Part shown: positions 1 through 56,321 of the stretch, one piece after another | Layout of the letters: each line of letters starts with the position of its first letter | Numbering within the stretch: position 1 is the stretch's first letter | The notes under the pieces: generated by a model | What the model was told of the DNA's origin: nothing | The model's input: only the letters and a program-made list of their open reading frames with translations | Database searches by the model: none | Made by a program: the position numbers and the translations under genes | Source of the DNA: Acidimicrobiales bacterium | Lineage (GTDB): Bacteria; Actinomycetota; Acidimicrobiia; Acidimicrobiales; SZUA-35 | Assembly: GCA_020630065.1 (NCBI GenBank) | Contig: JAHDCC010000017.1 | Coordinates: 3,298-59,618, forward strand | Length of the DNA stretch: 56,321 bases | Reading direction: 5' to 3'

Positions 1-1644
1 GCCGACGACGCCGACCTTCTCGCCGACGCCGCCGAGGCGGCTCATGTGGTCGAAGAACATGTTGCCTCGCTTCACCTGGCCGAGTGGGCTGAGAAGGTCG
101 AACCAGATCCAGGTAGGCAACTGAGGTTACGGTTCGCTCGGTCTCGATACCTTGCGGGCGGCGGAAAGTTAGAAGTTGCAGAAAGCATCTGTTCACAAAT
201 TTTCGACGACCCGCAAACAGATCCGAGCCTTGCAGTCGAAGCGGGAGCCCAATCAGCCGACCTACTCACACGACTTGGCCGATACGAAGCCGCAGTTGAA
301 CGAGCAACCGCGACCATCGAGCGTACGCGTAATAAAGACGCCGACGAAGTAGCGAAGCTGCTAGCCACATCGGCACTCGGATACAGCAAAGCTTGCCTCG
401 GTGACCCAGAATCTGCTCGACAAGATTTAGCCCACGCGTTAAAGCAGGCCGTCCACAACGGCAGCCCAAGGCTTATAGAAGCCGCCAGCAGAAACTACGC
501 CGACCTTCTAATGGGGCCACTAAACGAATTAGAAGCCGGGGTAGCGTTAGCCGAAGAACAGGCACAGTTCCTGGTCGACAACGGCGGTGAACAGAGATTG
601 ACAACATCGTTGCTGGCAACCGCAACCACGGGGCTCTTTCGCCTTGGCCGATGGCAAGATGCCTGTCGGGCAGCAACAGCGGCGCTCGAATCGGACCCTA
701 CGGGTGCTGGAGTAATAGATCTCCTTCTGGGAAGAGTCAGAGTCGTCATCGGGTTAGGCGATTTCGACGCCGCCGACCGAGACCTCCGAACCGCGTCAAG
801 CCTTCTCGGTTCAGACCCCAACCCGAGACATGACCTGCCTCTGTCGACGCTTCGAGCCGGATTGGCGATGTGGCGTCATGACATCGATACGGCGAGACAA
901 GAAATCGGGTCGGTCATCGAACGAGCCGACAGTCAAAACATTGACGACCCGTTGTTGTTAGCTCCGCTCGTCTGGCACGGGCTTCGAGCCGAAGCGTTGG
1001 CTCCAACCCCAGACGTTGGATGGGCATTCAAACTCTTCGTGACTATGACCGACATCCGAGACGAATCCAGCCTCAAAAACACCGATCAGGCAAACCTACT
1101 GCAAAGCTACTTCTTGTTATGTGCAGGTGAACTAGACAGGACCCTCGAACAGTCCAGGCCTGGGGTGTGGAACAAGGCAGCTCAAGCTTGGGACGAGTGC
1201 GGCCACCCGTACCCTGCCGCCTACGCCAGGATGCATCAAGCAGAGGCTATGTTTAGCGAACGCACCCGAAACAGCAAAGCTGAAGCTGTTCTTCGATCGG
1301 CGTATCAAAGCGTCGACCGGTTGGGGGCTGAACCGCTGGCAGCACAAATCAGAGGCCTCGCGAAACGGGCCCGCATCGACCTGAACCGTTCAACCGGCCC
1401 AGCCGACAATCAGCCCGAAATCCCGGAAACAAAAGGTAAGATGGCGGAACTGACCGCTCGAGAACACGAAATAATCGCCGAGCTGTCACAAGGCCTAAGT
1501 AACCGAGAAATCGGTGAGCGGCTATATATTAGTGGTCGAACCGTAGGTGTACATGTTTCGAACATCCTCGCCAAGTTGGGCGCTAAAACTCGGGTAGAAG
1601 CAGCAGCCGTCTACGTTCGAGAAACCACAAATCCGTCGATCTAA
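1..1644 (+). CDS. LuxR-family transcriptional regulator with TPR-like region, 5' end cut by window
   Basis: The frame is open to base 1, so this is the C-terminal part of a larger protein; the first in-window start (GTG at 46) lies inside the gene. Most of the visible ~540 residues are alpha-helical, Ala/Leu-rich repeats of the TPR kind (for example the stretches around SLAVEAGAQSADLLTRLGRY and DEVAKLLATSALGYSKACLG). The last ~60 residues are a typical LuxR/GerE helix-turn-helix: LTAREHEIIAEL, then GLSNREIGERLYISGRTVGV and HVSNILAKLGAKTR. Family knowledge: this layout is that of LAL/MalT-type regulators, which usually carry an N-terminal AAA ATPase; that part would lie upstream of the window. 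No target can be deduced. The next gene on the same strand begins about 330 nt downstream after a region with repeated TCGACGT motifs, so the two need not be co-transcribed. Confidence 0.85.
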   Translation, partial: ADDADLLADAAEAAHVVEEHVASLHLAEWAEKVEPDPGRQLRLRFARSRYLAGGGKLEVAESICSQIFDDPQTDPSLAVEAGAQSADLLTRLGRYEAAVERATATIERTRNKDADEVAKLLATSALGYSKACLGDPESARQDLAHALKQAVHNGSPRLIEAASRNYADLLMGPLNELEAGVALAEEQAQFLVDNGGEQRLTTSLLATATTGLFRLGRWQDACRAATAALESDPTGAGVIDLLLGRVRVVIGLGDFDAADRDLRTASSLLGSDPNPRHDLPLSTLRAGLAMWRHDIDTARQEIGSVIERADSQNIDDPLLLAPLVWHGLRAEALAPTPDVGWAFKLFVTMTDIRDESSLKNTDQANLLQSYFLLCAGELDRTLEQSRPGVWNKAAQAWDECGHPYPAAYARMHQAEAMFSERTRNSKAEAVLRSAYQSVDRLGAEPLAAQIRGLAKRARIDLNRSTGPADNQPEIPETKGKMAELTAREHEIIAELSQGLSNREIGERLYISGRTVGVHVSNILAKLGAKTRVEAAAVYVRETTNPSI

Positions 1645-1694
1645 CTACTTTTAGCGACAAACACAACGGGCTGCCATACGTAGTGGGAGGCCTC

Positions 1695-1735
1695 GATCGA
1701 CGTATTTTTACTACGTCGACTATTTAGATCGACGT
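1695..1735. repeat. cluster of TCGACGT(A) half-sites, possible operator
   Basis: An inverted repeat TCGACGTA (1697-1704) / TACGTCGA (1712-1719) with a 7-nt spacer is followed by a further direct copy TCGACGT at 1729-1735. GATCGACGT occurs at 1695-1703 and 1727-1735, 32 bp apart, about three helical turns. The motif sits between the LuxR-type regulator and the DUF5995 gene, in a 329-nt stretch (1645-1973) where I see no convincing gene. A role as a binding site is inference. Confidence 0.35.
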
Positions 1736-1973
1736 TTCTAGGATCCGACCAACCGGTCACTACTTAAACTTGGCGTTCATCAAGTTAAACCATTCAGTCG
1801 TCTACGCCGAAGAAAAGATGCTGATCCCGAAGAGCTTCGAGGAATTTCGCAACCGTCAACCCAGTTGCGAAAACAGTTCACACGAGTCAGCTAACAATGC
1901 CCGAACCGTTCGGGTATCGGTGGTCGCTCGATGGGGACAACCGGATCAGCCCAAGGATCTAAGGAGTCACGGC

Positions 1974-3086
1974 ATGTGGGACAACGTCACGAATATAAAG
2001 GTCGACAAGATCGCCGGTCAACAACTCGAAACGATCGACGACGTAATCGAAATGCTCCGCCGCATGAGTGTCGCGTTAGAAGGACTGACAGACCGGTCGG
2101 GAAACAACCCGGTTCTAGCGTTCAACGAGTTGTACCTTCGCATCACCAAAGACGTCAAACAAAACATTGTCGCCGGAACATACCACGACAGCTTCTTCAT
2201 GGAAATTCTGGACGTCGAGTTTGCAAAGCTGTACTTCGAAGCCCTTCAAGGCTGGGTACACGACCGAATCGTCCCAGCCTCTTGGGCGTTACTTTTCCAA
2301 CTAGAACATGACGGCGAGCGGCATTCAGATTTCGAAGGAGCGCTGCTTGGAGTTAACGCCCATATCAATCGGGATCTGACATTCGCGTTGCTGAACGCCA
2401 ACGCCCGAGCCGGCGAACCCGCCGATTGGGATAAAAGACACCAAGACTACGACCAAATCAACACTATCTTTGGTGATCGGCTCGATCCGATAGTCAACCA
2501 ACTCGTGGACAGTTTGACCAGCAAATCGTGGAATTTGATATGGCGAATCGTCGATGATTCGCTGCAAGACATCGACGAATGGATAATGCGAAAGACCATA
2601 GTCAAATGCCGAGACCGGGCTTGGAACCGTTCCCGCTGCGTCAGGTCGACGCCTGAGCTGGAAAAAATTGCTGCAACATCTGGACGCACCCAGTTGGCGA
2701 CCATCCTCGCCAAGGTTGTGATCGGAAGCCATCTGTTCGACCACGGAGGTTTCTCCTCACCCGACGATCTAGAAACCACACAGCCGAGCACCGACGCCTC
2801 AACCCGCCAGCAACTCGATGCGGCGCTACCCCAGGCGGCGGAAGTACTTTTTGGAAGCGACCTCGTAGACATGGCCGTGGACGGCGATCGGGTCGCTATC
2901 AAAGCAACGAGTTCCAGCGTCGATGGCTGTTGGGAAGGTGAACGATCCCAGCTGGCGTCGTTGTTCACCGACGAGTGGATTCTCAGAACTGTCGACACGG
3001 ACTCCGACCCCGACATCGAGGTCCGACAGCTTAAGCGCGGCATCGAAGTCGTACAAGCACAAACCAAATCTCTGACAGTCGGCTGA
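1974..3086 (+). CDS. DUF5995 family protein with extra C-terminal domain
   Basis: The N-terminal ~250 residues match the DUF5995 pattern as I know it: an opening helix (IDDVIEMLRRM), ALAFNELYLRITKDVK-like helices, DVEFAKLYFEALQ, and the GVNAHINRDL signature followed by a DYDQIN motif. No function is established for the family. About 100 further residues at the C-terminus (after an S/T/D-rich linker, from about QQLDAALPQAAEVLF) look like a separate small alpha/beta domain that I do not recognise. I chose ATG 1974 because AAGGAG stands 7 nt upstream; the same frame is open further 5' to a TTG at 1770, but those 68 residues show no domain character. The gene ends before a strong hairpin at 3096-3129. 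No signal peptide or membrane segment is seen, so it is probably cytosolic. Confidence 0.7.
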   Translation: MWDNVTNIKVDKIAGQQLETIDDVIEMLRRMSVALEGLTDRSGNNPVLAFNELYLRITKDVKQNIVAGTYHDSFFMEILDVEFAKLYFEALQGWVHDRIVPASWALLFQLEHDGERHSDFEGALLGVNAHINRDLTFALLNANARAGEPADWDKRHQDYDQINTIFGDRLDPIVNQLVDSLTSKSWNLIWRIVDDSLQDIDEWIMRKTIVKCRDRAWNRSRCVRSTPELEKIAATSGRTQLATILAKVVIGSHLFDHGGFSSPDDLETTQPSTDASTRQQLDAALPQAAEVLFGSDLVDMAVDGDRVAIKATSSSVDGCWEGERSQLASLFTDEWILRTVDTDSDPDIEVRQLKRGIEVVQAQTKSLTVG

Positions 3087-3095
3087 GGGGCCGCC

Positions 3096-3129
3096 CGGCG
3101 GTGAGGTGTGCCCAAGCGCCTCACCGCCG
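3096..3129 (+). terminator. strong hairpin after the DUF5995 gene
   Basis: An 11-bp perfect G+C-rich stem (3096-3106 with 3119-3129) closes a 12-nt loop 9 nt after the stop codon of the DUF5995 gene. There is no U-tract, as in many actinobacterial terminators, so termination is inferred from position and stem strength only. Confidence 0.5.
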
Positions 3130-3327
3130 CAACGTTCGCGACTATTCGCTGAAAAGTCAGAATATTTTCGAGAAGGTTCGAACGACCTATGCCCCCTAGG
3201 AAAGGTGACCTATAAAGGGGTCCGTACGATCGATAGCTTCCTGACGCCCATAGGAAAATCGGAGTGTGACGACATAGGCCTAAAGAATCTACTTCACAAT
3301 TCCGAATCGTTGGTTAGTAACTGAGGG
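3130..3327 (+). other. intergenic leader region without a convincing gene
   Basis: About 200 nt between the terminator-like hairpin and the leader hairpin of the sortase-anchored protein gene. A 72-codon open frame (3106-3324) overlaps the terminator stem, has no ribosome binding site and no recognisable composition, so I do not call it a gene. The stretch most likely holds the promoter and 5' leader of the surface operon. I recognise no riboswitch class in it. Confidence 0.4.
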
Positions 3328-3367
3328 GAACAGATGGATTCCGTATCGCCTGCGGAATCCTCTGTTC
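3328..3367 (+). promoter_or_regulatory. long leader hairpin upstream of the surface-polysaccharide operon
   Basis: GAACAGA (3328-3334) and GGATTCCG (3336-3343) pair with CGGAATCC (3353-3360) and TCTGTTC (3361-3367). This gives a 15-bp stem with one bulged base (3335) and a 9-nt loop. It ends 9 nt before the GGAG ribosome binding site at 3377-3380 of the gene starting at 3388. No U-tract follows. It may be an RNA structure controlling translation or mRNA stability, or a protein operator; the sequence alone does not decide. Confidence 0.5.
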
Positions 3368-3387
3368 AAAACTAATGGAGTCAAACA

Positions 3388-3966
3388 ATGAAAAGACTAG
3401 TCATGGCACTCATCGCCACCTTCCTAGGAGGAGGCGTGCTGTTCTCCGCAACTCTGGTTGGGGCAACAACACCGGTCGAAACTGGTGAGCTGTCAACAAC
3501 CGGCCCAACAACTAATCTTGCCCCCGGAAGTCTCGTCACTATAAGCGGCGGTGGTTTCAACCCCGGAGCGACAGTGGCGTTGACTATCGAATCCGATCCG
3601 GTTTCGCTTGGCTCAGTAACAGCGAGTGCTACAGGTGCGATAACGGCAACGGTCACAATCCCTGCCGGCTTAGAGGAAGGCAACCATACGATCAAGGCAA
3701 CTGGAGAAAGCCCAACGGGAACCCTCGTGCTCTCTCAAGCTGTCACCACGGTCGCCGCGTCAACCAATTCGAACTCAAACGCTGCCACAACGTCCGGATC
3801 GAACAGCTCGAGCGCAGGATCAAATAACGCTTCGTCTCTAGGAACGCCTCCGAACCAGTTGGCTTTCACCGGAACGTCGACCAGCATTCTTCTGGTTCTT
3901 GCCGCCGCCTTGATCGGTGCAGGTGGACTCCTGTTCGCGATCAACCGCCGTCAAAGCGTCGCATAA
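3388..3966 (+). CDS. secreted, sortase-anchored surface protein (LAFTG)
   Basis: A 192-residue exported protein. Residues 1-27 form a signal peptide (basic MKR, hydrophobic core, cleavage probably after LVGA). Residues ~35-122 form one Ig-like beta-sandwich with a GGGFNPGATVALTI segment, as found in IPT/actinobacterial surface modules. Residues ~125-152 are a Ser/Asn/Thr linker. The cell-wall sorting signal follows: LAFTG at 158-162, a hydrophobic helix ~166-185 and the tail RRQSVA. LAxTG is the motif recognised by class E sortases of actinobacteria (family knowledge); no sortase gene is in the window. GGAG is 7 nt before ATG. One nucleotide separates its stop from the flippase start, so it heads the surface operon. 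Its role, for example as an anchored partner of the exported glycan, is inferred from position. Confidence 0.75.
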   Translation: MKRLVMALIATFLGGGVLFSATLVGATTPVETGELSTTGPTTNLAPGSLVTISGGGFNPGATVALTIESDPVSLGSVTASATGAITATVTIPAGLEEGNHTIKATGESPTGTLVLSQAVTTVAASTNSNSNAATTSGSNSSSAGSNNASSLGTPPNQLAFTGTSTSILLVLAAALIGAGGLLFAINRRQSVA

Positions 3967-3967
3967 C

Positions 3968-5998
3968 ATGCGTACCGTAACTGGCTCACTGGCCGGTCTG
4001 CTGCCCAAGGGGCAGACCGGCCTGTTCCTTGCGCTTTCGTCAGTTACCGGCGGCAACATCGTTTTCCATATTCTGGCCGCTCGGGCACTAGGCCCAGTCA
4101 GCTATGGAACACTCGGAGCTCTGTTAACCCTCCTGCTTGGCTTAGTGGTGCCGGCAGGGGCGTTGCAGGTTTCGATAACAGCCAAAGTTGTTGAACTCCG
4201 ATCTCGTGGACGCACCGTGAACTATGTTCCGATGTGTCTATCGTTTGGAGCTTTCGGACTTGTAGCCGCCGGGTTGTTGACACTCAGTTCTCCGTTGATC
4301 GCCAACTTTTTGCACATGGACGGTCTCGTCGACGTCGTTTTGATAGGACTGTTCATCGTGCCGAGCCTGATTGGGGTTGTTCTCCGATCGGTGCTGCTGG
4401 GTAGTGAGAAGTATGGTCGGCTTGCGTTCTCGTTGCTGCTCGGCAACGCTACACGGGTACTTGTCGGCTGTTCTCTTTTTGTGTTTGGAGGGGGAGTTAC
4501 AACTGCCCTCATCGGCACGCTTTCGAGCGAAATTCTTGCAGTGGTATCGATGTACATTTGTGTACCTAAGGTTCCGAAGACGGTTATCCCATGGAAACTG
4601 ACGATTAGTTTCGTTTCCACTTTCGGTGGCGTGGCGGCCTTCTCTGGCCTTTGGTTGCTGGTAGGTGTCGACACGTTTTTGGTTCGTCACCATCTGACCG
4701 CCACCGACGCAGGTTTGTATGCTGCGGTAGCGCTTGCCGCACGGTCGGTTCTTTTCTTGCCTCAGGCGGCGATAACAAGTTCGCTCCCCAAGTTGGCTGG
4801 ACCGATTGCCCAAGCCCGTGAGCATTTGGTCGACCTGCTCCTCATATCGCTGCTGACTGGTTTAGCGACAACCTTCGCTTTGTCGATTGGGGCGACACAT
4901 GTAGGTCCGATTCTGCTTGGTCCAGAATTTCAGTTAGATCAACGAGTTCTGCTGGTTCTTGCCGCAGCAGCCATTTGGTTCGGTTTGTTGACGGCGCTCA
5001 CCAACTTCCATCTAGCTCGAGGAAACGCCCGACACGCAAACCGAGTGTGGCTAGGGTTCGCGGTTTTGACGACCGCGTCATGGATGGTTACGCCAGCTCC
5101 GCAAACGATGGCAATACTTGTCTTAGTGGGAGGGGTCGCAGCTACGGTTTGGGCGTCTGTTCCACTACTTCGGCTCGAACCGTCGAGTTTTAGCCCGACA
5201 GGTCCCGGTCCAGCCGGGCGAGGCACAACTGACTTGTCTGTTGTCGTTCCGTTTCTAAACGAAGGTGAGATGACGAGTCGAACGATCGACGAATTGTTGA
5301 CCGCCGCCGATGACAATGGGCTCCTGATCGAGGTCCTCGCTGTCTCTGACGGTTCGACCGACGGGGGTGAAGTATTTATTGAACAGCTCGAAGACAAACG
5401 GGTCACGGTCCTAAACCATCACATAAATAGAGGAAAAGGTGAGGCGCTACGTACCGGCATGACACATTCTTCCGGTCGCCTGATCGCGATGCTCGACGGT
5501 GATGGAGACATCGAACCGGCGCAGCTGTTATCTATGGTTTCCCAAATCGAGAGGATCGACTGCGACGCCGTAATCGGGTCTAAACAGCATCCGAAGTCTG
5601 TAGTGCAAACCAGCGCTGGCCGACACGTTTTGACGTTCAGCTTATGGCTTGTCGCCAAGTTACTGTTGGGGCGGTCGTTGCCTGATTCACAAGTCGGGGC
5701 GAAGGTGTTCCAACGCGAAGTTCTAGAACAGGTTCTACCTCGAACCGTTGAGACCGGATATTTGTTTGATCTCGAATTGTTGTTGGTCGCTCAAACCCTC
5801 GGTTATCGACGAATCGTCGAATCTCCCGTTGTTATTGCATCACACGTCAACTCGAATATCGGGTTACGAGCTGTATGCGCATCGACGATCGACCTATTCG
5901 GTCTGGTTAAACGAATGGCACGGCGCACAGCTGACACGACGAACGCCACGTCCGATAGTGGTCAAGTCGAAGCAGCTAGAGAGCTGGTGACAACATGA
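3968..5998 (+). CDS. polysaccharide flippase fused to GT2 glycosyltransferase
   Basis: A fusion of about 676 residues. Residues 1 to ~415 are a polytopic membrane domain of the oligosaccharide-flippase (MOP/Wzx-like) kind: repeated hydrophobic helices, the early FHILAARALGPVSYG pattern typical of Wzx/RfbX N-termini, and LVGVDTFLVRHHLTATDAGLY in the middle. From residue ~421 a GT2 (GT-A) domain begins: DLSVVVPFLNEGEM, the SDGSTDGG nucleotide-binding loop and the metal-binding LDGDGDIEP segment near residue 508. It resembles dolichyl-phosphate-mannose-synthase-like enzymes. Family knowledge: flippases move lipid-linked sugars across the membrane, and such GT2s load a sugar on a polyprenyl carrier. 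Joining both suggests carrier glycosylation coupled to flipping. I chose ATG 3968, 1 nt after the upstream stop; an in-frame extension to 3917 overlaps the preceding gene and adds nothing domain-like. The next gene overlaps by 4 nt (ATGA). Confidence 0.8.
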   Translation: MRTVTGSLAGLLPKGQTGLFLALSSVTGGNIVFHILAARALGPVSYGTLGALLTLLLGLVVPAGALQVSITAKVVELRSRGRTVNYVPMCLSFGAFGLVAAGLLTLSSPLIANFLHMDGLVDVVLIGLFIVPSLIGVVLRSVLLGSEKYGRLAFSLLLGNATRVLVGCSLFVFGGGVTTALIGTLSSEILAVVSMYICVPKVPKTVIPWKLTISFVSTFGGVAAFSGLWLLVGVDTFLVRHHLTATDAGLYAAVALAARSVLFLPQAAITSSLPKLAGPIAQAREHLVDLLLISLLTGLATTFALSIGATHVGPILLGPEFQLDQRVLLVLAAAAIWFGLLTALTNFHLARGNARHANRVWLGFAVLTTASWMVTPAPQTMAILVLVGGVAATVWASVPLLRLEPSSFSPTGPGPAGRGTTDLSVVVPFLNEGEMTSRTIDELLTAADDNGLLIEVLAVSDGSTDGGEVFIEQLEDKRVTVLNHHINRGKGEALRTGMTHSSGRLIAMLDGDGDIEPAQLLSMVSQIERIDCDAVIGSKQHPKSVVQTSAGRHVLTFSLWLVAKLLLGRSLPDSQVGAKVFQREVLEQVLPRTVETGYLFDLELLLVAQTLGYRRIVESPVVIASHVNSNIGLRAVCASTIDLFGLVKRMARRTADTTNATSDSGQVEAARELVTT

Positions 5999-7125
5999 AG
6001 ATCTTAGTTTGCAACTGGCGGGATACCACCCATCCTCGGCGTGGCGGCGCCGAAGTGTACACCCACATGGCGTTGACCCGGTTGGTTGACGCTGGTCATC
6101 AAGTCACCCTCTTCTCAAGTAACGTCGAAGGTCGACCATCGTGGGAATTCATCGACGGGGTCGAACATATTCGAGGCGGAGGCCGGTTCAGTGTGTACAA
6201 GGCGGCGGAGTCGTGGTATCGCCAAGAAGGTCGACACGCCGGTTTCGATGTTGTGATCGACGAAGTCAACACCAGACCCTTTTTCTGTCACACGTGGGTT
6301 GACCCAGATACCACCGTCGTAGCACTGATTCATCAGTTAGCCAAAGAGGTCTGGTCGGCTGAGCTGCCAGCACCTCTAGCCGTGGTCGGACGTTACTTTT
6401 GTGAACCTCGTTGGCTGCACGCTATGCGATACGTTCCGACCTTGACTGTTTCGGAATCGAGTAGACAGTCGTTACTGGACGCTGGCATCCAACGAGTTTC
6501 GGTTCTGCCTGAGGGTATCGAACAGTCCGATGTGTCTGGGGTTGATCGACAAAAAGCTTCCAAACCCACAGCCGTCTTTTGTGGTCGACTATCTGCCAAC
6601 AAACGCCCCCATCATGCGGTCGAAGCGGTTCGGCTTGCTCGTCGTGTAATTCCGGACCTTCAGCTTCGGGTAATTGGTGACGGCCCGATGCGATCTGAGA
6701 TTGAGAAGTTCGACGACATCGAAGTCATGGGTCGGGTCTCACAAGAATTGAAGTTCGAAACGATGGCCTCCGCGCATGTCCTTCTCGTGCCGTCCGTCAG
6801 AGAAGGTTGGGGTCTTGTCGTCGACGAAGCCGCTACGGTCGGGACACGAACGATTGGCTATGACGTTCCCGGTTTGCGGGATTCGGTATCGGCCGCTGAC
6901 GGAATTCTGGTTGACCCGCGTCCAGAGGCGATGGCTGAAGCGCTTACCGAAACCATCCCGCATCAACTAACTGATCCCGCTGATCGACTCCCGTGGGGAG
7001 CCCGGAGTTGGGACGAAGTCGCCGATGACCTTCTCGCTCAGCTAACCCTTATCTGTGCCTTGGAAAGCCGACCTTTTCAACGTCAGGCGTCCACCCAAAC
7101 ATCTAATACTTTCCGTTGTGAGTAA
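5995..7125 (+). CDS. glycosyltransferase family 4 (GT-B)
   Basis: A 376-residue GT4-like enzyme. The N-terminal Rossmann half begins MKILVCNWRDTTHPRRGGAE with the GGAE motif of GT4 proteins and HMALTRLVDAGHQVTLFSS. The C-terminal half has PTAVFCGRLSANKRPHHAVE (donor binding) and the VPSVREGWGLVVDEAATVGT segment, which is the E-x7-E nucleotide-sugar site. It should transfer a sugar from an activated donor onto a lipid-linked or surface glycan on the cytosolic face. Donor and acceptor cannot be read. It overlaps the fusion gene by 4 nt and the following GT2 reading frame closely, so it is translationally coupled within the surface operon. Confidence 0.85.
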   Translation: MKILVCNWRDTTHPRRGGAEVYTHMALTRLVDAGHQVTLFSSNVEGRPSWEFIDGVEHIRGGGRFSVYKAAESWYRQEGRHAGFDVVIDEVNTRPFFCHTWVDPDTTVVALIHQLAKEVWSAELPAPLAVVGRYFCEPRWLHAMRYVPTLTVSESSRQSLLDAGIQRVSVLPEGIEQSDVSGVDRQKASKPTAVFCGRLSANKRPHHAVEAVRLARRVIPDLQLRVIGDGPMRSEIEKFDDIEVMGRVSQELKFETMASAHVLLVPSVREGWGLVVDEAATVGTRTIGYDVPGLRDSVSAADGILVDPRPEAMAEALTETIPHQLTDPADRLPWGARSWDEVADDLLAQLTLICALESRPFQRQASTQTSNTFRCE

Positions 7126-7129
7126 AACT

Positions 7130-7969
7130 ATGACATCCACGTTTAAACCCGAACCAGCCACACCCGATCTTTCGGTTGTTGTGCCAACCCGCAACGCTGA
7201 ACGCACTATCGAGGCTTGCTTACGAAGCATCCGAGACCAGCAGGAAACCGAGGTCGAAATTATTGTCGTCGACAACCATTCGGACGATCTGACCCAAGAC
7301 ATTTCTAGGCGATACGCCGACCGGTTTATCGTCGCAGGCCCGGAACGAAGTGTTCAGCGCAATATTGGATTGAACTCGGCGACAGCTCCGGCTGTGGCGT
7401 TCATCGACGCTGATATGGTTTTGACGCCGCATGTTTGTGCCGAGGCGATTGAGGCGTTGACGAGCCAGGTCAGTGGGGTTGTTATCCCCGAAAAGTCTTT
7501 TGGTGAAGGTTTCTTTGCTCGATGTCGTGCGCTGGAAAAGCGGCTCTATCTCGGCGATCCAGATGTGGAAGCGGCGCGGGTATTCAAAACCGAAACGGTT
7601 CAAGCCGTCGGCGGATATCGAGAAGATTTGGTCGCCGGTGAAGACTGGGACTTGAGCGACCGCATCGAAACAACCGGGCACCCGTTGACGAGAACCGAAG
7701 CGACAATCCTTCACGACGATGGCCGCATCTCGATTCGGACAACGTTCAAAAAGAAGATCTACTACGGCTACACATTCGCACGATATGTTCAGACTCGATC
7801 AACCGGAGGCAAAAGGAAGCTGTACCGGCCGAAACTTGTGTCGTCTCTCGGTCTTATGGTTCGTAACCCTTTGGTGGGAGCTGGGCTAGTTGTCTTAAAA
7901 GCCGTGGAAGCGTCCGGATTAGCGGTCGGAGCGTGCATTGGATGGCGGTCGAGTCGAAAACACGGTTAA
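7130..7969 (+). CDS. glycosyltransferase family 2
   Basis: A GT-A fold enzyme of about 280 residues: DLSVVVPTRNAERTIEACLR, then the VDNHSDD loop, and AFIDADMVLTPH carrying the DAD metal/nucleotide motif. GEDWDLSDRI further on is the typical acceptor-side ED motif. The C-terminal end (GLMVRNPLVGAGLVVLKAVE) is hydrophobic and probably membrane-associated. The start is uncertain: ATG 7130 directly follows the upstream stop, GTG 7118 is in frame, and the frame is open to 7055 inside the GT4 gene; none has a clear Shine-Dalgarno sequence. It is part of the surface glycan operon; sugar specificity is unknown. Confidence 0.8.
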   Translation: MTSTFKPEPATPDLSVVVPTRNAERTIEACLRSIRDQQETEVEIIVVDNHSDDLTQDISRRYADRFIVAGPERSVQRNIGLNSATAPAVAFIDADMVLTPHVCAEAIEALTSQVSGVVIPEKSFGEGFFARCRALEKRLYLGDPDVEAARVFKTETVQAVGGYREDLVAGEDWDLSDRIETTGHPLTRTEATILHDDGRISIRTTFKKKIYYGYTFARYVQTRSTGGKRKLYRPKLVSSLGLMVRNPLVGAGLVVLKAVEASGLAVGACIGWRSSRKHG

Positions 7970-7972
7970 GGC

Positions 7973-10900
7973 ATGGCCCGCCGCCTGAAACGCTCGTTGG
8001 CAGACTTCACAAATGCAACGGCCACAACTCGGAATCTGCGTCGTGATCTTTGGGTCGTATACGGGGTTCCCATAGTTTGTGTGGCGGCGATCGTTATGTC
8101 ATGGGCTGGCCTTGACGTCTCGATCGGGGGAGGGGATGTCTCCCCGTTTGTCCGTGACGGATCGTGGAGTGAACGTGGCTCGTTTTGGAATCACAAGAAC
8201 ACGGGAGCTGGAGGAACTGCAGTAACAGCGGCTTCAACGATTGAAGCTGTCTGGGTGCAAATTGTTAGCGTATTTGGTGGTGGGATTGCGGTAGCGCAAC
8301 GACTGTTCTTTGTGGTCGAAGCTGCGATTTGTGTCGGAGGTGGCGTTCACGCTGCCCGGCTTGTCTGTAGCCATAGAGTGGCGATTATTGCCGGCGGGCT
8401 GTTGGCGTTCTTTAACCCGTTTGTACTTCTTCATTTACCTAACTTTTTGTTCCCATTGTCTATTGGCGTGCTCGGATTTCTTTTGGGAGAAGTGGCGCGG
8501 CGTATAGAAGGGAATGGGTCGGTTGTTCGCCTTGTGGTAGCCAGCCTTCCACTTATGTACCTTTCGACTAACCCTCCGCTGCTGGTCGTAATTGCCGGGT
8601 CGGTAATGGTCGCCGTAGTTGTACTGTTTTGGACCTCTGCCAACGTTTCTGCGGTGACGTTTCTTAACGTTTTTTTGCGTAGCGGGGCTGCGTTGTTGGC
8701 GGTCCATCTTTGGTGGGTTGTCCCTTCCGTAGTTGTCAACGTTGGTGGGTCGGAAGGGTCGGACTTTGCCGCTGAAACTAACGTGGATAATTGGAGGTGG
8801 GTGTATCAACAGAGTTTCTTACCTCAGGTAGTTTCGTTGACTGCTCATTGGGGTTGGGGGCAGCACGATATTTTTCCGTGGGGCGAGACCCTTGATAGGT
8901 GGGGCTGGTCGAGTTTTCGGTACATCACCCCGGCTTTGGCGTTGTGTGGGGTCGCCAGTGTCTACGCCTCGTCGAGGCGTCGGCAGGTTCGGTTTGGTTT
9001 GCTTGTTTTGTGTGTGGTTATTGTGATCGTCTGGTCTCAAGGCCTTCAGGAACCTTTTGGTTTCATCAACCGGTTTATGTTCGATCATGTGCCAGCGTGG
9101 TGGTTGTTTCGAGATCCGATCTCGAAGTTCGGGCCGTGTCTTGTCTTGTTGTATGTGATGTTGACAACTGCTGGTATCCAATGGTTGTCAACACTGAAAC
9201 CGAGCATTCGAGGCCTATCTGTTCGCCCCGTCTTCAAGACGGTTTTGTTTGGGGTGACCGCGCTGATGTTGTTGTTTCCTCTGCCGATGTATTCCGGTGA
9301 GGTTTTGTCCGGAAATGGTCGAGGGTTAGCGCCCTCTAAGGTGTCGATTCCGTCTGGTTGGTCAACGATCAGCGAGACGGTTTCCGAGTCGGCTAACCCG
9401 GGCAAGGTTTTGGTTGTTCCACTGAACAAGAGTTATCGGGTAGCCACGACGTGGGGTTACGATGGCGTCGACCTGGCCCCCCAGTTCTTCGATCGGCCGG
9501 TGCTTCAGGTTCTTCCCGGAGGGTACTATAGCGAACGTGCCGGGTATGCCCGGCTGCTTGGACGAGTCGAACAAGCCATGCTTGATGGTGATGTCGACGC
9601 CGTCGAACGTGGCGCCGCAGCGTTAGGGGTTTCTCATATCGTGGTTCGTCGCGATGTCGATCCGGGAACGCTCAAAGTGCGGTACGCCGACGCAGATCAA
9701 TTGTTTGATACCGCTCGTCGAATACCTGGGGCGGACATCGTCTACGACGGAGAGGTCGCCGCGGCGGTTGAGTTGTCGGCCGCCGACGGTGTGGTTCGAT
9801 GGTTTGGTGACGGGTTGGGCTTGGAAGGTTCACCAACGGCTGATCAGGTGGTAGCGGTATCGGCTCCAATAGTTTCGACTAGTCATGCGTCGGGCGAAGT
9901 TTGGGATATGGCATCGTTGGATGAGTCGAGAACGTTTCCTGTCGTTCAGTCTCGTGGACCATATCAGTTAAAGCTTGATGCGTTTTCTTCGGTGGCGGCC
10001 CGGCTGGAAAAAACGGTCTCTCAGGGGGCGTTGGGCATTAGCGTTGTGCCCGAATTAAACATCGACGTTAGTGGGCGGCCAGCTAGTTTTTCTCCTGTTA
10101 GCCATATTCCGATCGATAGTGTCGACGCTGACGATTCGTTGGGTTACCGGGTGGAGATCGACGGTGAAGCCTACACGGTTGGAGATCTGGTATCGGTCCG
10201 GCCCGGAGACGTTGTTGAGGTTTGGCAAGAGAACCAATCGGCCAGCCGAGGTCGATACTTGCTGGGTAGCGCTTTGGTCGCATCGGAGACTTCAGCTGCC
10301 ATCGATTTGCCGACGGGAACTCACACGATTTCGGCTGAGCTTCCACACGAACAAAACCGGGTCCAGACTTTTTCTCCAGTTCAACAGTGCAACGCTATCG
10401 ATGGGCGCACGCCAACTGAGGCGGGCATCAGAATGCTGTCGTTTGCAGACGGTTTTGAATTGGCGGCGAAGGCAAACAGTGCGTGTGTTATCGCCGATCT
10501 AGATCTCGTTGAGGGTGAGCGGTTTGAGCTGTCATTCGAGCACCGAAACCTAACCGATGGTGTAACCCGATTCTGTGTTTGGTCTGACACGAAACAACAG
10601 TGTTTGGCAAGTTCAGAGCTGGCAACTAGCAAGACCTGGCGTTCTGATGGTTCGACGTTTATGGTCGATGACCAATCGGAAGATGGTCGTCTGTATTTTT
10701 ATTCCGACGGTGAAGACGATGGGTCTGAAACAGTTGGACAGTTCCGTCAGATTGAGGTTCAAAAACATCGAAGTTCGGTTGTCTCTATTGAGCCAAAACA
10801 TCCGGTGGGGTTATTGCCGATCGAAGTTGATACGACTGGTCCGGCGTCGTGGGATATTGAGCTTTCGGGCGGATCAGGGTTCGTTACGCTCGCTGAGTCT

Positions 10901-11137
10901 TTTTCGGACAATTGGGAGTTAGGCGATGTTCCCGAAGGCTGGACAGTCGAGCCGGTGATGGTCGACGGCTGGGCGCAAGGTTGGAAGGTTGACGGAGATG
11001 GAGATGCCGTGATCTCGATTCGGCATTCGACTTCGCGGTACATGCGTTGGACGTTGTGGGTATCGTTGCTGGCGTTTGGTGGTTTGGTTTTCTGGGGAGT
11101 CTTTCGGCGTTCGCTTCGGTATCTTCCTGTGGCTTAG
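7973..11137 (+). CDS. very large GT-C-like membrane protein (AftD-like) with extracytoplasmic region
   Basis: A 1054-residue protein. The first ~450 residues hold about eleven hydrophobic helices with loops such as GGGDVSPFVRDGSW, LLAFFNPFVLLHLPN and AWWLFRDPISKFG. Residues ~450-1025 are soluble and rich in beta-type sequence with several Cys residues. One final helix (~1030-1047) precedes a basic tail (RRSLRYLPVA). This is the plan of lipid-linked-sugar-dependent GT-C enzymes of the AftD/DUF3367 kind in actinobacteria, which add arabinofuranose to cell-wall polysaccharide (family knowledge). Homology here is judged only from layout and short motifs, so the substrate is open. ATG 7973 lies 3 nt after the GT2 stop. 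The stop overlaps that of the convergent gene by 4 nt, marking the end of the operon. Confidence 0.55.
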   Translation: MARRLKRSLADFTNATATTRNLRRDLWVVYGVPIVCVAAIVMSWAGLDVSIGGGDVSPFVRDGSWSERGSFWNHKNTGAGGTAVTAASTIEAVWVQIVSVFGGGIAVAQRLFFVVEAAICVGGGVHAARLVCSHRVAIIAGGLLAFFNPFVLLHLPNFLFPLSIGVLGFLLGEVARRIEGNGSVVRLVVASLPLMYLSTNPPLLVVIAGSVMVAVVVLFWTSANVSAVTFLNVFLRSGAALLAVHLWWVVPSVVVNVGGSEGSDFAAETNVDNWRWVYQQSFLPQVVSLTAHWGWGQHDIFPWGETLDRWGWSSFRYITPALALCGVASVYASSRRRQVRFGLLVLCVVIVIVWSQGLQEPFGFINRFMFDHVPAWWLFRDPISKFGPCLVLLYVMLTTAGIQWLSTLKPSIRGLSVRPVFKTVLFGVTALMLLFPLPMYSGEVLSGNGRGLAPSKVSIPSGWSTISETVSESANPGKVLVVPLNKSYRVATTWGYDGVDLAPQFFDRPVLQVLPGGYYSERAGYARLLGRVEQAMLDGDVDAVERGAAALGVSHIVVRRDVDPGTLKVRYADADQLFDTARRIPGADIVYDGEVAAAVELSAADGVVRWFGDGLGLEGSPTADQVVAVSAPIVSTSHASGEVWDMASLDESRTFPVVQSRGPYQLKLDAFSSVAARLEKTVSQGALGISVVPELNIDVSGRPASFSPVSHIPIDSVDADDSLGYRVEIDGEAYTVGDLVSVRPGDVVEVWQENQSASRGRYLLGSALVASETSAAIDLPTGTHTISAELPHEQNRVQTFSPVQQCNAIDGRTPTEAGIRMLSFADGFELAAKANSACVIADLDLVEGERFELSFEHRNLTDGVTRFCVWSDTKQQCLASSELATSKTWRSDGSTFMVDDQSEDGRLYFYSDGEDDGSETVGQFRQIEVQKHRSSVVSIEPKHPVGLLPIEVDTTGPASWDIELSGGSGFVTLAESFSDNWELGDVPEGWTVEPVMVDGWAQGWKVDGDGDAVISIRHSTSRYMRWTLWVSLLAFGGLVFWGVFRRSLRYLPVA

Positions 11138-11721
11138 GTTTCGTTCTCTTTCAAAATCTGTTCTGCCAGATCCGCCATGCTGGCCTCTAAATTTTCGATT
11201 GTTGTGTCGGTGTCCAGCATTTCGCTGGTGGACGGTATTGGGTGGGTTTCGGGTTGGCGGTTGGTCGTAACCTGTGGTGGTTCCGGTTCGTTTTTCTTGG
11301 TTGTTATATCTGGGTTTGTGGTTGGTGTGGATGAGTCTCGTATAAACCAAATGAACGCCCAATAGACCCACTGTAAAAAACCGAATAGAGCAACGAAGAG
11401 TATTGGCTGGTTAACGAGGAGCCCAACGGCGAGTTCGGCGAGTAGTAGTGGGAAGATGGCGAACATTTGAAGACGGCGTTTTTTTGTCAACGACCAAAGG
11501 CTGATGGCGGCGATTGGGGCGGAGACAGCGACTGTTCCGAGTAGTCCTACGACGATGCTGCCCAGAATGAGAACGAGACGGGGTAGTTCGCGTAAGCCTT
11601 GAGGGTCGGGCGCTGTGTTGATGAACCCGGCGGCGGTAGCTGTTAGTAGTGTCCAGGTGATGGCAAATGGGATCATGTTCCACAGCAAGCTGCGCTGGGC
11701 AACTATGGGGGATTTATTCAT
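11134..11721 (-). CDS. four-helix membrane protein, function unknown
   Basis: A 195-residue protein with four hydrophobic segments: around SLLWNMIPFAITWTLLTATA, LVLILGSIVVGLLGTVAVSA, MFAIFPLLLAELAVGLLV and ILFVALFGFLQWVYWAFIWF. A long hydrophilic C-terminal tail rich in Thr, Pro and Glu follows, ending in a predicted helix (ENLEASMADLAEQILKE). I do not recognise a family. AAGGAAG lies about 8 nt before ATG 11721. A 27-codon frame (11801 down to 11718) ends in an ATGA overlap with this start and could couple translation, but it is too short to call. The gene ends convergently, 4 nt overlapping the large membrane protein, and lies downstream of the 57-residue membrane protein gene on the same strand. 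Confidence 0.65.
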   Translation of the reverse strand: MNKSPIVAQRSLLWNMIPFAITWTLLTATAAGFINTAPDPQGLRELPRLVLILGSIVVGLLGTVAVSAPIAAISLWSLTKKRRLQMFAIFPLLLAELAVGLLVNQPILFVALFGFLQWVYWAFIWFIRDSSTPTTNPDITTKKNEPEPPQVTTNRQPETHPIPSTSEMLDTDTTIENLEASMADLAEQILKENET

Positions 11722-11876
11722 ACCGCCGTCTTCCTTCGGGTAGCGTTGTTTGCGCTAGCCAAGTCGACCCAATGGTTGATGGTAGGCGAGATTGCTTTCA
11801 TCAGCAATTGGGTGTTGCTGTTTGGCCCGAAGTGGGTGAGTGGGCTTTGACAGCAGCGAAGCTGGTTTACTGCGAC

Positions 11877-12050
11877 TTAGTTGGTGGTTTTGTTGCGGTG
11901 CGATGCGAATGGGGCGAGAGCACAGATTATTGAAACGACCCACAGGCCTGCGCCGAGTGGGGCGTCGATATTCATGCCGACGTAGAACCCGAGGGCGAAT
12001 GTCACGGCGGAGAGTGTCCATGAAAGGTTGCTAAGAAGTTTGGTAGTCAT
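11877..12050 (-). CDS. 57-residue membrane protein next to truncated haemoglobin
   Basis: A short gene encoding 57 residues, starting MTTKLLSNLSWTLSAVTFAL and ending SHRNKTTN. Two hydrophobic helices (about residues 8-25 and 34-48) are separated by a short loop (GMNIDAPLG). CAAGG stands about 7 nt before ATG 12050. It is transcribed divergently from the truncated haemoglobin gene across a region with a 22-bp palindrome (12096-12117), whose twin abuts another two-helix membrane protein gene (12712-12948). The shared operator design suggests the three genes form one regulon. Reading frame, ribosome binding site and membrane character support a real gene; the function is unknown. Confidence 0.6.
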   Translation of the reverse strand: MTTKLLSNLSWTLSAVTFALGFYVGMNIDAPLGAGLWVVSIICALAPFASHRNKTTN

Positions 12051-12095
12051 CTCTGGCCTTGAGGGTACTGCGTTGACCGTAGCCTAGGGATTTAT

Positions 12096-12117
12096 ATTTA
12101 TATAGTGTAATGTAAAT
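12096..12117. promoter_or_regulatory. operator-like palindrome between 57-residue membrane protein and globin genes
   Basis: ATTTATAT-N6-ATGTAAAT, arms 12096-12103 and 12110-12117, one mismatch between arms. Same arm length, spacer and half-site (ATTTACAC/T) as the perfect palindrome at 12949-12970. It lies in the divergent promoter region, 46 nt from the 57-residue gene start and 20 nt from a strong ribosome binding site on the other strand. A common repressor is inferred; its family is not identifiable. Confidence 0.55.
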
Positions 12118-12136
12118 ATTGAAGGAAAGGGTCAGC

Positions 12137-12199
12137 ATGGTTCGTTGGATCGCTCCCGCTTGGTTCGGGTTGGTTGCAGACGTTATGCATCGTGGTTGA
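12137..12199 (+). CDS. possible 20-codon leader peptide ahead of truncated haemoglobin
   Basis: ATG 12137 is preceded by a very good ribosome binding site (AAGGAAAGG, 12122-12130) and encodes the hydrophobic, Trp-containing peptide MVRWIAPAWFGLVADVMHRG before TGA. It is in a different frame from the globin, which starts 57 nt further on. It may be a leader peptide, a tiny membrane peptide, or the remains of the globin's original 5' end after a frameshift. Short length keeps confidence low. Confidence 0.3.
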   Translation: MVRWIAPAWFGLVADVMHRG

Positions 12200-12255
12200 G
12201 TCGGTCATGGCTTACTTTTCTTGCGTGGTTTGGTTTTCGGTCGGGGGTGTGTCTG

Positions 12256-12675
12256 ATGGAATGTGAGTCGAAAGTAGATCTGGTTTCGTCCGATGAGGTG
12301 GCCGAGTTGGTGCGCCGGTTTTACCGGGACGTTGCTCAAGACGACGTGTTGGGTCCGATATTCAACGATGTTGCCCAGGTCGACTGGTCTGAGCATCTGC
12401 CCAAAATAACCGCCTTCTGGAGCCGATTTTTGTTCGGAACTGAAGGGTATACGGGAAACCCATTTCGGGAACATTCAAAGGTGCACGCCCGCAGTCCGTT
12501 TACGCCCGCCCACTTCCAGCGATGGCTCGAGCTGTTTAACGAAACGTTGGACGGTGGCTGGAGGGGTCCAAACGTCGAACGGGTTCGAGTTCTGGCGGAC
12601 AATGTGGCCAAAGTTCACGGTAAACATCTAGGCAGGGAACTGAATCAGTTTAGGTCCGTCGGCGACGATTCCTAA
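12256..12675 (+). CDS. truncated haemoglobin, group III-like
   Basis: A protein of about 139 residues matching group III (P) truncated haemoglobins: VAELVRRFYRDVAQDDVLGPIF in helices A-B, HLPKITAFWSRFLFGTEGYTG in C-E, and HSKVHARSPFTPAHFQRWLELF, which carries the candidate proximal histidine and the conserved WLELF helix, then VLADNVAKVHGKHLG. Family knowledge: group III globins such as Campylobacter Ctb are linked to oxygen and nitric-oxide or nitrosative-stress handling. The frame is open further 5' to 12145, but those residues are not globin-like, so I placed the start at ATG 12256; GTG 12247 is an alternative. No good ribosome binding site precedes 12256, while one precedes the upstream leader peptide, so translation may be coupled. 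It faces the 78-residue membrane protein gene convergently. Confidence 0.8.
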   Translation: MECESKVDLVSSDEVAELVRRFYRDVAQDDVLGPIFNDVAQVDWSEHLPKITAFWSRFLFGTEGYTGNPFREHSKVHARSPFTPAHFQRWLELFNETLDGGWRGPNVERVRVLADNVAKVHGKHLGRELNQFRSVGDDS

Positions 12676-12711
12676 TTCTCTTCGACGATCGACAGTCGCT
12701 GGTTGTTTTGG

Positions 12712-12948
12712 CTAGTGGGGTGATTGGCGATTCGACCAGATTGAGCCTGCGATCATCGTCCCGAATCCAGGGCCACCCCATGATGCGCAGAATGCGCCGA
12801 GTCCGATTCCATTCCAGAGGTCGCCGGTAAAGGCCCACATCGGCGCGCAGCACCCGGCAAAAAAGGCTACAGACGTCCACCAGATCGAGATGATGGCGAG
12901 TCGGCTAAACGCCGTCTCTTTTGTCGATTCATGACTAGAAATATTCAT
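12712..12948 (-). CDS. 78-residue membrane protein, probably leaderless
   Basis: A 78-residue protein with two hydrophobic helices (LAIISIWWTSVAFFAGCCAP and IGLGAFCASWGGPGFGTMIAG), a CC pair and many aromatic residues. No family recognised. The start ATG is 12948, and the perfect palindrome 12949-12970 begins at the very next base, leaving no room for a ribosome binding site, so a leaderless transcript is likely (common in actinobacteria). It is convergent with the globin gene and resembles in size and layout the 57-residue membrane protein on the other side of it. Co-regulation with the globin is inferred from the paired palindromes. Confidence 0.65.
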   Translation of the reverse strand: MNISSHESTKETAFSRLAIISIWWTSVAFFAGCCAPMWAFTGDLWNGIGLGAFCASWGGPGFGTMIAGSIWSNRQSPH

Positions 12949-12970
12949 ATTTACACCATACAGTGTAAAT
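12949..12970. promoter_or_regulatory. perfect operator-like palindrome at the 78-residue membrane protein start
   Basis: ATTTACAC-N6-GTGTAAAT, arms 12949-12956 and 12963-12970, an 8-bp perfect inverted repeat with a 6-nt spacer. It directly abuts the start codon of the minus-strand gene, so binding there would block transcription. Same architecture as the site at 12096-12117. Confidence 0.6.
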
Positions 12971-13140
12971 AATAACCCCAGAGAATCGAGAGCAAATCAA
13001 GGTTCCAAACAAAGCTTCATCCATGACCGTGTCGTCATCGGACAACCGGCAAATCGCACAATAACGACCTAATTGAATGTGCGAATAGTCCCTCAAGGGC
13101 GGCACTGTGAACTGCTATATTTCTATTCTCCCCTGCTCCG

Positions 13141-13169
13141 TGGTGAACCCACGCTCGATGGGTTCACCA
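13141..13169. promoter_or_regulatory. 11-bp inverted repeat upstream of the amidase-nitrile hydratase operon
   Basis: TGGTGAACCCA (13141-13151) and TGGGTTCACCA (13159-13169) form a perfect inverted repeat with a 7-nt spacer, 37 nt before the amidase start. Both flanking genes are transcribed away from this region, so a terminator is not needed here. An operator or a leader RNA hairpin is more likely. The rest of the 236-nt gap (12971-13206) holds no gene that I can see. Confidence 0.45.
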
Positions 13170-13206
13170 GCGGGAACACACTCCAGAGCCCAAGAGAGCC
13201 AAACCA

Positions 13207-14613
13207 TTGAACTTCGAAACCTTAGAAGAAATCTCGACGAATCTGTCTTTGGGGCGCTACTCATCCGAAGAACTCTGTCGAGTCACACTCGAAGGTATCA
13301 AGACAACAAACCCGGTAATCGGGGCCTACAGCGATGTTCTAGACGAGACCGCAATCGCTGAATCGGTGGCCTCCGACAAACGCCGAATAGCCGGTCAGCT
13401 GCGCGGGAAACTTGACGGAGTGCCGATAGCGGTCAAAGACCTCGTCGATACCAGCCCAGCGATTTGTCGCGCAGGGCTAGACGTCTCAGCTACGTATCGT
13501 CCACCTGGTGACGCCAACGTCGTACAGTCACTACGAAACGCAGGTGCCGTAATAATCGGGGTCACAGAAACCGATCGAGGCGCGTTCGGCACAACAACGT
13601 TGCAGGTGGTCAACCCGACAGCTTCAACACAGATAGTCGGCGGGTCAAGTGGAGGATCAGGAGCCGCCGTGGCGGCAGGTCTAGCCTTTGGAGCGATCGG
13701 CACCGACACCGGGGGAAGTATCCGAATCCCTTCAGCATGTTGCTCGATATCCGGATTCAAACCAACGTGGGGTCGCGTCGACCAATCTGGGGTTCGACCC
13801 TTGGCGCACGCCTACGACCATGTCGGTCCGATGGCGAGAAACGTCAGAGGTCTTCAAGCACTGCAAACCGTTATCGACCCCGCCCTTACTCACGAACCAG
13901 CCAACGCTGCCAAGCTGACAATCGGCATCGACGAACAGTACTACCGGGATGCCAACGACCACATGCACAACATGATGTCCCACGTCATCGATACGTTGGA
14001 AAAAGCTGGCCACAAGATGCGGACAGTATCGCTAACCCAGCCAGACGATGTACTCGAATTTCATATGGTCAACGTCTGTAAAGACGCCGCTGACTATCAC
14101 ACCAAACGGTACGCAGATGTATGGACCCGCTATCCCGAAATCGCCCGAGACGCCATCAAATTTGGCCTACAAATCGACCACGACAACTACAGTGCAGCCC
14201 AACAAAAACGAGCAGTAGCTCGTCGACAACTCGACGAGATCTTTGAAGACGTCGACATCATTGTTTCCCCAACGCTCCCAGTCGACGCACCAAACCGAGA
14301 AGCGGAGACGGTCAATGTTGGTGGCATTCCTCGCGGGATTTTGGAAACAACGGTTCGGTACACAGCCTTGTTTAACCAAACCGGCCATCCCGTAGTTTCG
14401 CTACCGGCGCATATTGGCGGACGAGGAACGGCTGCAAGCATACAACTCGTAGGACCCGCAAACGGAGACGGGCGTCTCCTAGCGATCGCTCAGAACATAG
14501 AAGATACTTTGGATGTGCAGATTGACTACCAATCGTTGGTCGAACGTAACAGCGACCGTCTCCAAGCTTGGTCGGCAACAATAGAGTATCTTGGAGATCC
14601 ACATGAACAATAA
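13207..14613 (+). CDS. amidase (amidase-signature family), nitrile pathway
   Basis: A 468-residue amidase-signature hydrolase that should convert the amide made by the adjacent nitrile hydratase to carboxylate and ammonia. The Ser-cisSer-Lys triad is visible: Lys77 in GVPIAVKD, the SS pair at 147-148 in [12 protein letters not shown], and nucleophile Ser171 in [27 protein letters not shown] and [15 protein letters not shown] are also typical. The length is normal for the family. The start is TTG 13207; no better in-frame start is seen and no strong ribosome binding site precedes it. It overlaps the nitrile hydratase alpha gene by 11 nt, so translation is coupled. Amide specificity (aliphatic, aromatic or enantioselective) cannot be inferred. 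Confidence 0.88.
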
Positions 14614-15226
14614 CGACGGTTTAGGTAAATCTGACGGGGAACCCCACACTCACGATCCGTCGGAGAAAGGCGCTGCCCGGCGTGTGCAGGCGTTGGAAGA
14701 GGTAGCAATCGCCAAAGGTCTTGTTGACCCGCAAGCGCTCGATGAGATCATCGAATACTACGAACGTGAGACTGGACCTCGGAACGGAGCGTCTGTGGTG
14801 GCGAAGGCCTGGGTGGAGCCCGACTACAAGACCTGGTTGTTGGGTAACGGTACCGAAGCGATAAATCATCTTGGGTTTAGTGGCTTTCAAGGTGAACACA
14901 TTAAGGTCGTTGAGAACACTCATGAAGTCCATAATGTGGTCGTCTGTACACTGTGTTCTTGCTATCCATGGCCGGTTCTCGGCTTGGCTCCGTCCTGGTA
15001 TAAGAGTTCTGCATACCGATCGCGTGTTGTGCGTGAACCAAGGTCCGTATTGAGTGAATTTGGGTTAGAAGTTCCGGATGAGGTGCGAGTAGAAGTTTGG
15101 GACAGTACAGCAGAAGTGCGCTATTTGGTGTTGCCTCAACGGCCTCCTGGAACTAACGATCTTACGGAAGCGGAGCTGGCCGGGCTCGTCACCCGCAATG
15201 GCATGATCGGGACAGCGCTCGTGTAG
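14603..15226 (+). CDS. nitrile hydratase alpha subunit, cobalt type
   Basis: A 207-residue alpha subunit of nitrile hydratase, which hydrates nitriles to amides in the cytosol as an alpha-beta heterodimer. The metal-claw motif is CTLCSC at residues 115-120: Cys115, Cys118 and Cys120 with Ser119. Thr at position 2 (VCTLCSC) is the signature of the cobalt class, whereas iron enzymes have VCSLCSC (family knowledge). Cys118 and Cys120 are the cysteines oxidised in known enzymes. [15 protein letters not shown] and [17 protein letters not shown] also follow the family. ATG 14603 is preceded by GGAG at 6 nt; a TTG at 14591 is less likely. It overlaps the amidase gene by 11 nt. Confidence 0.95.
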
Positions 15227-15263
15227 CGGAGCCTGATCGTAACGCATAAAAGAAGGTGTACTT

Positions 15264-15926
15264 ATGGACGGAATCCATGACATGGGGGGAATGCACGGTT
15301 TTGGTCGCATCCCAATTGAAGATGACTATGTCTTTGACTCTGACTGGCAACGCCGGTCGTTCGCATTGGCTGAAGCCCTAGCTCCTATCACGCCTTTTGG
15401 CACCGACGAACACCGGCAAGCAATAGAGCGAATCCCACCGAGTGACTATCTTAAGCTTGACTATTTTGAGAAGTGGGCGGTAGCTACCGAATCTCTTCTC
15501 AAGCAAGCAGGACACATCAGTCAGGACGAACTGGATGTAGGGGCGAAACTTTTCCACGCAGACGTTGGCGACAGATCGCCAGTCACGGGTCCCGAATTGG
15601 TCCAAGCAATGAAACAGGGGGTGCCACTGAAGTTCCCAGATGACAGTCAACCCCAACGTTTCTCCGAAGGTGATGTTGTTCTGGTGAGTTCAGAAAGTCC
15701 GTACCTTCACACCCGACTGCCTCGTTACGTTCGAGGGAAAACCGGCTTGGTTGCGAGTGCCGAAGGGGTTTTTGCGTTTCCGGATGCTGCGGTTGGTGGC
15801 GTTGGTGCACCAAGACAGCATTGTTACACCGTCGCATTCTCTAGTGAAACGTTGTGGGGTCGTGAAGCGGAACCAAACGAAGTGATCCACCTAGATCTTT
15901 GGGAGTCATATCTTGAACCAGCTTGA
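15264..15926 (+). CDS. nitrile hydratase beta subunit
   Basis: A 220-residue beta subunit with the canonical N-terminus MDGIHDMGGMHGFGRI and the C-terminal SH3-like domain: FSEGDVVLV, then TRLPRYVRGKTGLV, where the two conserved Arg residues contact the oxidised cysteines of the alpha claw in known structures, and HCYTVAFSSETLWG to the end. AGAAGG lies 7 nt before ATG 15264, giving a 37-nt gap after the alpha gene. The alpha-then-beta order differs from the beta-then-alpha order that I recall as common for cobalt enzymes. Confidence 0.95.
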   Translation: MDGIHDMGGMHGFGRIPIEDDYVFDSDWQRRSFALAEALAPITPFGTDEHRQAIERIPPSDYLKLDYFEKWAVATESLLKQAGHISQDELDVGAKLFHADVGDRSPVTGPELVQAMKQGVPLKFPDDSQPQRFSEGDVVLVSSESPYLHTRLPRYVRGKTGLVASAEGVFAFPDAAVGGVGAPRQHCYTVAFSSETLWGREAEPNEVIHLDLWESYLEPA

Positions 15927-16227
15927 CCGGCATAGCCCCGTCGTGGCAACGGCCATACAAAGTATTCCAACGGTCGAACAAGGTTCACCGTTGTTTGGTG
16001 CGCCGTGGCAGGCGAAGGTATTTGCTTTGGTAGTTTCGCTCGTCGAAACTGGACAGTTTGAATGGGTTGACTTTCAACAGCATCTGGTTGAAGAAGTCGA
16101 GTGCACGACAATTGCTGGAGCCACCGCCGAAGAAATCAGCGAACAGTACTTTGAATGTTGGCTTCGAGCGGCCGAACGTGTTCTGGAAAATGAGGCACTT
16201 GTCGTCGAATCAGACCTAAGAAGATAG
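15913..16227 (+). CDS. nitrile hydratase accessory (activator) protein
   Basis: A 104-residue protein homologous to the N-terminal part of beta subunits: SPLFGAPWQAKVFALVVSLVETGQFEWVDF and EISEQYFECWLRAAERVL. It matches the small accessory proteins (P14K/NhlE-type) that associate with the alpha subunit and help insert cobalt and oxidise the claw cysteines (family knowledge). It starts at TTG 15913 inside the last codons of the beta gene (14-nt overlap). No separate cobalt transporter or CobW-like chaperone is visible nearby. It is the last gene of the plus-strand block; about 70 nt separate it from the convergent pucR-type gene. Confidence 0.85.
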   Translation: MNQLDRHSPVVATAIQSIPTVEQGSPLFGAPWQAKVFALVVSLVETGQFEWVDFQQHLVEEVECTTIAGATAEEISEQYFECWLRAAERVLENEALVVESDLRR

Positions 16228-16296
16228 CTGACATGATTGAAGACTCTACGATATGTGCATCACTTGGTGTTGTCGCCGAGCCGGATCATCTGAAAG

Positions 16297-17811
16297 CTAG
16301 TTCTCCTCGGGAATTCTGCCTTCGAGTTTTAATGCCTGAAGAGCGATCCACAATTTGACTTGCTCAGGAAACAGCAACACATTGCGTCCGGTAAGTTCCT
16401 CAATCAGCCGCAATCGATATCGCATCGAGTTCCGATGAAGAGTGAGGAGTCTCGCCGATTTAGCTACGGAGCCGGATGTTTCCAGGAATACGGTGAGAGT
16501 CTGCATGAGGTCGGAGCCTCGTTCTGTGTCGTGCTCAATGAGCGGCCCCAATAGGCTTTGGGCCATGTCACGTACCGGTAGTTCCCGGTTTACCAGAAGA
16601 AGCGTCGACAGGTTGATTGGTTCGCAGAGGTGGATGCCCGGCTCTGCGTTAAACGTAGCCTCCCTCGCTTCGAAATAGCTAAGTCTCAGACCGGATACTC
16701 CAGAATGTGCTCCGCCTATTCCGACCCGAACATTTGGGTCGACCATGCGTAGTCGTTCGTAGATTATTTGGGTTACTTGATCTATCTCGGCATCGGGTGC
16801 GGCGATTGAAATTAGTTCGTCCTCGATATAGGCGCTTACTATCCGACTTGAATTTGCTCCTAACTCTTTCTGACCCCAAGGCATTCTTCTAATAGAACTG
16901 TCTACGTTAGTGGCCGCAACGATCACGTTAACCGGTTGGGCTAGGTCAACGCCGAATGCGGTCAGGCGACGGGCGGCTGCTTCGTCAGGTAAGCGTTGCG
17001 CCAAGAGGTCTTCGATGACTTGCCCAACAAGTTCGCGGCGTCCATTCAGCTCTGCATGTCGGCGAGAGAGTTCAAGAGAGATGAGAGTTGTAGCGTACGG
17101 AATGGCGTGGATGCTGAAGACTTCGTCGACGATTCGTACGAACAGGTACGCTACTAGTTCGCCGTCGAACCTAATAGGGGCGGTATGGACTTCGCGGGAA
17201 GGGTCGCCGTGTGGTCCGTCGGTTTGTTTGATAGCTTCGGTCGGCCAATCGACAGTTCCTGGGGAACTCGCTAACAACCGGCCGTGGATATCGATCACGG
17301 CAGCGGGTCCGCCGGTTAGCTGATGTAGTCTTTCGATCATCGCTGTGAGGTCGCCGCCTCCAAGCAGGACCGATGCTAGACGTTCGTGTACCGCCAGGCT
17401 GTCGTGGAGTAACTTGAACTGGTCAGCGATAACCGACTCGGCGATAGTTCGAGAAATTTCGATGAAGGGCATTTCGTACGGGACTTCAAAAACGGGAAGG
17501 TCGTACTTGTTGGCTGCGCTAATTAGCTTGGCTGGCATTGTCGAATGATTGAGTCCAGTGCCGAATCCGAGCGAAGATGTATTTGCGTTGGATAGACGTT
17601 CGACGAAACTGTCATAAGCGGCGGAATCCTCGTCTACGAGAGCTGCCCCTGTGGTCAGGACCAACTCATTGCTCGACAAGAATGGAGTTGGGTCTAGGAG
17701 TTCAGTTGGTGCTACCCAGCTAATGTTGCGGTCCAGCTCGTCGTCCTTAGCGGTGTGTAAAACAAGTTGATTCTCGAAGGTGTCGAGGAGTTCTGCAAGG
17801 GTGATGGCCAT
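16297..17811 (-). CDS. PucR-family transcriptional regulator
   Basis: A 504-residue regulator. The N-terminal PucR domain (~residues 1-125) contains DRNISWVAPTELLDPTPFLSS and the ELVLTTGAAL strand. A central GAF/CdaR-like sensor region follows, and a C-terminal PucR helix-turn-helix with SGSVAKSARLLTLHRNSMRY and RLRLIEELTGR. Family members control purine, allantoin and other nitrogen-source genes and respond to pathway metabolites. It sits between the amidase-nitrile hydratase block (convergent) and the transporter-catabolic train (divergent), the classic place for a pathway-specific regulator. The start is ATG 17811, 8 nt from a palindromic region (17819-17836) suggesting autoregulation. The ligand is unknown; an aldoxime, nitrile or amide is a reasonable guess. 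Confidence 0.9.
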   Translation of the reverse strand: MAITLAELLDTFENQLVLHTAKDDELDRNISWVAPTELLDPTPFLSSNELVLTTGAALVDEDSAAYDSFVERLSNANTSSLGFGTGLNHSTMPAKLISAANKYDLPVFEVPYEMPFIEISRTIAESVIADQFKLLHDSLAVHERLASVLLGGGDLTAMIERLHQLTGGPAAVIDIHGRLLASSPGTVDWPTEAIKQTDGPHGDPSREVHTAPIRFDGELVAYLFVRIVDEVFSIHAIPYATTLISLELSRRHAELNGRRELVGQVIEDLLAQRLPDEAAARRLTAFGVDLAQPVNVIVAATNVDSSIRRMPWGQKELGANSSRIVSAYIEDELISIAAPDAEIDQVTQIIYERLRMVDPNVRVGIGGAHSGVSGLRLSYFEAREATFNAEPGIHLCEPINLSTLLLVNRELPVRDMAQSLLGPLIEHDTERGSDLMQTLTVFLETSGSVAKSARLLTLHRNSMRYRLRLIEELTGRNVLLFPEQVKLWIALQALKLEGRIPEEN

Positions 17812-17818
17812 AGGTCAC

Positions 17819-17836
17819 ACTGTACATGTGCACAGT
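17819..17836. promoter_or_regulatory. palindromic site at pucR-like promoter
   Basis: ACTGT (17819-17823) and ACAGT (17832-17836) flank a core containing the palindromes ACATGT and GTGCAC. The site is 8-25 nt upstream of the PucR-type gene start and upstream of the divergent transporter operon. It is a candidate binding site for the regulator itself. Confidence 0.35.
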
Positions 17837-17898
17837 ATTCGACGACAAACTTGGGCGTTTGGTCCTTGAACGAGGGACAGGCGAAATATACGGTTTAA

Positions 17899-17950
17899 GG
17901 CACGGCGCAAGGTGGGCATTTATTTACATAGGTGCGCCACTGTTGGTGCC
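17899..17950. promoter_or_regulatory. nested inverted repeat upstream of ABC transporter operon
   Basis: GGCACGGCGC (17899-17908) is answered by GCGCC (17934-17938) and GTGCC (17946-17950), giving two nested 5-bp inverted pairs around an A+T-rich centre. A possible -10 element (around TATTCATATAC, 17954-17964) follows. It may hold activator sites; the support is weak. Confidence 0.25.
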
Positions 17951-17984
17951 GAGTATTCATATACAACTCTAGGGGGAAGGCCGA

Positions 17985-19310
17985 ATGGCTAAAGAAAACG
18001 AAATTACCACCTCGGAACAGGCGTCGATGGGCGTCGGGCGCCGTCAAATGTTAAAGACAAGTTTGGGTATGGGGGCGGCAGCCGCCCTCGCCCCGGTCCT
18101 CGCAGCTTGTGGTTCGGATGCGGGTAGCGGAGCGAATAGCAGTGGGACTGATCCAGAGGCCGGAAGTGATCCCACTGACAACCCAGGTGGCAGTGATAGC
18201 TCGGCGACAGGTGAAGCTATCAAAGTCGGTTTCATGACCGACTTGACGGGTATCACGGCCAATCTCGGAGACATACAAGACAAATGTTTCAATTTAGCTG
18301 TCAACCAGATCAACTCAAGCGGCGGTATTGCTGGCCGTCCGATCGAATTCATCACCGAAGATACGGGAGCTGACTCGACTCAAACTATCGAGAAAGCCAC
18401 CAAGCTTGCGCTGGAAGATGAAGTAGTAGCTGTCATTGGTCTTATCACGAGTTTGGTTCGTGAGGCGGCTCTGACCGTATTGCCATCGGAAAAAGTGCCG
18501 CTGCTTTACACCACCTATTACGAAGGTGCAGCATCTGGAGCGGTTGCCTGTGATCCGTATCTAATCGGAACCGGTCAAGTACCAAATCAACAAATCGAAC
18601 CTCTAGTGCCGTATCTGACCGAAAACGTCGGAACGACCTACACGGTTGTTGGTTCCGACTATATTTGGGCTCGAGGGACCACCGAAGTTCTAGAGGAGCT
18701 AGTCGCTAAAGAAGGCGGCAACGTTAAGTCTTCGACGTTCTACCCATTTGGCACCACCGACTTTGGTCCGTTCTTTCAACAGCTTGAAGAAGACGATCCT
18801 GACATCTGTTGGGTCACTCTCGCCGGTACAGACTTCAGTACGTTCCTGAAACAATACGAACAGTTCGGTGCCACAGCTAAGCTCGTCTCGCCTGCTATGG
18901 ATGAGGTCTTCGCTGCTACCAGCCCAGGCACCGGAGTCGGTACGTTAACGTCACAGTCGTATTTCAGTACTGTCGATAACGATGAGAACACAAAGTTCTT
19001 AGAAGACTACCAGGCCGCATATGGAGAAGATGCCCTAGTCAACTCGATTGGCGAAGCTACCTACAACGCTGTATGGATTCTCAAAGAAGCGATCGAGGCC
19101 GCTGACGGCGATAGTGATCCTGAAAAATGGATTCCAAAACTCTCTGAGGTTGATTTTGCTTCGCCAAGTGGAACCATTGGCGTTGATGCCGATACCCAAC
19201 ACGCTGTCAGTAACAACTACATCGGAGAACTGACCGAGGAAGGAACAATTCGAATCCTCGAAACCTCAGAGGGCAATGTACCGCAGGTTAACGGCTGCGT
19301 ACTTTCGTAG
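17985..19310 (+). CDS. ABC transporter substrate-binding lipoprotein, urea/amide type
   Basis: A 441-residue solute-binding protein. The N-terminus carries a Tat-like signal (GRR at residues 18-20, QMLKTSLGMG) and a lipobox (VLAAC, Cys42), then an Asp/Gly/Ser-rich linker, so it is anchored outside the membrane. The body is a type I periplasmic fold of the Leu/amide/urea class: IKVGFMTDLTGITANLGD, then ALEDEVVAVIGLITS, and YPFGTTDFGPFFQQLEEDDPD, which resembles UrtA/AmiC/FmdD proteins. A strong AGGGGGAAGG precedes ATG 17985. It begins a same-strand train reaching 31438. The ligand is inferred to be an amide, urea-like or related nitrogen compound because the two ATPases are of the Urt subfamily and the island makes and hydrolyses amides. 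Confidence 0.88.
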   Translation: MAKENEITTSEQASMGVGRRQMLKTSLGMGAAAALAPVLAACGSDAGSGANSSGTDPEAGSDPTDNPGGSDSSATGEAIKVGFMTDLTGITANLGDIQDKCFNLAVNQINSSGGIAGRPIEFITEDTGADSTQTIEKATKLALEDEVVAVIGLITSLVREAALTVLPSEKVPLLYTTYYEGAASGAVACDPYLIGTGQVPNQQIEPLVPYLTENVGTTYTVVGSDYIWARGTTEVLEELVAKEGGNVKSSTFYPFGTTDFGPFFQQLEEDDPDICWVTLAGTDFSTFLKQYEQFGATAKLVSPAMDEVFAATSPGTGVGTLTSQSYFSTVDNDENTKFLEDYQAAYGEDALVNSIGEATYNAVWILKEAIEAADGDSDPEKWIPKLSEVDFASPSGTIGVDADTQHAVSNNYIGELTEEGTIRILETSEGNVPQVNGCVLS

Positions 19311-19329
19311 AAACAAGATCGGAAAAGGT

Positions 19330-20196
19330 ATGGACTCTCTGATTTCATTTGTTCTAAACGCTGCTTTCCTTGTCAGTATTCTCAGTCTGGTAGCTCTTGG
19401 CTTAGGTGTCATCTACGGACTGCTTGGCGTCATCAACATGGCCCACGGAGAACTGATTGCCATCGGCGCCTACACCGTTGTAGTGCTGACCGAACTCGGG
19501 CTGCCGTACTGGACAGCTTTAGCCGTCGCACCGGCTGTCGGAATGGTATTGGGAATGTTGTTAGAGGCGACGTTGATACGTCGCCTTACCGACCGTCCGC
19601 TTGACGCAATTTTGGTCACTGTGGGCTTGAGTTTGGTACTGCAACAAACACTCAAAGCATGGTTTGGGGCAACAGCGAGATCTGTACCTTCTCCGATCAA
19701 CGGAACGTTCGACTTGCTGGGGGTTAGCTATCCGCTATTCCGAGTGATGATCATCGTTGTGGCAACAGCCATTATGGCTCTCACCTTTGTCTTCTTCGTT
19801 AAGAGCTCGTTTGGGCTTGTTGTCCAAGCCATTTTCCAGAACAGAGAAGCGGCGGTCACCAACGGTGTCAACGCTGGTAAATACAATCGAATAGCATTTG
19901 GTTTAGGCACCGCCCTAGCGGCCTTTGCCGGAAGCTTGCTTGCCCCCAGTGCTGCTGTCCTTCCACAAATGGGAGCGTTCTATTTAGGCCCGGCTTTTAT
20001 CGCCGTAATTCTCGGCGGCGAGAAGCGGCTACTCGGGGCAGTCGCAGGAGCAGCGTTCATGGGTGGACTTGAAGTGTTCATCGGGGATACCTTCACCCGG
20101 ACGTGGGGTCGAGTTGGTGTCTTAATTCTTGCAATCATTGTGATCAGGATGTGGCCAGGAGGTCTCGTCCGCGAACCGAAAGCGCGTGTGGCGTGA
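19330..20196 (+). CDS. ABC transporter permease, LivH/UrtB type
   Basis: A 288-residue membrane permease with about eight hydrophobic segments and the early GLGVIYGLLGVINMAHGELIAIGAY segment typical of LivH/UrtB permeases. ILVTVGLSLVLQQTLKAWFG and AIFQNREAAVTNGVNAGKYNRIAF contain the cytosolic coupling loop that contacts the ATPases. I chose ATG 19330 with GGAAAAGG immediately upstream rather than an in-frame start at 19276 inside the binding-protein gene. It overlaps the next permease gene by 4 nt (GTGA). Confidence 0.88.
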   Translation: MDSLISFVLNAAFLVSILSLVALGLGVIYGLLGVINMAHGELIAIGAYTVVVLTELGLPYWTALAVAPAVGMVLGMLLEATLIRRLTDRPLDAILVTVGLSLVLQQTLKAWFGATARSVPSPINGTFDLLGVSYPLFRVMIIVVATAIMALTFVFFVKSSFGLVVQAIFQNREAAVTNGVNAGKYNRIAFGLGTALAAFAGSLLAPSAAVLPQMGAFYLGPAFIAVILGGEKRLLGAVAGAAFMGGLEVFIGDTFTRTWGRVGVLILAIIVIRMWPGGLVREPKARVA

Positions 20197-21248
20197 CAGT
20201 TATCGATGTGAACGTCGAGCAAGACTCGACGGTGGAAGTTTCAAAGGGTAAAAACGGTTTGGTAAGGACTGGGGGAGCGGTCGCAGCGCTCGTGGGTGTC
20301 TTAGCTATATTGCCATCGGTCTTGAGCCCATTTAATCTGATATTCGCTGCTCAGATACTTATCTATGCGACGGTTGCCTTAAGCCTTCAGCTTTTATGGG
20401 GGCGAGCGGGCCAGCTGAGTTTTGGTCAGGCAGCATTTTTTGGAATCGGGGCCTACTCATATGCGATAGTAGGCACTCGTTATGACATCGGTGGGTGGCT
20501 GTCCGTCGGCATCGCAGTGGCTGTACCGGTACTTATGGCATTTGTGCTCGGGTACTTTCTTTTCTTTGGAAAGGTTCGTGATGCATACTTCAGCATCGTG
20601 ACGTTGGCGTTCGTCTTGATAGCAAACCAGGTTGTGATTTCATGGCGCTCGGTAACCGGCGGCGATACAGGCTTAACTAGAGTTCCCGGGCTGGTATTGC
20701 CATTCGGTGCGTTTAGCATCGATTTTTCAACCCGAAATGGGCGGTACTATCTGGCTGCAACAGTGCTGTTGGTCGGGTTGCTGGTCTTATTGTGGGTACG
20801 GTCAAGTTCGTTTGGTCTAGTGCTCGAAGCCATTCGAGATGATGAGAACCGGGCAGCATTTCTTGGCTACAACACGTCATGGTATCTCACAGCGGCGTTC
20901 ACCCTTTCGGCTGCGATCGCAGGTCTCGCCGGTGGAATGTTCGCTTCCGTTAGCACGCTGGCTGCGCCAGATATGTTGGATCAGTTTCTTTCAATTCAAA
21001 TCTTGACGTGGGTAGCTATCGGAGGTCGGAACTACCTGGCCGGTGCGCTTGTCGGGACTGTGATAATGCGGATTCTGAGCGATCAGATATCGAGTTTCTT
21101 GACTGACTCTTGGCCTCTAGTAGTAGGCCTGTTCTTCATCATTGTTGTGCTGGCGTTTCCTCAAGGGATTGTCGGCGAACTCACAAGAATCAAGAACCGG
21201 AATGTCGCTCGACTAGGCGGAAGGAGAGCCAATGTCAGCCCCAAGTAA
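20193..21248 (+). CDS. ABC transporter permease, LivM/UrtC type
   Basis: A permease of about 351 residues with LivM/UrtC features: ATVALSLQLLWGRAGQLSFGQAAFFGIGAY, then RDAYFSIVTLAFVLIANQV, and EAIRDDENRAAFLGYNTSWY as the coupling helix. It pairs with the preceding permease in one heterodimeric membrane channel. GTG 20193 overlaps the upstream stop; GTG 20208 is an alternative, and longer in-frame extensions fall inside the previous gene. The C-terminal tail is basic. Next gene overlaps by 17 nt. Confidence 0.88.
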   Translation: MTVIDVNVEQDSTVEVSKGKNGLVRTGGAVAALVGVLAILPSVLSPFNLIFAAQILIYATVALSLQLLWGRAGQLSFGQAAFFGIGAYSYAIVGTRYDIGGWLSVGIAVAVPVLMAFVLGYFLFFGKVRDAYFSIVTLAFVLIANQVVISWRSVTGGDTGLTRVPGLVLPFGAFSIDFSTRNGRYYLAATVLLVGLLVLLWVRSSSFGLVLEAIRDDENRAAFLGYNTSWYLTAAFTLSAAIAGLAGGMFASVSTLAAPDMLDQFLSIQILTWVAIGGRNYLAGALVGTVIMRILSDQISSFLTDSWPLVVGLFFIIVVLAFPQGIVGELTRIKNRNVARLGGRRANVSPK

Positions 21249-21990
21249 AACGTCTCCATCACTTGTGTTGGAATCGGTCACCGTTAAGTTCGGAGGACTA
21301 ACGGTGCTAGACGACCTATCTCTCGAATTCGGGCACTCTCCGATAAGCTCTCTCATCGGCCCGAACGGCGCAGGTAAAACAACCGTATTCAATACCTTCA
21401 GCGGAATTGTTGAACCAACCACAGGTCGTCTGCTACTCGATGGCGAAGATATAACCGGTCGTTCGCCAATCGATATCGCTCGGGCGGGAGTAGTCCGAAA
21501 GTTCCAAGTTCCCACCGTATTCCATGGAATAACGGTTGCCGACAACTTGAAGATAGCGGTCGATGCTCCTAGAGAGCGCAGTCTCAGACAACAAGAAGGG
21601 TCAGCCCAGAGCTGGGAGCCTACAGACGTGGCGAAACAGTTCGGGCTGATGTCGAAGATGAACGCGTTAGCGTCAGAGCTCTCTCATGGCGAACGTCAAT
21701 GGCTTGAGATTGGTATGGCCTTCTTGGCGCACCCCAGATTTCTTCTGCTAGACGAGCCAGCTGCCGGGTTGGGGCCTGAAGAATCAACTCACACAGCTGA
21801 CCTGATCAAGAATATCTCAGAACATTGCAAAACTATTGTTATCGAGCACGACATGAAGTTCATACGCGAACTCGGTGGAGACGTAACGGTTCTACACCAA
21901 GGACAACTTCTACGGCACGGTTCGATGGAAGAGATCGAATCTGACCAGGTCGTTCGAGATGTTTACTTAGGGAGGGAAGCTAATGCTTGA
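21232..21990 (+). CDS. ABC transporter ATPase, LivG/UrtD type
   Basis: A 252-residue ATPase. Walker A is GPNGAGKTT (43-51), Walker B LLLDEPAAGL, the switch His lies in IVIEHDMKFIREL, and the signature region reads ELSHGERQWLEIGMAF. The LSHGxxQWLEIGM form, in place of LSGGQ, is characteristic of UrtD urea/amide transporter ATPases. It powers uptake of the ligand captured by the lipoprotein at 17985. GGAGAG precedes ATG 21232, and it overlaps the partner ATPase gene by 8 nt. Confidence 0.9.
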   Translation: MSAPSKTSPSLVLESVTVKFGGLTVLDDLSLEFGHSPISSLIGPNGAGKTTVFNTFSGIVEPTTGRLLLDGEDITGRSPIDIARAGVVRKFQVPTVFHGITVADNLKIAVDAPRERSLRQQEGSAQSWEPTDVAKQFGLMSKMNALASELSHGERQWLEIGMAFLAHPRFLLLDEPAAGLGPEESTHTADLIKNISEHCKTIVIEHDMKFIRELGGDVTVLHQGQLLRHGSMEEIESDQVVRDVYLGREANA

Positions 21991-22684
21991 GGTAAAAGGT
22001 GTAGTTTCCGGCTACAACAAGATCAAAGTACTCAATGAAGTCGATATCCGGGTTGAACCTGGTGAACGAGTCGTCCTGCTCGGACGTAATGGTATGGGCA
22101 AAACGACGCTGGCGAAAGCGATTGTCGGGTTACTGCCGGTTTGGTCTGGGTCAGTCAATCTAGGTGCCGAGAATATCGATAAGTGGCAGCCATACCGTCG
22201 AACTTGGGAAGGTATTGGGTATGTACCGCAGGGGCGTGGTCTGTTCCCTCAGCTGACGGTTGAAGAGAATCTTGGCATCGGCTTGTACGGTTCGTTGAAA
22301 CGTGAATCGGAGCTTCCCGAATATGTGTTCGAGTACTTCCCTGTTCTACATGATCGTCGAAACCAAACAGCTGGAACATTGTCTGGTGGTGAACAGCAGC
22401 AACTTTCGGTGGGGAGGGCATTAGTGGGTCGACCATCGATCCTTATTTTGGATGAACCTTCCGAAGGCATCCAGCCGAACCTGGTGGCATCGATCGCTGA
22501 CCGTCTCAAGCTATTGGCTACCGAAACAGGTATTGGGGTTCTGCTTATCGAACAAAATATCGACGCGTCGACCCGGTTTGCGGAACGATGTCTGTTCATG
22601 GATAACGGACGTATTGTGCATTCTTGCGGAGTTGAGGACCTAACCACCGAAGACGGATTAGTCGATCGTTTACTCGGCGTCTAG
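21983..22684 (+). CDS. ABC transporter ATPase, LivF/UrtE type
   Basis: A 233-residue ATPase with Walker A GRNGMGKTT (34-42), a form typical of UrtE. IGYVPQGRGLFPQLTVEENL, signature TLSGGEQQQLSVGRAL and Walker B ILDEPSEGIQPN follow. It completes a five-gene importer (binding protein, two permeases, two ATPases). 56 nt separate it from the aldehyde dehydrogenase gene, with no hairpin that would end transcription. Confidence 0.9.
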   Translation: MLEVKGVVSGYNKIKVLNEVDIRVEPGERVVLLGRNGMGKTTLAKAIVGLLPVWSGSVNLGAENIDKWQPYRRTWEGIGYVPQGRGLFPQLTVEENLGIGLYGSLKRESELPEYVFEYFPVLHDRRNQTAGTLSGGEQQQLSVGRALVGRPSILILDEPSEGIQPNLVASIADRLKLLATETGIGVLLIEQNIDASTRFAERCLFMDNGRIVHSCGVEDLTTEDGLVDRLLGV

Positions 22685-22740
22685 ACGCCCCCCTTGTGAA
22701 CAACCAAATCCAACCGTAGCTGAAGTATCTGGAGGAGAAC

Positions 22741-24168
22741 ATGAGAACACAACTATTCATCGACGGAAAATGGGTAAACGGATCTAAAAGCGACTCGTTT
22801 GAAGTGACCGATCCTGCCACTGGTCAAACGATTGCAACTGTCTCGAGCGGTGAACCTAGCGATGCGGTCAAAGCCTGTGATGTCGCCGACCTCGCCCAAA
22901 AACTTTGGGCTCAAACCGCACCTCGAGAACGGGCCGAAATCCTCCGACGATGTTGGGAGGTTCTGTTAAAACATCGAGACGAACTCGCCGAGTTGATCGT
23001 CAGCGAACAGGGGAAATCGATGGCCGACGCTAAAGGTGAGGTAACCTACGCGGCTGAATTTTTCCGTTGGAACTCAGAAGAAGCAGTCCGAATTCACGGC
23101 TCGATCGGTGTTTCACCTTCAGGAGCAAATCGAATGATTGTACGACACCCGCCGGTGGGTGTCGTAGTAATTGTCACGCCGTGGAATTTCCCGGCAGCAA
23201 TGATTACCAGGAAGCTCGCTCCAGCGTTGGCGGCGGGCAACGCTGTAGTGATCAAACCGCCGAAAGAAACCCCACTAACCGCGCTGCGAATTGCTGATCT
23301 TCTATCTGGAGCGGGTGTCCCCGCAGGGCTTGTTAACGTTGTTCCGACAAACGATGCCCGGGCATGGTTCGACGCGGCGGTCGATCATACCGCTACTCGA
23401 ATGGTGTCGTTTACCGGGTCGACCGAAGTCGGTCGATCGTTGTTAAAACGATGCGCAGACCGAGTTCTAAAAACAGTCATGGAACTCGGAGGTAACGCCC
23501 CATTTATTGTGTTTGACGACGCCGATATAGACGCGGCTGTCGTTGGAGCAATGACTGCCAAAATGCGGCATTCCGCTGAAACGTGTACAGCCGCCAACCG
23601 CTTCTTTGTCGAAGCCGGCGTCGTCGACGAGTTCTCCCGAAAACTCGCGGCGGCAATGGCCGACACCACGATTGGTAGCGGGTTCGACCAAACCGTTACC
23701 TGCGGCCCGCTGATCAACGACACAGCGGTAGACCACGTACAAAGTCTGGTGGACGCAGCGGTAAACGCTGGTGCCAAGATTCTTGTCGGCGGTAAACGGC
23801 CCGAAGGTCCGGGGAGCTTCTACGAACCGACAGTTCTCACCTCAGTTGTTGCAGATTCACCTATTGCTCAAACCGAAATATTTGGACCCGTAGCACCAAT
23901 AATTTCCTTCACCGACCACGAGGCCATGATCACAGCGGCGAACGATACCGAAATGGGTCTTATGGCGTACGTTTTCACCGAAGACCTTTCCAAGGGTATT
24001 GCTGTTAGTGAGCGTCTCGAAGCGGGAATGGTCGGCCTAAACCGAGGTGCTGTCTCAGACCCGGCCGCTCCGTTTGGTGGGATGAAACAGTCAGGCCTCG
24101 GACGTGAAGGCGCAAGTGAAGGCATCTACGAATTTTGTGAAACGCAGTACATCGCCACCGGCTGGTAG
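22741..24168 (+). CDS. aldehyde dehydrogenase, succinate-semialdehyde dehydrogenase-like
   Basis: A 475-residue NAD(P)-dependent aldehyde dehydrogenase. Asn149 in TPWNF, general base Glu248 in MELGGNAP and nucleophile Cys282 in AETCTAANRF are present. KLAPALAAGNAVVIKPPKETPL is the cofactor region. The EQGKSMADAKGEV and AANRFFV segments resemble GabD-type succinate/glutarate-semialdehyde dehydrogenases. Its neighbour is a GABA-type class III aminotransferase, so the two may oxidise an omega-amino acid through its semialdehyde to a dicarboxylate. The family's cofactor preference is not readable. A strong GGAGGAG precedes ATG 22741. Confidence 0.88.
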   Translation: MRTQLFIDGKWVNGSKSDSFEVTDPATGQTIATVSSGEPSDAVKACDVADLAQKLWAQTAPRERAEILRRCWEVLLKHRDELAELIVSEQGKSMADAKGEVTYAAEFFRWNSEEAVRIHGSIGVSPSGANRMIVRHPPVGVVVIVTPWNFPAAMITRKLAPALAAGNAVVIKPPKETPLTALRIADLLSGAGVPAGLVNVVPTNDARAWFDAAVDHTATRMVSFTGSTEVGRSLLKRCADRVLKTVMELGGNAPFIVFDDADIDAAVVGAMTAKMRHSAETCTAANRFFVEAGVVDEFSRKLAAAMADTTIGSGFDQTVTCGPLINDTAVDHVQSLVDAAVNAGAKILVGGKRPEGPGSFYEPTVLTSVVADSPIAQTEIFGPVAPIISFTDHEAMITAANDTEMGLMAYVFTEDLSKGIAVSERLEAGMVGLNRGAVSDPAAPFGGMKQSGLGREGASEGIYEFCETQYIATGW

Positions 24169-24205
24169 CCGGAGGTTCGCCGCCAAGATTTAGAAAGAAG
24201 ACACA

Positions 24206-25447
24206 ATGACTATTAGCACCGAAAACTTATCCAATGTTTGGTTCAAAGTGACCGATCTTGAGGTCGCCTCGGGTGAAGGTTCATGGATCACGACCACGGG
24301 AGGAGTTCGTTACCTTGACTTCTCTGGAGGGATTGCTGTAATTTCAACCGGTCATTCACATCCGGAAGTGGTCGACGCAATAACCAAGCAGGCTCATCGA
24401 GCAATCCATGCCCAGGCCAATGTATATACTCACGACTTATTGCAACCGCTAGCTAGTCGCCTGGCAGAAATCACGCCCGACGGAATTGATACGTTCTTTT
24501 TTTCAAATTCAGGCGCCGAAATAACCGAAGCCGCCGTCAAATTGGCTAAGCAGGCTACTGGGCGTCCTAACGTTGTTGTCTTCAAGGGGAGTTTCCATGG
24601 ACGCACCCACTTGTCGATGGCGATGACGACGTCGAAGACCATATATAGGGCAGGTCACACGCCACTGCCGTCGGGTATCTTCGTTGCTCCATTTCCCGAT
24701 ATTAACGCCGAGGACCTCGACGCTGAAATTGAACGAGCGTTGCAAGGCTTCGACGACCTGCTAGCCATGATGTCAGCGCCTGACGAAACAGCAGCGGTCA
24801 TAATCGAACCGGTATTAGGAGAAGGTGGCTACATCGCAGCACCGCAGGCGTTTCTCGCCGGGGTCGACGCTCGATGTAAAGAGCACGGGATTTTATTTGT
24901 CGCTGATGAGGTGCAGTCTGGGTTTGGTCGTACCGGAAAGATGTTTGCCATTGATCACTACGACGTACAACCCGACATAATCTGCATGGCTAAAGGAATA
25001 GCCTCCGGGTTTCCGTTCTCCGCTTTAGGGACCCGCAGAGAACTTGACGACCGCTGGTCGAAAGGTTCACATGGTGGAACTTATGGTGGCAACCCGATGG
25101 GGTGCGCGGCTGCGTTGGCTACGATCGACATTCTTTCAGGTGATGGATTTCTCGACAACGTCAATGCTCGTGGTAAGCAGTTAGTCGACGGGCTAAACGA
25201 ACTTCAACAATCCCACTCTTCTATCGTTGATGTACGTGGCCTCGGTCTAATGTCGGCCGCCCAGTTCGATAACGCCCAACGCGCCTCCCAAGTAGTTGCT
25301 CACTGTCGTGATCAGAGTAATTTGATTCTGATGACGGCGGGTAAAGGAAAGAGCGTCCGATTCATGCCTCCGCTAACAGTCACCTCAGACGAGATCGACC
25401 TGGCACTGAAAGCTCTAGAAGAAGCGCTTGTTGACGGGCAGGGCTGA
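24206..25447 (+). CDS. class III (omega-amino acid/GABA-type) aminotransferase
   Basis: A 413-residue PLP enzyme. Asp234 in FVADEVQSGFGRTG binds the pyridine nitrogen, and Lys263 in CMAKGIASGFP forms the Schiff base. NSGAEITEAAVKLAKQATGR and GSFHGRTHLSMAMT are typical of GABA/acetylornithine-type aminotransferases. It should move a terminal amino group to a 2-oxo acid, producing a semialdehyde for the adjacent dehydrogenase. It resembles GabT, but a beta-alanine or other omega-amino substrate is equally possible. It is 37 nt after the dehydrogenase gene and 1 nt before the amidohydrolase start. Confidence 0.88.
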   Translation: MTISTENLSNVWFKVTDLEVASGEGSWITTTGGVRYLDFSGGIAVISTGHSHPEVVDAITKQAHRAIHAQANVYTHDLLQPLASRLAEITPDGIDTFFFSNSGAEITEAAVKLAKQATGRPNVVVFKGSFHGRTHLSMAMTTSKTIYRAGHTPLPSGIFVAPFPDINAEDLDAEIERALQGFDDLLAMMSAPDETAAVIIEPVLGEGGYIAAPQAFLAGVDARCKEHGILFVADEVQSGFGRTGKMFAIDHYDVQPDIICMAKGIASGFPFSALGTRRELDDRWSKGSHGGTYGGNPMGCAAALATIDILSGDGFLDNVNARGKQLVDGLNELQQSHSSIVDVRGLGLMSAAQFDNAQRASQVVAHCRDQSNLILMTAGKGKSVRFMPPLTVTSDEIDLALKALEEALVDGQG

Positions 25448-25448
25448 G

Positions 25449-26726
25449 ATGTCTAGATCTGCATTGACCGAACAAGCTGTTGCGGACCGAATCGACGGAG
25501 ATCGGCTTTGGAGTCGTCTGATGGCGATGGCTGAAGTAGCGCCAACGCGCAACGGTGGAAGTAACCGGCAGGCACTAAGTGACGACGATGCCGCCGGACG
25601 CACGCTGCTGTTGCATTGGGCGAGGGCTGCGGGTTGCAGCCATGAAATTGACGAAATCGGAAACTTGTTTATCCGGCGAGCTGGCACCGACCCGTTAGCC
25701 GCTCCGGTCTTGGTTGGTAGCCACCTCGACACACAGCCGACGGGGGGACGTTTCGACGGAGTCTACGGTGTGCTCGGAGGCCTCGAAGTAATTGAACGAC
25801 TAAATGACTTAGAGATTGAAACGGAAGCGCCGGTAGATCTAGTTGTTTGGACAAATGAGGAGGGTTCCCGATTCCCCTATTCGATGATGGGGTCTGGGGT
25901 TTGGGCTCAGAAGATAACGTTGAAAGACGCTAGGGCTTTAAAGGACGTCAACGGCATTTCAGTAGGCGATGAACTCGATCGCTTAGGCTGGGCAGGGGCA
26001 AGACCAGCACAGCCTTCATCAGTAAAAGCTGCCTTTGAGTTGCATATTGAACAAGGGCCCATTCTCGAAAGTGAAGAAGTCGAAATTGGTGTTGTAACCG
26101 GCGTGCAGGGCTTGCGCTGGTTCACTTTGGAGTTGGGTGGTTTTCCAGCTCACGCTGGCCCGACCCCGATGGCCGGACGAAAAGATCCGGCTCGTGTCAT
26201 CGCTCGTATTGTCGACAGGGTCTACGAAATGGTCGACCAGTATCGGCCGTGGGGGCGAGCGACGTTCGCTCAGTTCGGTTCCGAGCCGGTCAGTCCGAAC
26301 ACGATCCCGGAGCGGCTTTGGTGCACGCTCGACCTGCGTCATCCCGATCTGGCAACACTTGAGCAGATGGAAATCGAGATGCGTCAAATCGTGAACGAAG
26401 AATCTAGTGTGATCGGGGTGACGGGCAACGTAAGGAAAGAAAATGATTCGACCCCCGTTGTCTTCGACAGTGCGTGTGTTGACATCGTCGAGTCGGTCGT
26501 GTCGAAACTAGGTTTTTCTTACCATCGGATGGTTTCAGGCGCCGGCCACGACGCATGTTATGTAGCGTCGCATGTTCCAACCTCGATGATTTTTGTGCCA
26601 TGTGCTGATGGGTTAAGCCACAACGAAGCCGAGAGCATCACAAAGGAACAAGCTGAACAAGGGGCCAGCGTGCTATTCGGAGCGGTTCGCAGAGCAGCGG
26701 AGAACTCGGGTCTGAGCGGGGCGTGA
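25449..26726 (+). CDS. M20-type Zn amidohydrolase (hydantoinase/carbamoylase family)
   Basis: A 425-residue hydrolase of the allantoate amidohydrolase/N-carbamoyl-L-amino-acid hydrolase/beta-ureidopropionase group. Metal-site segments: VLVGSHLDTQPTGGRFDGVYG, WTNEEGSRFPYSMMGSGVWA and LHIEQGPILE. The dimerisation/substrate segment FPAHAGPTPMAGRKDP and the final GAGHDACYVA plus SHNEAESI also match. The family splits ureido or carbamoyl groups from amino acids, releasing ammonia and CO2. Its place after an omega-aminotransferase fits beta-ureido or N-carbamoyl substrates (inference). ATG 25449 is chosen; a longer frame reaches 25428 inside the previous gene. The stop overlaps the next start (ATGATG context). 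Confidence 0.88.
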   Translation: MSRSALTEQAVADRIDGDRLWSRLMAMAEVAPTRNGGSNRQALSDDDAAGRTLLLHWARAAGCSHEIDEIGNLFIRRAGTDPLAAPVLVGSHLDTQPTGGRFDGVYGVLGGLEVIERLNDLEIETEAPVDLVVWTNEEGSRFPYSMMGSGVWAQKITLKDARALKDVNGISVGDELDRLGWAGARPAQPSSVKAAFELHIEQGPILESEEVEIGVVTGVQGLRWFTLELGGFPAHAGPTPMAGRKDPARVIARIVDRVYEMVDQYRPWGRATFAQFGSEPVSPNTIPERLWCTLDLRHPDLATLEQMEIEMRQIVNEESSVIGVTGNVRKENDSTPVVFDSACVDIVESVVSKLGFSYHRMVSGAGHDACYVASHVPTSMIFVPCADGLSHNEAESITKEQAEQGASVLFGAVRRAAENSGLSGA

Positions 26727-27787
26727 TGGCGATCAGTAGAACATTCCAGATCCAGCGGTATGGAACGCCACCGGTAGAAATCCAGTCCGATACACCGGAA
26801 CCCCTAGGTCACGAAGTCTTACTGAACGTGTCTCACACCGGGGTGTGCCACTCAGACGTACATATTATGGATGGGTACCAAGATTTAGGTGGCGGGGAAC
26901 GCATGAACTTCGCTGATTCAGCAATGCCGCTGCCGTTAACGATGGGTCACGAAATCGTCGGAACAGTGGAAGCTGTAGGCGATAAGGCCGACCAGGCTTT
27001 GTTAGGGCAACGGCGCCTTGTTTTCCCATGGATTGGCTGTGGCGAGTGTGTTTCATGTCAAGGAGAGCAAGACAATCATTGTGAAAAGCCGAGAACCCTA
27101 GGGATCTTTAGCCAAGGCGGTTACGGGGAACATGTTATTGTCCCAAACCAAAAGTATTTGATTGAAATGGATGGCCTAGATCCGGCGTGGACTTGCACTC
27201 TAGCGTGTTCGGGACTGACAGTATTCAGTGCCCTTAGGCAGATCCAGCCCATTAAGCCCAATAGCTATGTCGCCATTGTTGGGATGGGAGGGCTAGGGCT
27301 GATGGCAGTCTCGATTGCTGTAGCGCTCGGCATCAAAAACATCATCGCCTGCGATATCTCAGACGACCGGCTTGCGATTGCCAGAGAACTTGGAGCGACA
27401 GCAGCGCTTAACACGTCAACCCCAGAAGCTGAACACGAACTTGCTGCGCTAGCCAATGGGAGACTCTTTGGAGTAATCGACACGGTCGGTCTTCCTTCCA
27501 CAATTCAGCTTGCTATTGCGGCAACGATGAAAGGCGCTCGCGTAGTCGTGATTGGATTGGCCGGGGGGCGAATAGAACTACCGCTTCCGACTCTCCCGTT
27601 TAACGCTTTGTCGTTGATCGGTACCTATACAGGCTCTCTCGACGAAATGCAGGAGCTGGTTGAGCTAGCGAAAACAGAGACGATTCCGCCTATGCCTATC
27701 GACCTCAAACCATTGGATTGTTTACACGAAACGCTTGAGGCGCTTAGAGCCGGGGAAGTCGTCGGGCGAGTAGTCCTAACCCCTTAA
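26726..27787 (+). CDS. zinc-dependent alcohol dehydrogenase
   Basis: A medium-chain dehydrogenase of about 353 residues. The catalytic zinc ligands are Cys in HTGVCHSDVH, His in LTMGHEIVG and Cys in WTCTLACSG. A four-Cys structural zinc lobe CGECVSCQGEQDNHC is complete, and GMGGLGLMA is the NAD-binding motif, followed by acidic Asp in ACDISDDRL, which suggests NAD rather than NADP. It should interconvert an alcohol with an aldehyde handled by the flanking aldehyde dehydrogenases. ATG 26726 shares its A with the upstream TGA; GTG 26723 is equally possible. Confidence 0.88.
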   Translation: MAISRTFQIQRYGTPPVEIQSDTPEPLGHEVLLNVSHTGVCHSDVHIMDGYQDLGGGERMNFADSAMPLPLTMGHEIVGTVEAVGDKADQALLGQRRLVFPWIGCGECVSCQGEQDNHCEKPRTLGIFSQGGYGEHVIVPNQKYLIEMDGLDPAWTCTLACSGLTVFSALRQIQPIKPNSYVAIVGMGGLGLMAVSIAVALGIKNIIACDISDDRLAIARELGATAALNTSTPEAEHELAALANGRLFGVIDTVGLPSTIQLAIAATMKGARVVVIGLAGGRIELPLPTLPFNALSLIGTYTGSLDEMQELVELAKTETIPPMPIDLKPLDCLHETLEALRAGEVVGRVVLTP

Positions 27788-27825
27788 GTAGCAGCCAACA
27801 TAGCCTTGGATCACAGAGAAACCTC

Positions 27826-29274
27826 ATGGAACCAAAAATATTAGACCGTCGGAAATTTTATATCAACGGATCTTGGGTCGACCCGAGAGAAGCTAGAGAT
27901 CTCCATATTACTAACCCTTCGACCGAACAGATTTGTGCCGTAATTTCTAACGGTTCGGAAGACGACGTAGACTGTGCGGTTGCAGCAGCTCGCTCAGCTT
28001 TCCCGAGTTGGAGTACAACGCCAGTTTCCGAACGAGCTGGTCTCCTTAGTCGGTTATTGGAAATATATTTGGAACGTTCCGATGAGATGGCTTCAGCGAT
28101 TTCGCTGGAGATGGGTGCCCCCATCTCTTTAGCTCGGAAGGCTCAGGTGCCTCTCGGCGAAGCAAACATTCGAAGCTCTATCGATGTGTTGAAATCCTTC
28201 AGTTTCGAGCGGGCGTTAAACGAACACGCAACCAACCAACAAATCATCTACGAACCTGTAGGCGTCTGCGGATTGATTACGCCATGGAACTGGCCGATAA
28301 GTCAGGTGACACTAAAAGTAGTACCAGCGCTTGGTGCTGGATGTGCCGTCATTCTAAAGCCTTCAGAGGTTGCACCATTGTCGTCGGTATTGTTGGCCGA
28401 AATGATTCACGAGGTCGGGTTTCCAGCAGGTGTATTTAACCTTGTGCACGGCGACGGTGTTGGCGTAGGGTCGGGGCTGAGTATGCACCCAGATATCGAT
28501 ATGGTCTCTTTCACGGGTTCAACGAGGGCCGGAGTTGCAGTCTCGAAGAACGCTGCCGAAACGGTGAAACGGGTGACCTTGGAACTTGGAGGCAAGGGTG
28601 CAAACATCATTTTTAGCGATGCTGATGATGAAGCGGTTATCCGAGGCGTTCAGCACTGTTTCCAAAATAGCGGCCAGTCCTGCAATGCTCCGTCGAGAAT
28701 GCTGGTAGAACGAACGATTTATGAAGATGCTCTAGTGACTGCAGGGCAGGTAGCAGAAGCTAGCGTAGTCGATGCTTCTGTCAAAGAAGGTAAACATATT
28801 GGGCCCGTTGCTTCAAAGGTTCAGCACGACAAAATCCAACGCCTTATATCTGTTGGCATAAAGCAAGGGGGTCGGCTTATCGCAGGTGGTTTAGGTCGTC
28901 CCGAAAATCATCCAGTCGGGTTCTTTGTCCGCCCAACGATTTTCGCCGACATCACGCCGGAAATGTCGATTGCCTCAGAGGAGATTTTTGGTCCCGTCCT
29001 CGTGATGATGCCATTCGACACGGAGGAGGAGGCCATTGAAATGGCTAACGATACTCCATACGGGTTGACGAACTATATTCAGACGAGTGACCCGAATAGG
29101 GCGAAGCGTGTCGCTCGAAAACTTCGGTCCGGCATGGTCGTGATGAATGGTGAAGCCCTAGACCCGAGCGCACCATTTGGTGGCTATAAACAATCTGGAA
29201 ATGGCCGAGAGGGCGGAGTTTGGGGACTAGAGGAATTTCTAGAAGTCAAGGCTGTAAGCGGCTGGAGGGCCTAG
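27826..29274 (+). CDS. aldehyde dehydrogenase (second in island)
   Basis: A 482-residue aldehyde dehydrogenase. Asn155 in TPWNWP, Glu253 in TLELGGKGAN and Cys286 in NSGQSCNAPSRM are all in place. The sequence is closer to general betaine-aldehyde/aromatic-aldehyde-type enzymes than the first one at 22741, so the two are not recent duplicates. It lies between the alcohol dehydrogenase and the nitronate monooxygenase; the latter releases an aldehyde or ketone plus nitrite, so this enzyme may oxidise that carbonyl product (inference). Confidence 0.88.
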   Translation: MEPKILDRRKFYINGSWVDPREARDLHITNPSTEQICAVISNGSEDDVDCAVAAARSAFPSWSTTPVSERAGLLSRLLEIYLERSDEMASAISLEMGAPISLARKAQVPLGEANIRSSIDVLKSFSFERALNEHATNQQIIYEPVGVCGLITPWNWPISQVTLKVVPALGAGCAVILKPSEVAPLSSVLLAEMIHEVGFPAGVFNLVHGDGVGVGSGLSMHPDIDMVSFTGSTRAGVAVSKNAAETVKRVTLELGGKGANIIFSDADDEAVIRGVQHCFQNSGQSCNAPSRMLVERTIYEDALVTAGQVAEASVVDASVKEGKHIGPVASKVQHDKIQRLISVGIKQGGRLIAGGLGRPENHPVGFFVRPTIFADITPEMSIASEEIFGPVLVMMPFDTEEEAIEMANDTPYGLTNYIQTSDPNRAKRVARKLRSGMVVMNGEALDPSAPFGGYKQSGNGREGGVWGLEEFLEVKAVSGWRA

Positions 29275-29313
29275 GCGGATGTGCTCGTCGACATTTCCTA
29301 GGGGCACCGAACA

Positions 29314-30315
29314 ATGAAAACAGATCTGACAAGACTACTAGGTATCGACATCCCGATCGTGCAAGCTCCGATGGAAGGAGCTGTAGGTCCATTGCTTGCG
29401 TCTGCTGTAAGCAATGCTGGAGGGTTAGGGACACTCGCCCCGTGGTGCCAACACGAAGATTCTATACGTCAGCAGATACGGCTAACTAAATCGTTCACTT
29501 CAAAACCTTTTGCTGTGAATCTGAACTTGGTCTCATCACAGCAACATCGTCTGGAAGTCTGTTTAGAAGAAGAAGTCCCAGTTATCTCCTTGTTCTGGGG
29601 TGATCCAGGTCCGCTTGCACAGTTAGCTAAAGAAGCTGGAGCAATCGTCATGCATACGGTTGGTTCTGCCTCAGATGCATGTAAGGCCATCGAGTGTGGC
29701 GTGGATATCGTAGTTGCTCAAGGATGGGAATCGGGAGGACACGTAAAGGGAGAAGTGGCTACCATGCCGCTTATCCCAGCAGTTGTCGATGCCGTCGGCG
29801 ATGTTCCGGTCGTTGCCGCTGGTGGAATCGCCGATGGTCGAGGACTAGCCGCAGCTCTTGCTTTAGGGGCGTCAGGGGTGTGGATAGGCACACGGTTTCT
29901 TGCAAGTGAAGAGGCGACCATTCATCCTGACTATCAGGCGAGGGTTGTTGCAGCATCAGAAGACAGCACCGTCCATTTACAAGACCTCTACGACGGTGGA
30001 TGGCCTGACGCCCCCCATAGAGTTATAAGGAACAGTACCGTTTCGATCTGGGAACAGGCAGGTCGACCACAGACAGGCGAGCGTCCGGGACAAAACGACA
30101 TCGTTGCCCACGACAGAAGTCTCGGCGAAATCAAGCGATACCGCTCCTATACCCCAGGTGCCGAAGCAGCTGGCGATATTGAAGCGTTAGCAAACTGGGC
30201 TGGACAAAGTGTTGCCATGGTTGGCAGCGTCAAGCCAGCGTCGATGATAGTCCAAGAAATCCACCAACAAGCCATATCGATTCTGGGTCGTTTGAACACC
30301 GAGACATCTTGTTGA
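29314..30315 (+). CDS. nitronate monooxygenase (2-nitropropane dioxygenase family)
   Basis: A 333-residue FMN-dependent TIM-barrel enzyme of the NMO/NPD family: IPIVQAPMEGAVGPLLASAVSNAGGLGTL at the N-terminus, VAQGWESGGHVKG with the conserved AQG-x-E-x-GGH segment including the catalytic His, and VPVVAAGGIADGRGLAAALALGASGVWIGTRF for FMN phosphate binding. Family members oxidise alkyl nitronates to carbonyl compounds and nitrite; some related proteins act as FMN-dependent enoyl reductases, which the sequence alone does not exclude. Its position directly before the aldoxime dehydratase suggests a nitro/nitronate compound related to the aldoxime. Confidence 0.82.
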   Translation: MKTDLTRLLGIDIPIVQAPMEGAVGPLLASAVSNAGGLGTLAPWCQHEDSIRQQIRLTKSFTSKPFAVNLNLVSSQQHRLEVCLEEEVPVISLFWGDPGPLAQLAKEAGAIVMHTVGSASDACKAIECGVDIVVAQGWESGGHVKGEVATMPLIPAVVDAVGDVPVVAAGGIADGRGLAAALALGASGVWIGTRFLASEEATIHPDYQARVVAASEDSTVHLQDLYDGGWPDAPHRVIRNSTVSIWEQAGRPQTGERPGQNDIVAHDRSLGEIKRYRSYTPGAEAAGDIEALANWAGQSVAMVGSVKPASMIVQEIHQQAISILGRLNTETSC

Positions 30316-30373
30316 TAGTCGTTGCAATAAATGGCGGCAAGTAGTGTTCCATATTCGAAGTGAGAGGTGAGAA

Positions 30374-31438
30374 GTGGGAGAATTAGAACCGGCTATTCCC
30401 GAGCATTTACGAACTGTACGAACACAGCCACTACGTGGTCCCGCCGACTTTGTGCCACAACATGCGTCTCACTCAGCGAGATTTGACCAATCTGTTAAGA
30501 GACTGTCCATCGTCTACGTTGGGGTTCAATATCGAGACGGAGGCGTAGACGCTGTCGCGAGCGCTCTTGCAAAAATAGAACATAGTTTCCAGGGGCCTAC
30601 AGGCCCGAAGCATCATGACCAAACCCGATACGTCGACGAAGCAGGATATGTGAACCATGTCTACGCGGCTTACTGGGATGACGAAGAGTCTCACAAAGAA
30701 TGGTCTGCTGCACAGTCCGATGACTGGTGGCATCCGGATGCTTCTGTCACAGGTGAATACGGATTTTTCAAAGAAGAATACACCCCGTCGGTCGAAGATG
30801 GCGAAACTACGTTCTCCCATCCATGTCCAGAAGGAATTTCGAAGATAGCCGACCACATGAGCGGAGAAACAGACACACACGAATATTGGGGGTCGGCACG
30901 AGACAGGATTCCCAGAGCCCAAACCGAGGATCTTGAACCTGCCGAAGAGACCACGCCCAAAATGTCTGCGAAAAGCTCAAAGGGACGACATGTCAGAGTC
31001 CAACCTAGAGAAAACCTCTGCGTTCTCCGATCAGGTAGCGACTGGTCTGAAACCAAAGGTTCGGAACGTGAGTTCTTCTTGAACAAGGTGTGGCCAGCGT
31101 ATCACAAAGGAATGATTGAAATTCGTGATGAGGGCCTGTCATTCGGGTGTTTCTTTAACCGCGCTATGCGGCATGTAGAACGAGGCGAAGAAGTTGAGAA
31201 GGCATACAGCCTAAGTGCGTGGAACTCTTTGTCGGATCTTGAACGTTGGGTCAAAGCTGACACTCACTTGGCGATATGGGCTGCCGGTATAAAGCACTTT
31301 AAGGCAGCAGGAGATCAAGCCAAATTACGTCTCTACCACGAAATGTTTGTGGTGAAAGCCGCTGATCAACGTTTCGACTATTTCAATTGCCACGACAAGA
31401 CCGGGATGCTCAAAGCAGGGTCCGTCGATACCGGATAG
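30374..31438 (+). CDS. haem-containing aldoxime dehydratase
   Basis: A 354-residue protein strongly resembling OxdA/OxdB aldoxime dehydratases, which remove water from aldoximes to give nitriles using ferrous haem to which the substrate binds through nitrogen. The functional residues known for OxdA (Arg178, Ser219, His299 proximal, His320) appear at matching positions: Arg178 in ARDRIP, Ser220 in LRSGSDW, His298 in DTHLAIW and His322 in LRLYHEM. GVQYR near the N-terminus, HEYWGSARDR, and NCHDKTGML near the end are family hallmarks. GTG 30374 is preceded by GAGAGGTGAGAA. It is the last gene of the train. The nitrile hydratase and amidase that would complete the route lie about 14 kb upstream on the same strand, beyond the regulator. 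Confidence 0.93.
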   Translation: MGELEPAIPEHLRTVRTQPLRGPADFVPQHASHSARFDQSVKRLSIVYVGVQYRDGGVDAVASALAKIEHSFQGPTGPKHHDQTRYVDEAGYVNHVYAAYWDDEESHKEWSAAQSDDWWHPDASVTGEYGFFKEEYTPSVEDGETTFSHPCPEGISKIADHMSGETDTHEYWGSARDRIPRAQTEDLEPAEETTPKMSAKSSKGRHVRVQPRENLCVLRSGSDWSETKGSEREFFLNKVWPAYHKGMIEIRDEGLSFGCFFNRAMRHVERGEEVEKAYSLSAWNSLSDLERWVKADTHLAIWAAGIKHFKAAGDQAKLRLYHEMFVVKAADQRFDYFNCHDKTGMLKAGSVDTG

Positions 31439-31505
31439 CGAATTTCGATCAAAGGGCGCCAATCCTAGTAATGGCTATACCGTCGTTGAACAATATGGCA
31501 AGAAA

Positions 31506-32627
31506 TCACACGGGTTGTTCTACGGGCCATGCCTGTTGTTTGATCTCTTGGTATGTCTGGTGGGTGCCGCCGCCGCTGCCTTTGACATAGTACATCGCTA
31601 TATCAGCTCGTTCGAGTAGGCCTTCGGCGTCCATTGAAGGTTGCGCTTCGGCGATCCCGACCGAAGCGGTTACCGAAACATCGGGGTCGCCTAGAAAAGG
31701 TTCCGCTATCGACTCGGTTAGTTCTTTGGCTAAACGGCTACCGACTTTTTCTTCGAGTTGACTCGGTATAACGATGACGAATTCGTCGCCGCCGAGTCGG
31801 CCGACGATGTCGGTCGAACGAACGCCGGTAGATAGTCGCCGAGAAACCTCACGTAAGACTTGATCGCCTCGTGCATGCCCGTAGGTGTCGTTGATCGCTT
31901 TAAATCCGTCGAGGTCAATAAACAATACGGTTGGGTTAGATGTGCGGAGCATCTGTTGTAATGCATCTAACACAGCAGGACGGTTCTTGAGGCCGGTGAG
32001 CGAATCGGTTGTCGCAAGGTGGGAAAGTTCGTCGGCTTCCTCCGCAGATCGAAGTCTTCCTTCGACGGCTTCTGCCAATGTGCGGTGGGTAACTTCGAGA
32101 TACATGGACGCCACCGCACAAACCATTAGGCCGGTGAGTGTCAGATTCAGGTCTTTCCCCAGCATGATCGAAAGAAGAATATAGGTCGCCCACTGGGCCC
32201 AAAGAAATGACCGTCCGATCATGCGTGAACCGGCGAACGCAACAACAACGGCGCCGGTCGCTCCGACTAAGAACGCCAGTAAGAGGGCGTTCATCGCGAA
32301 CTCTTCTCCTGGCTTTGGAGTAATCAGGATCGCCGAAGCCCAAGATACGCCAATCAGTGCTTGTAAGACGCTGTAGCCGACGGCCCAGCTTTGAGGGGCG
32401 GTGTCCCGCCACTTTTGATGAAAGATAAGAACAAGGCTTTGGATAAGCCCGCCAGCCCAGATTGTCGCTAACCAGATCAGTCCGGTCCCCATGTCGATTC
32501 GCCCGTTACCCGACATTAGGAACAGGATTGGGGAAACTATCGATGCCACAACGTTGAGGACACCCATCGGAATTATGGAACTGAAGAGGGCGTCTTGCTT
32601 TTTGGTTTGGTTGGGCTGGGCGACCAT
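31506..32627 (-). CDS. membrane-bound diguanylate cyclase (GGDEF)
   Basis: A 373-residue protein. The N-terminal ~185 residues hold about six hydrophobic helices (sensor-like membrane domain). Residues ~205-365 are a GGDEF domain: LATTDSLTGLKNR, VLFIDLDGFKAINDTYGHARGD, and the intact active site RLGGDEFVIVI. An I-site RxxD (RSTD) lies five residues before GGDEF, so product inhibition by c-di-GMP is expected. It should synthesise c-di-GMP from two GTP at the membrane. The gene is convergent with the aldoxime dehydratase gene (67-nt gap). Confidence 0.9.
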   Translation of the reverse strand: MVAQPNQTKKQDALFSSIIPMGVLNVVASIVSPILFLMSGNGRIDMGTGLIWLATIWAGGLIQSLVLIFHQKWRDTAPQSWAVGYSVLQALIGVSWASAILITPKPGEEFAMNALLLAFLVGATGAVVVAFAGSRMIGRSFLWAQWATYILLSIMLGKDLNLTLTGLMVCAVASMYLEVTHRTLAEAVEGRLRSAEEADELSHLATTDSLTGLKNRPAVLDALQQMLRTSNPTVLFIDLDGFKAINDTYGHARGDQVLREVSRRLSTGVRSTDIVGRLGGDEFVIVIPSQLEEKVGSRLAKELTESIAEPFLGDPDVSVTASVGIAEAQPSMDAEGLLERADIAMYYVKGSGGGTHQTYQEIKQQAWPVEQPV

Positions 32628-32819
32628 GTCGTTTGTATCGTCTTTATAGTGCGCTTGCTTTACCTGTCTAAAGGTTTTGGGTAGAAAGGTCGATACTGAG
32701 AAATGGTTAAGGTACCGCCCAGGTGACGTAGCGTGTGGAGGGCTGGTTGCGTAGAGGTTTGATAGCGGTGTGATAGGCGTCGGCTACAATCATGTACACA
32801 GTAACTAGAGGGGGACGGT

Positions 32820-33449
32820 ATGGGTAAAGTTTGGGAAACGGCCGGAGTCGCACGAACCGAATTTGCTGAGATGATTGAAACGCTAGATGAGGGTCAGCTG
32901 GCGGCAGAAACTTGGTGTGCGGGTTGGACACCTAAGCATGTTTTAGCTCACCTCGTTGGGTTTGTTGATGTGCCGTTGCCGAAGTTTTTCTTCAACATCG
33001 CTCGAAACAAATTTGACTTCGACGCGGCGTCGGTAGCCGCAGCAGAAAAAGCGGTACAAGAACGGACAGTGGACGACATGGTCAAGTCGTTAAAGACCAA
33101 GTCGACCCAGTCATCGAAGTTGCCCTCTTTTCCTGAAGGTTTAACGGTGGCCGACGTGGCTGTTCACACTCAAGATGTGCGTCGCGGCCTCGGGCTTGAA
33201 GGTCAGTTAGATGACGGGGTTCTTGCAGGAGCTTTGACGTTTCTTACCACCGACCCGAAGGCTCAGAAAATTTTCGAAATCCCGAATCTTGATGGTCTGT
33301 CATTCGAAGCTACCGACACGGGTTTCACGTCGGGTTCAGGTCAGCAGATTAGAGGCGCAGGTGACGCAATCATCACGGCCTTGATGGGCCGTCCGACACT
33401 TGACGAGCTTGAAGGCGAAGGCGTAGCCGAGCTGCGAAACCGTCTGTAA
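32820..33449 (+). CDS. MDMPI/DinB-fold protein, mycothiol-dependent maleylpyruvate isomerase-like
   Basis: A 209-residue protein of the actinobacterial maleylpyruvate isomerase superfamily: RTEFAEMIETLDEGQLAAETWCAGWTPKHVLAHLVGF carries the first metal-binding His residues, and TVADVAVHTQDVRRGLGL the third. Members form a four-helix bundle with a metal site and often use mycothiol; most are of unknown substrate. AGAGGGGGACGG precedes ATG 32820. The 192-nt gap upstream is a divergent promoter region shared with the diguanylate cyclase; TACAAT at 32785-32790 could be a -10 element. Confidence 0.75.
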   Translation: MGKVWETAGVARTEFAEMIETLDEGQLAAETWCAGWTPKHVLAHLVGFVDVPLPKFFFNIARNKFDFDAASVAAAEKAVQERTVDDMVKSLKTKSTQSSKLPSFPEGLTVADVAVHTQDVRRGLGLEGQLDDGVLAGALTFLTTDPKAQKIFEIPNLDGLSFEATDTGFTSGSGQQIRGAGDAIITALMGRPTLDELEGEGVAELRNRL

Positions 33450-33482
33450 GTTGGCTCGCAGCTCGGGTTGTTTGGGAAGAAG

Positions 33483-34991
33483 CTAACCTGCGCTGCAGGC
33501 GGTTCGTGTTGAAAAGGTCGAGCCGTACTTAGCTGCGACGTAGTACGTTATCTCGCCTGGGCGGACCGTGTCGGTAAAGGTGGTTTCGGCTCCGGTGGCT
33601 CGACCACGCCAATATTGTGGACTGTCGTTGACCGTCCGATAGATAACAAACCGGTCCACGTTTTCGACCGTCGGCCAGCTGACTACAACCTGGTTTGCGA
33701 CGTCACCCACAGAAATTGAACAGTTGGGGACAGGCTGCGGTTCGGTTCCGACACCCGGATCGAAACTGCATCGAGTTCGATCACTTTTTGTGCTGTCGAC
33801 CGATTTCGAAGCGACAAAGTATTCGATCGTGGCGGTGCGGTTGCTGTCGGTGAACGACAATCCGGCAACGTTGCCTCGCCAATATTGTTGGCTCCCGTTC
33901 ACCGTCCGGTAGATGACGTAACGGTCGGCTCCGACCGCTTCGCTCCAGCTGACCTCAACAGAGACGCCGTCGACCACGGCGGCGCAGCTGGCCGGTGCCT
34001 CTAACTCTGGTTCTATCGGGTCTCCAACTACGAGGCCGCCGTTTAATCCGCATGTTCGTCGAGCGGTGGTTCCATTGGCCGCTACGGTGTCGATCCGGTA
34101 GGCGTTCGACGCGTTGAACGCAGATGGGTCTATCCACGATGTTGTTCCTGGCAGAACAGTGGCTACGACGGTTTCGTTGTTTGAGCTGTTCTGGTCTCGT
34201 CGTATCTCATAGGACACGGCGTTGTTGCTTGGGGCTGGAGTCCAGCTGATTTCGGGTCGCCCGTCGACGAGTTTGGCGACGCAGTTAAGTACTGCTTGGG
34301 CGTCGGCTTGCCCGGCCCCGCCGACACAGTCTGGCACTAAACGAAATTCGTATTCAGACCCGTGTTGGTTCAACCATTGCCGTAATGCTGGAGCCGTGTT
34401 GTCTTGGCCGAACGAACCATCATGCAAAATAATATTGTCGCCGTCTACAGCTAGGTTAAGGTTGTCGACTATTTCTTGTACCGCCGGCAACGGCCGCCGG
34501 TAATCTTCCCCGTCTGCTTCCCAGAAGATTTCTCTCAGACCCCGTTCGGCGCTGACGCTTCGAACAATGTCGTTTGTGGCGCCCCGTGGTGGCCGGTAGC
34601 AGGTTAGCGTTGGACCTCCAGCGTCGGATACCGCCTGCTGGGCGAGGTCAAACTCTGCCGCTATTTCGGCTGCGGTGAGGTCGGTTAGGCGAGGGTGGGT
34701 GTTGGTGTGGTTGCCGAGAGCGTGGCCGCCGTTGACCATCGCCTGGAATGTGGCTGGATCGGAACGGATAGCGTCGCCGATTACAAAGAACGTCGCTTTG
34801 ACGCCAAACTCGTCGAGCACGTCGAGAACTTCCTGGCTGGCTGAGTCTAACGATGGGCCATCGTCGAACGTTAGGTATACGACTTTTGGTTCGGCCGCTT
34901 CGGCCGAAGCCGGGAACGCAAACACGGTCGCAGCGATCAGTATGAGTACTCCAAGAATCGCGCCAAACATAAACAGAATGCGGTTAGCCAT
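33483..34991 (-). CDS. secreted polysaccharide deacetylase with C-terminal FN3-like modules
   Basis: A 502-residue exported protein. Residues 1-32 are a signal peptide or signal anchor ending in SAEAAEP. The NodB deacetylase domain (~35-230) has TFDDGP, HTNTHP (metal His pair) and RPPRGA, the metal/catalytic motifs of CE4 enzymes, which deacetylate peptidoglycan, chitin or similar glycans. Three FN3-like modules follow. The last two carry near-identical blocks, DRYVIYRTVNGSQQYWRG and DRFVIYRTVNDSPQYWRG, showing recent internal duplication. AAAGG lies before ATG 34991. The 184-nt gap upstream (34992-35175) holds no gene that I can see. The Ser/Thr/Asn-rich modules probably bind cell-wall glycan. 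Confidence 0.88.
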   Translation of the reverse strand: MANRILFMFGAILGVLILIAATVFAFPASAEAAEPKVVYLTFDDGPSLDSASQEVLDVLDEFGVKATFFVIGDAIRSDPATFQAMVNGGHALGNHTNTHPRLTDLTAAEIAAEFDLAQQAVSDAGGPTLTCYRPPRGATNDIVRSVSAERGLREIFWEADGEDYRRPLPAVQEIVDNLNLAVDGDNIILHDGSFGQDNTAPALRQWLNQHGSEYEFRLVPDCVGGAGQADAQAVLNCVAKLVDGRPEISWTPAPSNNAVSYEIRRDQNSSNNETVVATVLPGTTSWIDPSAFNASNAYRIDTVAANGTTARRTCGLNGGLVVGDPIEPELEAPASCAAVVDGVSVEVSWSEAVGADRYVIYRTVNGSQQYWRGNVAGLSFTDSNRTATIEYFVASKSVDSTKSDRTRCSFDPGVGTEPQPVPNCSISVGDVANQVVVSWPTVENVDRFVIYRTVNDSPQYWRGRATGAETTFTDTVRPGEITYYVAAKYGSTFSTRTACSAG

Positions 34992-35175
34992 GGGATGCCT
35001 TTATGAGAAAGTGATATAGGAAAGGTGCGCGGCCGATAATGTCTGCTGCCTAAACAGCGATTTCAGCGAGACGTTAACACACCCACGGCGCTCAATGTTC
35101 AACCTGGGAGCATTCGGGATTATTTGCCTACACCCTCTGATAGAGCTGAATTGGGGTGATTTTGTGTCTGGGTCA

Positions 35176-36378
35176 TCATCGATCGACGTCGGGTAAAAGC
35201 GGAACTCTTACCCCGGGTTCTTGTCCGACTAGTGTCGCCCGCCCAATCGACGACAAGCCGTATCGACCCCGAACCGTGTCAACCGCAGAATCGAGGAGGG
35301 GAGAGGATCGAGTTTCGAACGGCAACGCTTGTTGAACAGCGTCGGCTGGCGACAGGTTGTTGATCGTGAATCCGAGCAGGGTGAGTCGCCGCTGTCGTAT
35401 TTCGCTCTCGCGTTCTTCGAGCAGACTTTGGGCGACGTCGAGAAAGGTTGCGGTAGAAGCGGTAGCTTCATGGAACGTATGTGATCGGGTGTCGCGGCTA
35501 AAATCTCCAAACCTGAACCTCAGGGTTGCCGTGCGGCCGACCCGGTTTCCGTCCCGTAGCCGGTGGGTGACCCGATCAACCAACTCCAGCAGTATCGCCT
35601 TCACCTCGGTCAAGCTGCGAGGCCGGTTTCTGAGTGCCTGCTGAGACCCGATCGAGGAACGTCGCTTCCCGGTGACAACCCGTCGAGGGTCTTGATTGTG
35701 GGAGAGGGCATGCAGATGGCGGCCAGCGCTAGGGCCGAGAATAGAAACCAAAACCGATTCGTCTAAACCTGCTACTTGGCCGACTGTGGTTAGCCCTTTC
35801 TCGTTGAGCTTCTCAGCGGTCTTAACCCCCACACCCCACAGGCTTCGAACCGGTAGTGGGTGGAGAAAGTGGAGTTCTTTTTCAGGTTCGACGACGAGCA
35901 GTCCATCAGGTTTGCAAACGCCGCTAGCTACTTTGGCCAAAAACTTGGTTCGAGCTACCCCGACAGAAATAGCAAGACCGACCTCATTAGCCACCCGACT
36001 CCGAAGTCGAGTTGCTATAGATTCAGGAGTGCCGACTAGGCGTCCGAGTCCGGAAACATCTAGGAAGGCTTCGTCGATAGAGATCGGCTCGACCAGGGGA
36101 GTCGTATCATCGAATATCTGGAAGACCTGTCTGCTTGCTTCAGAGTACGCTTCCATTCTCGGGTCGACGGTGAGTAAACCCGGGCATAACCGTCGGGCTG
36201 CGGCGCCGTTCATGGCGGTTCGGACACCCATCGCTCGGGCTTCGTAGCTGGCGGCAAGAATGACACCGCGGCCAACAGCGGTAGGTCGACCACGAAGGTG
36301 CGGGTGGTCTCGCTGTTCAACGGAGGCGTAAAACGCGTCGAGGTCTGCGTGGAGCACCGTAGCTTCAGTCGAACACAT
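35176..36378 (-). CDS. dinB: DNA polymerase IV (Y-family translesion polymerase)
   Basis: A 400-residue Y-family polymerase. Catalytic carboxylates are Asp12 in HADLDAFYASVEQ and Asp102-Glu103 in SIDEAFLDVSG. VGVARTKFLAKVASGVCKPDGL and LWGVGVKTAEKLNEKGLTT (helix-hairpin-helix) follow, with the little-finger domain at the C-terminus. It copies past lesions in the SOS response. The start is either ATG 36378, lying inside the LexA box, or GTG 36357, which gives an N-terminus of more usual length and puts the box just upstream; both are plausible. I see no clear beta-clamp motif at the very end. Confidence 0.93.
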   Translation of the reverse strand: MCSTEATVLHADLDAFYASVEQRDHPHLRGRPTAVGRGVILAASYEARAMGVRTAMNGAAARRLCPGLLTVDPRMEAYSEASRQVFQIFDDTTPLVEPISIDEAFLDVSGLGRLVGTPESIATRLRSRVANEVGLAISVGVARTKFLAKVASGVCKPDGLLVVEPEKELHFLHPLPVRSLWGVGVKTAEKLNEKGLTTVGQVAGLDESVLVSILGPSAGRHLHALSHNQDPRRVVTGKRRSSIGSQQALRNRPRSLTEVKAILLELVDRVTHRLRDGNRVGRTATLRFRFGDFSRDTRSHTFHEATASTATFLDVAQSLLEERESEIRQRRLTLLGFTINNLSPADAVQQALPFETRSSPLLDSAVDTVRGRYGLSSIGRATLVGQEPGVRVPLLPDVDR

Positions 36379-36383
36379 GTTCG
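36370..36383. promoter_or_regulatory. LexA (SOS) box
   Basis: CGAACACATGTTCG, a 14-bp perfect palindrome fitting the Gram-positive/mycobacterial SOS consensus CGAAC-N4-GTTCG. It overlaps the first possible start codon of dinB and lies 138 nt before the start I chose for the divergent gene. Damage-inducible control of dinB, and perhaps of the divergent gene, follows from family knowledge. Confidence 0.8.
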
Positions 36384-36520
36384 TATGGTATCACGTTACC
36401 CTTCTTCGAATGTTCGAACGATTCTTTCAACGGCGAACGAACGTCACCGTTCAGCGAGCGAGGCTAGCGGGGCCACCCGCATCTAGTAATAAAGCATCGT
36501 CGTCTCATCTGCGATGGAAC

Positions 36521-37207
36521 ATGCCTGCCCGGGCCTTATCAGAAGTCGCAGTAACGATCACGGTGACCGACCCGCCGTCTGTCTCGATGCTTCATTTCTG
36601 GGCATTGCAAGCCAGTTTCGTTCACGACGGTTCTGTAATCGGCGCAGCACATTTCGGACTCCAACACCACCCCGACTATCCGCAGAACGGCGCAGTCAAC
36701 TGGGGTGGTTACCTCAGTTCGGGCGGACAGCTAGACGGCTCCACCTCTGCTCTTGAATCGGCTCTATCTAACCCCAACACTCGAAACTATGAGTGGAAAC
36801 CCAACCGGCCCTACCTCTACCGGATCTATCAAACCCCAACCGAATCGCATCGCTGGCGTGGGTCGATCACCGACCTCGTAACAGGTGCCGAAACGGTGGT
36901 ACGTGACCTACACGTTCAGGCCGACTACCTTCAACACCCGATGGTGTGGAGCGAAGTGTTCGCTCATTGTGATCACCCATCACACACGATTCAATGGTCA
37001 GACCTCGCCGCATTCACAGCTTCAGGCGAACTGATTCGACCCGAAACAGTGAAACTGAGCTACCAGACCTTCGACAAAGGAGGATGCGGCAACACCAATA
37101 TCTCCCACGGCAGCGAACCGGGCTCGTTCACCCAGACAACAAACACCATCCGAACAAACCCGGCAGGTAGTCGACTTCCTCTGGCGAACGGGACCGACAC
37201 TATCTAG
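36521..37207 (+). CDS. conserved-looking protein of unknown function
   Basis: A protein of about 228 residues, not recognised. It has a beta-rich composition with many aromatic residues (HFWALQASFVHDG, GAVNWGGYLSSGG, PYLYRIYQTPTESHRWRGSI) and two Cys late in the chain. It lacks a signal peptide or helix that would place it in the membrane. The layout recalls carbohydrate-binding or DUF3472-like beta-sandwich proteins, but this is only an impression. Start: ATG 36521 begins the well-structured part; ATG 36410 and 36377 are in frame further 5', the latter within the LexA box. Divergent from dinB, so it could be SOS-responsive. Confidence 0.55.
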   Translation: MPARALSEVAVTITVTDPPSVSMLHFWALQASFVHDGSVIGAAHFGLQHHPDYPQNGAVNWGGYLSSGGQLDGSTSALESALSNPNTRNYEWKPNRPYLYRIYQTPTESHRWRGSITDLVTGAETVVRDLHVQADYLQHPMVWSEVFAHCDHPSHTIQWSDLAAFTASGELIRPETVKLSYQTFDKGGCGNTNISHGSEPGSFTQTTNTIRTNPAGSRLPLANGTDTI

Positions 37208-37252
37208 TTTTTGACCCGACCAAAAGTTGATGCCGTAGTCGTCGAACCAGCA

Positions 37253-37305
37253 GACCGAAACCGATTAATCTCACCCCGACTGAAACGAGGAAATCGGTTT
37301 CTGTC
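37253..37305. terminator. hairpin in the 37208-37472 intergenic stretch
   Basis: 37253-37266 pairs with 37292-37305 with one mismatch (13 pairs, 25-nt loop). It lies about 45 nt after the stop of the unknown-function gene and before the end of the convergent DUF4870 gene. It could end transcription from either side; no U-tract. The remainder of this 265-nt gap shows no convincing gene. Confidence 0.35.
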
Positions 37306-37472
37306 GGACCGGTCAACGCAAGCGTTCGGGGAGCGGTTGTGCTGGGCTTCGTTGAAGGCGACGGTGTCGGCGACTTCTCAGTTGACGGATTTAGAGGTTT
37401 CTTCGATTTGTGGAGGTCGACAGTGCTTGAGCTGAACCGTTAACCCGTGGCTAGCGTTTCTAAAGCCGAAAT

Positions 37473-38024
37473 TTATTTCACTAGATGAAGCACAAAAGGC
37501 ATCCGGTAAGACTCGCCCTTGTTGGCCTTGATAGCGGCGATCACCGACAGGACAGCCCCGAGAATCATGAAACAGAAGACAGCCAAATAGCCGGCGAAGA
37601 AAAGTGCGGCACCTATCACAGTAAAGATCTCTGAGATGGAGCTAGCCACGAAAAATACCCCGCCTAGTGCAAACATTCCTAGAGTGGTCATGAAAACGGT
37701 GATAATCAAATTGAGGGCTTCGGCTGAGTGATGTCGAACAAAGGGACTCGTGTCTTTCTTGACCAGATAAATAACCAGCGGGGCGATCCCGGCGGCGATA
37801 AAGATCGACAGATGGGTCAACAACGCCATCGTACGGTCGTCATTGGTTGTCCCGTTGACGAGAGGTTGTTGCGGCCACTGGCCAGAGGCTTGTGGCTGAC
37901 CGGGTTGGGGGTCGCCCACCCATTGAGCACCGTCCCAGTACTGTTGACGTGAAGCGTCTATTGAATACCAACCGGGGGCCGCCTGCCCTGATGGTTGATG
38001 AACCTCGCCCGACTGAAACGTCAC
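37473..38024 (-). CDS. DUF2510-DUF4870 membrane protein
   Basis: A 183-residue protein. The N-terminal DUF2510 motif (AAPGWYSIDASRQQYWDGAQW, a short Trp-rich module common in actinobacterial membrane proteins) is followed by a Pro/Gln-rich linker. A DUF4870/Tic20-like domain has four helices: LLTHLSIFIAAGIAPLVIYL, then the FVRHHSAEALN signature, and two further helices before IKANKGESYRMPF. The function of either domain is unknown. Start GTG 38024 with AAAGG upstream. Confidence 0.82.
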   Translation of the reverse strand: MTFQSGEVHQPSGQAAPGWYSIDASRQQYWDGAQWVGDPQPGQPQASGQWPQQPLVNGTTNDDRTMALLTHLSIFIAAGIAPLVIYLVKKDTSPFVRHHSAEALNLIITVFMTTLGMFALGGVFFVASSISEIFTVIGAALFFAGYLAVFCFMILGAVLSVIAAIKANKGESYRMPFVLHLVK

Positions 38025-38157
38025 TTCTTACGCCTTTCCAGATTGTCTATTTTTTCGCCTGAAAACCTATTCTACCGCGCATGTCGCCTGGGTAATCGGC
38101 GGTCCAGGCCAAGTGCACGGTTGCTCGTCAACGTACTATTCGAACTATTGTTGACCA

Positions 38158-38931
38158 ATGGACGTATCTCAGGCCTCAAACTTCGCCGACCTGTATCCGC
38201 CGGTCTGTCCATACGAAATCAAGATCACGCCGATGCGGATGAACTGGGATCAGCTCACAATGCTTCACTGGAGATATCGTCCTGACGAAGTGCAGAAGCT
38301 ATTGCCCAAGGGATTGACCGTTGAAACTTTCGACGGGTCTGCATGGGTGGGGTTGGTGCCGTTCCAAATGACGGTGGATATTCCCGGTATGCCAGCGATG
38401 CGGCGATGGCTGTATTTTCCTGAGACGAACGTTCGGACCTATGTGCGAGGCGAATCTGGGCAGCCTGGGGTTTGGTTCTTTTCGTTGGAGGCGTCGTCGT
38501 TGCCTGCGGTGCTCACAGCACGAGCCACCTACCAGGTGCCGTATTGTTGGGCCGACATGTCGATTGCCCACGATGTCGAAAAGAACACGATTCGCTACGA
38601 ATCTCGACGAAAATGGCCGTCGCCTCGGGGAGCCGAGTCGAAGGTAGAAATTTCTATCGGAGAACCGTTTCAACCCGGGCAAGCATCAGACCTCGACAAC
38701 TTCTTGACCTCAAGATGGGAACTGTACGGGGCGGTTGGGCCGCTAATAACGTACGCAAAAATGTTCCATGAACCGTGGCCGCTCTATCACGGTTCGGTTA
38801 TTGAGTGCGACGACGAACTAGTTCGCGCTGCCGGGTTTAGCCAACCTACCGGCGACCCGATTGTTCACTACTCTCCAGGGGTGAGCGTTCGATGTGGTTG
38901 GCCCAGCCGAGGTTCCAGCTTGAAGCGTTAG
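38158..38931 (+). CDS. DUF2071 (YqjF-like) protein
   Basis: A 257-residue protein matching the DUF2071/YqjF family: MNWDQLTMLHWRYRPDEVQKLLPKGLTVETFDGSAWVGLVPF at the start, ETNVRTYVRG, then a GVWFFSLEASSLPAVLTAR segment, and FLTSRWELYGAVG later. The family fold resembles acetoacetate decarboxylase, but no activity is established. It ends 4 nt into the convergent Rpf-like gene. The 133-nt gap to the divergent DUF4870 gene carries the promoters. Confidence 0.8.
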   Translation: MDVSQASNFADLYPPVCPYEIKITPMRMNWDQLTMLHWRYRPDEVQKLLPKGLTVETFDGSAWVGLVPFQMTVDIPGMPAMRRWLYFPETNVRTYVRGESGQPGVWFFSLEASSLPAVLTARATYQVPYCWADMSIAHDVEKNTIRYESRRKWPSPRGAESKVEISIGEPFQPGQASDLDNFLTSRWELYGAVGPLITYAKMFHEPWPLYHGSVIECDDELVRAAGFSQPTGDPIVHYSPGVSVRCGWPSRGSSLKR

Positions 38932-39596
38932 AGAAAACGTCCACAGGTAGGCCATGGCTGAGCGCCGCGAGAAGCGTACAGTGCAAACGCCATAGCATCC
39001 TGGTCGGCTGGTGACGCTTTCGCCGGGTTGACGCCAACTAGGTCGTTGCGTCCAGACGACTTGGCCACTGAATCCCACGTGCCTTGATTAAATTGGTAGG
39101 CGCCGTAGTAGCCGGCAGGGTTGACGGCGTCGTAACGTCCACTAGCTTCGCAGTCGCGTAGTTTGGCCCAAGCTTCGGCCGACGGGCCACCCGCTGGCGG
39201 AGGGGTTGGTTCAGCATTTGGGGCAGGTTCTGGAGCGGGTGCTGGTTCGGGCGGTGCTGCTGCCGTTGTTTCCGGTGGTGGCGTAGACGTTGTAGGAACT
39301 ACCCCACCCGAGACGGCGTTTCCGGCTGGTGCTTCGACGACAGCTTCATCCGAATCGTTTGGTTCAGTGTCGGGAGTTGTGTCTTCTGTGACAGGAACTT
39401 CGGCCGCTGCCACCGATTTCGCTTCGCCTGTCGCCACTTCGTCGGTTTCGCCTGAACGTAACATCGTGATAGCGGCAGCTAGTGCTACGACGCAGCCTAC
39501 TACAGCCACTAGGCCGACAACACGGTTTTTGTTGTTCGACTCGTTAGAGGCTTTTGGGGCGATGAAACGTCGGAGCTGTTCGAAAAATGTCCTCAC
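38928..39596 (-). CDS. membrane-anchored resuscitation-promoting-factor-like muralytic protein
   Basis: A 222-residue protein. A short cytosolic segment and one membrane helix (~28-45, VGLVAVVGCVVALAAAITML) anchor it. A long Pro/Ala/Glu/Thr linker (~50-140) spans the wall. The C-terminal ~78 residues form an Rpf/transglycosylase-like domain: AWAKLRDCEASGRYDAVNPA with the conserved catalytic Glu in DCEASG, GYYGAYQFNQGTWDSVA, and a second Cys near the end (WPTCGRF), the usual disulphide partner. It should cleave peptidoglycan glycan strands. Start GTG 39596. Confidence 0.88.
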   Translation of the reverse strand: MRTFFEQLRRFIAPKASNESNNKNRVVGLVAVVGCVVALAAAITMLRSGETDEVATGEAKSVAAAEVPVTEDTTPDTEPNDSDEAVVEAPAGNAVSGGVVPTTSTPPPETTAAAPPEPAPAPEPAPNAEPTPPPAGGPSAEAWAKLRDCEASGRYDAVNPAGYYGAYQFNQGTWDSVAKSSGRNDLVGVNPAKASPADQDAMAFALYASRGAQPWPTCGRFL

Positions 39597-39654
39597 TACG
39601 CTAATAGTAGGTAGTTAACGACCTAATTGCATGTCGCTGTGGCCGGAGCCATGT

Positions 39655-39978
39655 TTATACAGCTAATTCTCGATACTCGGGGTGGCGCTTAATGTAGGTC
39701 GCCGCATACGGGCAGACCGGACTGATCTGTTGGTTATCGGCTCGAATCAGGTCGAGTAAACCGGCCATCAACGTGCCAGCGTGACCAGCATTACGGTACT
39801 CGGGTGGGGTGAATACCAGCGGAACGGTTACCAACCCACCGGTTTCGCTGAAGGTGGCGTAGCTGAGTACGTCGCCGCTGGACGATGTGAGTTCGAACCT
39901 TCCGGTTTCAACGTTTTTGTGAACCTTAAAGGATGGTTCAGTGTCGCTGTTGCTGGAGGTAGGGTCGTCGATTGCCAT
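39655..39978 (-). CDS. GNAT-like N-acetyltransferase, small YidJ/PF14542 type
   Basis: A 107-residue one-domain acetyltransferase of the short GNAT-like type: RFELTSSSGDVLSYATFSE, then TVPLVFTPPEYRNAGHAGTLMAGLLDLIRADNQ, which contains the R-x-x-G-x-A/G acetyl-CoA loop, and ISPVCPYAATYIKRHPEY with the conserved Cys-Pro-Tyr-Ala and His-Pro-Glu-Tyr segments. Substrate unknown. AGGAAC precedes ATG 39978. Confidence 0.82.
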   Translation of the reverse strand: MAIDDPTSSNSDTEPSFKVHKNVETGRFELTSSSGDVLSYATFSETGGLVTVPLVFTPPEYRNAGHAGTLMAGLLDLIRADNQQISPVCPYAATYIKRHPEYRELAV

Positions 39979-40043
39979 ATGTTCCTAACCGTTTGAGATC
40001 TTCAACGTATTCCACATAATGGCTACGGACTAGCCGGTGAGGG

Positions 40044-41996
40044 CTAGTCGTTTAGGATCCGAAGGATCTCCTTGCCGTATCGATCGGCTTTCGCTGGCCC
40101 GATACCGGGTACATCTAATAGCTCGCCCATGGTGGATGGCATCATCCGAACCAATGCAGCAATGGTTCGGTTGTTGACCACGATGTAGGCCGGTACCGCA
40201 TCTTCTTCGGCTGTTGTCCGACGCCATTCAACCAGCGCCTTATAGTCCGGGTCGTCGACTGGCAGGTCTGCTTTGGCTGATGCCGCAGATAGGCGAGAGG
40301 GGGCTGATTTGCTTTTGACGGTTGTGTTCTCCGGCGGCGGGTCAAGTATGTCTAGATACGACGATCGGTTGCGTCGAACAGCCTTATCGCCGAACTGTCG
40401 TTCTTCAGCCCAGCTAAGGTAGACGGATTCTTTTGCCCGAGTGATGCCGACGTGAAGCAGACGTCGTTCTTCTGCTAATTCGGCAGGCGTTTCGGCGTAT
40501 CCGATTGGGACAAGGCCTCGTTCGACTCCGAGAATGTAGACACACGTCCACTCCAAACCTTTCGCGGCGTGGAACGTCATGATCTCGACCGCGTCTGAGC
40601 GGGTGGTTTCTTCTTGGGTGGCCGTCGACGTTACCCAATCAAGAAACGAACCGGTCGAGCTGTCTGGGTCGGCGCTGAGGTGATCGGTAAGTAGGCGTTG
40701 AAGGGCTTGACGGTTGCTGTGCCGGTCAAGTTCGGCTGTTGTCGCCCCCGAGGGTTTTGGGGCGTTAGCTTCGATTTCGTCTCGTACCGGTTCGACGGCG
40801 TCTGCCAGGTCGTGGCCGCACCTTCGGATCAAGGTTAGGAGTTGTTTCACTTCGGGCTGGTCGATGAGCCGTGAACCGCCACGAACTTGGGTGGGGATTT
40901 GGTTGGCTCGGAACTGTTCGGCCACGATGGCGGTTTGAGCGTTGGTCCTGACCAGCACCGCTTGCTCGCTCCACGGCGTGCCCCGGTCGAACGCTTCTTG
41001 AGTAAGCCGGGCGGTGGCTGCTGCTTCTAGACGGTCGGTCTGATATGAGGTGACATGGGGTTTGTCGCCGTCGGGAAGGTGGGCGACAGGTGGTTTTCCG
41101 TCTCGGACGTTTGACGGCAGGATGGAATGCCCGGCCGCGACTACCTGAGGTGTCGACCGGTAATTGTGTCCGAGTTGGATAGTGGTTCCACCATTGAATT
41201 TATCTTCAAACCAACGAATGTAGGAGGCGTCGGCACCGTTCCATCCGTAGATCGCCTGGTTTGGGTCGCCGACCACACAGAGATCTTTGCGACCTCCGAG
41301 CCAACTGTTCAAAAGATTGAACTGCAATGGGTTGATGTCTTGGAACTCGTCAACGAAGAAGTGTCGATGTTGTTGCCGGATGCGTGACGCGTATTCTTCG
41401 TCGCCGAGGTCTCGTATGCAGAGCCACAACAGGTCGTCAAAGTCGACCAGTCGGCGTCGGCGTTTCTCGTCTCGGTACCGGTCGATGACGTCAACCATTT
41501 CCGCGATGGGTAGCGGTGGGGTTCGTTTGGCGGCTTGGGCAGCGTGGGGGTAGGTCGCTGATGTTAACGCCCTAGCTGACACCCACTCCAATTCGGTGGT
41601 CACGTCGAGTGGAAGGGTTTTGTCCCCACGGGGAATAAGGCTCGCTACAAAACCGACTTTACGGTCGAGGAGTTCAGGTGGTCGGATGCCTCGTTCGGCC
41701 CACCGTTGATGAAGTTGGGCGTAGGCGAGGGAATGGAATGTCCCGGTCTTGATTCCTGGAGCGATATGTAACTGGTTGAGTCGCTGCCGCAGTTCGCTGG
41801 CCGCTTTGCGGGTAAAGGTTACCGCCAGCACACCGGACGGTTCGAGGTCTAGCTGGTCGGCCCGCCACGCGATGCGTCGGGTTAAGACCCGGGTTTTGCC
41901 GCTGCCTGCTCCGGCAAGGATGGCTAGCGGTTCGGACGTGGCGGTGACTGCCTCGAGCTGTGTTTCGTCTAACCCGTCCAGGAGTGAAGATGTCAT
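40044..41996 (-). CDS. uvrD2: superfamily I DNA helicase UvrD2-type with HRDC domain
   Basis: A 650-residue 3'-5' helicase. Motif I is AGAGSGKTRV (GAGSGKT at 29-35), motif II VDEFQDINPLQF, then VGDPNQAIYGWNGAD (III), QLGHNYRSTPQ (IV), IMTFHAAKGLEW (V) and VGITRAKESVYLSW (VI). The last ~75 residues are an HRDC domain (LVEWRRTTAEEDAVPAYIVV to the HhH-like LLDVPGIGPAKADRYG), the layout of mycobacterial UvrD2. It unwinds DNA during repair and replication. A QDI replaces the usual QDx in motif II but the DExx box is intact. Confidence 0.9.
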   Translation of the reverse strand: MTSSLLDGLDETQLEAVTATSEPLAILAGAGSGKTRVLTRRIAWRADQLDLEPSGVLAVTFTRKAASELRQRLNQLHIAPGIKTGTFHSLAYAQLHQRWAERGIRPPELLDRKVGFVASLIPRGDKTLPLDVTTELEWVSARALTSATYPHAAQAAKRTPPLPIAEMVDVIDRYRDEKRRRRLVDFDDLLWLCIRDLGDEEYASRIRQQHRHFFVDEFQDINPLQFNLLNSWLGGRKDLCVVGDPNQAIYGWNGADASYIRWFEDKFNGGTTIQLGHNYRSTPQVVAAGHSILPSNVRDGKPPVAHLPDGDKPHVTSYQTDRLEAAATARLTQEAFDRGTPWSEQAVLVRTNAQTAIVAEQFRANQIPTQVRGGSRLIDQPEVKQLLTLIRRCGHDLADAVEPVRDEIEANAPKPSGATTAELDRHSNRQALQRLLTDHLSADPDSSTGSFLDWVTSTATQEETTRSDAVEIMTFHAAKGLEWTCVYILGVERGLVPIGYAETPAELAEERRLLHVGITRAKESVYLSWAEERQFGDKAVRRNRSSYLDILDPPPENTTVKSKSAPSRLSAASAKADLPVDDPDYKALVEWRRTTAEEDAVPAYIVVNNRTIAALVRMMPSTMGELLDVPGIGPAKADRYGKEILRILND

Positions 41997-42033
41997 AGAT
42001 GGACAAATCCTATTCGGTCACTGTGTCATCTGG

Positions 42034-42333
42034 CTACCGGTCGGGCTGTAACGGCAGCGTGACCCCTTCGCCTTTAAGTAGTGACGCCTGCAGTTCAGGG
42101 TTGTGAGGGATAAGTCGGCCTGAAGCGGTGACAACTCGCCACCAGGGAAACGCCGGGTCGCCCTGGTCGATGGTTTGTCCGATTTGGCGCAGGGCGTTTC
42201 CGACAGCTCGAGCTGCCCCAGGGTGGCCAGATTCCGCTGCGACGTCGCCATAGGACAAAACATCACCAGGCTGGGTTGTCTGTAAAACGTCGAGTACGGC
42301 CCGTTGAAAGTCGGTTAGTTCACTTGGTGCCAT
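42034..42333 (-). CDS. atl: alkyltransferase-like protein (MGMT fold, no acceptor Cys)
   Basis: A 99-residue protein with the DNA-binding domain of O6-alkylguanine transferases: FQRAVLDVLQTTQPGDVLSYGDVA and the Arg-finger helix ARAVGNALRQ (Arg42). The active-site motif PCHRV is replaced by PWWRV at 63-67, so Trp stands where the acceptor Cys would be. This is the mark of ATL proteins, which bind O6-alkylguanine and hand it to nucleotide-excision repair without repairing it (family knowledge). It lies next to uvrD2 on the same strand and divergent from the tag gene. Confidence 0.85.
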   Translation of the reverse strand: MAPSELTDFQRAVLDVLQTTQPGDVLSYGDVAAESGHPGAARAVGNALRQIGQTIDQGDPAFPWWRVVTASGRLIPHNPELQASLLKGEGVTLPLQPDR

Positions 42334-42449
42334 CGGGCTTCATCGTAACTCGGGTCAAATAGGGCCGCATTTTACGGTGAGGATGTTCGGCAAGAATCGA
42401 GGCGTACCGGAATAGGTTGAAAAGTTATGTGGAAGGTATCGTTACCACG

Positions 42450-43070
42450 ATGATGGAAGAAGAAGTCAACTATCGATGCGGTTGGGCTGAAACGCACCAA
42501 GACCATCTTGAATACCATGATGGCGAATGGGGTCGGCCAACCACAGATCGGAATCGGCTCTTCGAAAAGATCTGTCTCGAAGGTTTCCAGTCAGGACTGA
42601 GTTGGTTAACCATTCTTCGTAAGCGAGACCGCTTTCGTGAAGTCTTTGCCCAGTTCGATATAGAAAAAGTAGCATCATTCACCGAACACGATGTTGAGCG
42701 CCTGTTAGGCGACGCAGGTATTGTGCGGCACCGTGGGAAGATCGAAGCGACGATCAACAACGCTCAACGGGCTCATGAAATGATCGAAACGGAAGGTTCG
42801 TTTGTTGATTGGATTTGGTCGTGGGCGGTCAAAGACCCGACCCTGAAACCTGGCGAAAGTGAGTCGAACATACCAGCCAAGACCGACCGTTCGATCGCGC
42901 TGGCTAAAGAGTTAAAGACACGAGGGTGGAAATTCTTTGGCCCAACAACGGCCTACGCCTTTATGCAATCCGAGGGTTTAGTTAATGACCACGCCGTTGA
43001 TTGTCACGTCTTCGATGCGTGTCAACGTGAACGCGTCCAGATGTTGGTCGGCCGTCAACTTCGACCGTAG
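42450..43070 (+). CDS. tag: DNA-3-methyladenine glycosylase I
   Basis: A glycosylase of about 206 residues that removes 3-methyladenine. YRCGWAETHQDHLEYHDGEWG holds the Tag N-terminus with a zinc Cys and His, GLSWLTILRKRDRFREVFAQFD is the conserved helix, and NDHAVDCHVFDAC near the end gives the second His-Cys zinc pair. ATG 42450 fits the usual family N-terminus; the frame is open to TTG 42417 with GGAATAGG upstream, which is the alternative. With the alkyltransferase-like gene across the promoter it forms an alkylation-repair pair. Confidence 0.88.
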   Translation: MMEEEVNYRCGWAETHQDHLEYHDGEWGRPTTDRNRLFEKICLEGFQSGLSWLTILRKRDRFREVFAQFDIEKVASFTEHDVERLLGDAGIVRHRGKIEATINNAQRAHEMIETEGSFVDWIWSWAVKDPTLKPGESESNIPAKTDRSIALAKELKTRGWKFFGPTTAYAFMQSEGLVNDHAVDCHVFDACQRERVQMLVGRQLRP

Positions 43071-43116
43071 TTACCGAAAACGTGCGAGCAGTCGCAGAAC
43101 CCGATATACAGCGTTC

Positions 43117-43443
43117 ATGAGCAACGAGTTGACCTGCCCCGTTTGCATGATGCCAGACCCATTGATCGCCGATGACGGCTACGAATGCGGCACGTGCGGT
43201 CATGAATGGTTTAGAGAACTCGATGAACAGGTAACTGGGGTTTGTGATGTCAACGGAACGTTACTTAACGCAGGTGATGATGTTGTTGTCATCAAAGATT
43301 TGAAGCTGAACGGCAAGACAGGTGGCGTCAAGATCGGCACTAAAGTTAAACGGATACAGCTCGTCAGCGGTGATCATCCAATTCAAGGAAAAGTGAATGG
43401 TCGCACCATCCTGATTACCGCCGACAAAGTAAAGAAAGCATAG
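43117..43443 (+). CDS. PhnA/YjdM-family zinc-ribbon protein
   Basis: A 108-residue protein. The N-terminal zinc ribbon has CPVCMM and CGTCGHEW, then an SH3-like PhnA domain (DVNGTLLNAGDDVVVIKDLKLNG and KRIQLVSGDHPIQGKVNGRT). The name comes from an E. coli phosphonate-operon neighbour, but YjdM itself has no proven phosphonate role. ATG 43117 is used because the zinc ribbon begins just after it; the frame extends to 42985 within tag without domain content. Confidence 0.85.
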   Translation: MSNELTCPVCMMPDPLIADDGYECGTCGHEWFRELDEQVTGVCDVNGTLLNAGDDVVVIKDLKLNGKTGGVKIGTKVKRIQLVSGDHPIQGKVNGRTILITADKVKKA

Positions 43444-43461
43444 TTCTAGCCTTCCGAACAG

Positions 43462-45525
43462 CTAACCCTCGCCGCGGAGAAGTTCAGCGACCGTCTCATT
43501 AGTTGCCGCTAACCGTTCGGCTACCCGCTTGAGCATGTACGCATTGAACTCGGCGGCTACTGCAGGCTCTTGACGGGTGGCGTCACCCATCGCCCGTAAT
43601 GTCAACTCCCAAACCACCGACGCCGAGTCGGCGATAACGGTAGCGGTACGCTGATCACCGGTAGCGAATGCGACTTCACCTATGAGTGAACCGGGCGCAA
43701 CTTTACTGAACCGTGCCAGCAGCTCGGCGTCTCGTTCGAGCCAAGCCGTTAGCGAACCTTCAGCGACGAAAAACACTGAGTTCGCTTCGTCGCCGACATG
43801 CATTAACGTTTCGCCTTTTTCAACCGCCCGTTTTGTGCCGTAGGCGGTGAACACCCGTTGCAGGGCACTCGATGATTTACCCATTGTTGACGGCGGCATG
43901 TCATCACGAAATTCGGCCAATGTCTGGTCTTCGCACCACGCCATCGCTCGGTCAAGATCTGGCTGATGCACAACCTCAGCCCCGAAACTATCGCCATAGG
44001 GGGCTGCCCAAGTTGCGTCCCGAGCGCCGCTCCAAACCACGTCGATTCCCCGGCTGCGAGCCAACTTGTTGATAGCGTCAAACGCTGACACCGCTGAAGG
44101 GCCCAAACCGGTTACATCACGGAAACCAAGAATCAGGTACCTCAACGGTTCCTCCTGGTCGCCGTCAAGCCGATCGTAGATCGTATCTTCGATCTGTTTC
44201 ACCGAACCGAAAAACAGATAGCCATGCAACATCAAGACCAGCGTCGAACCCGAATACTGATCCAAAATTTCGTTCTCTATGGAGCGCCGGTCGACGTTAC
44301 TGCGAAATGAGTTACTGTCTAGCGACCGTTTGATCGGCCCGATTCGGCTGTACCTGACAACAAAAATGATGATCGCAGCGACCACCCCAGCCGCGATGCC
44401 GGGAAGAATGCCGAACACAACCATGGTCGCAATGATCCCGATTCCCAGAATTCGGTCGATGGTCGATGCGTTGTCGAAACCTCGACGTTTCCACTCAGGA
44501 AACAGGCCGACGCCGAGACTAGCAAGAACGCCTCCAGCGACGGGGCGAGGTAGAAGCGAAAGCCAGTCTCCGGCGACAGCGACAATAGTGACAACAACGA
44601 TCGCCGTCGCAAACACAAACTTTTTGCCTCGAGCGTTCAGCCCTGCAGCCTGAATCGTCGGAGCGCCGACATGATGGGTTGGGAGTCCACCCAAAACTGC
44701 GGACGCCATGTTGGCAAGACCGATCGCCCGCAATTCTTCGTTCGGGTTGTCGCGCCGGTCTTGTGTTAACGCCAAACTGGAAGAGTTCAACAACATGCCG
44801 GTGAAAGCGATGAACACCGTCGCAAAAACGGCGGGCAACGCCGGTCGAAGCGACCCGAGATCGACCGACCCCAATTCGTTAGGAGAGATAGGGTGCCATG
44901 AGGCGCCGTCGGTGTTACGTTCGCCGATTACCCAACCGCTAGTTTCGAGCTCGGACAACGACGTGACGGACAGGGCGATAGCGAAGAACCCGATGATCGC
45001 ACCAATGATGAGAATACTCTGACTAACTGGAGGCCATTTTCGTTGCTGAGCGGTTCCGAGCAGAACAGTGAGCACTAGACCAGCTGTCCAAAACTGCCAA
45101 TCGGCCCAAAACCCTTTGCTGACCAGCGACGCCACGTCGGTCTCAGCGTTTCTCATCAGTTTCACCCCGCCCTGAACCAAAAGCCAGCTAACACCACCCA
45201 CATAGGCAGTCAAAACCGGGTAGGGAAGGAACCGGATGATTTGGCCGCCGCCAGCTTTACCTAACGCATAAAACGCGGCACCGGTCAGAAACGAGACAGC
45301 CCCAAGAAAAACAAATACGGTAGCCGGATCTGGAGACGTGAACCCGGCGACAGCCCCCGCAATCACAACCGCGATCGTGTTTGGAAGGCCGATCACAACC
45401 GGGTCAAGGGTTGTGCGAAACGAAACAACAATATTCGAAATTGCTGATGTGAGTAGCAGAGCGATTGCCCCACGAACGAAAAGCTGGGAGGTTTGACCAC
45501 TGAAAACAAGCGCCGCTAGCGACAC
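43462..45525 (-). CDS. SulP-family anion transporter with STAS and cyclic-nucleotide-binding domains
   Basis: At least 687 residues. About ten hydrophobic helices with SulP motifs (FLPYPVLTAYVGGVSWLLVQGG, GLANMASAVLGGLPTHH) are followed by a STAS-like domain (~455-560, YLILGFRDVTGLGPSAVSAFD) and a C-terminal cNMP-binding domain (~570-680, VEKGETLMHVGDEANSVFFV and PGSLIGEVAFATGDQRTATV, the phosphate-binding cassette). The transporter would move sulphate, bicarbonate or a similar anion. GTG 45525 is the first canonical start, yet the frame continues upstream to a stop near 45626-45628 and encodes WRTAVIAASAIGVSQTAAI, which looks like the first half of helix 1. The real start may therefore be a rare codon such as ATC or ATT. 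Confidence 0.82.
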   Translation of the reverse strand: MSLAALVFSGQTSQLFVRGAIALLLTSAISNIVVSFRTTLDPVVIGLPNTIAVVIAGAVAGFTSPDPATVFVFLGAVSFLTGAAFYALGKAGGGQIIRFLPYPVLTAYVGGVSWLLVQGGVKLMRNAETDVASLVSKGFWADWQFWTAGLVLTVLLGTAQQRKWPPVSQSILIIGAIIGFFAIALSVTSLSELETSGWVIGERNTDGASWHPISPNELGSVDLGSLRPALPAVFATVFIAFTGMLLNSSSLALTQDRRDNPNEELRAIGLANMASAVLGGLPTHHVGAPTIQAAGLNARGKKFVFATAIVVVTIVAVAGDWLSLLPRPVAGGVLASLGVGLFPEWKRRGFDNASTIDRILGIGIIATMVVFGILPGIAAGVVAAIIIFVVRYSRIGPIKRSLDSNSFRSNVDRRSIENEILDQYSGSTLVLMLHGYLFFGSVKQIEDTIYDRLDGDQEEPLRYLILGFRDVTGLGPSAVSAFDAINKLARSRGIDVVWSGARDATWAAPYGDSFGAEVVHQPDLDRAMAWCEDQTLAEFRDDMPPSTMGKSSSALQRVFTAYGTKRAVEKGETLMHVGDEANSVFFVAEGSLTAWLERDAELLARFSKVAPGSLIGEVAFATGDQRTATVIADSASVVWELTLRAMGDATRQEPAVAAEFNAYMLKRVAERLAATNETVAELLRGEG

Positions 45526-45649
45526 GATGGCCGCTGTTTGGGAAACCCCAATGGCTGAAGCAGCTATGACGGCAGTTCGCCAGGCACCGGTTTGAGTCGT
45601 GTTATCGATACGTATGACTTTAGAGTGTTACGGCACAAAGGAGAAGGAG

Positions 45650-46537
45650 TTATTGAACGAAAACAGATCTGAGCTTATCGGGGTTGACGATGGCATGGAG
45701 ACGACGAACTTTGTCTCCTTCCACCTCGGTCACAACCAGTGTTTGAGGATGTCCGTCAACGATCACCAGTACAGCAGGTTGGAGATTGACTCGAAGTGGT
45801 CGAACCTCCAGCCGGGCTTCGGTAGGGTCAGGTAGTCGGCTGGCTAAATTGACCAGCAGTCGGGCTACCCGGTCGCGACCGACGATAGGGTGACGGGCCG
45901 CTCGGTGGTCGGCGCCGCCGTCGCTAATGTGAACAACGTCGTCGCTGAGTAGTGTCATCACGGTCGCTACATCACCGGTTAGCAGCGCCTGCGATAGCTG
46001 GGTCACTACCCGTCCTTCCGTTAACGGGTCGGGCCGACGCCATTTGGATTCGCCGGATGCTTTAAGTTTCTTGCCTGCCCGGCTAGCGATCTGCCGGCAG
46101 TTGTCGACTTCTTTGCCGACCATGTCTGATATTTCTCGGTAGGAATAATCAAACACCGAGTGAAGAAGGTAGACCGCACGCTCGATCGGGGTTAACGTTT
46201 CCAATAAACGTAGGTAACCCAATGTGAGGGATTCGTCTAGTTCGACATGAAGTTCAGATTCTGATTCTGGTTCAGTCAAGATCGGTTCCGGCAGCCAAGG
46301 CCCCACGTACACTTCGCGCGTTGACTGGACTGAACGAAGACGGTCAATGCTTGCTCTGACCGTCATCGTAGTTAGGTAGGCCGCAGGGTTTTTAATCGAC
46401 GTCTGGTCAAGCTGTAGCCATCGTTCGAAAACCTCTTGAACGATTTCTTCTGCGTCGCTGATACTTCCCAAGGTCCGGTAAGCAAGACCGGTTAGTCGGG
46501 AAGTTTCGGTTTCGTAGAGGGACTTGTTATCAGTCAT
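45650..46537 (-). CDS. ECF41-family RNA polymerase sigma factor (SigJ-like)
   Basis: A 295-residue ECF sigma factor. Region 2 (~8-75) has SDAEEIVQEVFERWLQ and YLTTMTVRASIDRLRS; region 4 (~110-165) has LETLTPIERAVYLLHSVFDYSYREISDMVG. A ~110-residue SnoaL/NTF2-like C-terminal extension (LLTGDVATVMTLLSDDVVHISDGG onward, ending NPDKLRSV) is the mark of ECF41; the NPDKL ending is especially diagnostic. In that group the extension modulates activity in place of an anti-sigma factor. It overlaps by 8 nt the FAD oxidoreductase gene, matching the ECF41 habit of pairing with an oxidoreductase. A near-consensus ECF41 promoter lies upstream of that partner (47924-47950), implying autoregulation. Confidence 0.9.
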   Translation of the reverse strand: MTDNKSLYETETSRLTGLAYRTLGSISDAEEIVQEVFERWLQLDQTSIKNPAAYLTTMTVRASIDRLRSVQSTREVYVGPWLPEPILTEPESESELHVELDESLTLGYLRLLETLTPIERAVYLLHSVFDYSYREISDMVGKEVDNCRQIASRAGKKLKASGESKWRRPDPLTEGRVVTQLSQALLTGDVATVMTLLSDDVVHISDGGADHRAARHPIVGRDRVARLLVNLASRLPDPTEARLEVRPLRVNLQPAVLVIVDGHPQTLVVTEVEGDKVRRLHAIVNPDKLRSVFVQ

Positions 46538-47870
46538 ATTGGGGCTGCTTTAAAGACGACGTGCGGCCGGACCTCTCGATGTGGGAGGCTACGCCACGTA
46601 TCGACTCTAGTGCGCTAGCGGCGCTAGCGTCAGCCAACAAACCAGATTGACCGACCCAGTCTCCGGCTATAAATGCGCCTGGATTTCCGGTCACCGTGAC
46701 AGCCGGTCGACCGGTTAGCCCTCCTCGGGTTGCGAGTGCTGTGCCGTGGGCGACGGTCATTTCGTGCATATACCGGCGCATCACGACCTGACCGGATTGT
46801 ATTCCCGCTGCTGTGCCATGGTCGACTAACAGTTGTTCGGTTTCTTTGGCCGACATGGGGTCGTTGGGGCGGCGATAGCGGGCCAGCGTGACCAGAGATC
46901 GTTGTGAAGGTGCCAGTCTGTCTGCCACCGAATGAAGCGACAGGTAGAGGGCTTTGTCGAAATCGAACAGTGCCGGTGTTGGAGGGGGTTGTGACAAACC
47001 GAGGTCGAGTATCGACGCGGTGACTTTCGGTCCAGCGTTGGATGTGAACGTATCTGTGTTGAACAGGCGGTCGGCGGTTCCCGGAGTGCCGGCGGCCAAC
47101 ACGACCGTGCGACTGTCGAAGGTGTCGTTCCCGACGCTAGTTCGCCACGTGCCGTCAACCGCAGTGACCTCGGTTGCCGCCCCCGTCGACTGTCGTATCA
47201 GCGGTGATGCCTCTACGGAGCTGATCAGTTCGTCGACGATGTGTTGCCATCCGCCGTGGACATAGAGAACACCGTCGTTGAGAACAAGTTGAAGGTTCGC
47301 TGCGGTCGCGTCGGCGCTAGCGGTGCTGAGCGAAGAGTTGTAGGTTGCGAGTGTCGCGATGCCTTTGAGAAGGCCTCGGACTTCTGCGTCGTTGCTTAGG
47401 TTATTGATCCAGTCTTCGGTTGTTGTGGTGCTTAACTTCGAAGAGTCTTGGCGTCCGATCTTCAGCAGCGTCGAAGCTAGTTTGGGTTTAGCTTTGGTCG
47501 ACAACAGTTTGGTTCGTAGCATCGAAATCGGGTCTTGAGGGATGCGACCGCGGCGCTGTTGTACTATTGCCTCCCCGTTTTCTGACGGGGCAGCTCCCGT
47601 GAAGTCAACGCGTAGCCGGTTCAAAGCTTGGTGTAGGTGTCCTCCGACGTAGACCGCATGCGGACCTTGGTTTAAGGTAAAACCTTCCCGCTCGTTGCTT
47701 GACGCTCGCCCCCCGAACCGGGGGCGTCTCTCAATCAGGTTGACGGTCATGTTTTGGCGTGCCGCTTCGTTGGCGGCGATCAGGCCTGCAAGACCGCCGC
47801 CAATTATTGTGACATCAGCGAGTTGCGGCTGGTTGTGGGTTGTAGCTAGGTGGGTTGAGAGATCTGACAT
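46530..47870 (-). CDS. FAD-dependent amine-oxidase/phytoene-desaturase-like oxidoreductase, ECF41 partner
   Basis: A 446-residue flavoprotein. The N-terminal dinucleotide fold is VTIIGGGLAGLIAANEAARQ with the following acidic IERRPRFGGRASS; the C-terminal FAD segment is GAFIAGDWVGQSGLLADASAASALES. No transmembrane helix is obvious. The substrate is unknown; relatives include protoporphyrinogen oxidase-like and carotenoid-desaturase-like enzymes. It is the first gene of a two-gene operon with the ECF41 sigma factor, under the promoter-like element ~55-80 nt upstream of ATG 47870. Confidence 0.87.
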   Translation of the reverse strand: MSDLSTHLATTHNQPQLADVTIIGGGLAGLIAANEAARQNMTVNLIERRPRFGGRASSNEREGFTLNQGPHAVYVGGHLHQALNRLRVDFTGAAPSENGEAIVQQRRGRIPQDPISMLRTKLLSTKAKPKLASTLLKIGRQDSSKLSTTTTEDWINNLSNDAEVRGLLKGIATLATYNSSLSTASADATAANLQLVLNDGVLYVHGGWQHIVDELISSVEASPLIRQSTGAATEVTAVDGTWRTSVGNDTFDSRTVVLAAGTPGTADRLFNTDTFTSNAGPKVTASILDLGLSQPPPTPALFDFDKALYLSLHSVADRLAPSQRSLVTLARYRRPNDPMSAKETEQLLVDHGTAAGIQSGQVVMRRYMHEMTVAHGTALATRGGLTGRPAVTVTGNPGAFIAGDWVGQSGLLADASAASALESIRGVASHIERSGRTSSLKQPQYD

Positions 47871-47923
47871 AGGGGCTCCTCCAAACCAACATTGACTGTT
47901 GGGAATTTGCGTTTACCTATATC

Positions 47924-47950
47924 GACGGGGCAGACCTGTAAAACGTGACA
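47924..47950 (-). promoter_or_regulatory. ECF41-type promoter
   Basis: Read on the minus strand: TGTCACG (47950-47944), a 16-nt spacer, then CGTC (47927-47924). The known ECF41 consensus is TGTCACA-N16-CGTC, so only one base differs. It lies about 54 nt upstream of the oxidoreductase start and directs transcription of the oxidoreductase-sigma operon, consistent with autoregulation. The rest of the 47871-48011 gap shows nothing else. Confidence 0.8.
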
Positions 47951-48011
47951 TCTCATCACATTTCTTTTCTGGTCTAGTAGAACAGGCGGTTGGCTACGGC
48001 TGGCGGCCGAT

Positions 48012-48998
48012 CTATTCGTTGTCCAGCACGTAGCTCGCTGAAGCCAGTAACGCATCTTTGCTAGGAATATAGGTGAACCCCATCGTCCGTTCGGCTTTGC
48101 TGGCTTCGACATCGAGATTGCGTCCTAAGTTGCCGATTACCTGCTCGATCGACTTGTCGAATTTGCTGACTATTTTGAGCACGAAGTTGGGGGCCTTGCG
48201 GGTACTTATCTTGCGGTCTGGGTATGCGGCTGCCAGCGTCTGGGCAATCTCGGTCATCCTCATCGCTCCAGCGTTTGCCGCGAAACGCTGGCCAAAGGTC
48301 GCTTCGTTGTTGATGGCGGCTACGTGCATTCGGGTGACGTCTCGAACATCGACGATCGGTAAGTTGATGTCGGGTAGTGCTGGGAATTCGCCGTTCAGCA
48401 TCTGTTTGACCAGGTCGAGAGAAGTCCCGAAGTTCGGGTCCATCGCTGGCCCCCAAACCACACCCGGGTTGATAGTTGTAAGCTGCATATCGTTTGTGTT
48501 GGCGAAGTCCCAGGCCGCTTTCTCCGCTAGTGTTTTGGACGCCTCGTACGGTGTGACGAAACTGGCTGTTGCGTCAGTCCAATTAGCGTCAGTCGATTGG
48601 TCGAGTGGAGGTTTGGAGCTGTCTTTATAAATGGCGACACAGCTTGAGGTGAGAACTACACGAGTGACCCCGGCAGTCTTGGCTGCTTGCATGGCTCGCT
48701 TTGTTCCGTCTACGGCAGGTCGTATGATCTCTTCCGGGTCGTCAGGGCTGCCATTGGGGAATGGTGAAGCGGTGTGAAGGAGGACGTCTACCCCCTCTAG
48801 GGCTTCGTCCCACCCCTCGTCAGACATGAGGTCGAGTTTCGCGAATTCGATGTCAGCGTCAGGAAACAGGGCTTCTATTTCGGCTTTGCGTTTATCGGAA
48901 CGAATAGTGCCGCGAACGTCGTAACCCTTCTCTAGAAGTTCTGCGAGAATGTGTTTGGCTATGAAACCCGATGCGCCGGTGACGAGTACTTTGGTCAT
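48012..48998 (-). CDS. NAD-dependent epimerase/dihydroflavonol-reductase-like SDR
   Basis: An extended SDR of about 328 residues: TKVLVTGASGFIAKHILAEL (TGxxGxxA cofactor motif), VDVLLHTASPF, LTSSCVAIY, and the catalytic Tyr/Lys in TPYEASKTLAEK (YxxxK). TTINPGVVWGPAMDP follows. It resembles dihydroflavonol-4-reductase/cinnamoyl-CoA-reductase-like proteins that reduce ketones or aldehydes with NADPH; the bacterial substrate is unknown. ATG 48998 is preferred over an in-frame ATG at 49016, since the fold begins right after it. Confidence 0.85.
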   Translation of the reverse strand: MTKVLVTGASGFIAKHILAELLEKGYDVRGTIRSDKRKAEIEALFPDADIEFAKLDLMSDEGWDEALEGVDVLLHTASPFPNGSPDDPEEIIRPAVDGTKRAMQAAKTAGVTRVVLTSSCVAIYKDSSKPPLDQSTDANWTDATASFVTPYEASKTLAEKAAWDFANTNDMQLTTINPGVVWGPAMDPNFGTSLDLVKQMLNGEFPALPDINLPIVDVRDVTRMHVAAINNEATFGQRFAANAGAMRMTEIAQTLAAAYPDRKISTRKAPNFVLKIVSKFDKSIEQVIGNLGRNLDVEASKAERTMGFTYIPSKDALLASASYVLDNE

Positions 48999-49139
48999 AA
49001 GGTAACCATATCTCATCTGCTGCTCCCCAAACCCGGCTACAAAACCAGGCGTTCACATCAGCGATAGCCAATTTGGCTAGCCGCCGGATTACGCTACATC
49101 TATCTACGAGGCCGACTACACGGCGACTGTGACCACTAA

Positions 49140-49988
49140 TTGGCTATTTTCTTAAGTTTTCTAGCAGCGGTAGCGTTTGGGGTAGCGGACTTTTCGGGCG
49201 GATCTGCATCTCGTCGGATCTCAGCGGTTCAGGTTCTAAGCCTGTCCCACGCCATCGGGTTTGTGCTGGTGACCACCGTCGCCGTCATCCAACAAGCCCA
49301 GTTTGATCTGAACGACTTTGGTGTCGGAGCGGTGTCTGGGGCAGTCGGCGGCGTTGGCATCGTACTGTTTTATAGAGCTCTGGCCCGCGGTGCGATGTCT
49401 ATGGTCACGCCGATAACCGCCATCGTCAGTTCCGCTGTCCCGGCAATATGGTCAGCGGCAAGCGGTGAGCCGCTCTCTTCTAAAGTTTGGTTGGGTGTTG
49501 TTATAGCGCTAGTAGCGGTAGGTCTAGTATCACGATCCTCCGATGATCGAATATCGGCGATCAGCACCGTCGTCCTCGCCGAAGCAGTTTCCGCCGGTCT
49601 AGCGTTCGGCATGTTCTTTGTCATCATCGACCAGGCGTCGAGCGACTCGGCTCCTTGGCCAATTGTCGGCGCCAGATTGGTGACAGGTGTTGGACTTACA
49701 ACGGTGGTGGCCGCAGCGGGAAAACTGAAGTTCGTCGAGATCGTGCGGACCCGCTCAATGGCCCTGTTTGGGTTCGTCTTTTTGGCTGGCGCCCTCGACA
49801 CGTTGGCCAACGTTCTTTTTCTGGTGGCATCGGATCTAGGAAACTTGGCGGTTGTTGCGGTGATAACAGGGATGTACCCGGTTATCACCGTGATACTTGC
49901 CCGACTGATCGACAACGAGAGTCTCCGACGAATCCAACTTGTCGGGATCGGGCTAATCTTGGTCGCTACCGCGCTTATCGTTGGCTAA
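49140..49988 (+). CDS. EamA/DMT-family transporter
   Basis: A 282-residue membrane protein with ten hydrophobic segments arranged as two EamA repeats. The first begins AIFLSFLAAVAFGVADFSGG and the second at about residue 145; GVVIALVAVGLVSRSS ends the first half and VGIGLILVATALIVG the protein. It should be a drug/metabolite exporter or importer with unknown substrate. The start is TTG 49140 with no clear ribosome binding site; a leaderless or weakly translated message is possible. Convergent with the following small gene (2-nt gap). Confidence 0.82.
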   Translation: MAIFLSFLAAVAFGVADFSGGSASRRISAVQVLSLSHAIGFVLVTTVAVIQQAQFDLNDFGVGAVSGAVGGVGIVLFYRALARGAMSMVTPITAIVSSAVPAIWSAASGEPLSSKVWLGVVIALVAVGLVSRSSDDRISAISTVVLAEAVSAGLAFGMFFVIIDQASSDSAPWPIVGARLVTGVGLTTVVAAAGKLKFVEIVRTRSMALFGFVFLAGALDTLANVLFLVASDLGNLAVVAVITGMYPVITVILARLIDNESLRRIQLVGIGLILVATALIVG

Positions 49989-49990
49989 AA

Positions 49991-50377
49991 CTACTCTTCC
50001 TCATCTGCTACGGAATCTTGAGGAGTGGAAGCTTCAGACTCGTCTGAGTCTTCCGAACTATCTGTAGACGATGTCTTTTTGACTACGTCGTCGACGTGAG
50101 CGCCTACAGCCGAAAAAGTCTGCATCATGGCGTCTTTGAGACTAGCGCCGATGTCTTTCACGTCGGTTTTAACTGCCGGGTCTTTGGCCGCACTGCCCAT
50201 GCTGTTAAACGCGTCTTGGAGCTTCGCCCCTAACTCATCTAACGCAGCTTTTGTATCGCCCGGTTTGCTCGACTTGTCGGTGCTATCTTTTTCTTGTTCC
50301 AAGTGAAGTTTAAGTTTCAGGCCGAGTCCTTCCATCTTAGAAATCACATCTCGCCATTTATCCTGCGTTTCAGCCAC
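49991..50377 (-). CDS. small hypothetical helical protein with acidic tail
   Basis: A 128-residue cytosolic-looking protein, not recognised. The first ~95 residues are probably amphipathic helices (WRDVISKMEGLGLKLKLHLEQ; AALDELGAKLQDAFNSMGSA; GASLKDAMMQTFSAVGAHVD). The last ~30 are Ser/Asp/Glu-rich and disordered. It has no Cys, one Trp, and only a few aromatic residues. Start GTG 50377 with AGGAG about 7 nt before, which supports expression. It shares a divergent promoter region with the GGDEF-EAL gene. Confidence 0.6.
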   Translation of the reverse strand: MAETQDKWRDVISKMEGLGLKLKLHLEQEKDSTDKSSKPGDTKAALDELGAKLQDAFNSMGSAAKDPAVKTDVKDIGASLKDAMMQTFSAVGAHVDDVVKKTSSTDSSEDSDESEASTPQDSVADEEE

Positions 50378-50501
50378 TTTTAGCTCCTTTTCACGGGTAA
50401 GACCCCCAGTTTAGACTGATTCCGATTCGTGGATAAGGCAGCCTAAGAATTGACGTGACCATATTCTCAAGGCCTGTGTCAAAGTCGCCGATGACCTAGA
50501 T

Positions 50502-52661
50502 GTGTCAACGAGCGAAGCAGATTCGATGAAAGCTCAGCAGGATCCGTCCGCTGGCGCGGCAGTCGAGACCCTCTCAGCCTTTCTAGGGCAAGAACCGATG
50601 CAGGCTGCACCGGCTGATTTGTTGCGCCACCCAAAAATAATGCAAGTACTTCTCGACGAAATGCCGATCGGTGTTTTCTGGAAGGATCGAGACGCCAAGT
50701 TCGTTGGGGCGAATCAGAAAATGCTCGACTATTTCGGCTTGCCAATAGAAGAGGTCGTCGGTCGTCGCTACGAAGAGCTGTTTGTTGGAGAGGACCCGCT
50801 GGCAGTTTCATCAGGCGACCGGGAAATCATGGCCAACGGAAACCGTGTCGAAGCCTGCGTTGAACTCCGCGATAACTCTGCAGGCACACTGACGAATGTT
50901 AGTATCACGAAACTCCCAATCGTAGATGACGCCGACCGCGTTGTCGGAGTCATGGGGTTCTTCAGCGACGTCTCCGAACAGGCTCAAATGATCGCTGACC
51001 TCAAAACTAGTGAGATGCGTTACGCTCTCGCTGTTCGAGCATCCCACGACGGAATTTGGGATCTCGACATGAAACGTGGAGAGTTCTACTTCTCAAAACG
51101 TTGTTGTGAACTTCTCGACCTTCCCGAAAGTGCTGAACCGGTGCCTTGGCTCGTCGTAGCCAGAAAAATTGGTGTCGATCAGGTCCGCCGAATAGCTGAC
51201 GGGATTCGAGAGATTCGACCCGACCCTAATCAGATGCTTTCGCTCGAACTCCAAGTCGACCGACCCGACGGTTCACAACGCTGGCTCAACCTGGTGGGGG
51301 CCCCACTCGAAACCGACGGTGAACTGACACGAATCGTAGGTGCCCTCGAAGATGTTACCGACGACCGAGAACGCGAAAATGACCTTATTTATAAGGCGAC
51401 CCATGACCCGCTAACAGGTTTACCGAACAGAGTCGCCCTGACCGAACTGGTAGAAGAAGCTTTAGCTGAGGGTCAGAACTTTGCGTTGCTCAATATCGAC
51501 ATCGACCAGTTTCGGCTAACCAACGATGCTCTTGGCCGTGACAGCGGAAACCATATTCTTCTCGCTCTTGGTAACCGAATCGCGGAATGTGTTGGTCCGG
51601 CTGGTATTGTCGCCCGATCAGGTGGCGATGAATTCGCAGTTCTTCTCGATGAAGGCTCGAACGCCGAAACGGTTGCCGAGTTTTTGGTTGGGGTTTTGGC
51701 CCAGCCGATCGAAGTTGCCGATCTAGAAATGTTTGTCAGCGCAACCATTGGTGTTGTGCAACGAGGTAGCGGCCATTACCTGGCGGCCGACGTGCTTCGA
51801 GACGTCGAAAACGCTCTCTATCGAGCGAAAGAGATCGGAAAAGGCACGTATTGTGTCTTTAGCCCGAATATGCGTGAAGAGGCCGAAGCCGAGCTGAGGC
51901 TACAAAACCGAATCCGGCGGGCTGTACGAGAAATGGAATTCGAATTGTATTATCAACCGCTGTTCTCAGCGGTTGATCGCAAGATGGTCGGGGTCGAAGC
52001 GCTTATCCGTTGGCGTCCTGATGGGCCTGACGGAAAATTGGTTCCCCCAAACGTCTTTTTGCCGTACCTCGAAAACAGTGGGCTGATCATCACAGTCGGT
52101 CGTTGGGTAATCGAACAGGCTTGTAGCCAGCTTGCGTTATGGCGTCAGATCGACCCCCGCATGAATGAAGTCTCGATGTCGGTGAACGTATCTCGAGCCC
52201 AGTTCCAAGGAGATCAGCTCGCCCGGTACGTCCGTGAATCGTTGACACGCCATCGGATACCGCCCCCAGACCTTTCAGTCGAAGTTACCGAAACGCTGGT
52301 TGCGTTGTCGGTCGACGAGTTAATCAATCAACTCCTAGCGATTCGTGGTTTAGGAGTGAAAATAGCTTTGGACGATTTCGGAGTAGGTCACTCGTCGCTA
52401 AGTATCTTGTATAACCTGCCGGTCGACGTCGTAAAGATCGACCGCAGTTTCGTGGACCGAATCCGACCAGACAAACAAGAACCAGTAACAGAAGCAGCGC
52501 TAGAAATCGCCCGATCTATGGGTTTGCGTACGGTAGCTGAAGGGGTCGAAACTGTCGACCAGGCTTCTTGGTTAAGTTCGTCGGGCTGCAACGTTTTGCA
52601 AGGTTTCTTGCTTTCTCGCCCTGTTCCTCACTCCGAAGTTTTGACGTACCTCGACGATTAA
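50502..52661 (+). CDS. PAS-PAS-GGDEF-EAL cyclic-di-GMP signalling protein
   Basis: A 719-residue soluble protein. Two PAS sensor domains (~45-165, DEMPIGVFWKDRDAKFVGAN; ~170-290, ASHDGIWDLDMKRGEFYFS) precede a GGDEF domain (~300-450) with ATHDPLTGLPNR and an intact SGGDEFAVLL, then an EAL domain (~465-715) with VEALIRWR, DDFGVGHSSL and AEGVET motifs intact. Both cyclase and phosphodiesterase activities are therefore possible; PAS input probably sets the balance. No membrane segment. Start GTG 50502; ATG 50526 is an alternative. Confidence 0.9.
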   Translation: MSTSEADSMKAQQDPSAGAAVETLSAFLGQEPMQAAPADLLRHPKIMQVLLDEMPIGVFWKDRDAKFVGANQKMLDYFGLPIEEVVGRRYEELFVGEDPLAVSSGDREIMANGNRVEACVELRDNSAGTLTNVSITKLPIVDDADRVVGVMGFFSDVSEQAQMIADLKTSEMRYALAVRASHDGIWDLDMKRGEFYFSKRCCELLDLPESAEPVPWLVVARKIGVDQVRRIADGIREIRPDPNQMLSLELQVDRPDGSQRWLNLVGAPLETDGELTRIVGALEDVTDDRERENDLIYKATHDPLTGLPNRVALTELVEEALAEGQNFALLNIDIDQFRLTNDALGRDSGNHILLALGNRIAECVGPAGIVARSGGDEFAVLLDEGSNAETVAEFLVGVLAQPIEVADLEMFVSATIGVVQRGSGHYLAADVLRDVENALYRAKEIGKGTYCVFSPNMREEAEAELRLQNRIRRAVREMEFELYYQPLFSAVDRKMVGVEALIRWRPDGPDGKLVPPNVFLPYLENSGLIITVGRWVIEQACSQLALWRQIDPRMNEVSMSVNVSRAQFQGDQLARYVRESLTRHRIPPPDLSVEVTETLVALSVDELINQLLAIRGLGVKIALDDFGVGHSSLSILYNLPVDVVKIDRSFVDRIRPDKQEPVTEAALEIARSMGLRTVAEGVETVDQASWLSSSGCNVLQGFLLSRPVPHSEVLTYLDD

Positions 52662-52737
52662 TCAAGGTATAGGTGGAGCTAAGGTTGAGCATGCCGATCG
52701 ACTAAACGCGTCGGCGTGAACCTCGCGGGATGCCCAC

Positions 52738-53700
52738 ATGAAGGTTACTGATCAACCTATTCTTTTTGGTTTGGCTGGTTTCGCTGTTTGCGGGTTTCTT
52801 ATCGTTTTGATCCGACGCCGGATCGCCAACCGCTGGACCCGTCGAATCTCGGGAGTGTTCGGCGTCTGCGGCCTAATTTTGGCTGCGCTTTTTGTGACAT
52901 GGGGAATCTGGTTGGGGTTAGGAAACTCGTCACCGACGAACCGAACGTTAGCATCGAACCTCGAGTACGAACGGCTTCGTGTCGGAGAGTCAGGTGTCGG
53001 CCATCTGGTCACCATCGACCTCGATGACCCGTGCACGTTGCTGGTCACGACCGAACTTGAACCTTCTGGAGATGTGCAAGCGTTACATACCGAAACGTGG
53101 GCTCGTGAACAGAACACGCAGGTCGCGATGAACGCCAGCTTCTTCGGCCCATTTCGAGATTTCCCGCCGTGGGATGTTTACCCACAAGAAGGTGAACTGG
53201 TTCGAACATTAGGCGGATCGGTGGTTGACGGAAACGTACGAGCAATGCCGCGGGACTGGCAAGGCATGTGGGATGGCGAGAACGTTTTTCTAACTAGCGA
53301 TGGTGTTCCCGGAATCGCCTTCGACGCACCCAAGAACGCTATTTGGGGCGTCTCTGGTAGGGAACGAATACTCGATGACGGGTTCGTGACCGCCAGCATT
53401 TCGGAACCATACCCTCGGTCGATTGTCGCCGTCGACGCTTCAACTAACACGATGTGGTGGTTGGTGGTCGACGGGAAACAGGCGGGATATAGCAGCGGGG
53501 CGACGCTTAAGGAAACGGCTGAGCTACTGCAGCAGATGGGGGCCACCGACGCCCTCGAAATGGACGGCGGTGGTTCATCGATTCTCGTCGACGGTACCTC
53601 GGGTAGCCAGCGGGTGTTAAGCCGACCGTTTAATCAGTTCATGCCCGATCGTTCCAGGGTTGTCGCCAACCATATTGGGGTGGTTGACGGCTGCGCCTAA
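52738..53700 (+). CDS. phosphodiester glycosidase-domain (NAGPA/PF09992) protein, membrane anchored
   Basis: A 320-residue protein. Two N-terminal hydrophobic helices (~8-24 and ~38-60) flank a basic loop (RRRIANRWTRR), so the bulk is outside. The NAGPA-type domain follows: TQVAMNASFFGPFRDFPPWD, SIVAVDASTNTMWWLVVDGK, MGATDALEMDGGGSSILVDG and ANHIGVVDG, the conserved segments of phosphodiester alpha-GlcNAcase-like proteins that remove sugars from phosphodiesters of wall or exopolysaccharides (family knowledge). Natural substrate unknown. ATG 52738. Confidence 0.85.
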   Translation: MKVTDQPILFGLAGFAVCGFLIVLIRRRIANRWTRRISGVFGVCGLILAALFVTWGIWLGLGNSSPTNRTLASNLEYERLRVGESGVGHLVTIDLDDPCTLLVTTELEPSGDVQALHTETWAREQNTQVAMNASFFGPFRDFPPWDVYPQEGELVRTLGGSVVDGNVRAMPRDWQGMWDGENVFLTSDGVPGIAFDAPKNAIWGVSGRERILDDGFVTASISEPYPRSIVAVDASTNTMWWLVVDGKQAGYSSGATLKETAELLQQMGATDALEMDGGGSSILVDGTSGSQRVLSRPFNQFMPDRSRVVANHIGVVDGCA

Positions 53701-53708
53701 TTAGGCGA

Positions 53709-54584
53709 TCAGCTGATGCCGCCCACAGATTGGCCGATATGACGGTAGCCGACACCACCGGCTCCGATTAGGGGGCCTTCGTCTCCGCAGCCTGCCGGAA
53801 CTATCTTCGCACCTTTGGAGAAGTCCAGCTGACAGATTCGGTCGACTTCTTTTTGGGCGAGTTCAAAGAACTGGTCGCCGAATCCGAGAGCGACGCCACC
53901 GGCGACCACGACTAGATTTAGGTCGAGTAGGTTGATAGCGGACCCTGCGGCTTGGCCGACGAGTCGGGCCGTTTCAGCGATGACCTCATCCGATGCTTTT
54001 TGGGCAGGCTGGCCGGTGTGAGCTTCGATTGCGAGTCCGCTTGCTTCGGCCTCTAATGTTCCTGGTACGTGGCCGTGAAGTTCTCGTCCCGGGGTGTCAA
54101 CTACGACGTGGCCGATATGGCCAGCGTTACCCTCCCGGCCAATGAGTAGTCTCCCGTCGAGGACGATTCCGCCTCCGACTCCGGTTGACACCACCATGGC
54201 CATGAAGTTGGGTACTCCGACTGCGGCTCCGACCCATCCTTCGCCGACGGCTAGTGCTTGTACGTCACCAACGGCTGAGGTGGAAAGACCGGTGTCTCTT
54301 TCGATTCGTTCGACCAGTGGAAAATCTCTCCACGCAGGAATATTTAGCGGGGAAAGAAGGGCTCCGCCTGAACGCATCGGTCCGGCGCTACCGATACCGC
54401 AAGCTTCGTACTGGTCAAAAGGTCCGAACGAGCTGGTCAGATTCCAAAGCGCATCGTAAAGTTCGTCGGCAGAGCCGTCACCGATGGTAGGGGTTTGTGC
54501 TCGGTCGAGAAGTTTTCCTTCTTCGGATACCACTCCACAGGAGAGTTTTGTTCCACCTATATCTATCGCTAGAACCTTAGTCAT
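53709..54584 (-). CDS. ROK-family sugar kinase without zinc cysteines
   Basis: A ROK kinase of about 291 residues (glucokinase or N-acetylhexosamine kinase-like): TKVLAIDIGGTKLSCGVVSE is the ATP phosphate motif, GIGSAGPM, NAGHIGHVVVDTPG, and GGVALGFGDQFFE. The canonical zinc motif (C-x-CG-x-x-GC-x-E after the GH) is altered: Leu, His and Thr stand where the Cys residues would be (GRELHGHVPGTLE), so metal binding is likely lost. ATG 54584 starts directly before the phosphate motif; GTG 54596 is in frame. Sugar preference unknown. Confidence 0.87.
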   Translation of the reverse strand: MTKVLAIDIGGTKLSCGVVSEEGKLLDRAQTPTIGDGSADELYDALWNLTSSFGPFDQYEACGIGSAGPMRSGGALLSPLNIPAWRDFPLVERIERDTGLSTSAVGDVQALAVGEGWVGAAVGVPNFMAMVVSTGVGGGIVLDGRLLIGREGNAGHIGHVVVDTPGRELHGHVPGTLEAEASGLAIEAHTGQPAQKASDEVIAETARLVGQAAGSAINLLDLNLVVVAGGVALGFGDQFFELAQKEVDRICQLDFSKGAKIVPAGCGDEGPLIGAGGVGYRHIGQSVGGIS

Positions 54585-54654
54585 ATAAGACCACACTAAC
54601 CAAACTCGGTCTTGGAGAGGCGTAGTTCAACGAATATCAACATGTCAAGTTCTT

Positions 54655-55824
54655 TTAGCTCAGAGCTGTCCCGTCACCGAGTTTGCCGGCGAAACAGTGG
54701 CTCGCCGTTTGAATGCAATTGGTCACCCAAGTTTCAGCGATTTCGGTGTCCCAGCTACTCATCCATCCACCGTTGCTGGTCGTGCCGCCCGGCACGTCGG
54801 GACTCCCATCGTTGTTGGTGTCATCGCTGCTCAGATACCAGCCGTCAGAACCCGACCCGATAGTGCCGGGGCGCCATCTCAGCTCAATCGAAAGCCCGGG
54901 CAGGCTGATCGGGTGGCTCGACGGGCATTGTCGACCGATTTGTGTGTTGCCTGGCCCCGTGGCGGCGGTCGGCAGGTCGTTGCCTCGGGCAAGGTTCGAG
55001 GTAGGTGAAGCCGATTCGTTGAAGCACTGATGAAACCTTTGTTGCAGTGTGAGCGACTCGTCGGAAGCACATGCCGGGATCAGGCTCGTGGCGTCAGACC
55101 CGTAGCCGGGGCGTGGGGTTCCGCCGGAGTCGAAACAGTTCCAGATCGCTACCGCTGTGCTTTGAGGAGCGGTAGCAGTTCTGTCGCCCGATATAGCGGT
55201 AAGACCGGCTGGTGGGGCTTGGATCTTGGTGCCGTCGTGAGTGAAACGTGAATACGTGATTCGGACCGAATCTGGTCGAACGACGTTTCCGTCAGCGTTA
55301 TACATGGCGGGAACCCAATACGACGATAAGTCTGCCCGACCGCCCGGACAGCTTGACCCATCTGACGTCGAAATATCGGTGGCCGCATTTCCATCGTTGG
55401 TCGAAGTCGCCGAGATCTCGCTGTTCCCGATAAAGAAGTTCAGCGGTGAGTTTCCGCCTTGGATGGGGTCGAATGCAGCCTCTTTAACGGCGGTGCAAAT
55501 CAGTTCGAACACCCCACGCTCAGAGGCTTCGGCCTCCGAACTTGCCTTAGTCAAAATACCGGTTCGGCCTTGTGAACGATCAACAGTCTCACCCGAATCG
55601 GTTTCGACTGGTTGAGACGGATCGTCACCGTCACCGCCACCATCACTGTTGTCGACGCCGTCATCGGAAGCCGAAGGGCCACTATCGCCCGGCTGTAGAA
55701 CGGTTCGCTGCCCCGCTAACTCAGACGAATCTACACCCCGAATGTCGGCTGTCGCCTGGTTGGTCGAACAGGAGCCAGCTAAAAGGGCACACACGGTAGC
55801 AGCTATCAAGAATTTGTTTCGCAT
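54655..55824 (-). CDS. secreted lipoprotein, DUF1996-like
   Basis: A 389-residue exported lipoprotein: signal peptide MRNKFLIAATVCALLAGSC with lipobox ending at Cys19. A long Ser/Asp/Gly/Glu-rich disordered linker (~25-95) follows, then a Cys-rich globular part. Segments such as DLSSYWVPAMYNADGNVVRP and CPSSHPISLPGLSIELRW are typical of DUF1996, a secreted domain of unknown function found in fungi and actinobacteria. About eight cysteines suggest several disulphides. Followed on the same strand by the ROK kinase gene after 70 nt. The 213-nt gap upstream (55825-56037) is a divergent promoter region with no gene seen. Confidence 0.75.
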   Translation of the reverse strand: MRNKFLIAATVCALLAGSCSTNQATADIRGVDSSELAGQRTVLQPGDSGPSASDDGVDNSDGGGDGDDPSQPVETDSGETVDRSQGRTGILTKASSEAEASERGVFELICTAVKEAAFDPIQGGNSPLNFFIGNSEISATSTNDGNAATDISTSDGSSCPGGRADLSSYWVPAMYNADGNVVRPDSVRITYSRFTHDGTKIQAPPAGLTAISGDRTATAPQSTAVAIWNCFDSGGTPRPGYGSDATSLIPACASDESLTLQQRFHQCFNESASPTSNLARGNDLPTAATGPGNTQIGRQCPSSHPISLPGLSIELRWRPGTIGSGSDGWYLSSDDTNNDGSPDVPGGTTSNGGWMSSWDTEIAETWVTNCIQTASHCFAGKLGDGTALS

Positions 55825-56037
55825 ACGATGTCCACGCCCAGAACTGTCAAAGTCCAGGCTAACGGCCTTGTCGCCACTTTGTCGCTAGTGTCATGTGTGG
55901 TCGTCGGGTATAGCTGAACTTGTTCTAGGCCCGTTACCTTCTATGCTAAGTAACGTTCAGTTGCGCGGTGGGTACAGCTTTGCTAAACGAATATGCTGCC
56001 CCATCAGCGGCGGAAGCAAAAAACAAGGTGGTAGACG

Positions 56038-56321
56038 GTGTCTGATTTGCCGTCGGTTACGGTGCCGACAGGTCAAATAGGAAGATACGAGGTTTCGCGT
56101 CCTTTGGGCTCAGGCTCGTTCGCGTCCGTTTATCTCGCAACCGACCCTCGGCTGGATGTGGAAGTTGCCGCCAAAGTTTTGGGCGACCTGCACTGCGGCG
56201 ACCCCGAAATTCGGGAACGCTTCATCCAAGAAGCGAGGTTGATGCGCCGAGTTGGTTCACAACATCTCGTCTCGGTGTTCGATATTGACCAGACCACCAA
56301 CGGCCAGCCGTTCTTTGTGAT
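56038..56321 (+). CDS. Ser/Thr protein kinase, N-terminal part (cut by window end)
   Basis: The first ~94 residues of a Hanks-type kinase; the rest lies beyond base 56321. GSGSFASV (24-31) is the Gly-rich ATP loop, Lys46 in VAAKVL is the phosphate-anchoring lysine, and Glu65 in FIQEARLM is its helix-C partner. Relatives (PknB-like) often carry a transmembrane helix and an external sensor at the C-terminus. GTG 56038 is preceded by AAGGTGG. It diverges from the DUF1996 lipoprotein gene. Confidence 0.88.
   Translation, partial: MSDLPSVTVPTGQIGRYEVSRPLGSGSFASVYLATDPRLDVEVAAKVLGDLHCGDPEIRERFIQEARLMRRVGSQHLVSVFDIDQTTNGQPFFV

Follow-up and report, generated by a model that had tools for sequence, protein, structure and literature searches.

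The island at positions 13207-31438 of the window (the whole stretch of 56,321 nucleotides analysed) is best read as an import-coupled version of the aldoxime-nitrile-amide pathway that would exploit small aldoximes, nitriles and amides as a source of nitrogen and perhaps also of carbon (probability roughly 0.6). The importer and hydrolase set beside the aldoxime dehydratase (Oxd) recurs in unrelated bacteria, which marks the island as a recognisable form of an established pathway and not an altogether new one. A five-protein ABC importer would bring the substrate into the cell. Judging by family membership and conserved residues, Oxd would convert aldoxime to nitrile, a Co-type nitrile hydratase (NHase) nitrile to amide, and an amidase amide to ammonia and acid. 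Further nitrogen may conceivably be freed by an M20 hydrolase acting on an N-carbamoyl or ureido compound, either cargo of the same importer or derived from it. Both aldehyde dehydrogenases, the aminotransferase, the alcohol dehydrogenase (ADH) and the flavoprotein of the nitronate monooxygenase (NMO) type are probably a lineage-local carbon-side extension that plausibly feeds central metabolism by oxidising aldehydes and an omega-amino acid. To our knowledge, the natural substrates of most bacterial aldoxime dehydratases are not settled. The recurring importer and M20 hydrolase offer two handles on the pathway's food: a screenable binding protein and a hydrolase of known chemistry.

Gene layout of the island

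Gene content, order and spacing, like the cross-phylum linkage described below, were observed directly. Profile matches in the window confirmed every gene named in a preliminary description of this DNA:

13207..14613, + strand: amidase, amidase-signature family (amide to acid and NH3); PF01425, 276 bits
14591..15226, + strand: NHase alpha subunit; TIGR01323, 293 above 250; motif VCTLCSC
15264..15926, + strand: NHase beta subunit; TIGR03888, 200 above 152
15913..16227, + strand: NHase accessory protein (metal insertion, by family); TIGR03889, 64.6 above 46
16297..17811, - strand: PucR-family regulator; PF07905, PF13556, PF17853
17985..19310, + strand: substrate-binding protein (SBP), UrtA/AmiC-like; PF13458
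19276..20196, + strand: importer permease 1, UrtB/LivH-like; PF02653
20103..21248, + strand: importer permease 2, UrtC/LivM-like; PF02653; listed start overlaps permease 1 and is uncertain
21232..21990, + strand: importer ATPase 1, UrtD-like; TIGR03411, 260 against 304, below cut-off
21983..22684, + strand: importer ATPase 2, UrtE-like; TIGR03410, 255 against 286, below cut-off
22741..24168, + strand: aldehyde dehydrogenase 1 (ALDH1), succinate-semialdehyde-dehydrogenase-like, local addition; PF00171
24206..25447, + strand: class III aminotransferase, GABA/acetylornithine type, local addition; PF00202
25428..26726, + strand: M20 carbamoylase-type hydrolase, conserved core member; TIGR01879, NF006769
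26723..27787, + strand: zinc-type ADH, local addition; PF00107, PF08240
27826..29274, + strand: aldehyde dehydrogenase 2 (ALDH2), local addition; PF00171
29314..30315, + strand: FMN flavoprotein, NMO/FabK family, local addition; PF03060
30374..31438, + strand: haem aldoxime dehydratase (Oxd); PF13816, 252 bits

The genes form two head-to-tail runs, amidase-nthA-nthB-acc with gaps of at most 37 nt, and the 12 genes from SBP through Oxd with gaps of at most 58 nt. Between them sits the PucR gene, separated by 173 nt from the divergent importer run, and its product probably switches both runs. An alternative start of the NHase alpha gene is possible at an in-frame ATG at 14603.

A core set conserved in two phyla

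We found a core set of five-gene importer, M20 hydrolase, Oxd, amidase and NHase in all six relatives whose Oxd is at least 50% identical to that of the window. These are one plasmid, pANY103d of Aminobacter sp. SS-2016, and five of the five genome loci kept, from Mesorhizobium plurifarium, Aestuariivirga, a Hyphomicrobiales MAG, Rhizobiales Y(2018) and Dactylosporangium sucinum; five are Alphaproteobacteria and one is an Actinomycetota. The NHase of all six carries the CTLCSC motif, as in the window. At least one core-set cluster is carried on a plasmid typed as conjugative. In a quick tree, the Oxds of the window and the six relatives formed one clade of seven (SH-aLRT 100).

The non-nitrile genes of the island had all been proposed to belong with the nitrile genes. 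In the neighbourhoods of the relatives this linkage held for the importer and the M20 hydrolase, which accompany Oxd, NHase and amidase in 6/6. It failed for ALDH1, ALDH2, the aminotransferase, the ADH and the NMO/FabK flavoprotein, all present in the window but found beside Oxd in 0/6 within the stretches examined. The recurrence of importer and M20 in two phyla thus ties both to the pathway. The five alphaproteobacterial clusters are mutually related and two of them (L046 and L054) are near-duplicates, so the independent cases are few. In Dactylosporangium, Oxd groups with the alphaproteobacterial Oxds whilst the importer (59-67% identity) and M20 (75%) match those of the window. These differing affinities suggest that the set was kept and its parts exchanged.

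More distant clusters, of the Bradyrhizobium/Variovorax type, likewise pair Oxd with a nitrile-converting enzyme, but a nitrilase replaces NHase and amidase in 73/75 loci with Oxds of 39-46% identity. M20, amidase and NHase occurred in 0/75 of these within the stretches examined, and the importer, as three components, in 1/75. Outside the 80 loci, this dichotomy between full-set and nitrilase clusters is not absolute: L189 (43% Oxd, nitrilase) has NHase-like genes approximately 6 kb away, and Oxds of 35-37% identity (plasmids and L190) lie with amidase and NHase, without M20.

The importer and its possible cargo

The importer genes are ordered SBP-permease-permease-ATPase-ATPase. Importers of the branched-chain/urea/amide (HAAT) type combine a Peripla_BP_6 protein, two BPD_transp_2 permeases and two ATPases, and the window encodes all five components in one run. 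The preliminary description of a five-gene "urea/amide-type" importer was correct in its gene count. All five proteins fell below the NCBIfam cut-offs for UrtA (TIGR03407, 219 against 493), UrtB (219 against 250), UrtC (221 against 296), UrtD (260 against 304) and UrtE (255 against 286), so "urea-type" denotes resemblance only. Solved relatives of the SBP include an "extracellular ligand-binding receptor" (8tg1), urea-binding proteins and AmiC.

At E<=1e-50 the permease was found in 1/247 genomes of the class, its own only, as three copies (window; C75, 75% identity; C9, 40%). At E<=1e-70 permease 1 was found in one of 150 Dactylosporangium-family genomes and one of 296 phylum genomes, the last being its own genome. 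The three copies of at least 65% identity (window, C75 and Dactylosporangium) all adjoin an Oxd, with none elsewhere in the sampled genomes. A second Oxd (27% identity) in the window's own genome has its own importer copy (permeases 75 and 68%, ATPases 76 and 72%), in a cluster that also holds an amidase and a nitrilase-family gene. An importer lies directly by Oxd also in G318, Agrobacterium tumefaciens and Bradyrhizobium barranii, and approximately 6 kb from Oxd, on the opposite strand, in A. vitis; it is missing from most Oxd loci examined. Similar importers accompany an amidase, without Oxd, at C9 of the same genome (40%) and on three Shinella plasmids (48.6%), and the imported compound may thus be an amide and not an oxime.

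The latter importers also favour a reading as separate units, in which an amide/urea importer of general scope and an unconnected ureide hydrolase sit beside a classical oxd-NHase-amidase cluster, sharing a regulator with it but no substrate. The resemblance of the importer to the UrtA/AmiC families points the same way, as does a known amide/urea importer whose gene cluster includes a formamidase (fmdCABDEF, in the consulted portion of PMC10781810). However, close importer copies adjoin only Oxd in the sampled genomes, and importer and M20 stay with the Oxd clade in two phyla despite differing gene lineages; we therefore regard separate units as possible but doubtful. At the other extreme, and just as tentatively, the importer could be a dedicated aldoxime/nitrile transporter. 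The conserved set would then mark an undescribed substrate class, combining an aldoxime or nitrile with a carbamoyl or ureido function, that is broken down in two or more phyla by a set also carried on at least one plasmid.

The M20 hydrolase

The call of a carbamoylase-type M20 hydrolase was borne out by scores above both cut-offs (TIGR01879, 384 against 204; NF006769, 527 against 452), whilst the allantoate deiminase AllC model gave only 233 against 598 (TIGR03176). At a position that we take to be substrate-binding, the alphaproteobacterial clusters have Gly where the window has Asn, and the M20s may thus not share a substrate.

Aldoxime dehydratase, nitrile hydratase and amidase

Oxd scored 252.5 bits against PF13816 (gathering score 25), and its best solved matches are the aldoxime dehydratases 3a15 and 3w08. 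As the preliminary description had it, the key residues are kept: E144, R178, S220, H298 and H322 align with E143, R178, S219, H299 and H320 of 3a15, by hand count on the alignment with 20 subtracted for the tag. H299 of 3a15 (window H298) is the haem-ligand histidine, and E143 (window E144) also counts among the mechanistic residues. Roles of S219, R178 and H320 are given in the consulted portion of PMC5391958. Against the OxdA equivalog model NF050090 the protein scored 289 bits, with a cut-off of 600; it is a family member but, by NCBI's rule, not an OxdA equivalog. PF13816 gave any match in 9/395 sampled genomes of this actinobacterial class, over the cut-off in six and above 100 bits in only two. 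Oxd is now placed in a class where it is rare among sampled genomes.

The Co-type assignment of the NHase was supported by its motif, and the accessory protein is present. The TIGR01323, TIGR03888 and TIGR03889 cut-offs were all passed, the CTLCSC motif, which denotes a Co metal, is present, and the best solved chains for the alpha subunit include Co-type NHases. The island departs from the classical arrangement of Fe-type NHase with P47K activator, having the Co-type motif and TIGR03889 protein instead.

The amidase is 49-52% identical to its counterparts in five of the six relatives and 34% in Dactylosporangium. Its nearest solved chain is biuret hydrolase. Among NCBIfam models it comes nearest to AtzE and indoleacetamide hydrolase, with scores far below both cut-offs. 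The latter result (244 against a cut-off of 532) speaks against a biosynthetic role, such as conversion of indole-3-acetaldoxime to indole-3-acetic acid, a route via such enzymes or clusters that is discussed in the consulted parts of PMC8955678 and PMC3137637. Since the importer, M20 and dehydrogenases also point to uptake and breakdown, such a role is highly improbable here.

Lineage-local additions

ALDH1 scored below the succinate-semialdehyde dehydrogenase (SSADH) model (TIGR01780, 538 against 646) and the aminotransferase below the GABA model (TIGR00700, 359 against 507), though the closest solved chains of the aminotransferase are GABA aminotransferases (GABA-AT). Relatives of the aminotransferase with 58-69% identity occur elsewhere in the class. 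In nine of their neighbourhoods, four of them partial, the other island genes were absent, save for a weak ABC-ATPase match in three and a weak amidase match in one. The flavoprotein had been named a nitronate monooxygenase. Its superfamily is clear (PF03060, 196.5 bits against 28) but not the specific identity, as FabK chains are equally near: among solved chains it comes closest to FabK proteins and putative NMOs, and the FabK model gave 228 against 453. The NMO relatives examined stand alone or on contigs other than that of Oxd; among 102 records searched, one does lie near an Oxd at each of L182 and L184, two further actinobacterial loci.

According to the original proposal, the whole island, these genes included, could act on one compound with an oxime/nitro group at one end and an amino/ureido group at the other. 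An example would be an omega-ureido or omega-amino aldoxime degraded via beta-alanine or GABA to a dicarboxylate. The single tight run of twelve genes fits such a pathway, as do the 52% identity of M20 to a hydrolase of a Burkholderia pyrimidine-degradation cluster, the GABA-AT and SSADH among the best matches of aminotransferase and ALDH1 (though below curated cut-offs), and the NMO relatives at L182 and L184. The full pathway is possible but is not backed by the relatives, none of the six having any of the five extra genes beside Oxd. With near relatives of the aminotransferase in unrelated settings and the NMO relatives examined unlinked to Oxd, we consider it unlikely.

The flavoprotein could alternatively be an Oxd reductase that keeps the haem ferrous. 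Its gene lies directly upstream of oxd, its family match is common to FMN oxidoreductases such as FabK, and Oxd catalysis needs ferrous haem (consulted portion of PMC11568032). This too appears unlikely, as the flavoprotein is absent from the six full-set relatives and 75/75 other loci in the stretches examined.

Comparison with described clusters

In the aldoxime-nitrile clusters of Rhodococcus and Pseudomonas, Oxd, NHase and amidase occur together as in the window. According to the consulted part of PMC8955678, the NHases linked there mostly belong to the Fe type and come with a P47K activator, with one Co-type (strain YH3-3), whereas the window combines the Co-type motif with a TIGR03889 accessory protein and also has an ABC importer and M20. 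None of the words "transporter", "ABC" and "permease" appears in the consulted main text of that paper, and "transporter" is absent from the main text of the field reviews checked. Methylophilus fmdCABDEF resembles the window in that a binding-protein-dependent importer adjoins an amide-hydrolysing enzyme, but it has three importer subunits and a formamidase, and neither Oxd nor NHase is named there (PMC10781810, consulted portion).

Agrobacterium and Pantoea dispersa plasmids carry oxd-amidase-NHase-CbtAB clusters whose NHase has the Co-type motif, as in the window. They differ in lacking M20, in the presence of CbtA/CbtB and in an Oxd of only 35-37% identity; the importer is by Oxd in A. tumefaciens, 6 kb off in A. 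vitis and absent from the P. dispersa cluster. Regulators also differ, with LysR near the full-set clusters (annotated in Aminobacter, assigned by eye in the others) or, in Dactylosporangium, a LacI-like protein (by eye), and PucR in the window.

Organisation of the island and protein assignments

The genome holding the window comprises 3.70 Mb in 81 contigs. The island (13207-31438) consists of two head-to-tail gene runs with a regulator gene between them.

Left run: amidase, nthA (nitrile hydratase [NHase] alpha), nthB (NHase beta) and accessory protein; internal gaps of at most 37 nt
Between the runs, minus strand: PucR regulator
Right run: five-gene ABC importer, aldehyde dehydrogenase (ALDH), class III aminotransferase, M20 carbamoylase-type hydrolase, Zn-dependent alcohol dehydrogenase (Zn-ADH), ALDH, NMO/FabK-type flavoprotein and haem aldoxime dehydratase (Oxd); internal gaps of at most 58 nt
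32820-33449: mycothiol-type protein (TIGR03083, MDMPI_N), which, with the affinities of the island's closest matches, points to an actinobacterial host

GC content is 52.6% in the island and 54.3 and 55.2% in the flanks, which is compatible with transfer but too small a difference for an argument. Promoter and terminator scans gave no excess over shuffles, an Rfam search gave no match and a tRNA search found none. Just upstream lies a truncated-haemoglobin-family gene (PF01152; 12145-12675), whose listed TTG start may sit too far upstream. Further out, 7973-11137 encodes a 1054-residue protein adjoining glycosyltransferase genes, with no Pfam match at E ≤ 1e-5.

Solved aldoxime dehydratases aligned with the window Oxd throughout its length (E = 4e-70), and the protein scored below the OxdA equivalog cut-off. 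The haem-ligand histidine of OxdA is kept. Also kept are the equivalents of Ser219, Arg178 and His320, three residues with assigned roles in OxdA (PMC5391958). The preliminary description likewise reported all four key residues. The NHase alpha and beta subunits and the accessory protein all exceeded their own curated cut-offs and the alpha subunit carries the Co-type motif CTLCSC, and the M20 protein passed both the hydantoinase/carbamoylase and the NF006769 cut-offs, in line with the carbamoylase-type label. Two other labels stood only in part. The supposed urea/amide-type importer is Urt-like but passed none of five Urt cut-offs, and the supposed nitronate monooxygenase (NMO) is a flavoprotein whose matches do not separate NMO from FabK-like enzymes. 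The predicted structure of the substrate-binding protein was too poor to use (mean pLDDT 50).

Conserved and local genes around Oxd

A tblastn search of plasmids returned 34 records with Oxd relatives, of which 12 loci were inspected. The best match was on Aminobacter plasmid pANY103d (56% identity; the next, 38%), where M20, LysR, substrate-binding protein, two ATPases, two permeases, Oxd, amidase, nthA, nthB and accessory protein lie in a row flanked on both sides by conjugation genes. Following the NHase genes (24505-26652 of this locus) is a gene for a methyl-accepting chemotaxis protein, which may act as a taxis receptor for the compounds that the cluster processes.

A pattern-based genome scan with the single window Oxd gave 34 matches, none of them relatives. 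An alignment-based scan of one genome per species (84,980 species) yielded 339 confirmed Oxd relatives. The ORFs at the loci of the best 80 were searched by blastp. Five loci carry an Oxd of 50% identity or more; at all of these the importer, M20, amidase, nthA and nthB were present, and nitrilase was found at none. Among the 75 loci with Oxd at 39-46%, 15 of which are shorter than 20 kb, nitrilase was found at 73 and M20, amidase and nthA at none; at least four importer components were found at none and three at one. The preliminary description had proposed a neighbourhood search of this kind, and its linkage of importer and M20 to Oxd, NHase and amidase was recovered at these five loci and in Aminobacter. 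The ALDHs, Zn-ADH, aminotransferase and NMO, which it had also included, were absent from all five and from the Aminobacter cluster. Chance adjacency of the island genes is an improbable explanation. Fisher's test (6/6 vs 0/75) gives p = 3e-9, a value that takes no account of relatedness and to which we give no evidential weight.

The group of dehydrogenases, aminotransferase and flavoprotein was found at no other Oxd locus examined. Aminotransferase-like genes (~30%) occurred at 7 of the 75 lower-identity loci and a Zn-ADH-like gene at one. Across 102 records searched, an NMO-family gene lay near Oxd at two other actinobacterial loci, L182 and L184, too little to build on. Both (L182, ~2.7-9.8 kb; L184, ~7.7-15 kb) are nitrilase-Oxd loci with an amidase-like match, and L184 has AraC-like and P450-like genes too, by eye.

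In a further family sample of 141 genomes, Oxd relatives (E ≤ 1e-60) were found in four: the known full-set case, locus L048 again, and two new contexts, L189 and L190. Neither new context had an M20, and importer matches were single and weak. L189 has a nitrilase, with NHase-like genes ~6 kb away; in L190 amidase and NHase adjoin Oxd.

Exchange of components within a maintained set

In a quick, midpoint-rooted tree of 39 rows, the Oxds of the window and of the six relatives with the full set (Aminobacter pANY103d, Mesorhizobium plurifarium, Aestuariivirga, a Hyphomicrobiales MAG, Rhizobiales Y(2018) and Dactylosporangium sucinum) formed one clade (SH-aLRT 100). They do not count as six independent cases: five come from Alphaproteobacteria, and the clusters L046 and L054 are almost the same. 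Inside the clade, the Dactylosporangium Oxd grouped with the Aestuariivirga/Rhizobiales pair. Its permease (65%) and M20 (75%) instead paired with the window copies, the alphaproteobacterial permeases and M20s each forming their own group, and its amidase was only 34% identical to that of the window, compared with 49-52% in the other relatives. This discordance indicates that the set was kept while its components were exchanged. Gene order also varies among the full-set clusters.

The M20 tree placed the two cluster groups apart. An AU test left a single clade unrejected (p = 0.152) and both copies checked belong to one NCBIfam subfamily, so we make no claim of double recruitment.

Related importers

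The same genome carries a second Oxd, 27% identical to that of the window, on contig C75 (~207.9-220 kb). After it come an ArsR-like gene (by eye), three binding-protein genes, an importer, an amidase and a nitrilase-family gene; this importer is of the window lineage (75, 68, 76 and 72% identity). A third importer in this genome is more distant (permease 40%) and lies with an amidase on contig C9, where no Oxd was found. With the best few candidates per genome scored, the permease was found only in the own genome among 247 genomes of the class (E ≤ 1e-50) and among 296 of the phylum (E ≤ 1e-70), and in one of 150 of the Dactylosporangium family (E ≤ 1e-70). The three close copies seen in these searches (window, C75 and Dactylosporangium) all lie beside Oxd. 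The best plasmid permease matches, three Shinella records (48.6%), lie beside amidases.

Importers of other lineages adjoin Oxd in genome G318, Agrobacterium tumefaciens and Bradyrhizobium barranii, and lie ~6 kb away in A. vitis. None was found at the other 8 of 12 inspected plasmid loci or at six further same-phylum Oxd loci (L179-L184); L035, L181, L183 and L184 each had one or two weak importer-component matches at most.

Relation to known pathways and predicted function

Linkage of Oxd, NHase and amidase is already known (PMC8955678). The island reads as an import-coupled form of it, in which the NHase is of the Co type and an M20 hydrolase is present. The main text of that review contains none of the terms transporter, ABC and permease, and that of PMC11568032 lacks transporter; PMC3137637 uses 'ABC transporter' in another context. 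The set was unnamed in the available parts of these three and of PMC12462448, PMC5391958, PMC8275659 and PMC10781810. Among the matches listed from openly licensed literature no name was found, such absence being weak evidence.

The core set would import its substrate and convert aldoxime to nitrile, amide and acid, the amidase freeing ammonia. Indole-acetic-acid synthesis is an unlikely alternative role. Conservation of M20 suggests that a carbamoyl or ureido compound is part of the same diet, and the window M20 is 52% identical to a hydrolase encoded in a Burkholderia pyrimidine-degradation cluster. At a substrate-binding position, however, the M20s of the alphaproteobacterial clusters are different, so that a single common substrate is not assured.

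Contigs C75 (L013, 1366-2799) and C9 (L139, 11547-12986) also encode proteins of 477 and 479 aa, 58% identical, in which an AmiC/UrtA-kind binding-protein domain follows an N-terminal stretch of ~125 residues. The stretch is SRPBCC-like by eye, with no Pfam match there in the C75 copy. Next to each gene are importer genes and one that is ArsR-like by eye. No signal peptide is evident by eye. The two proteins would appear to be cytosolic sensors of amides or nitriles.
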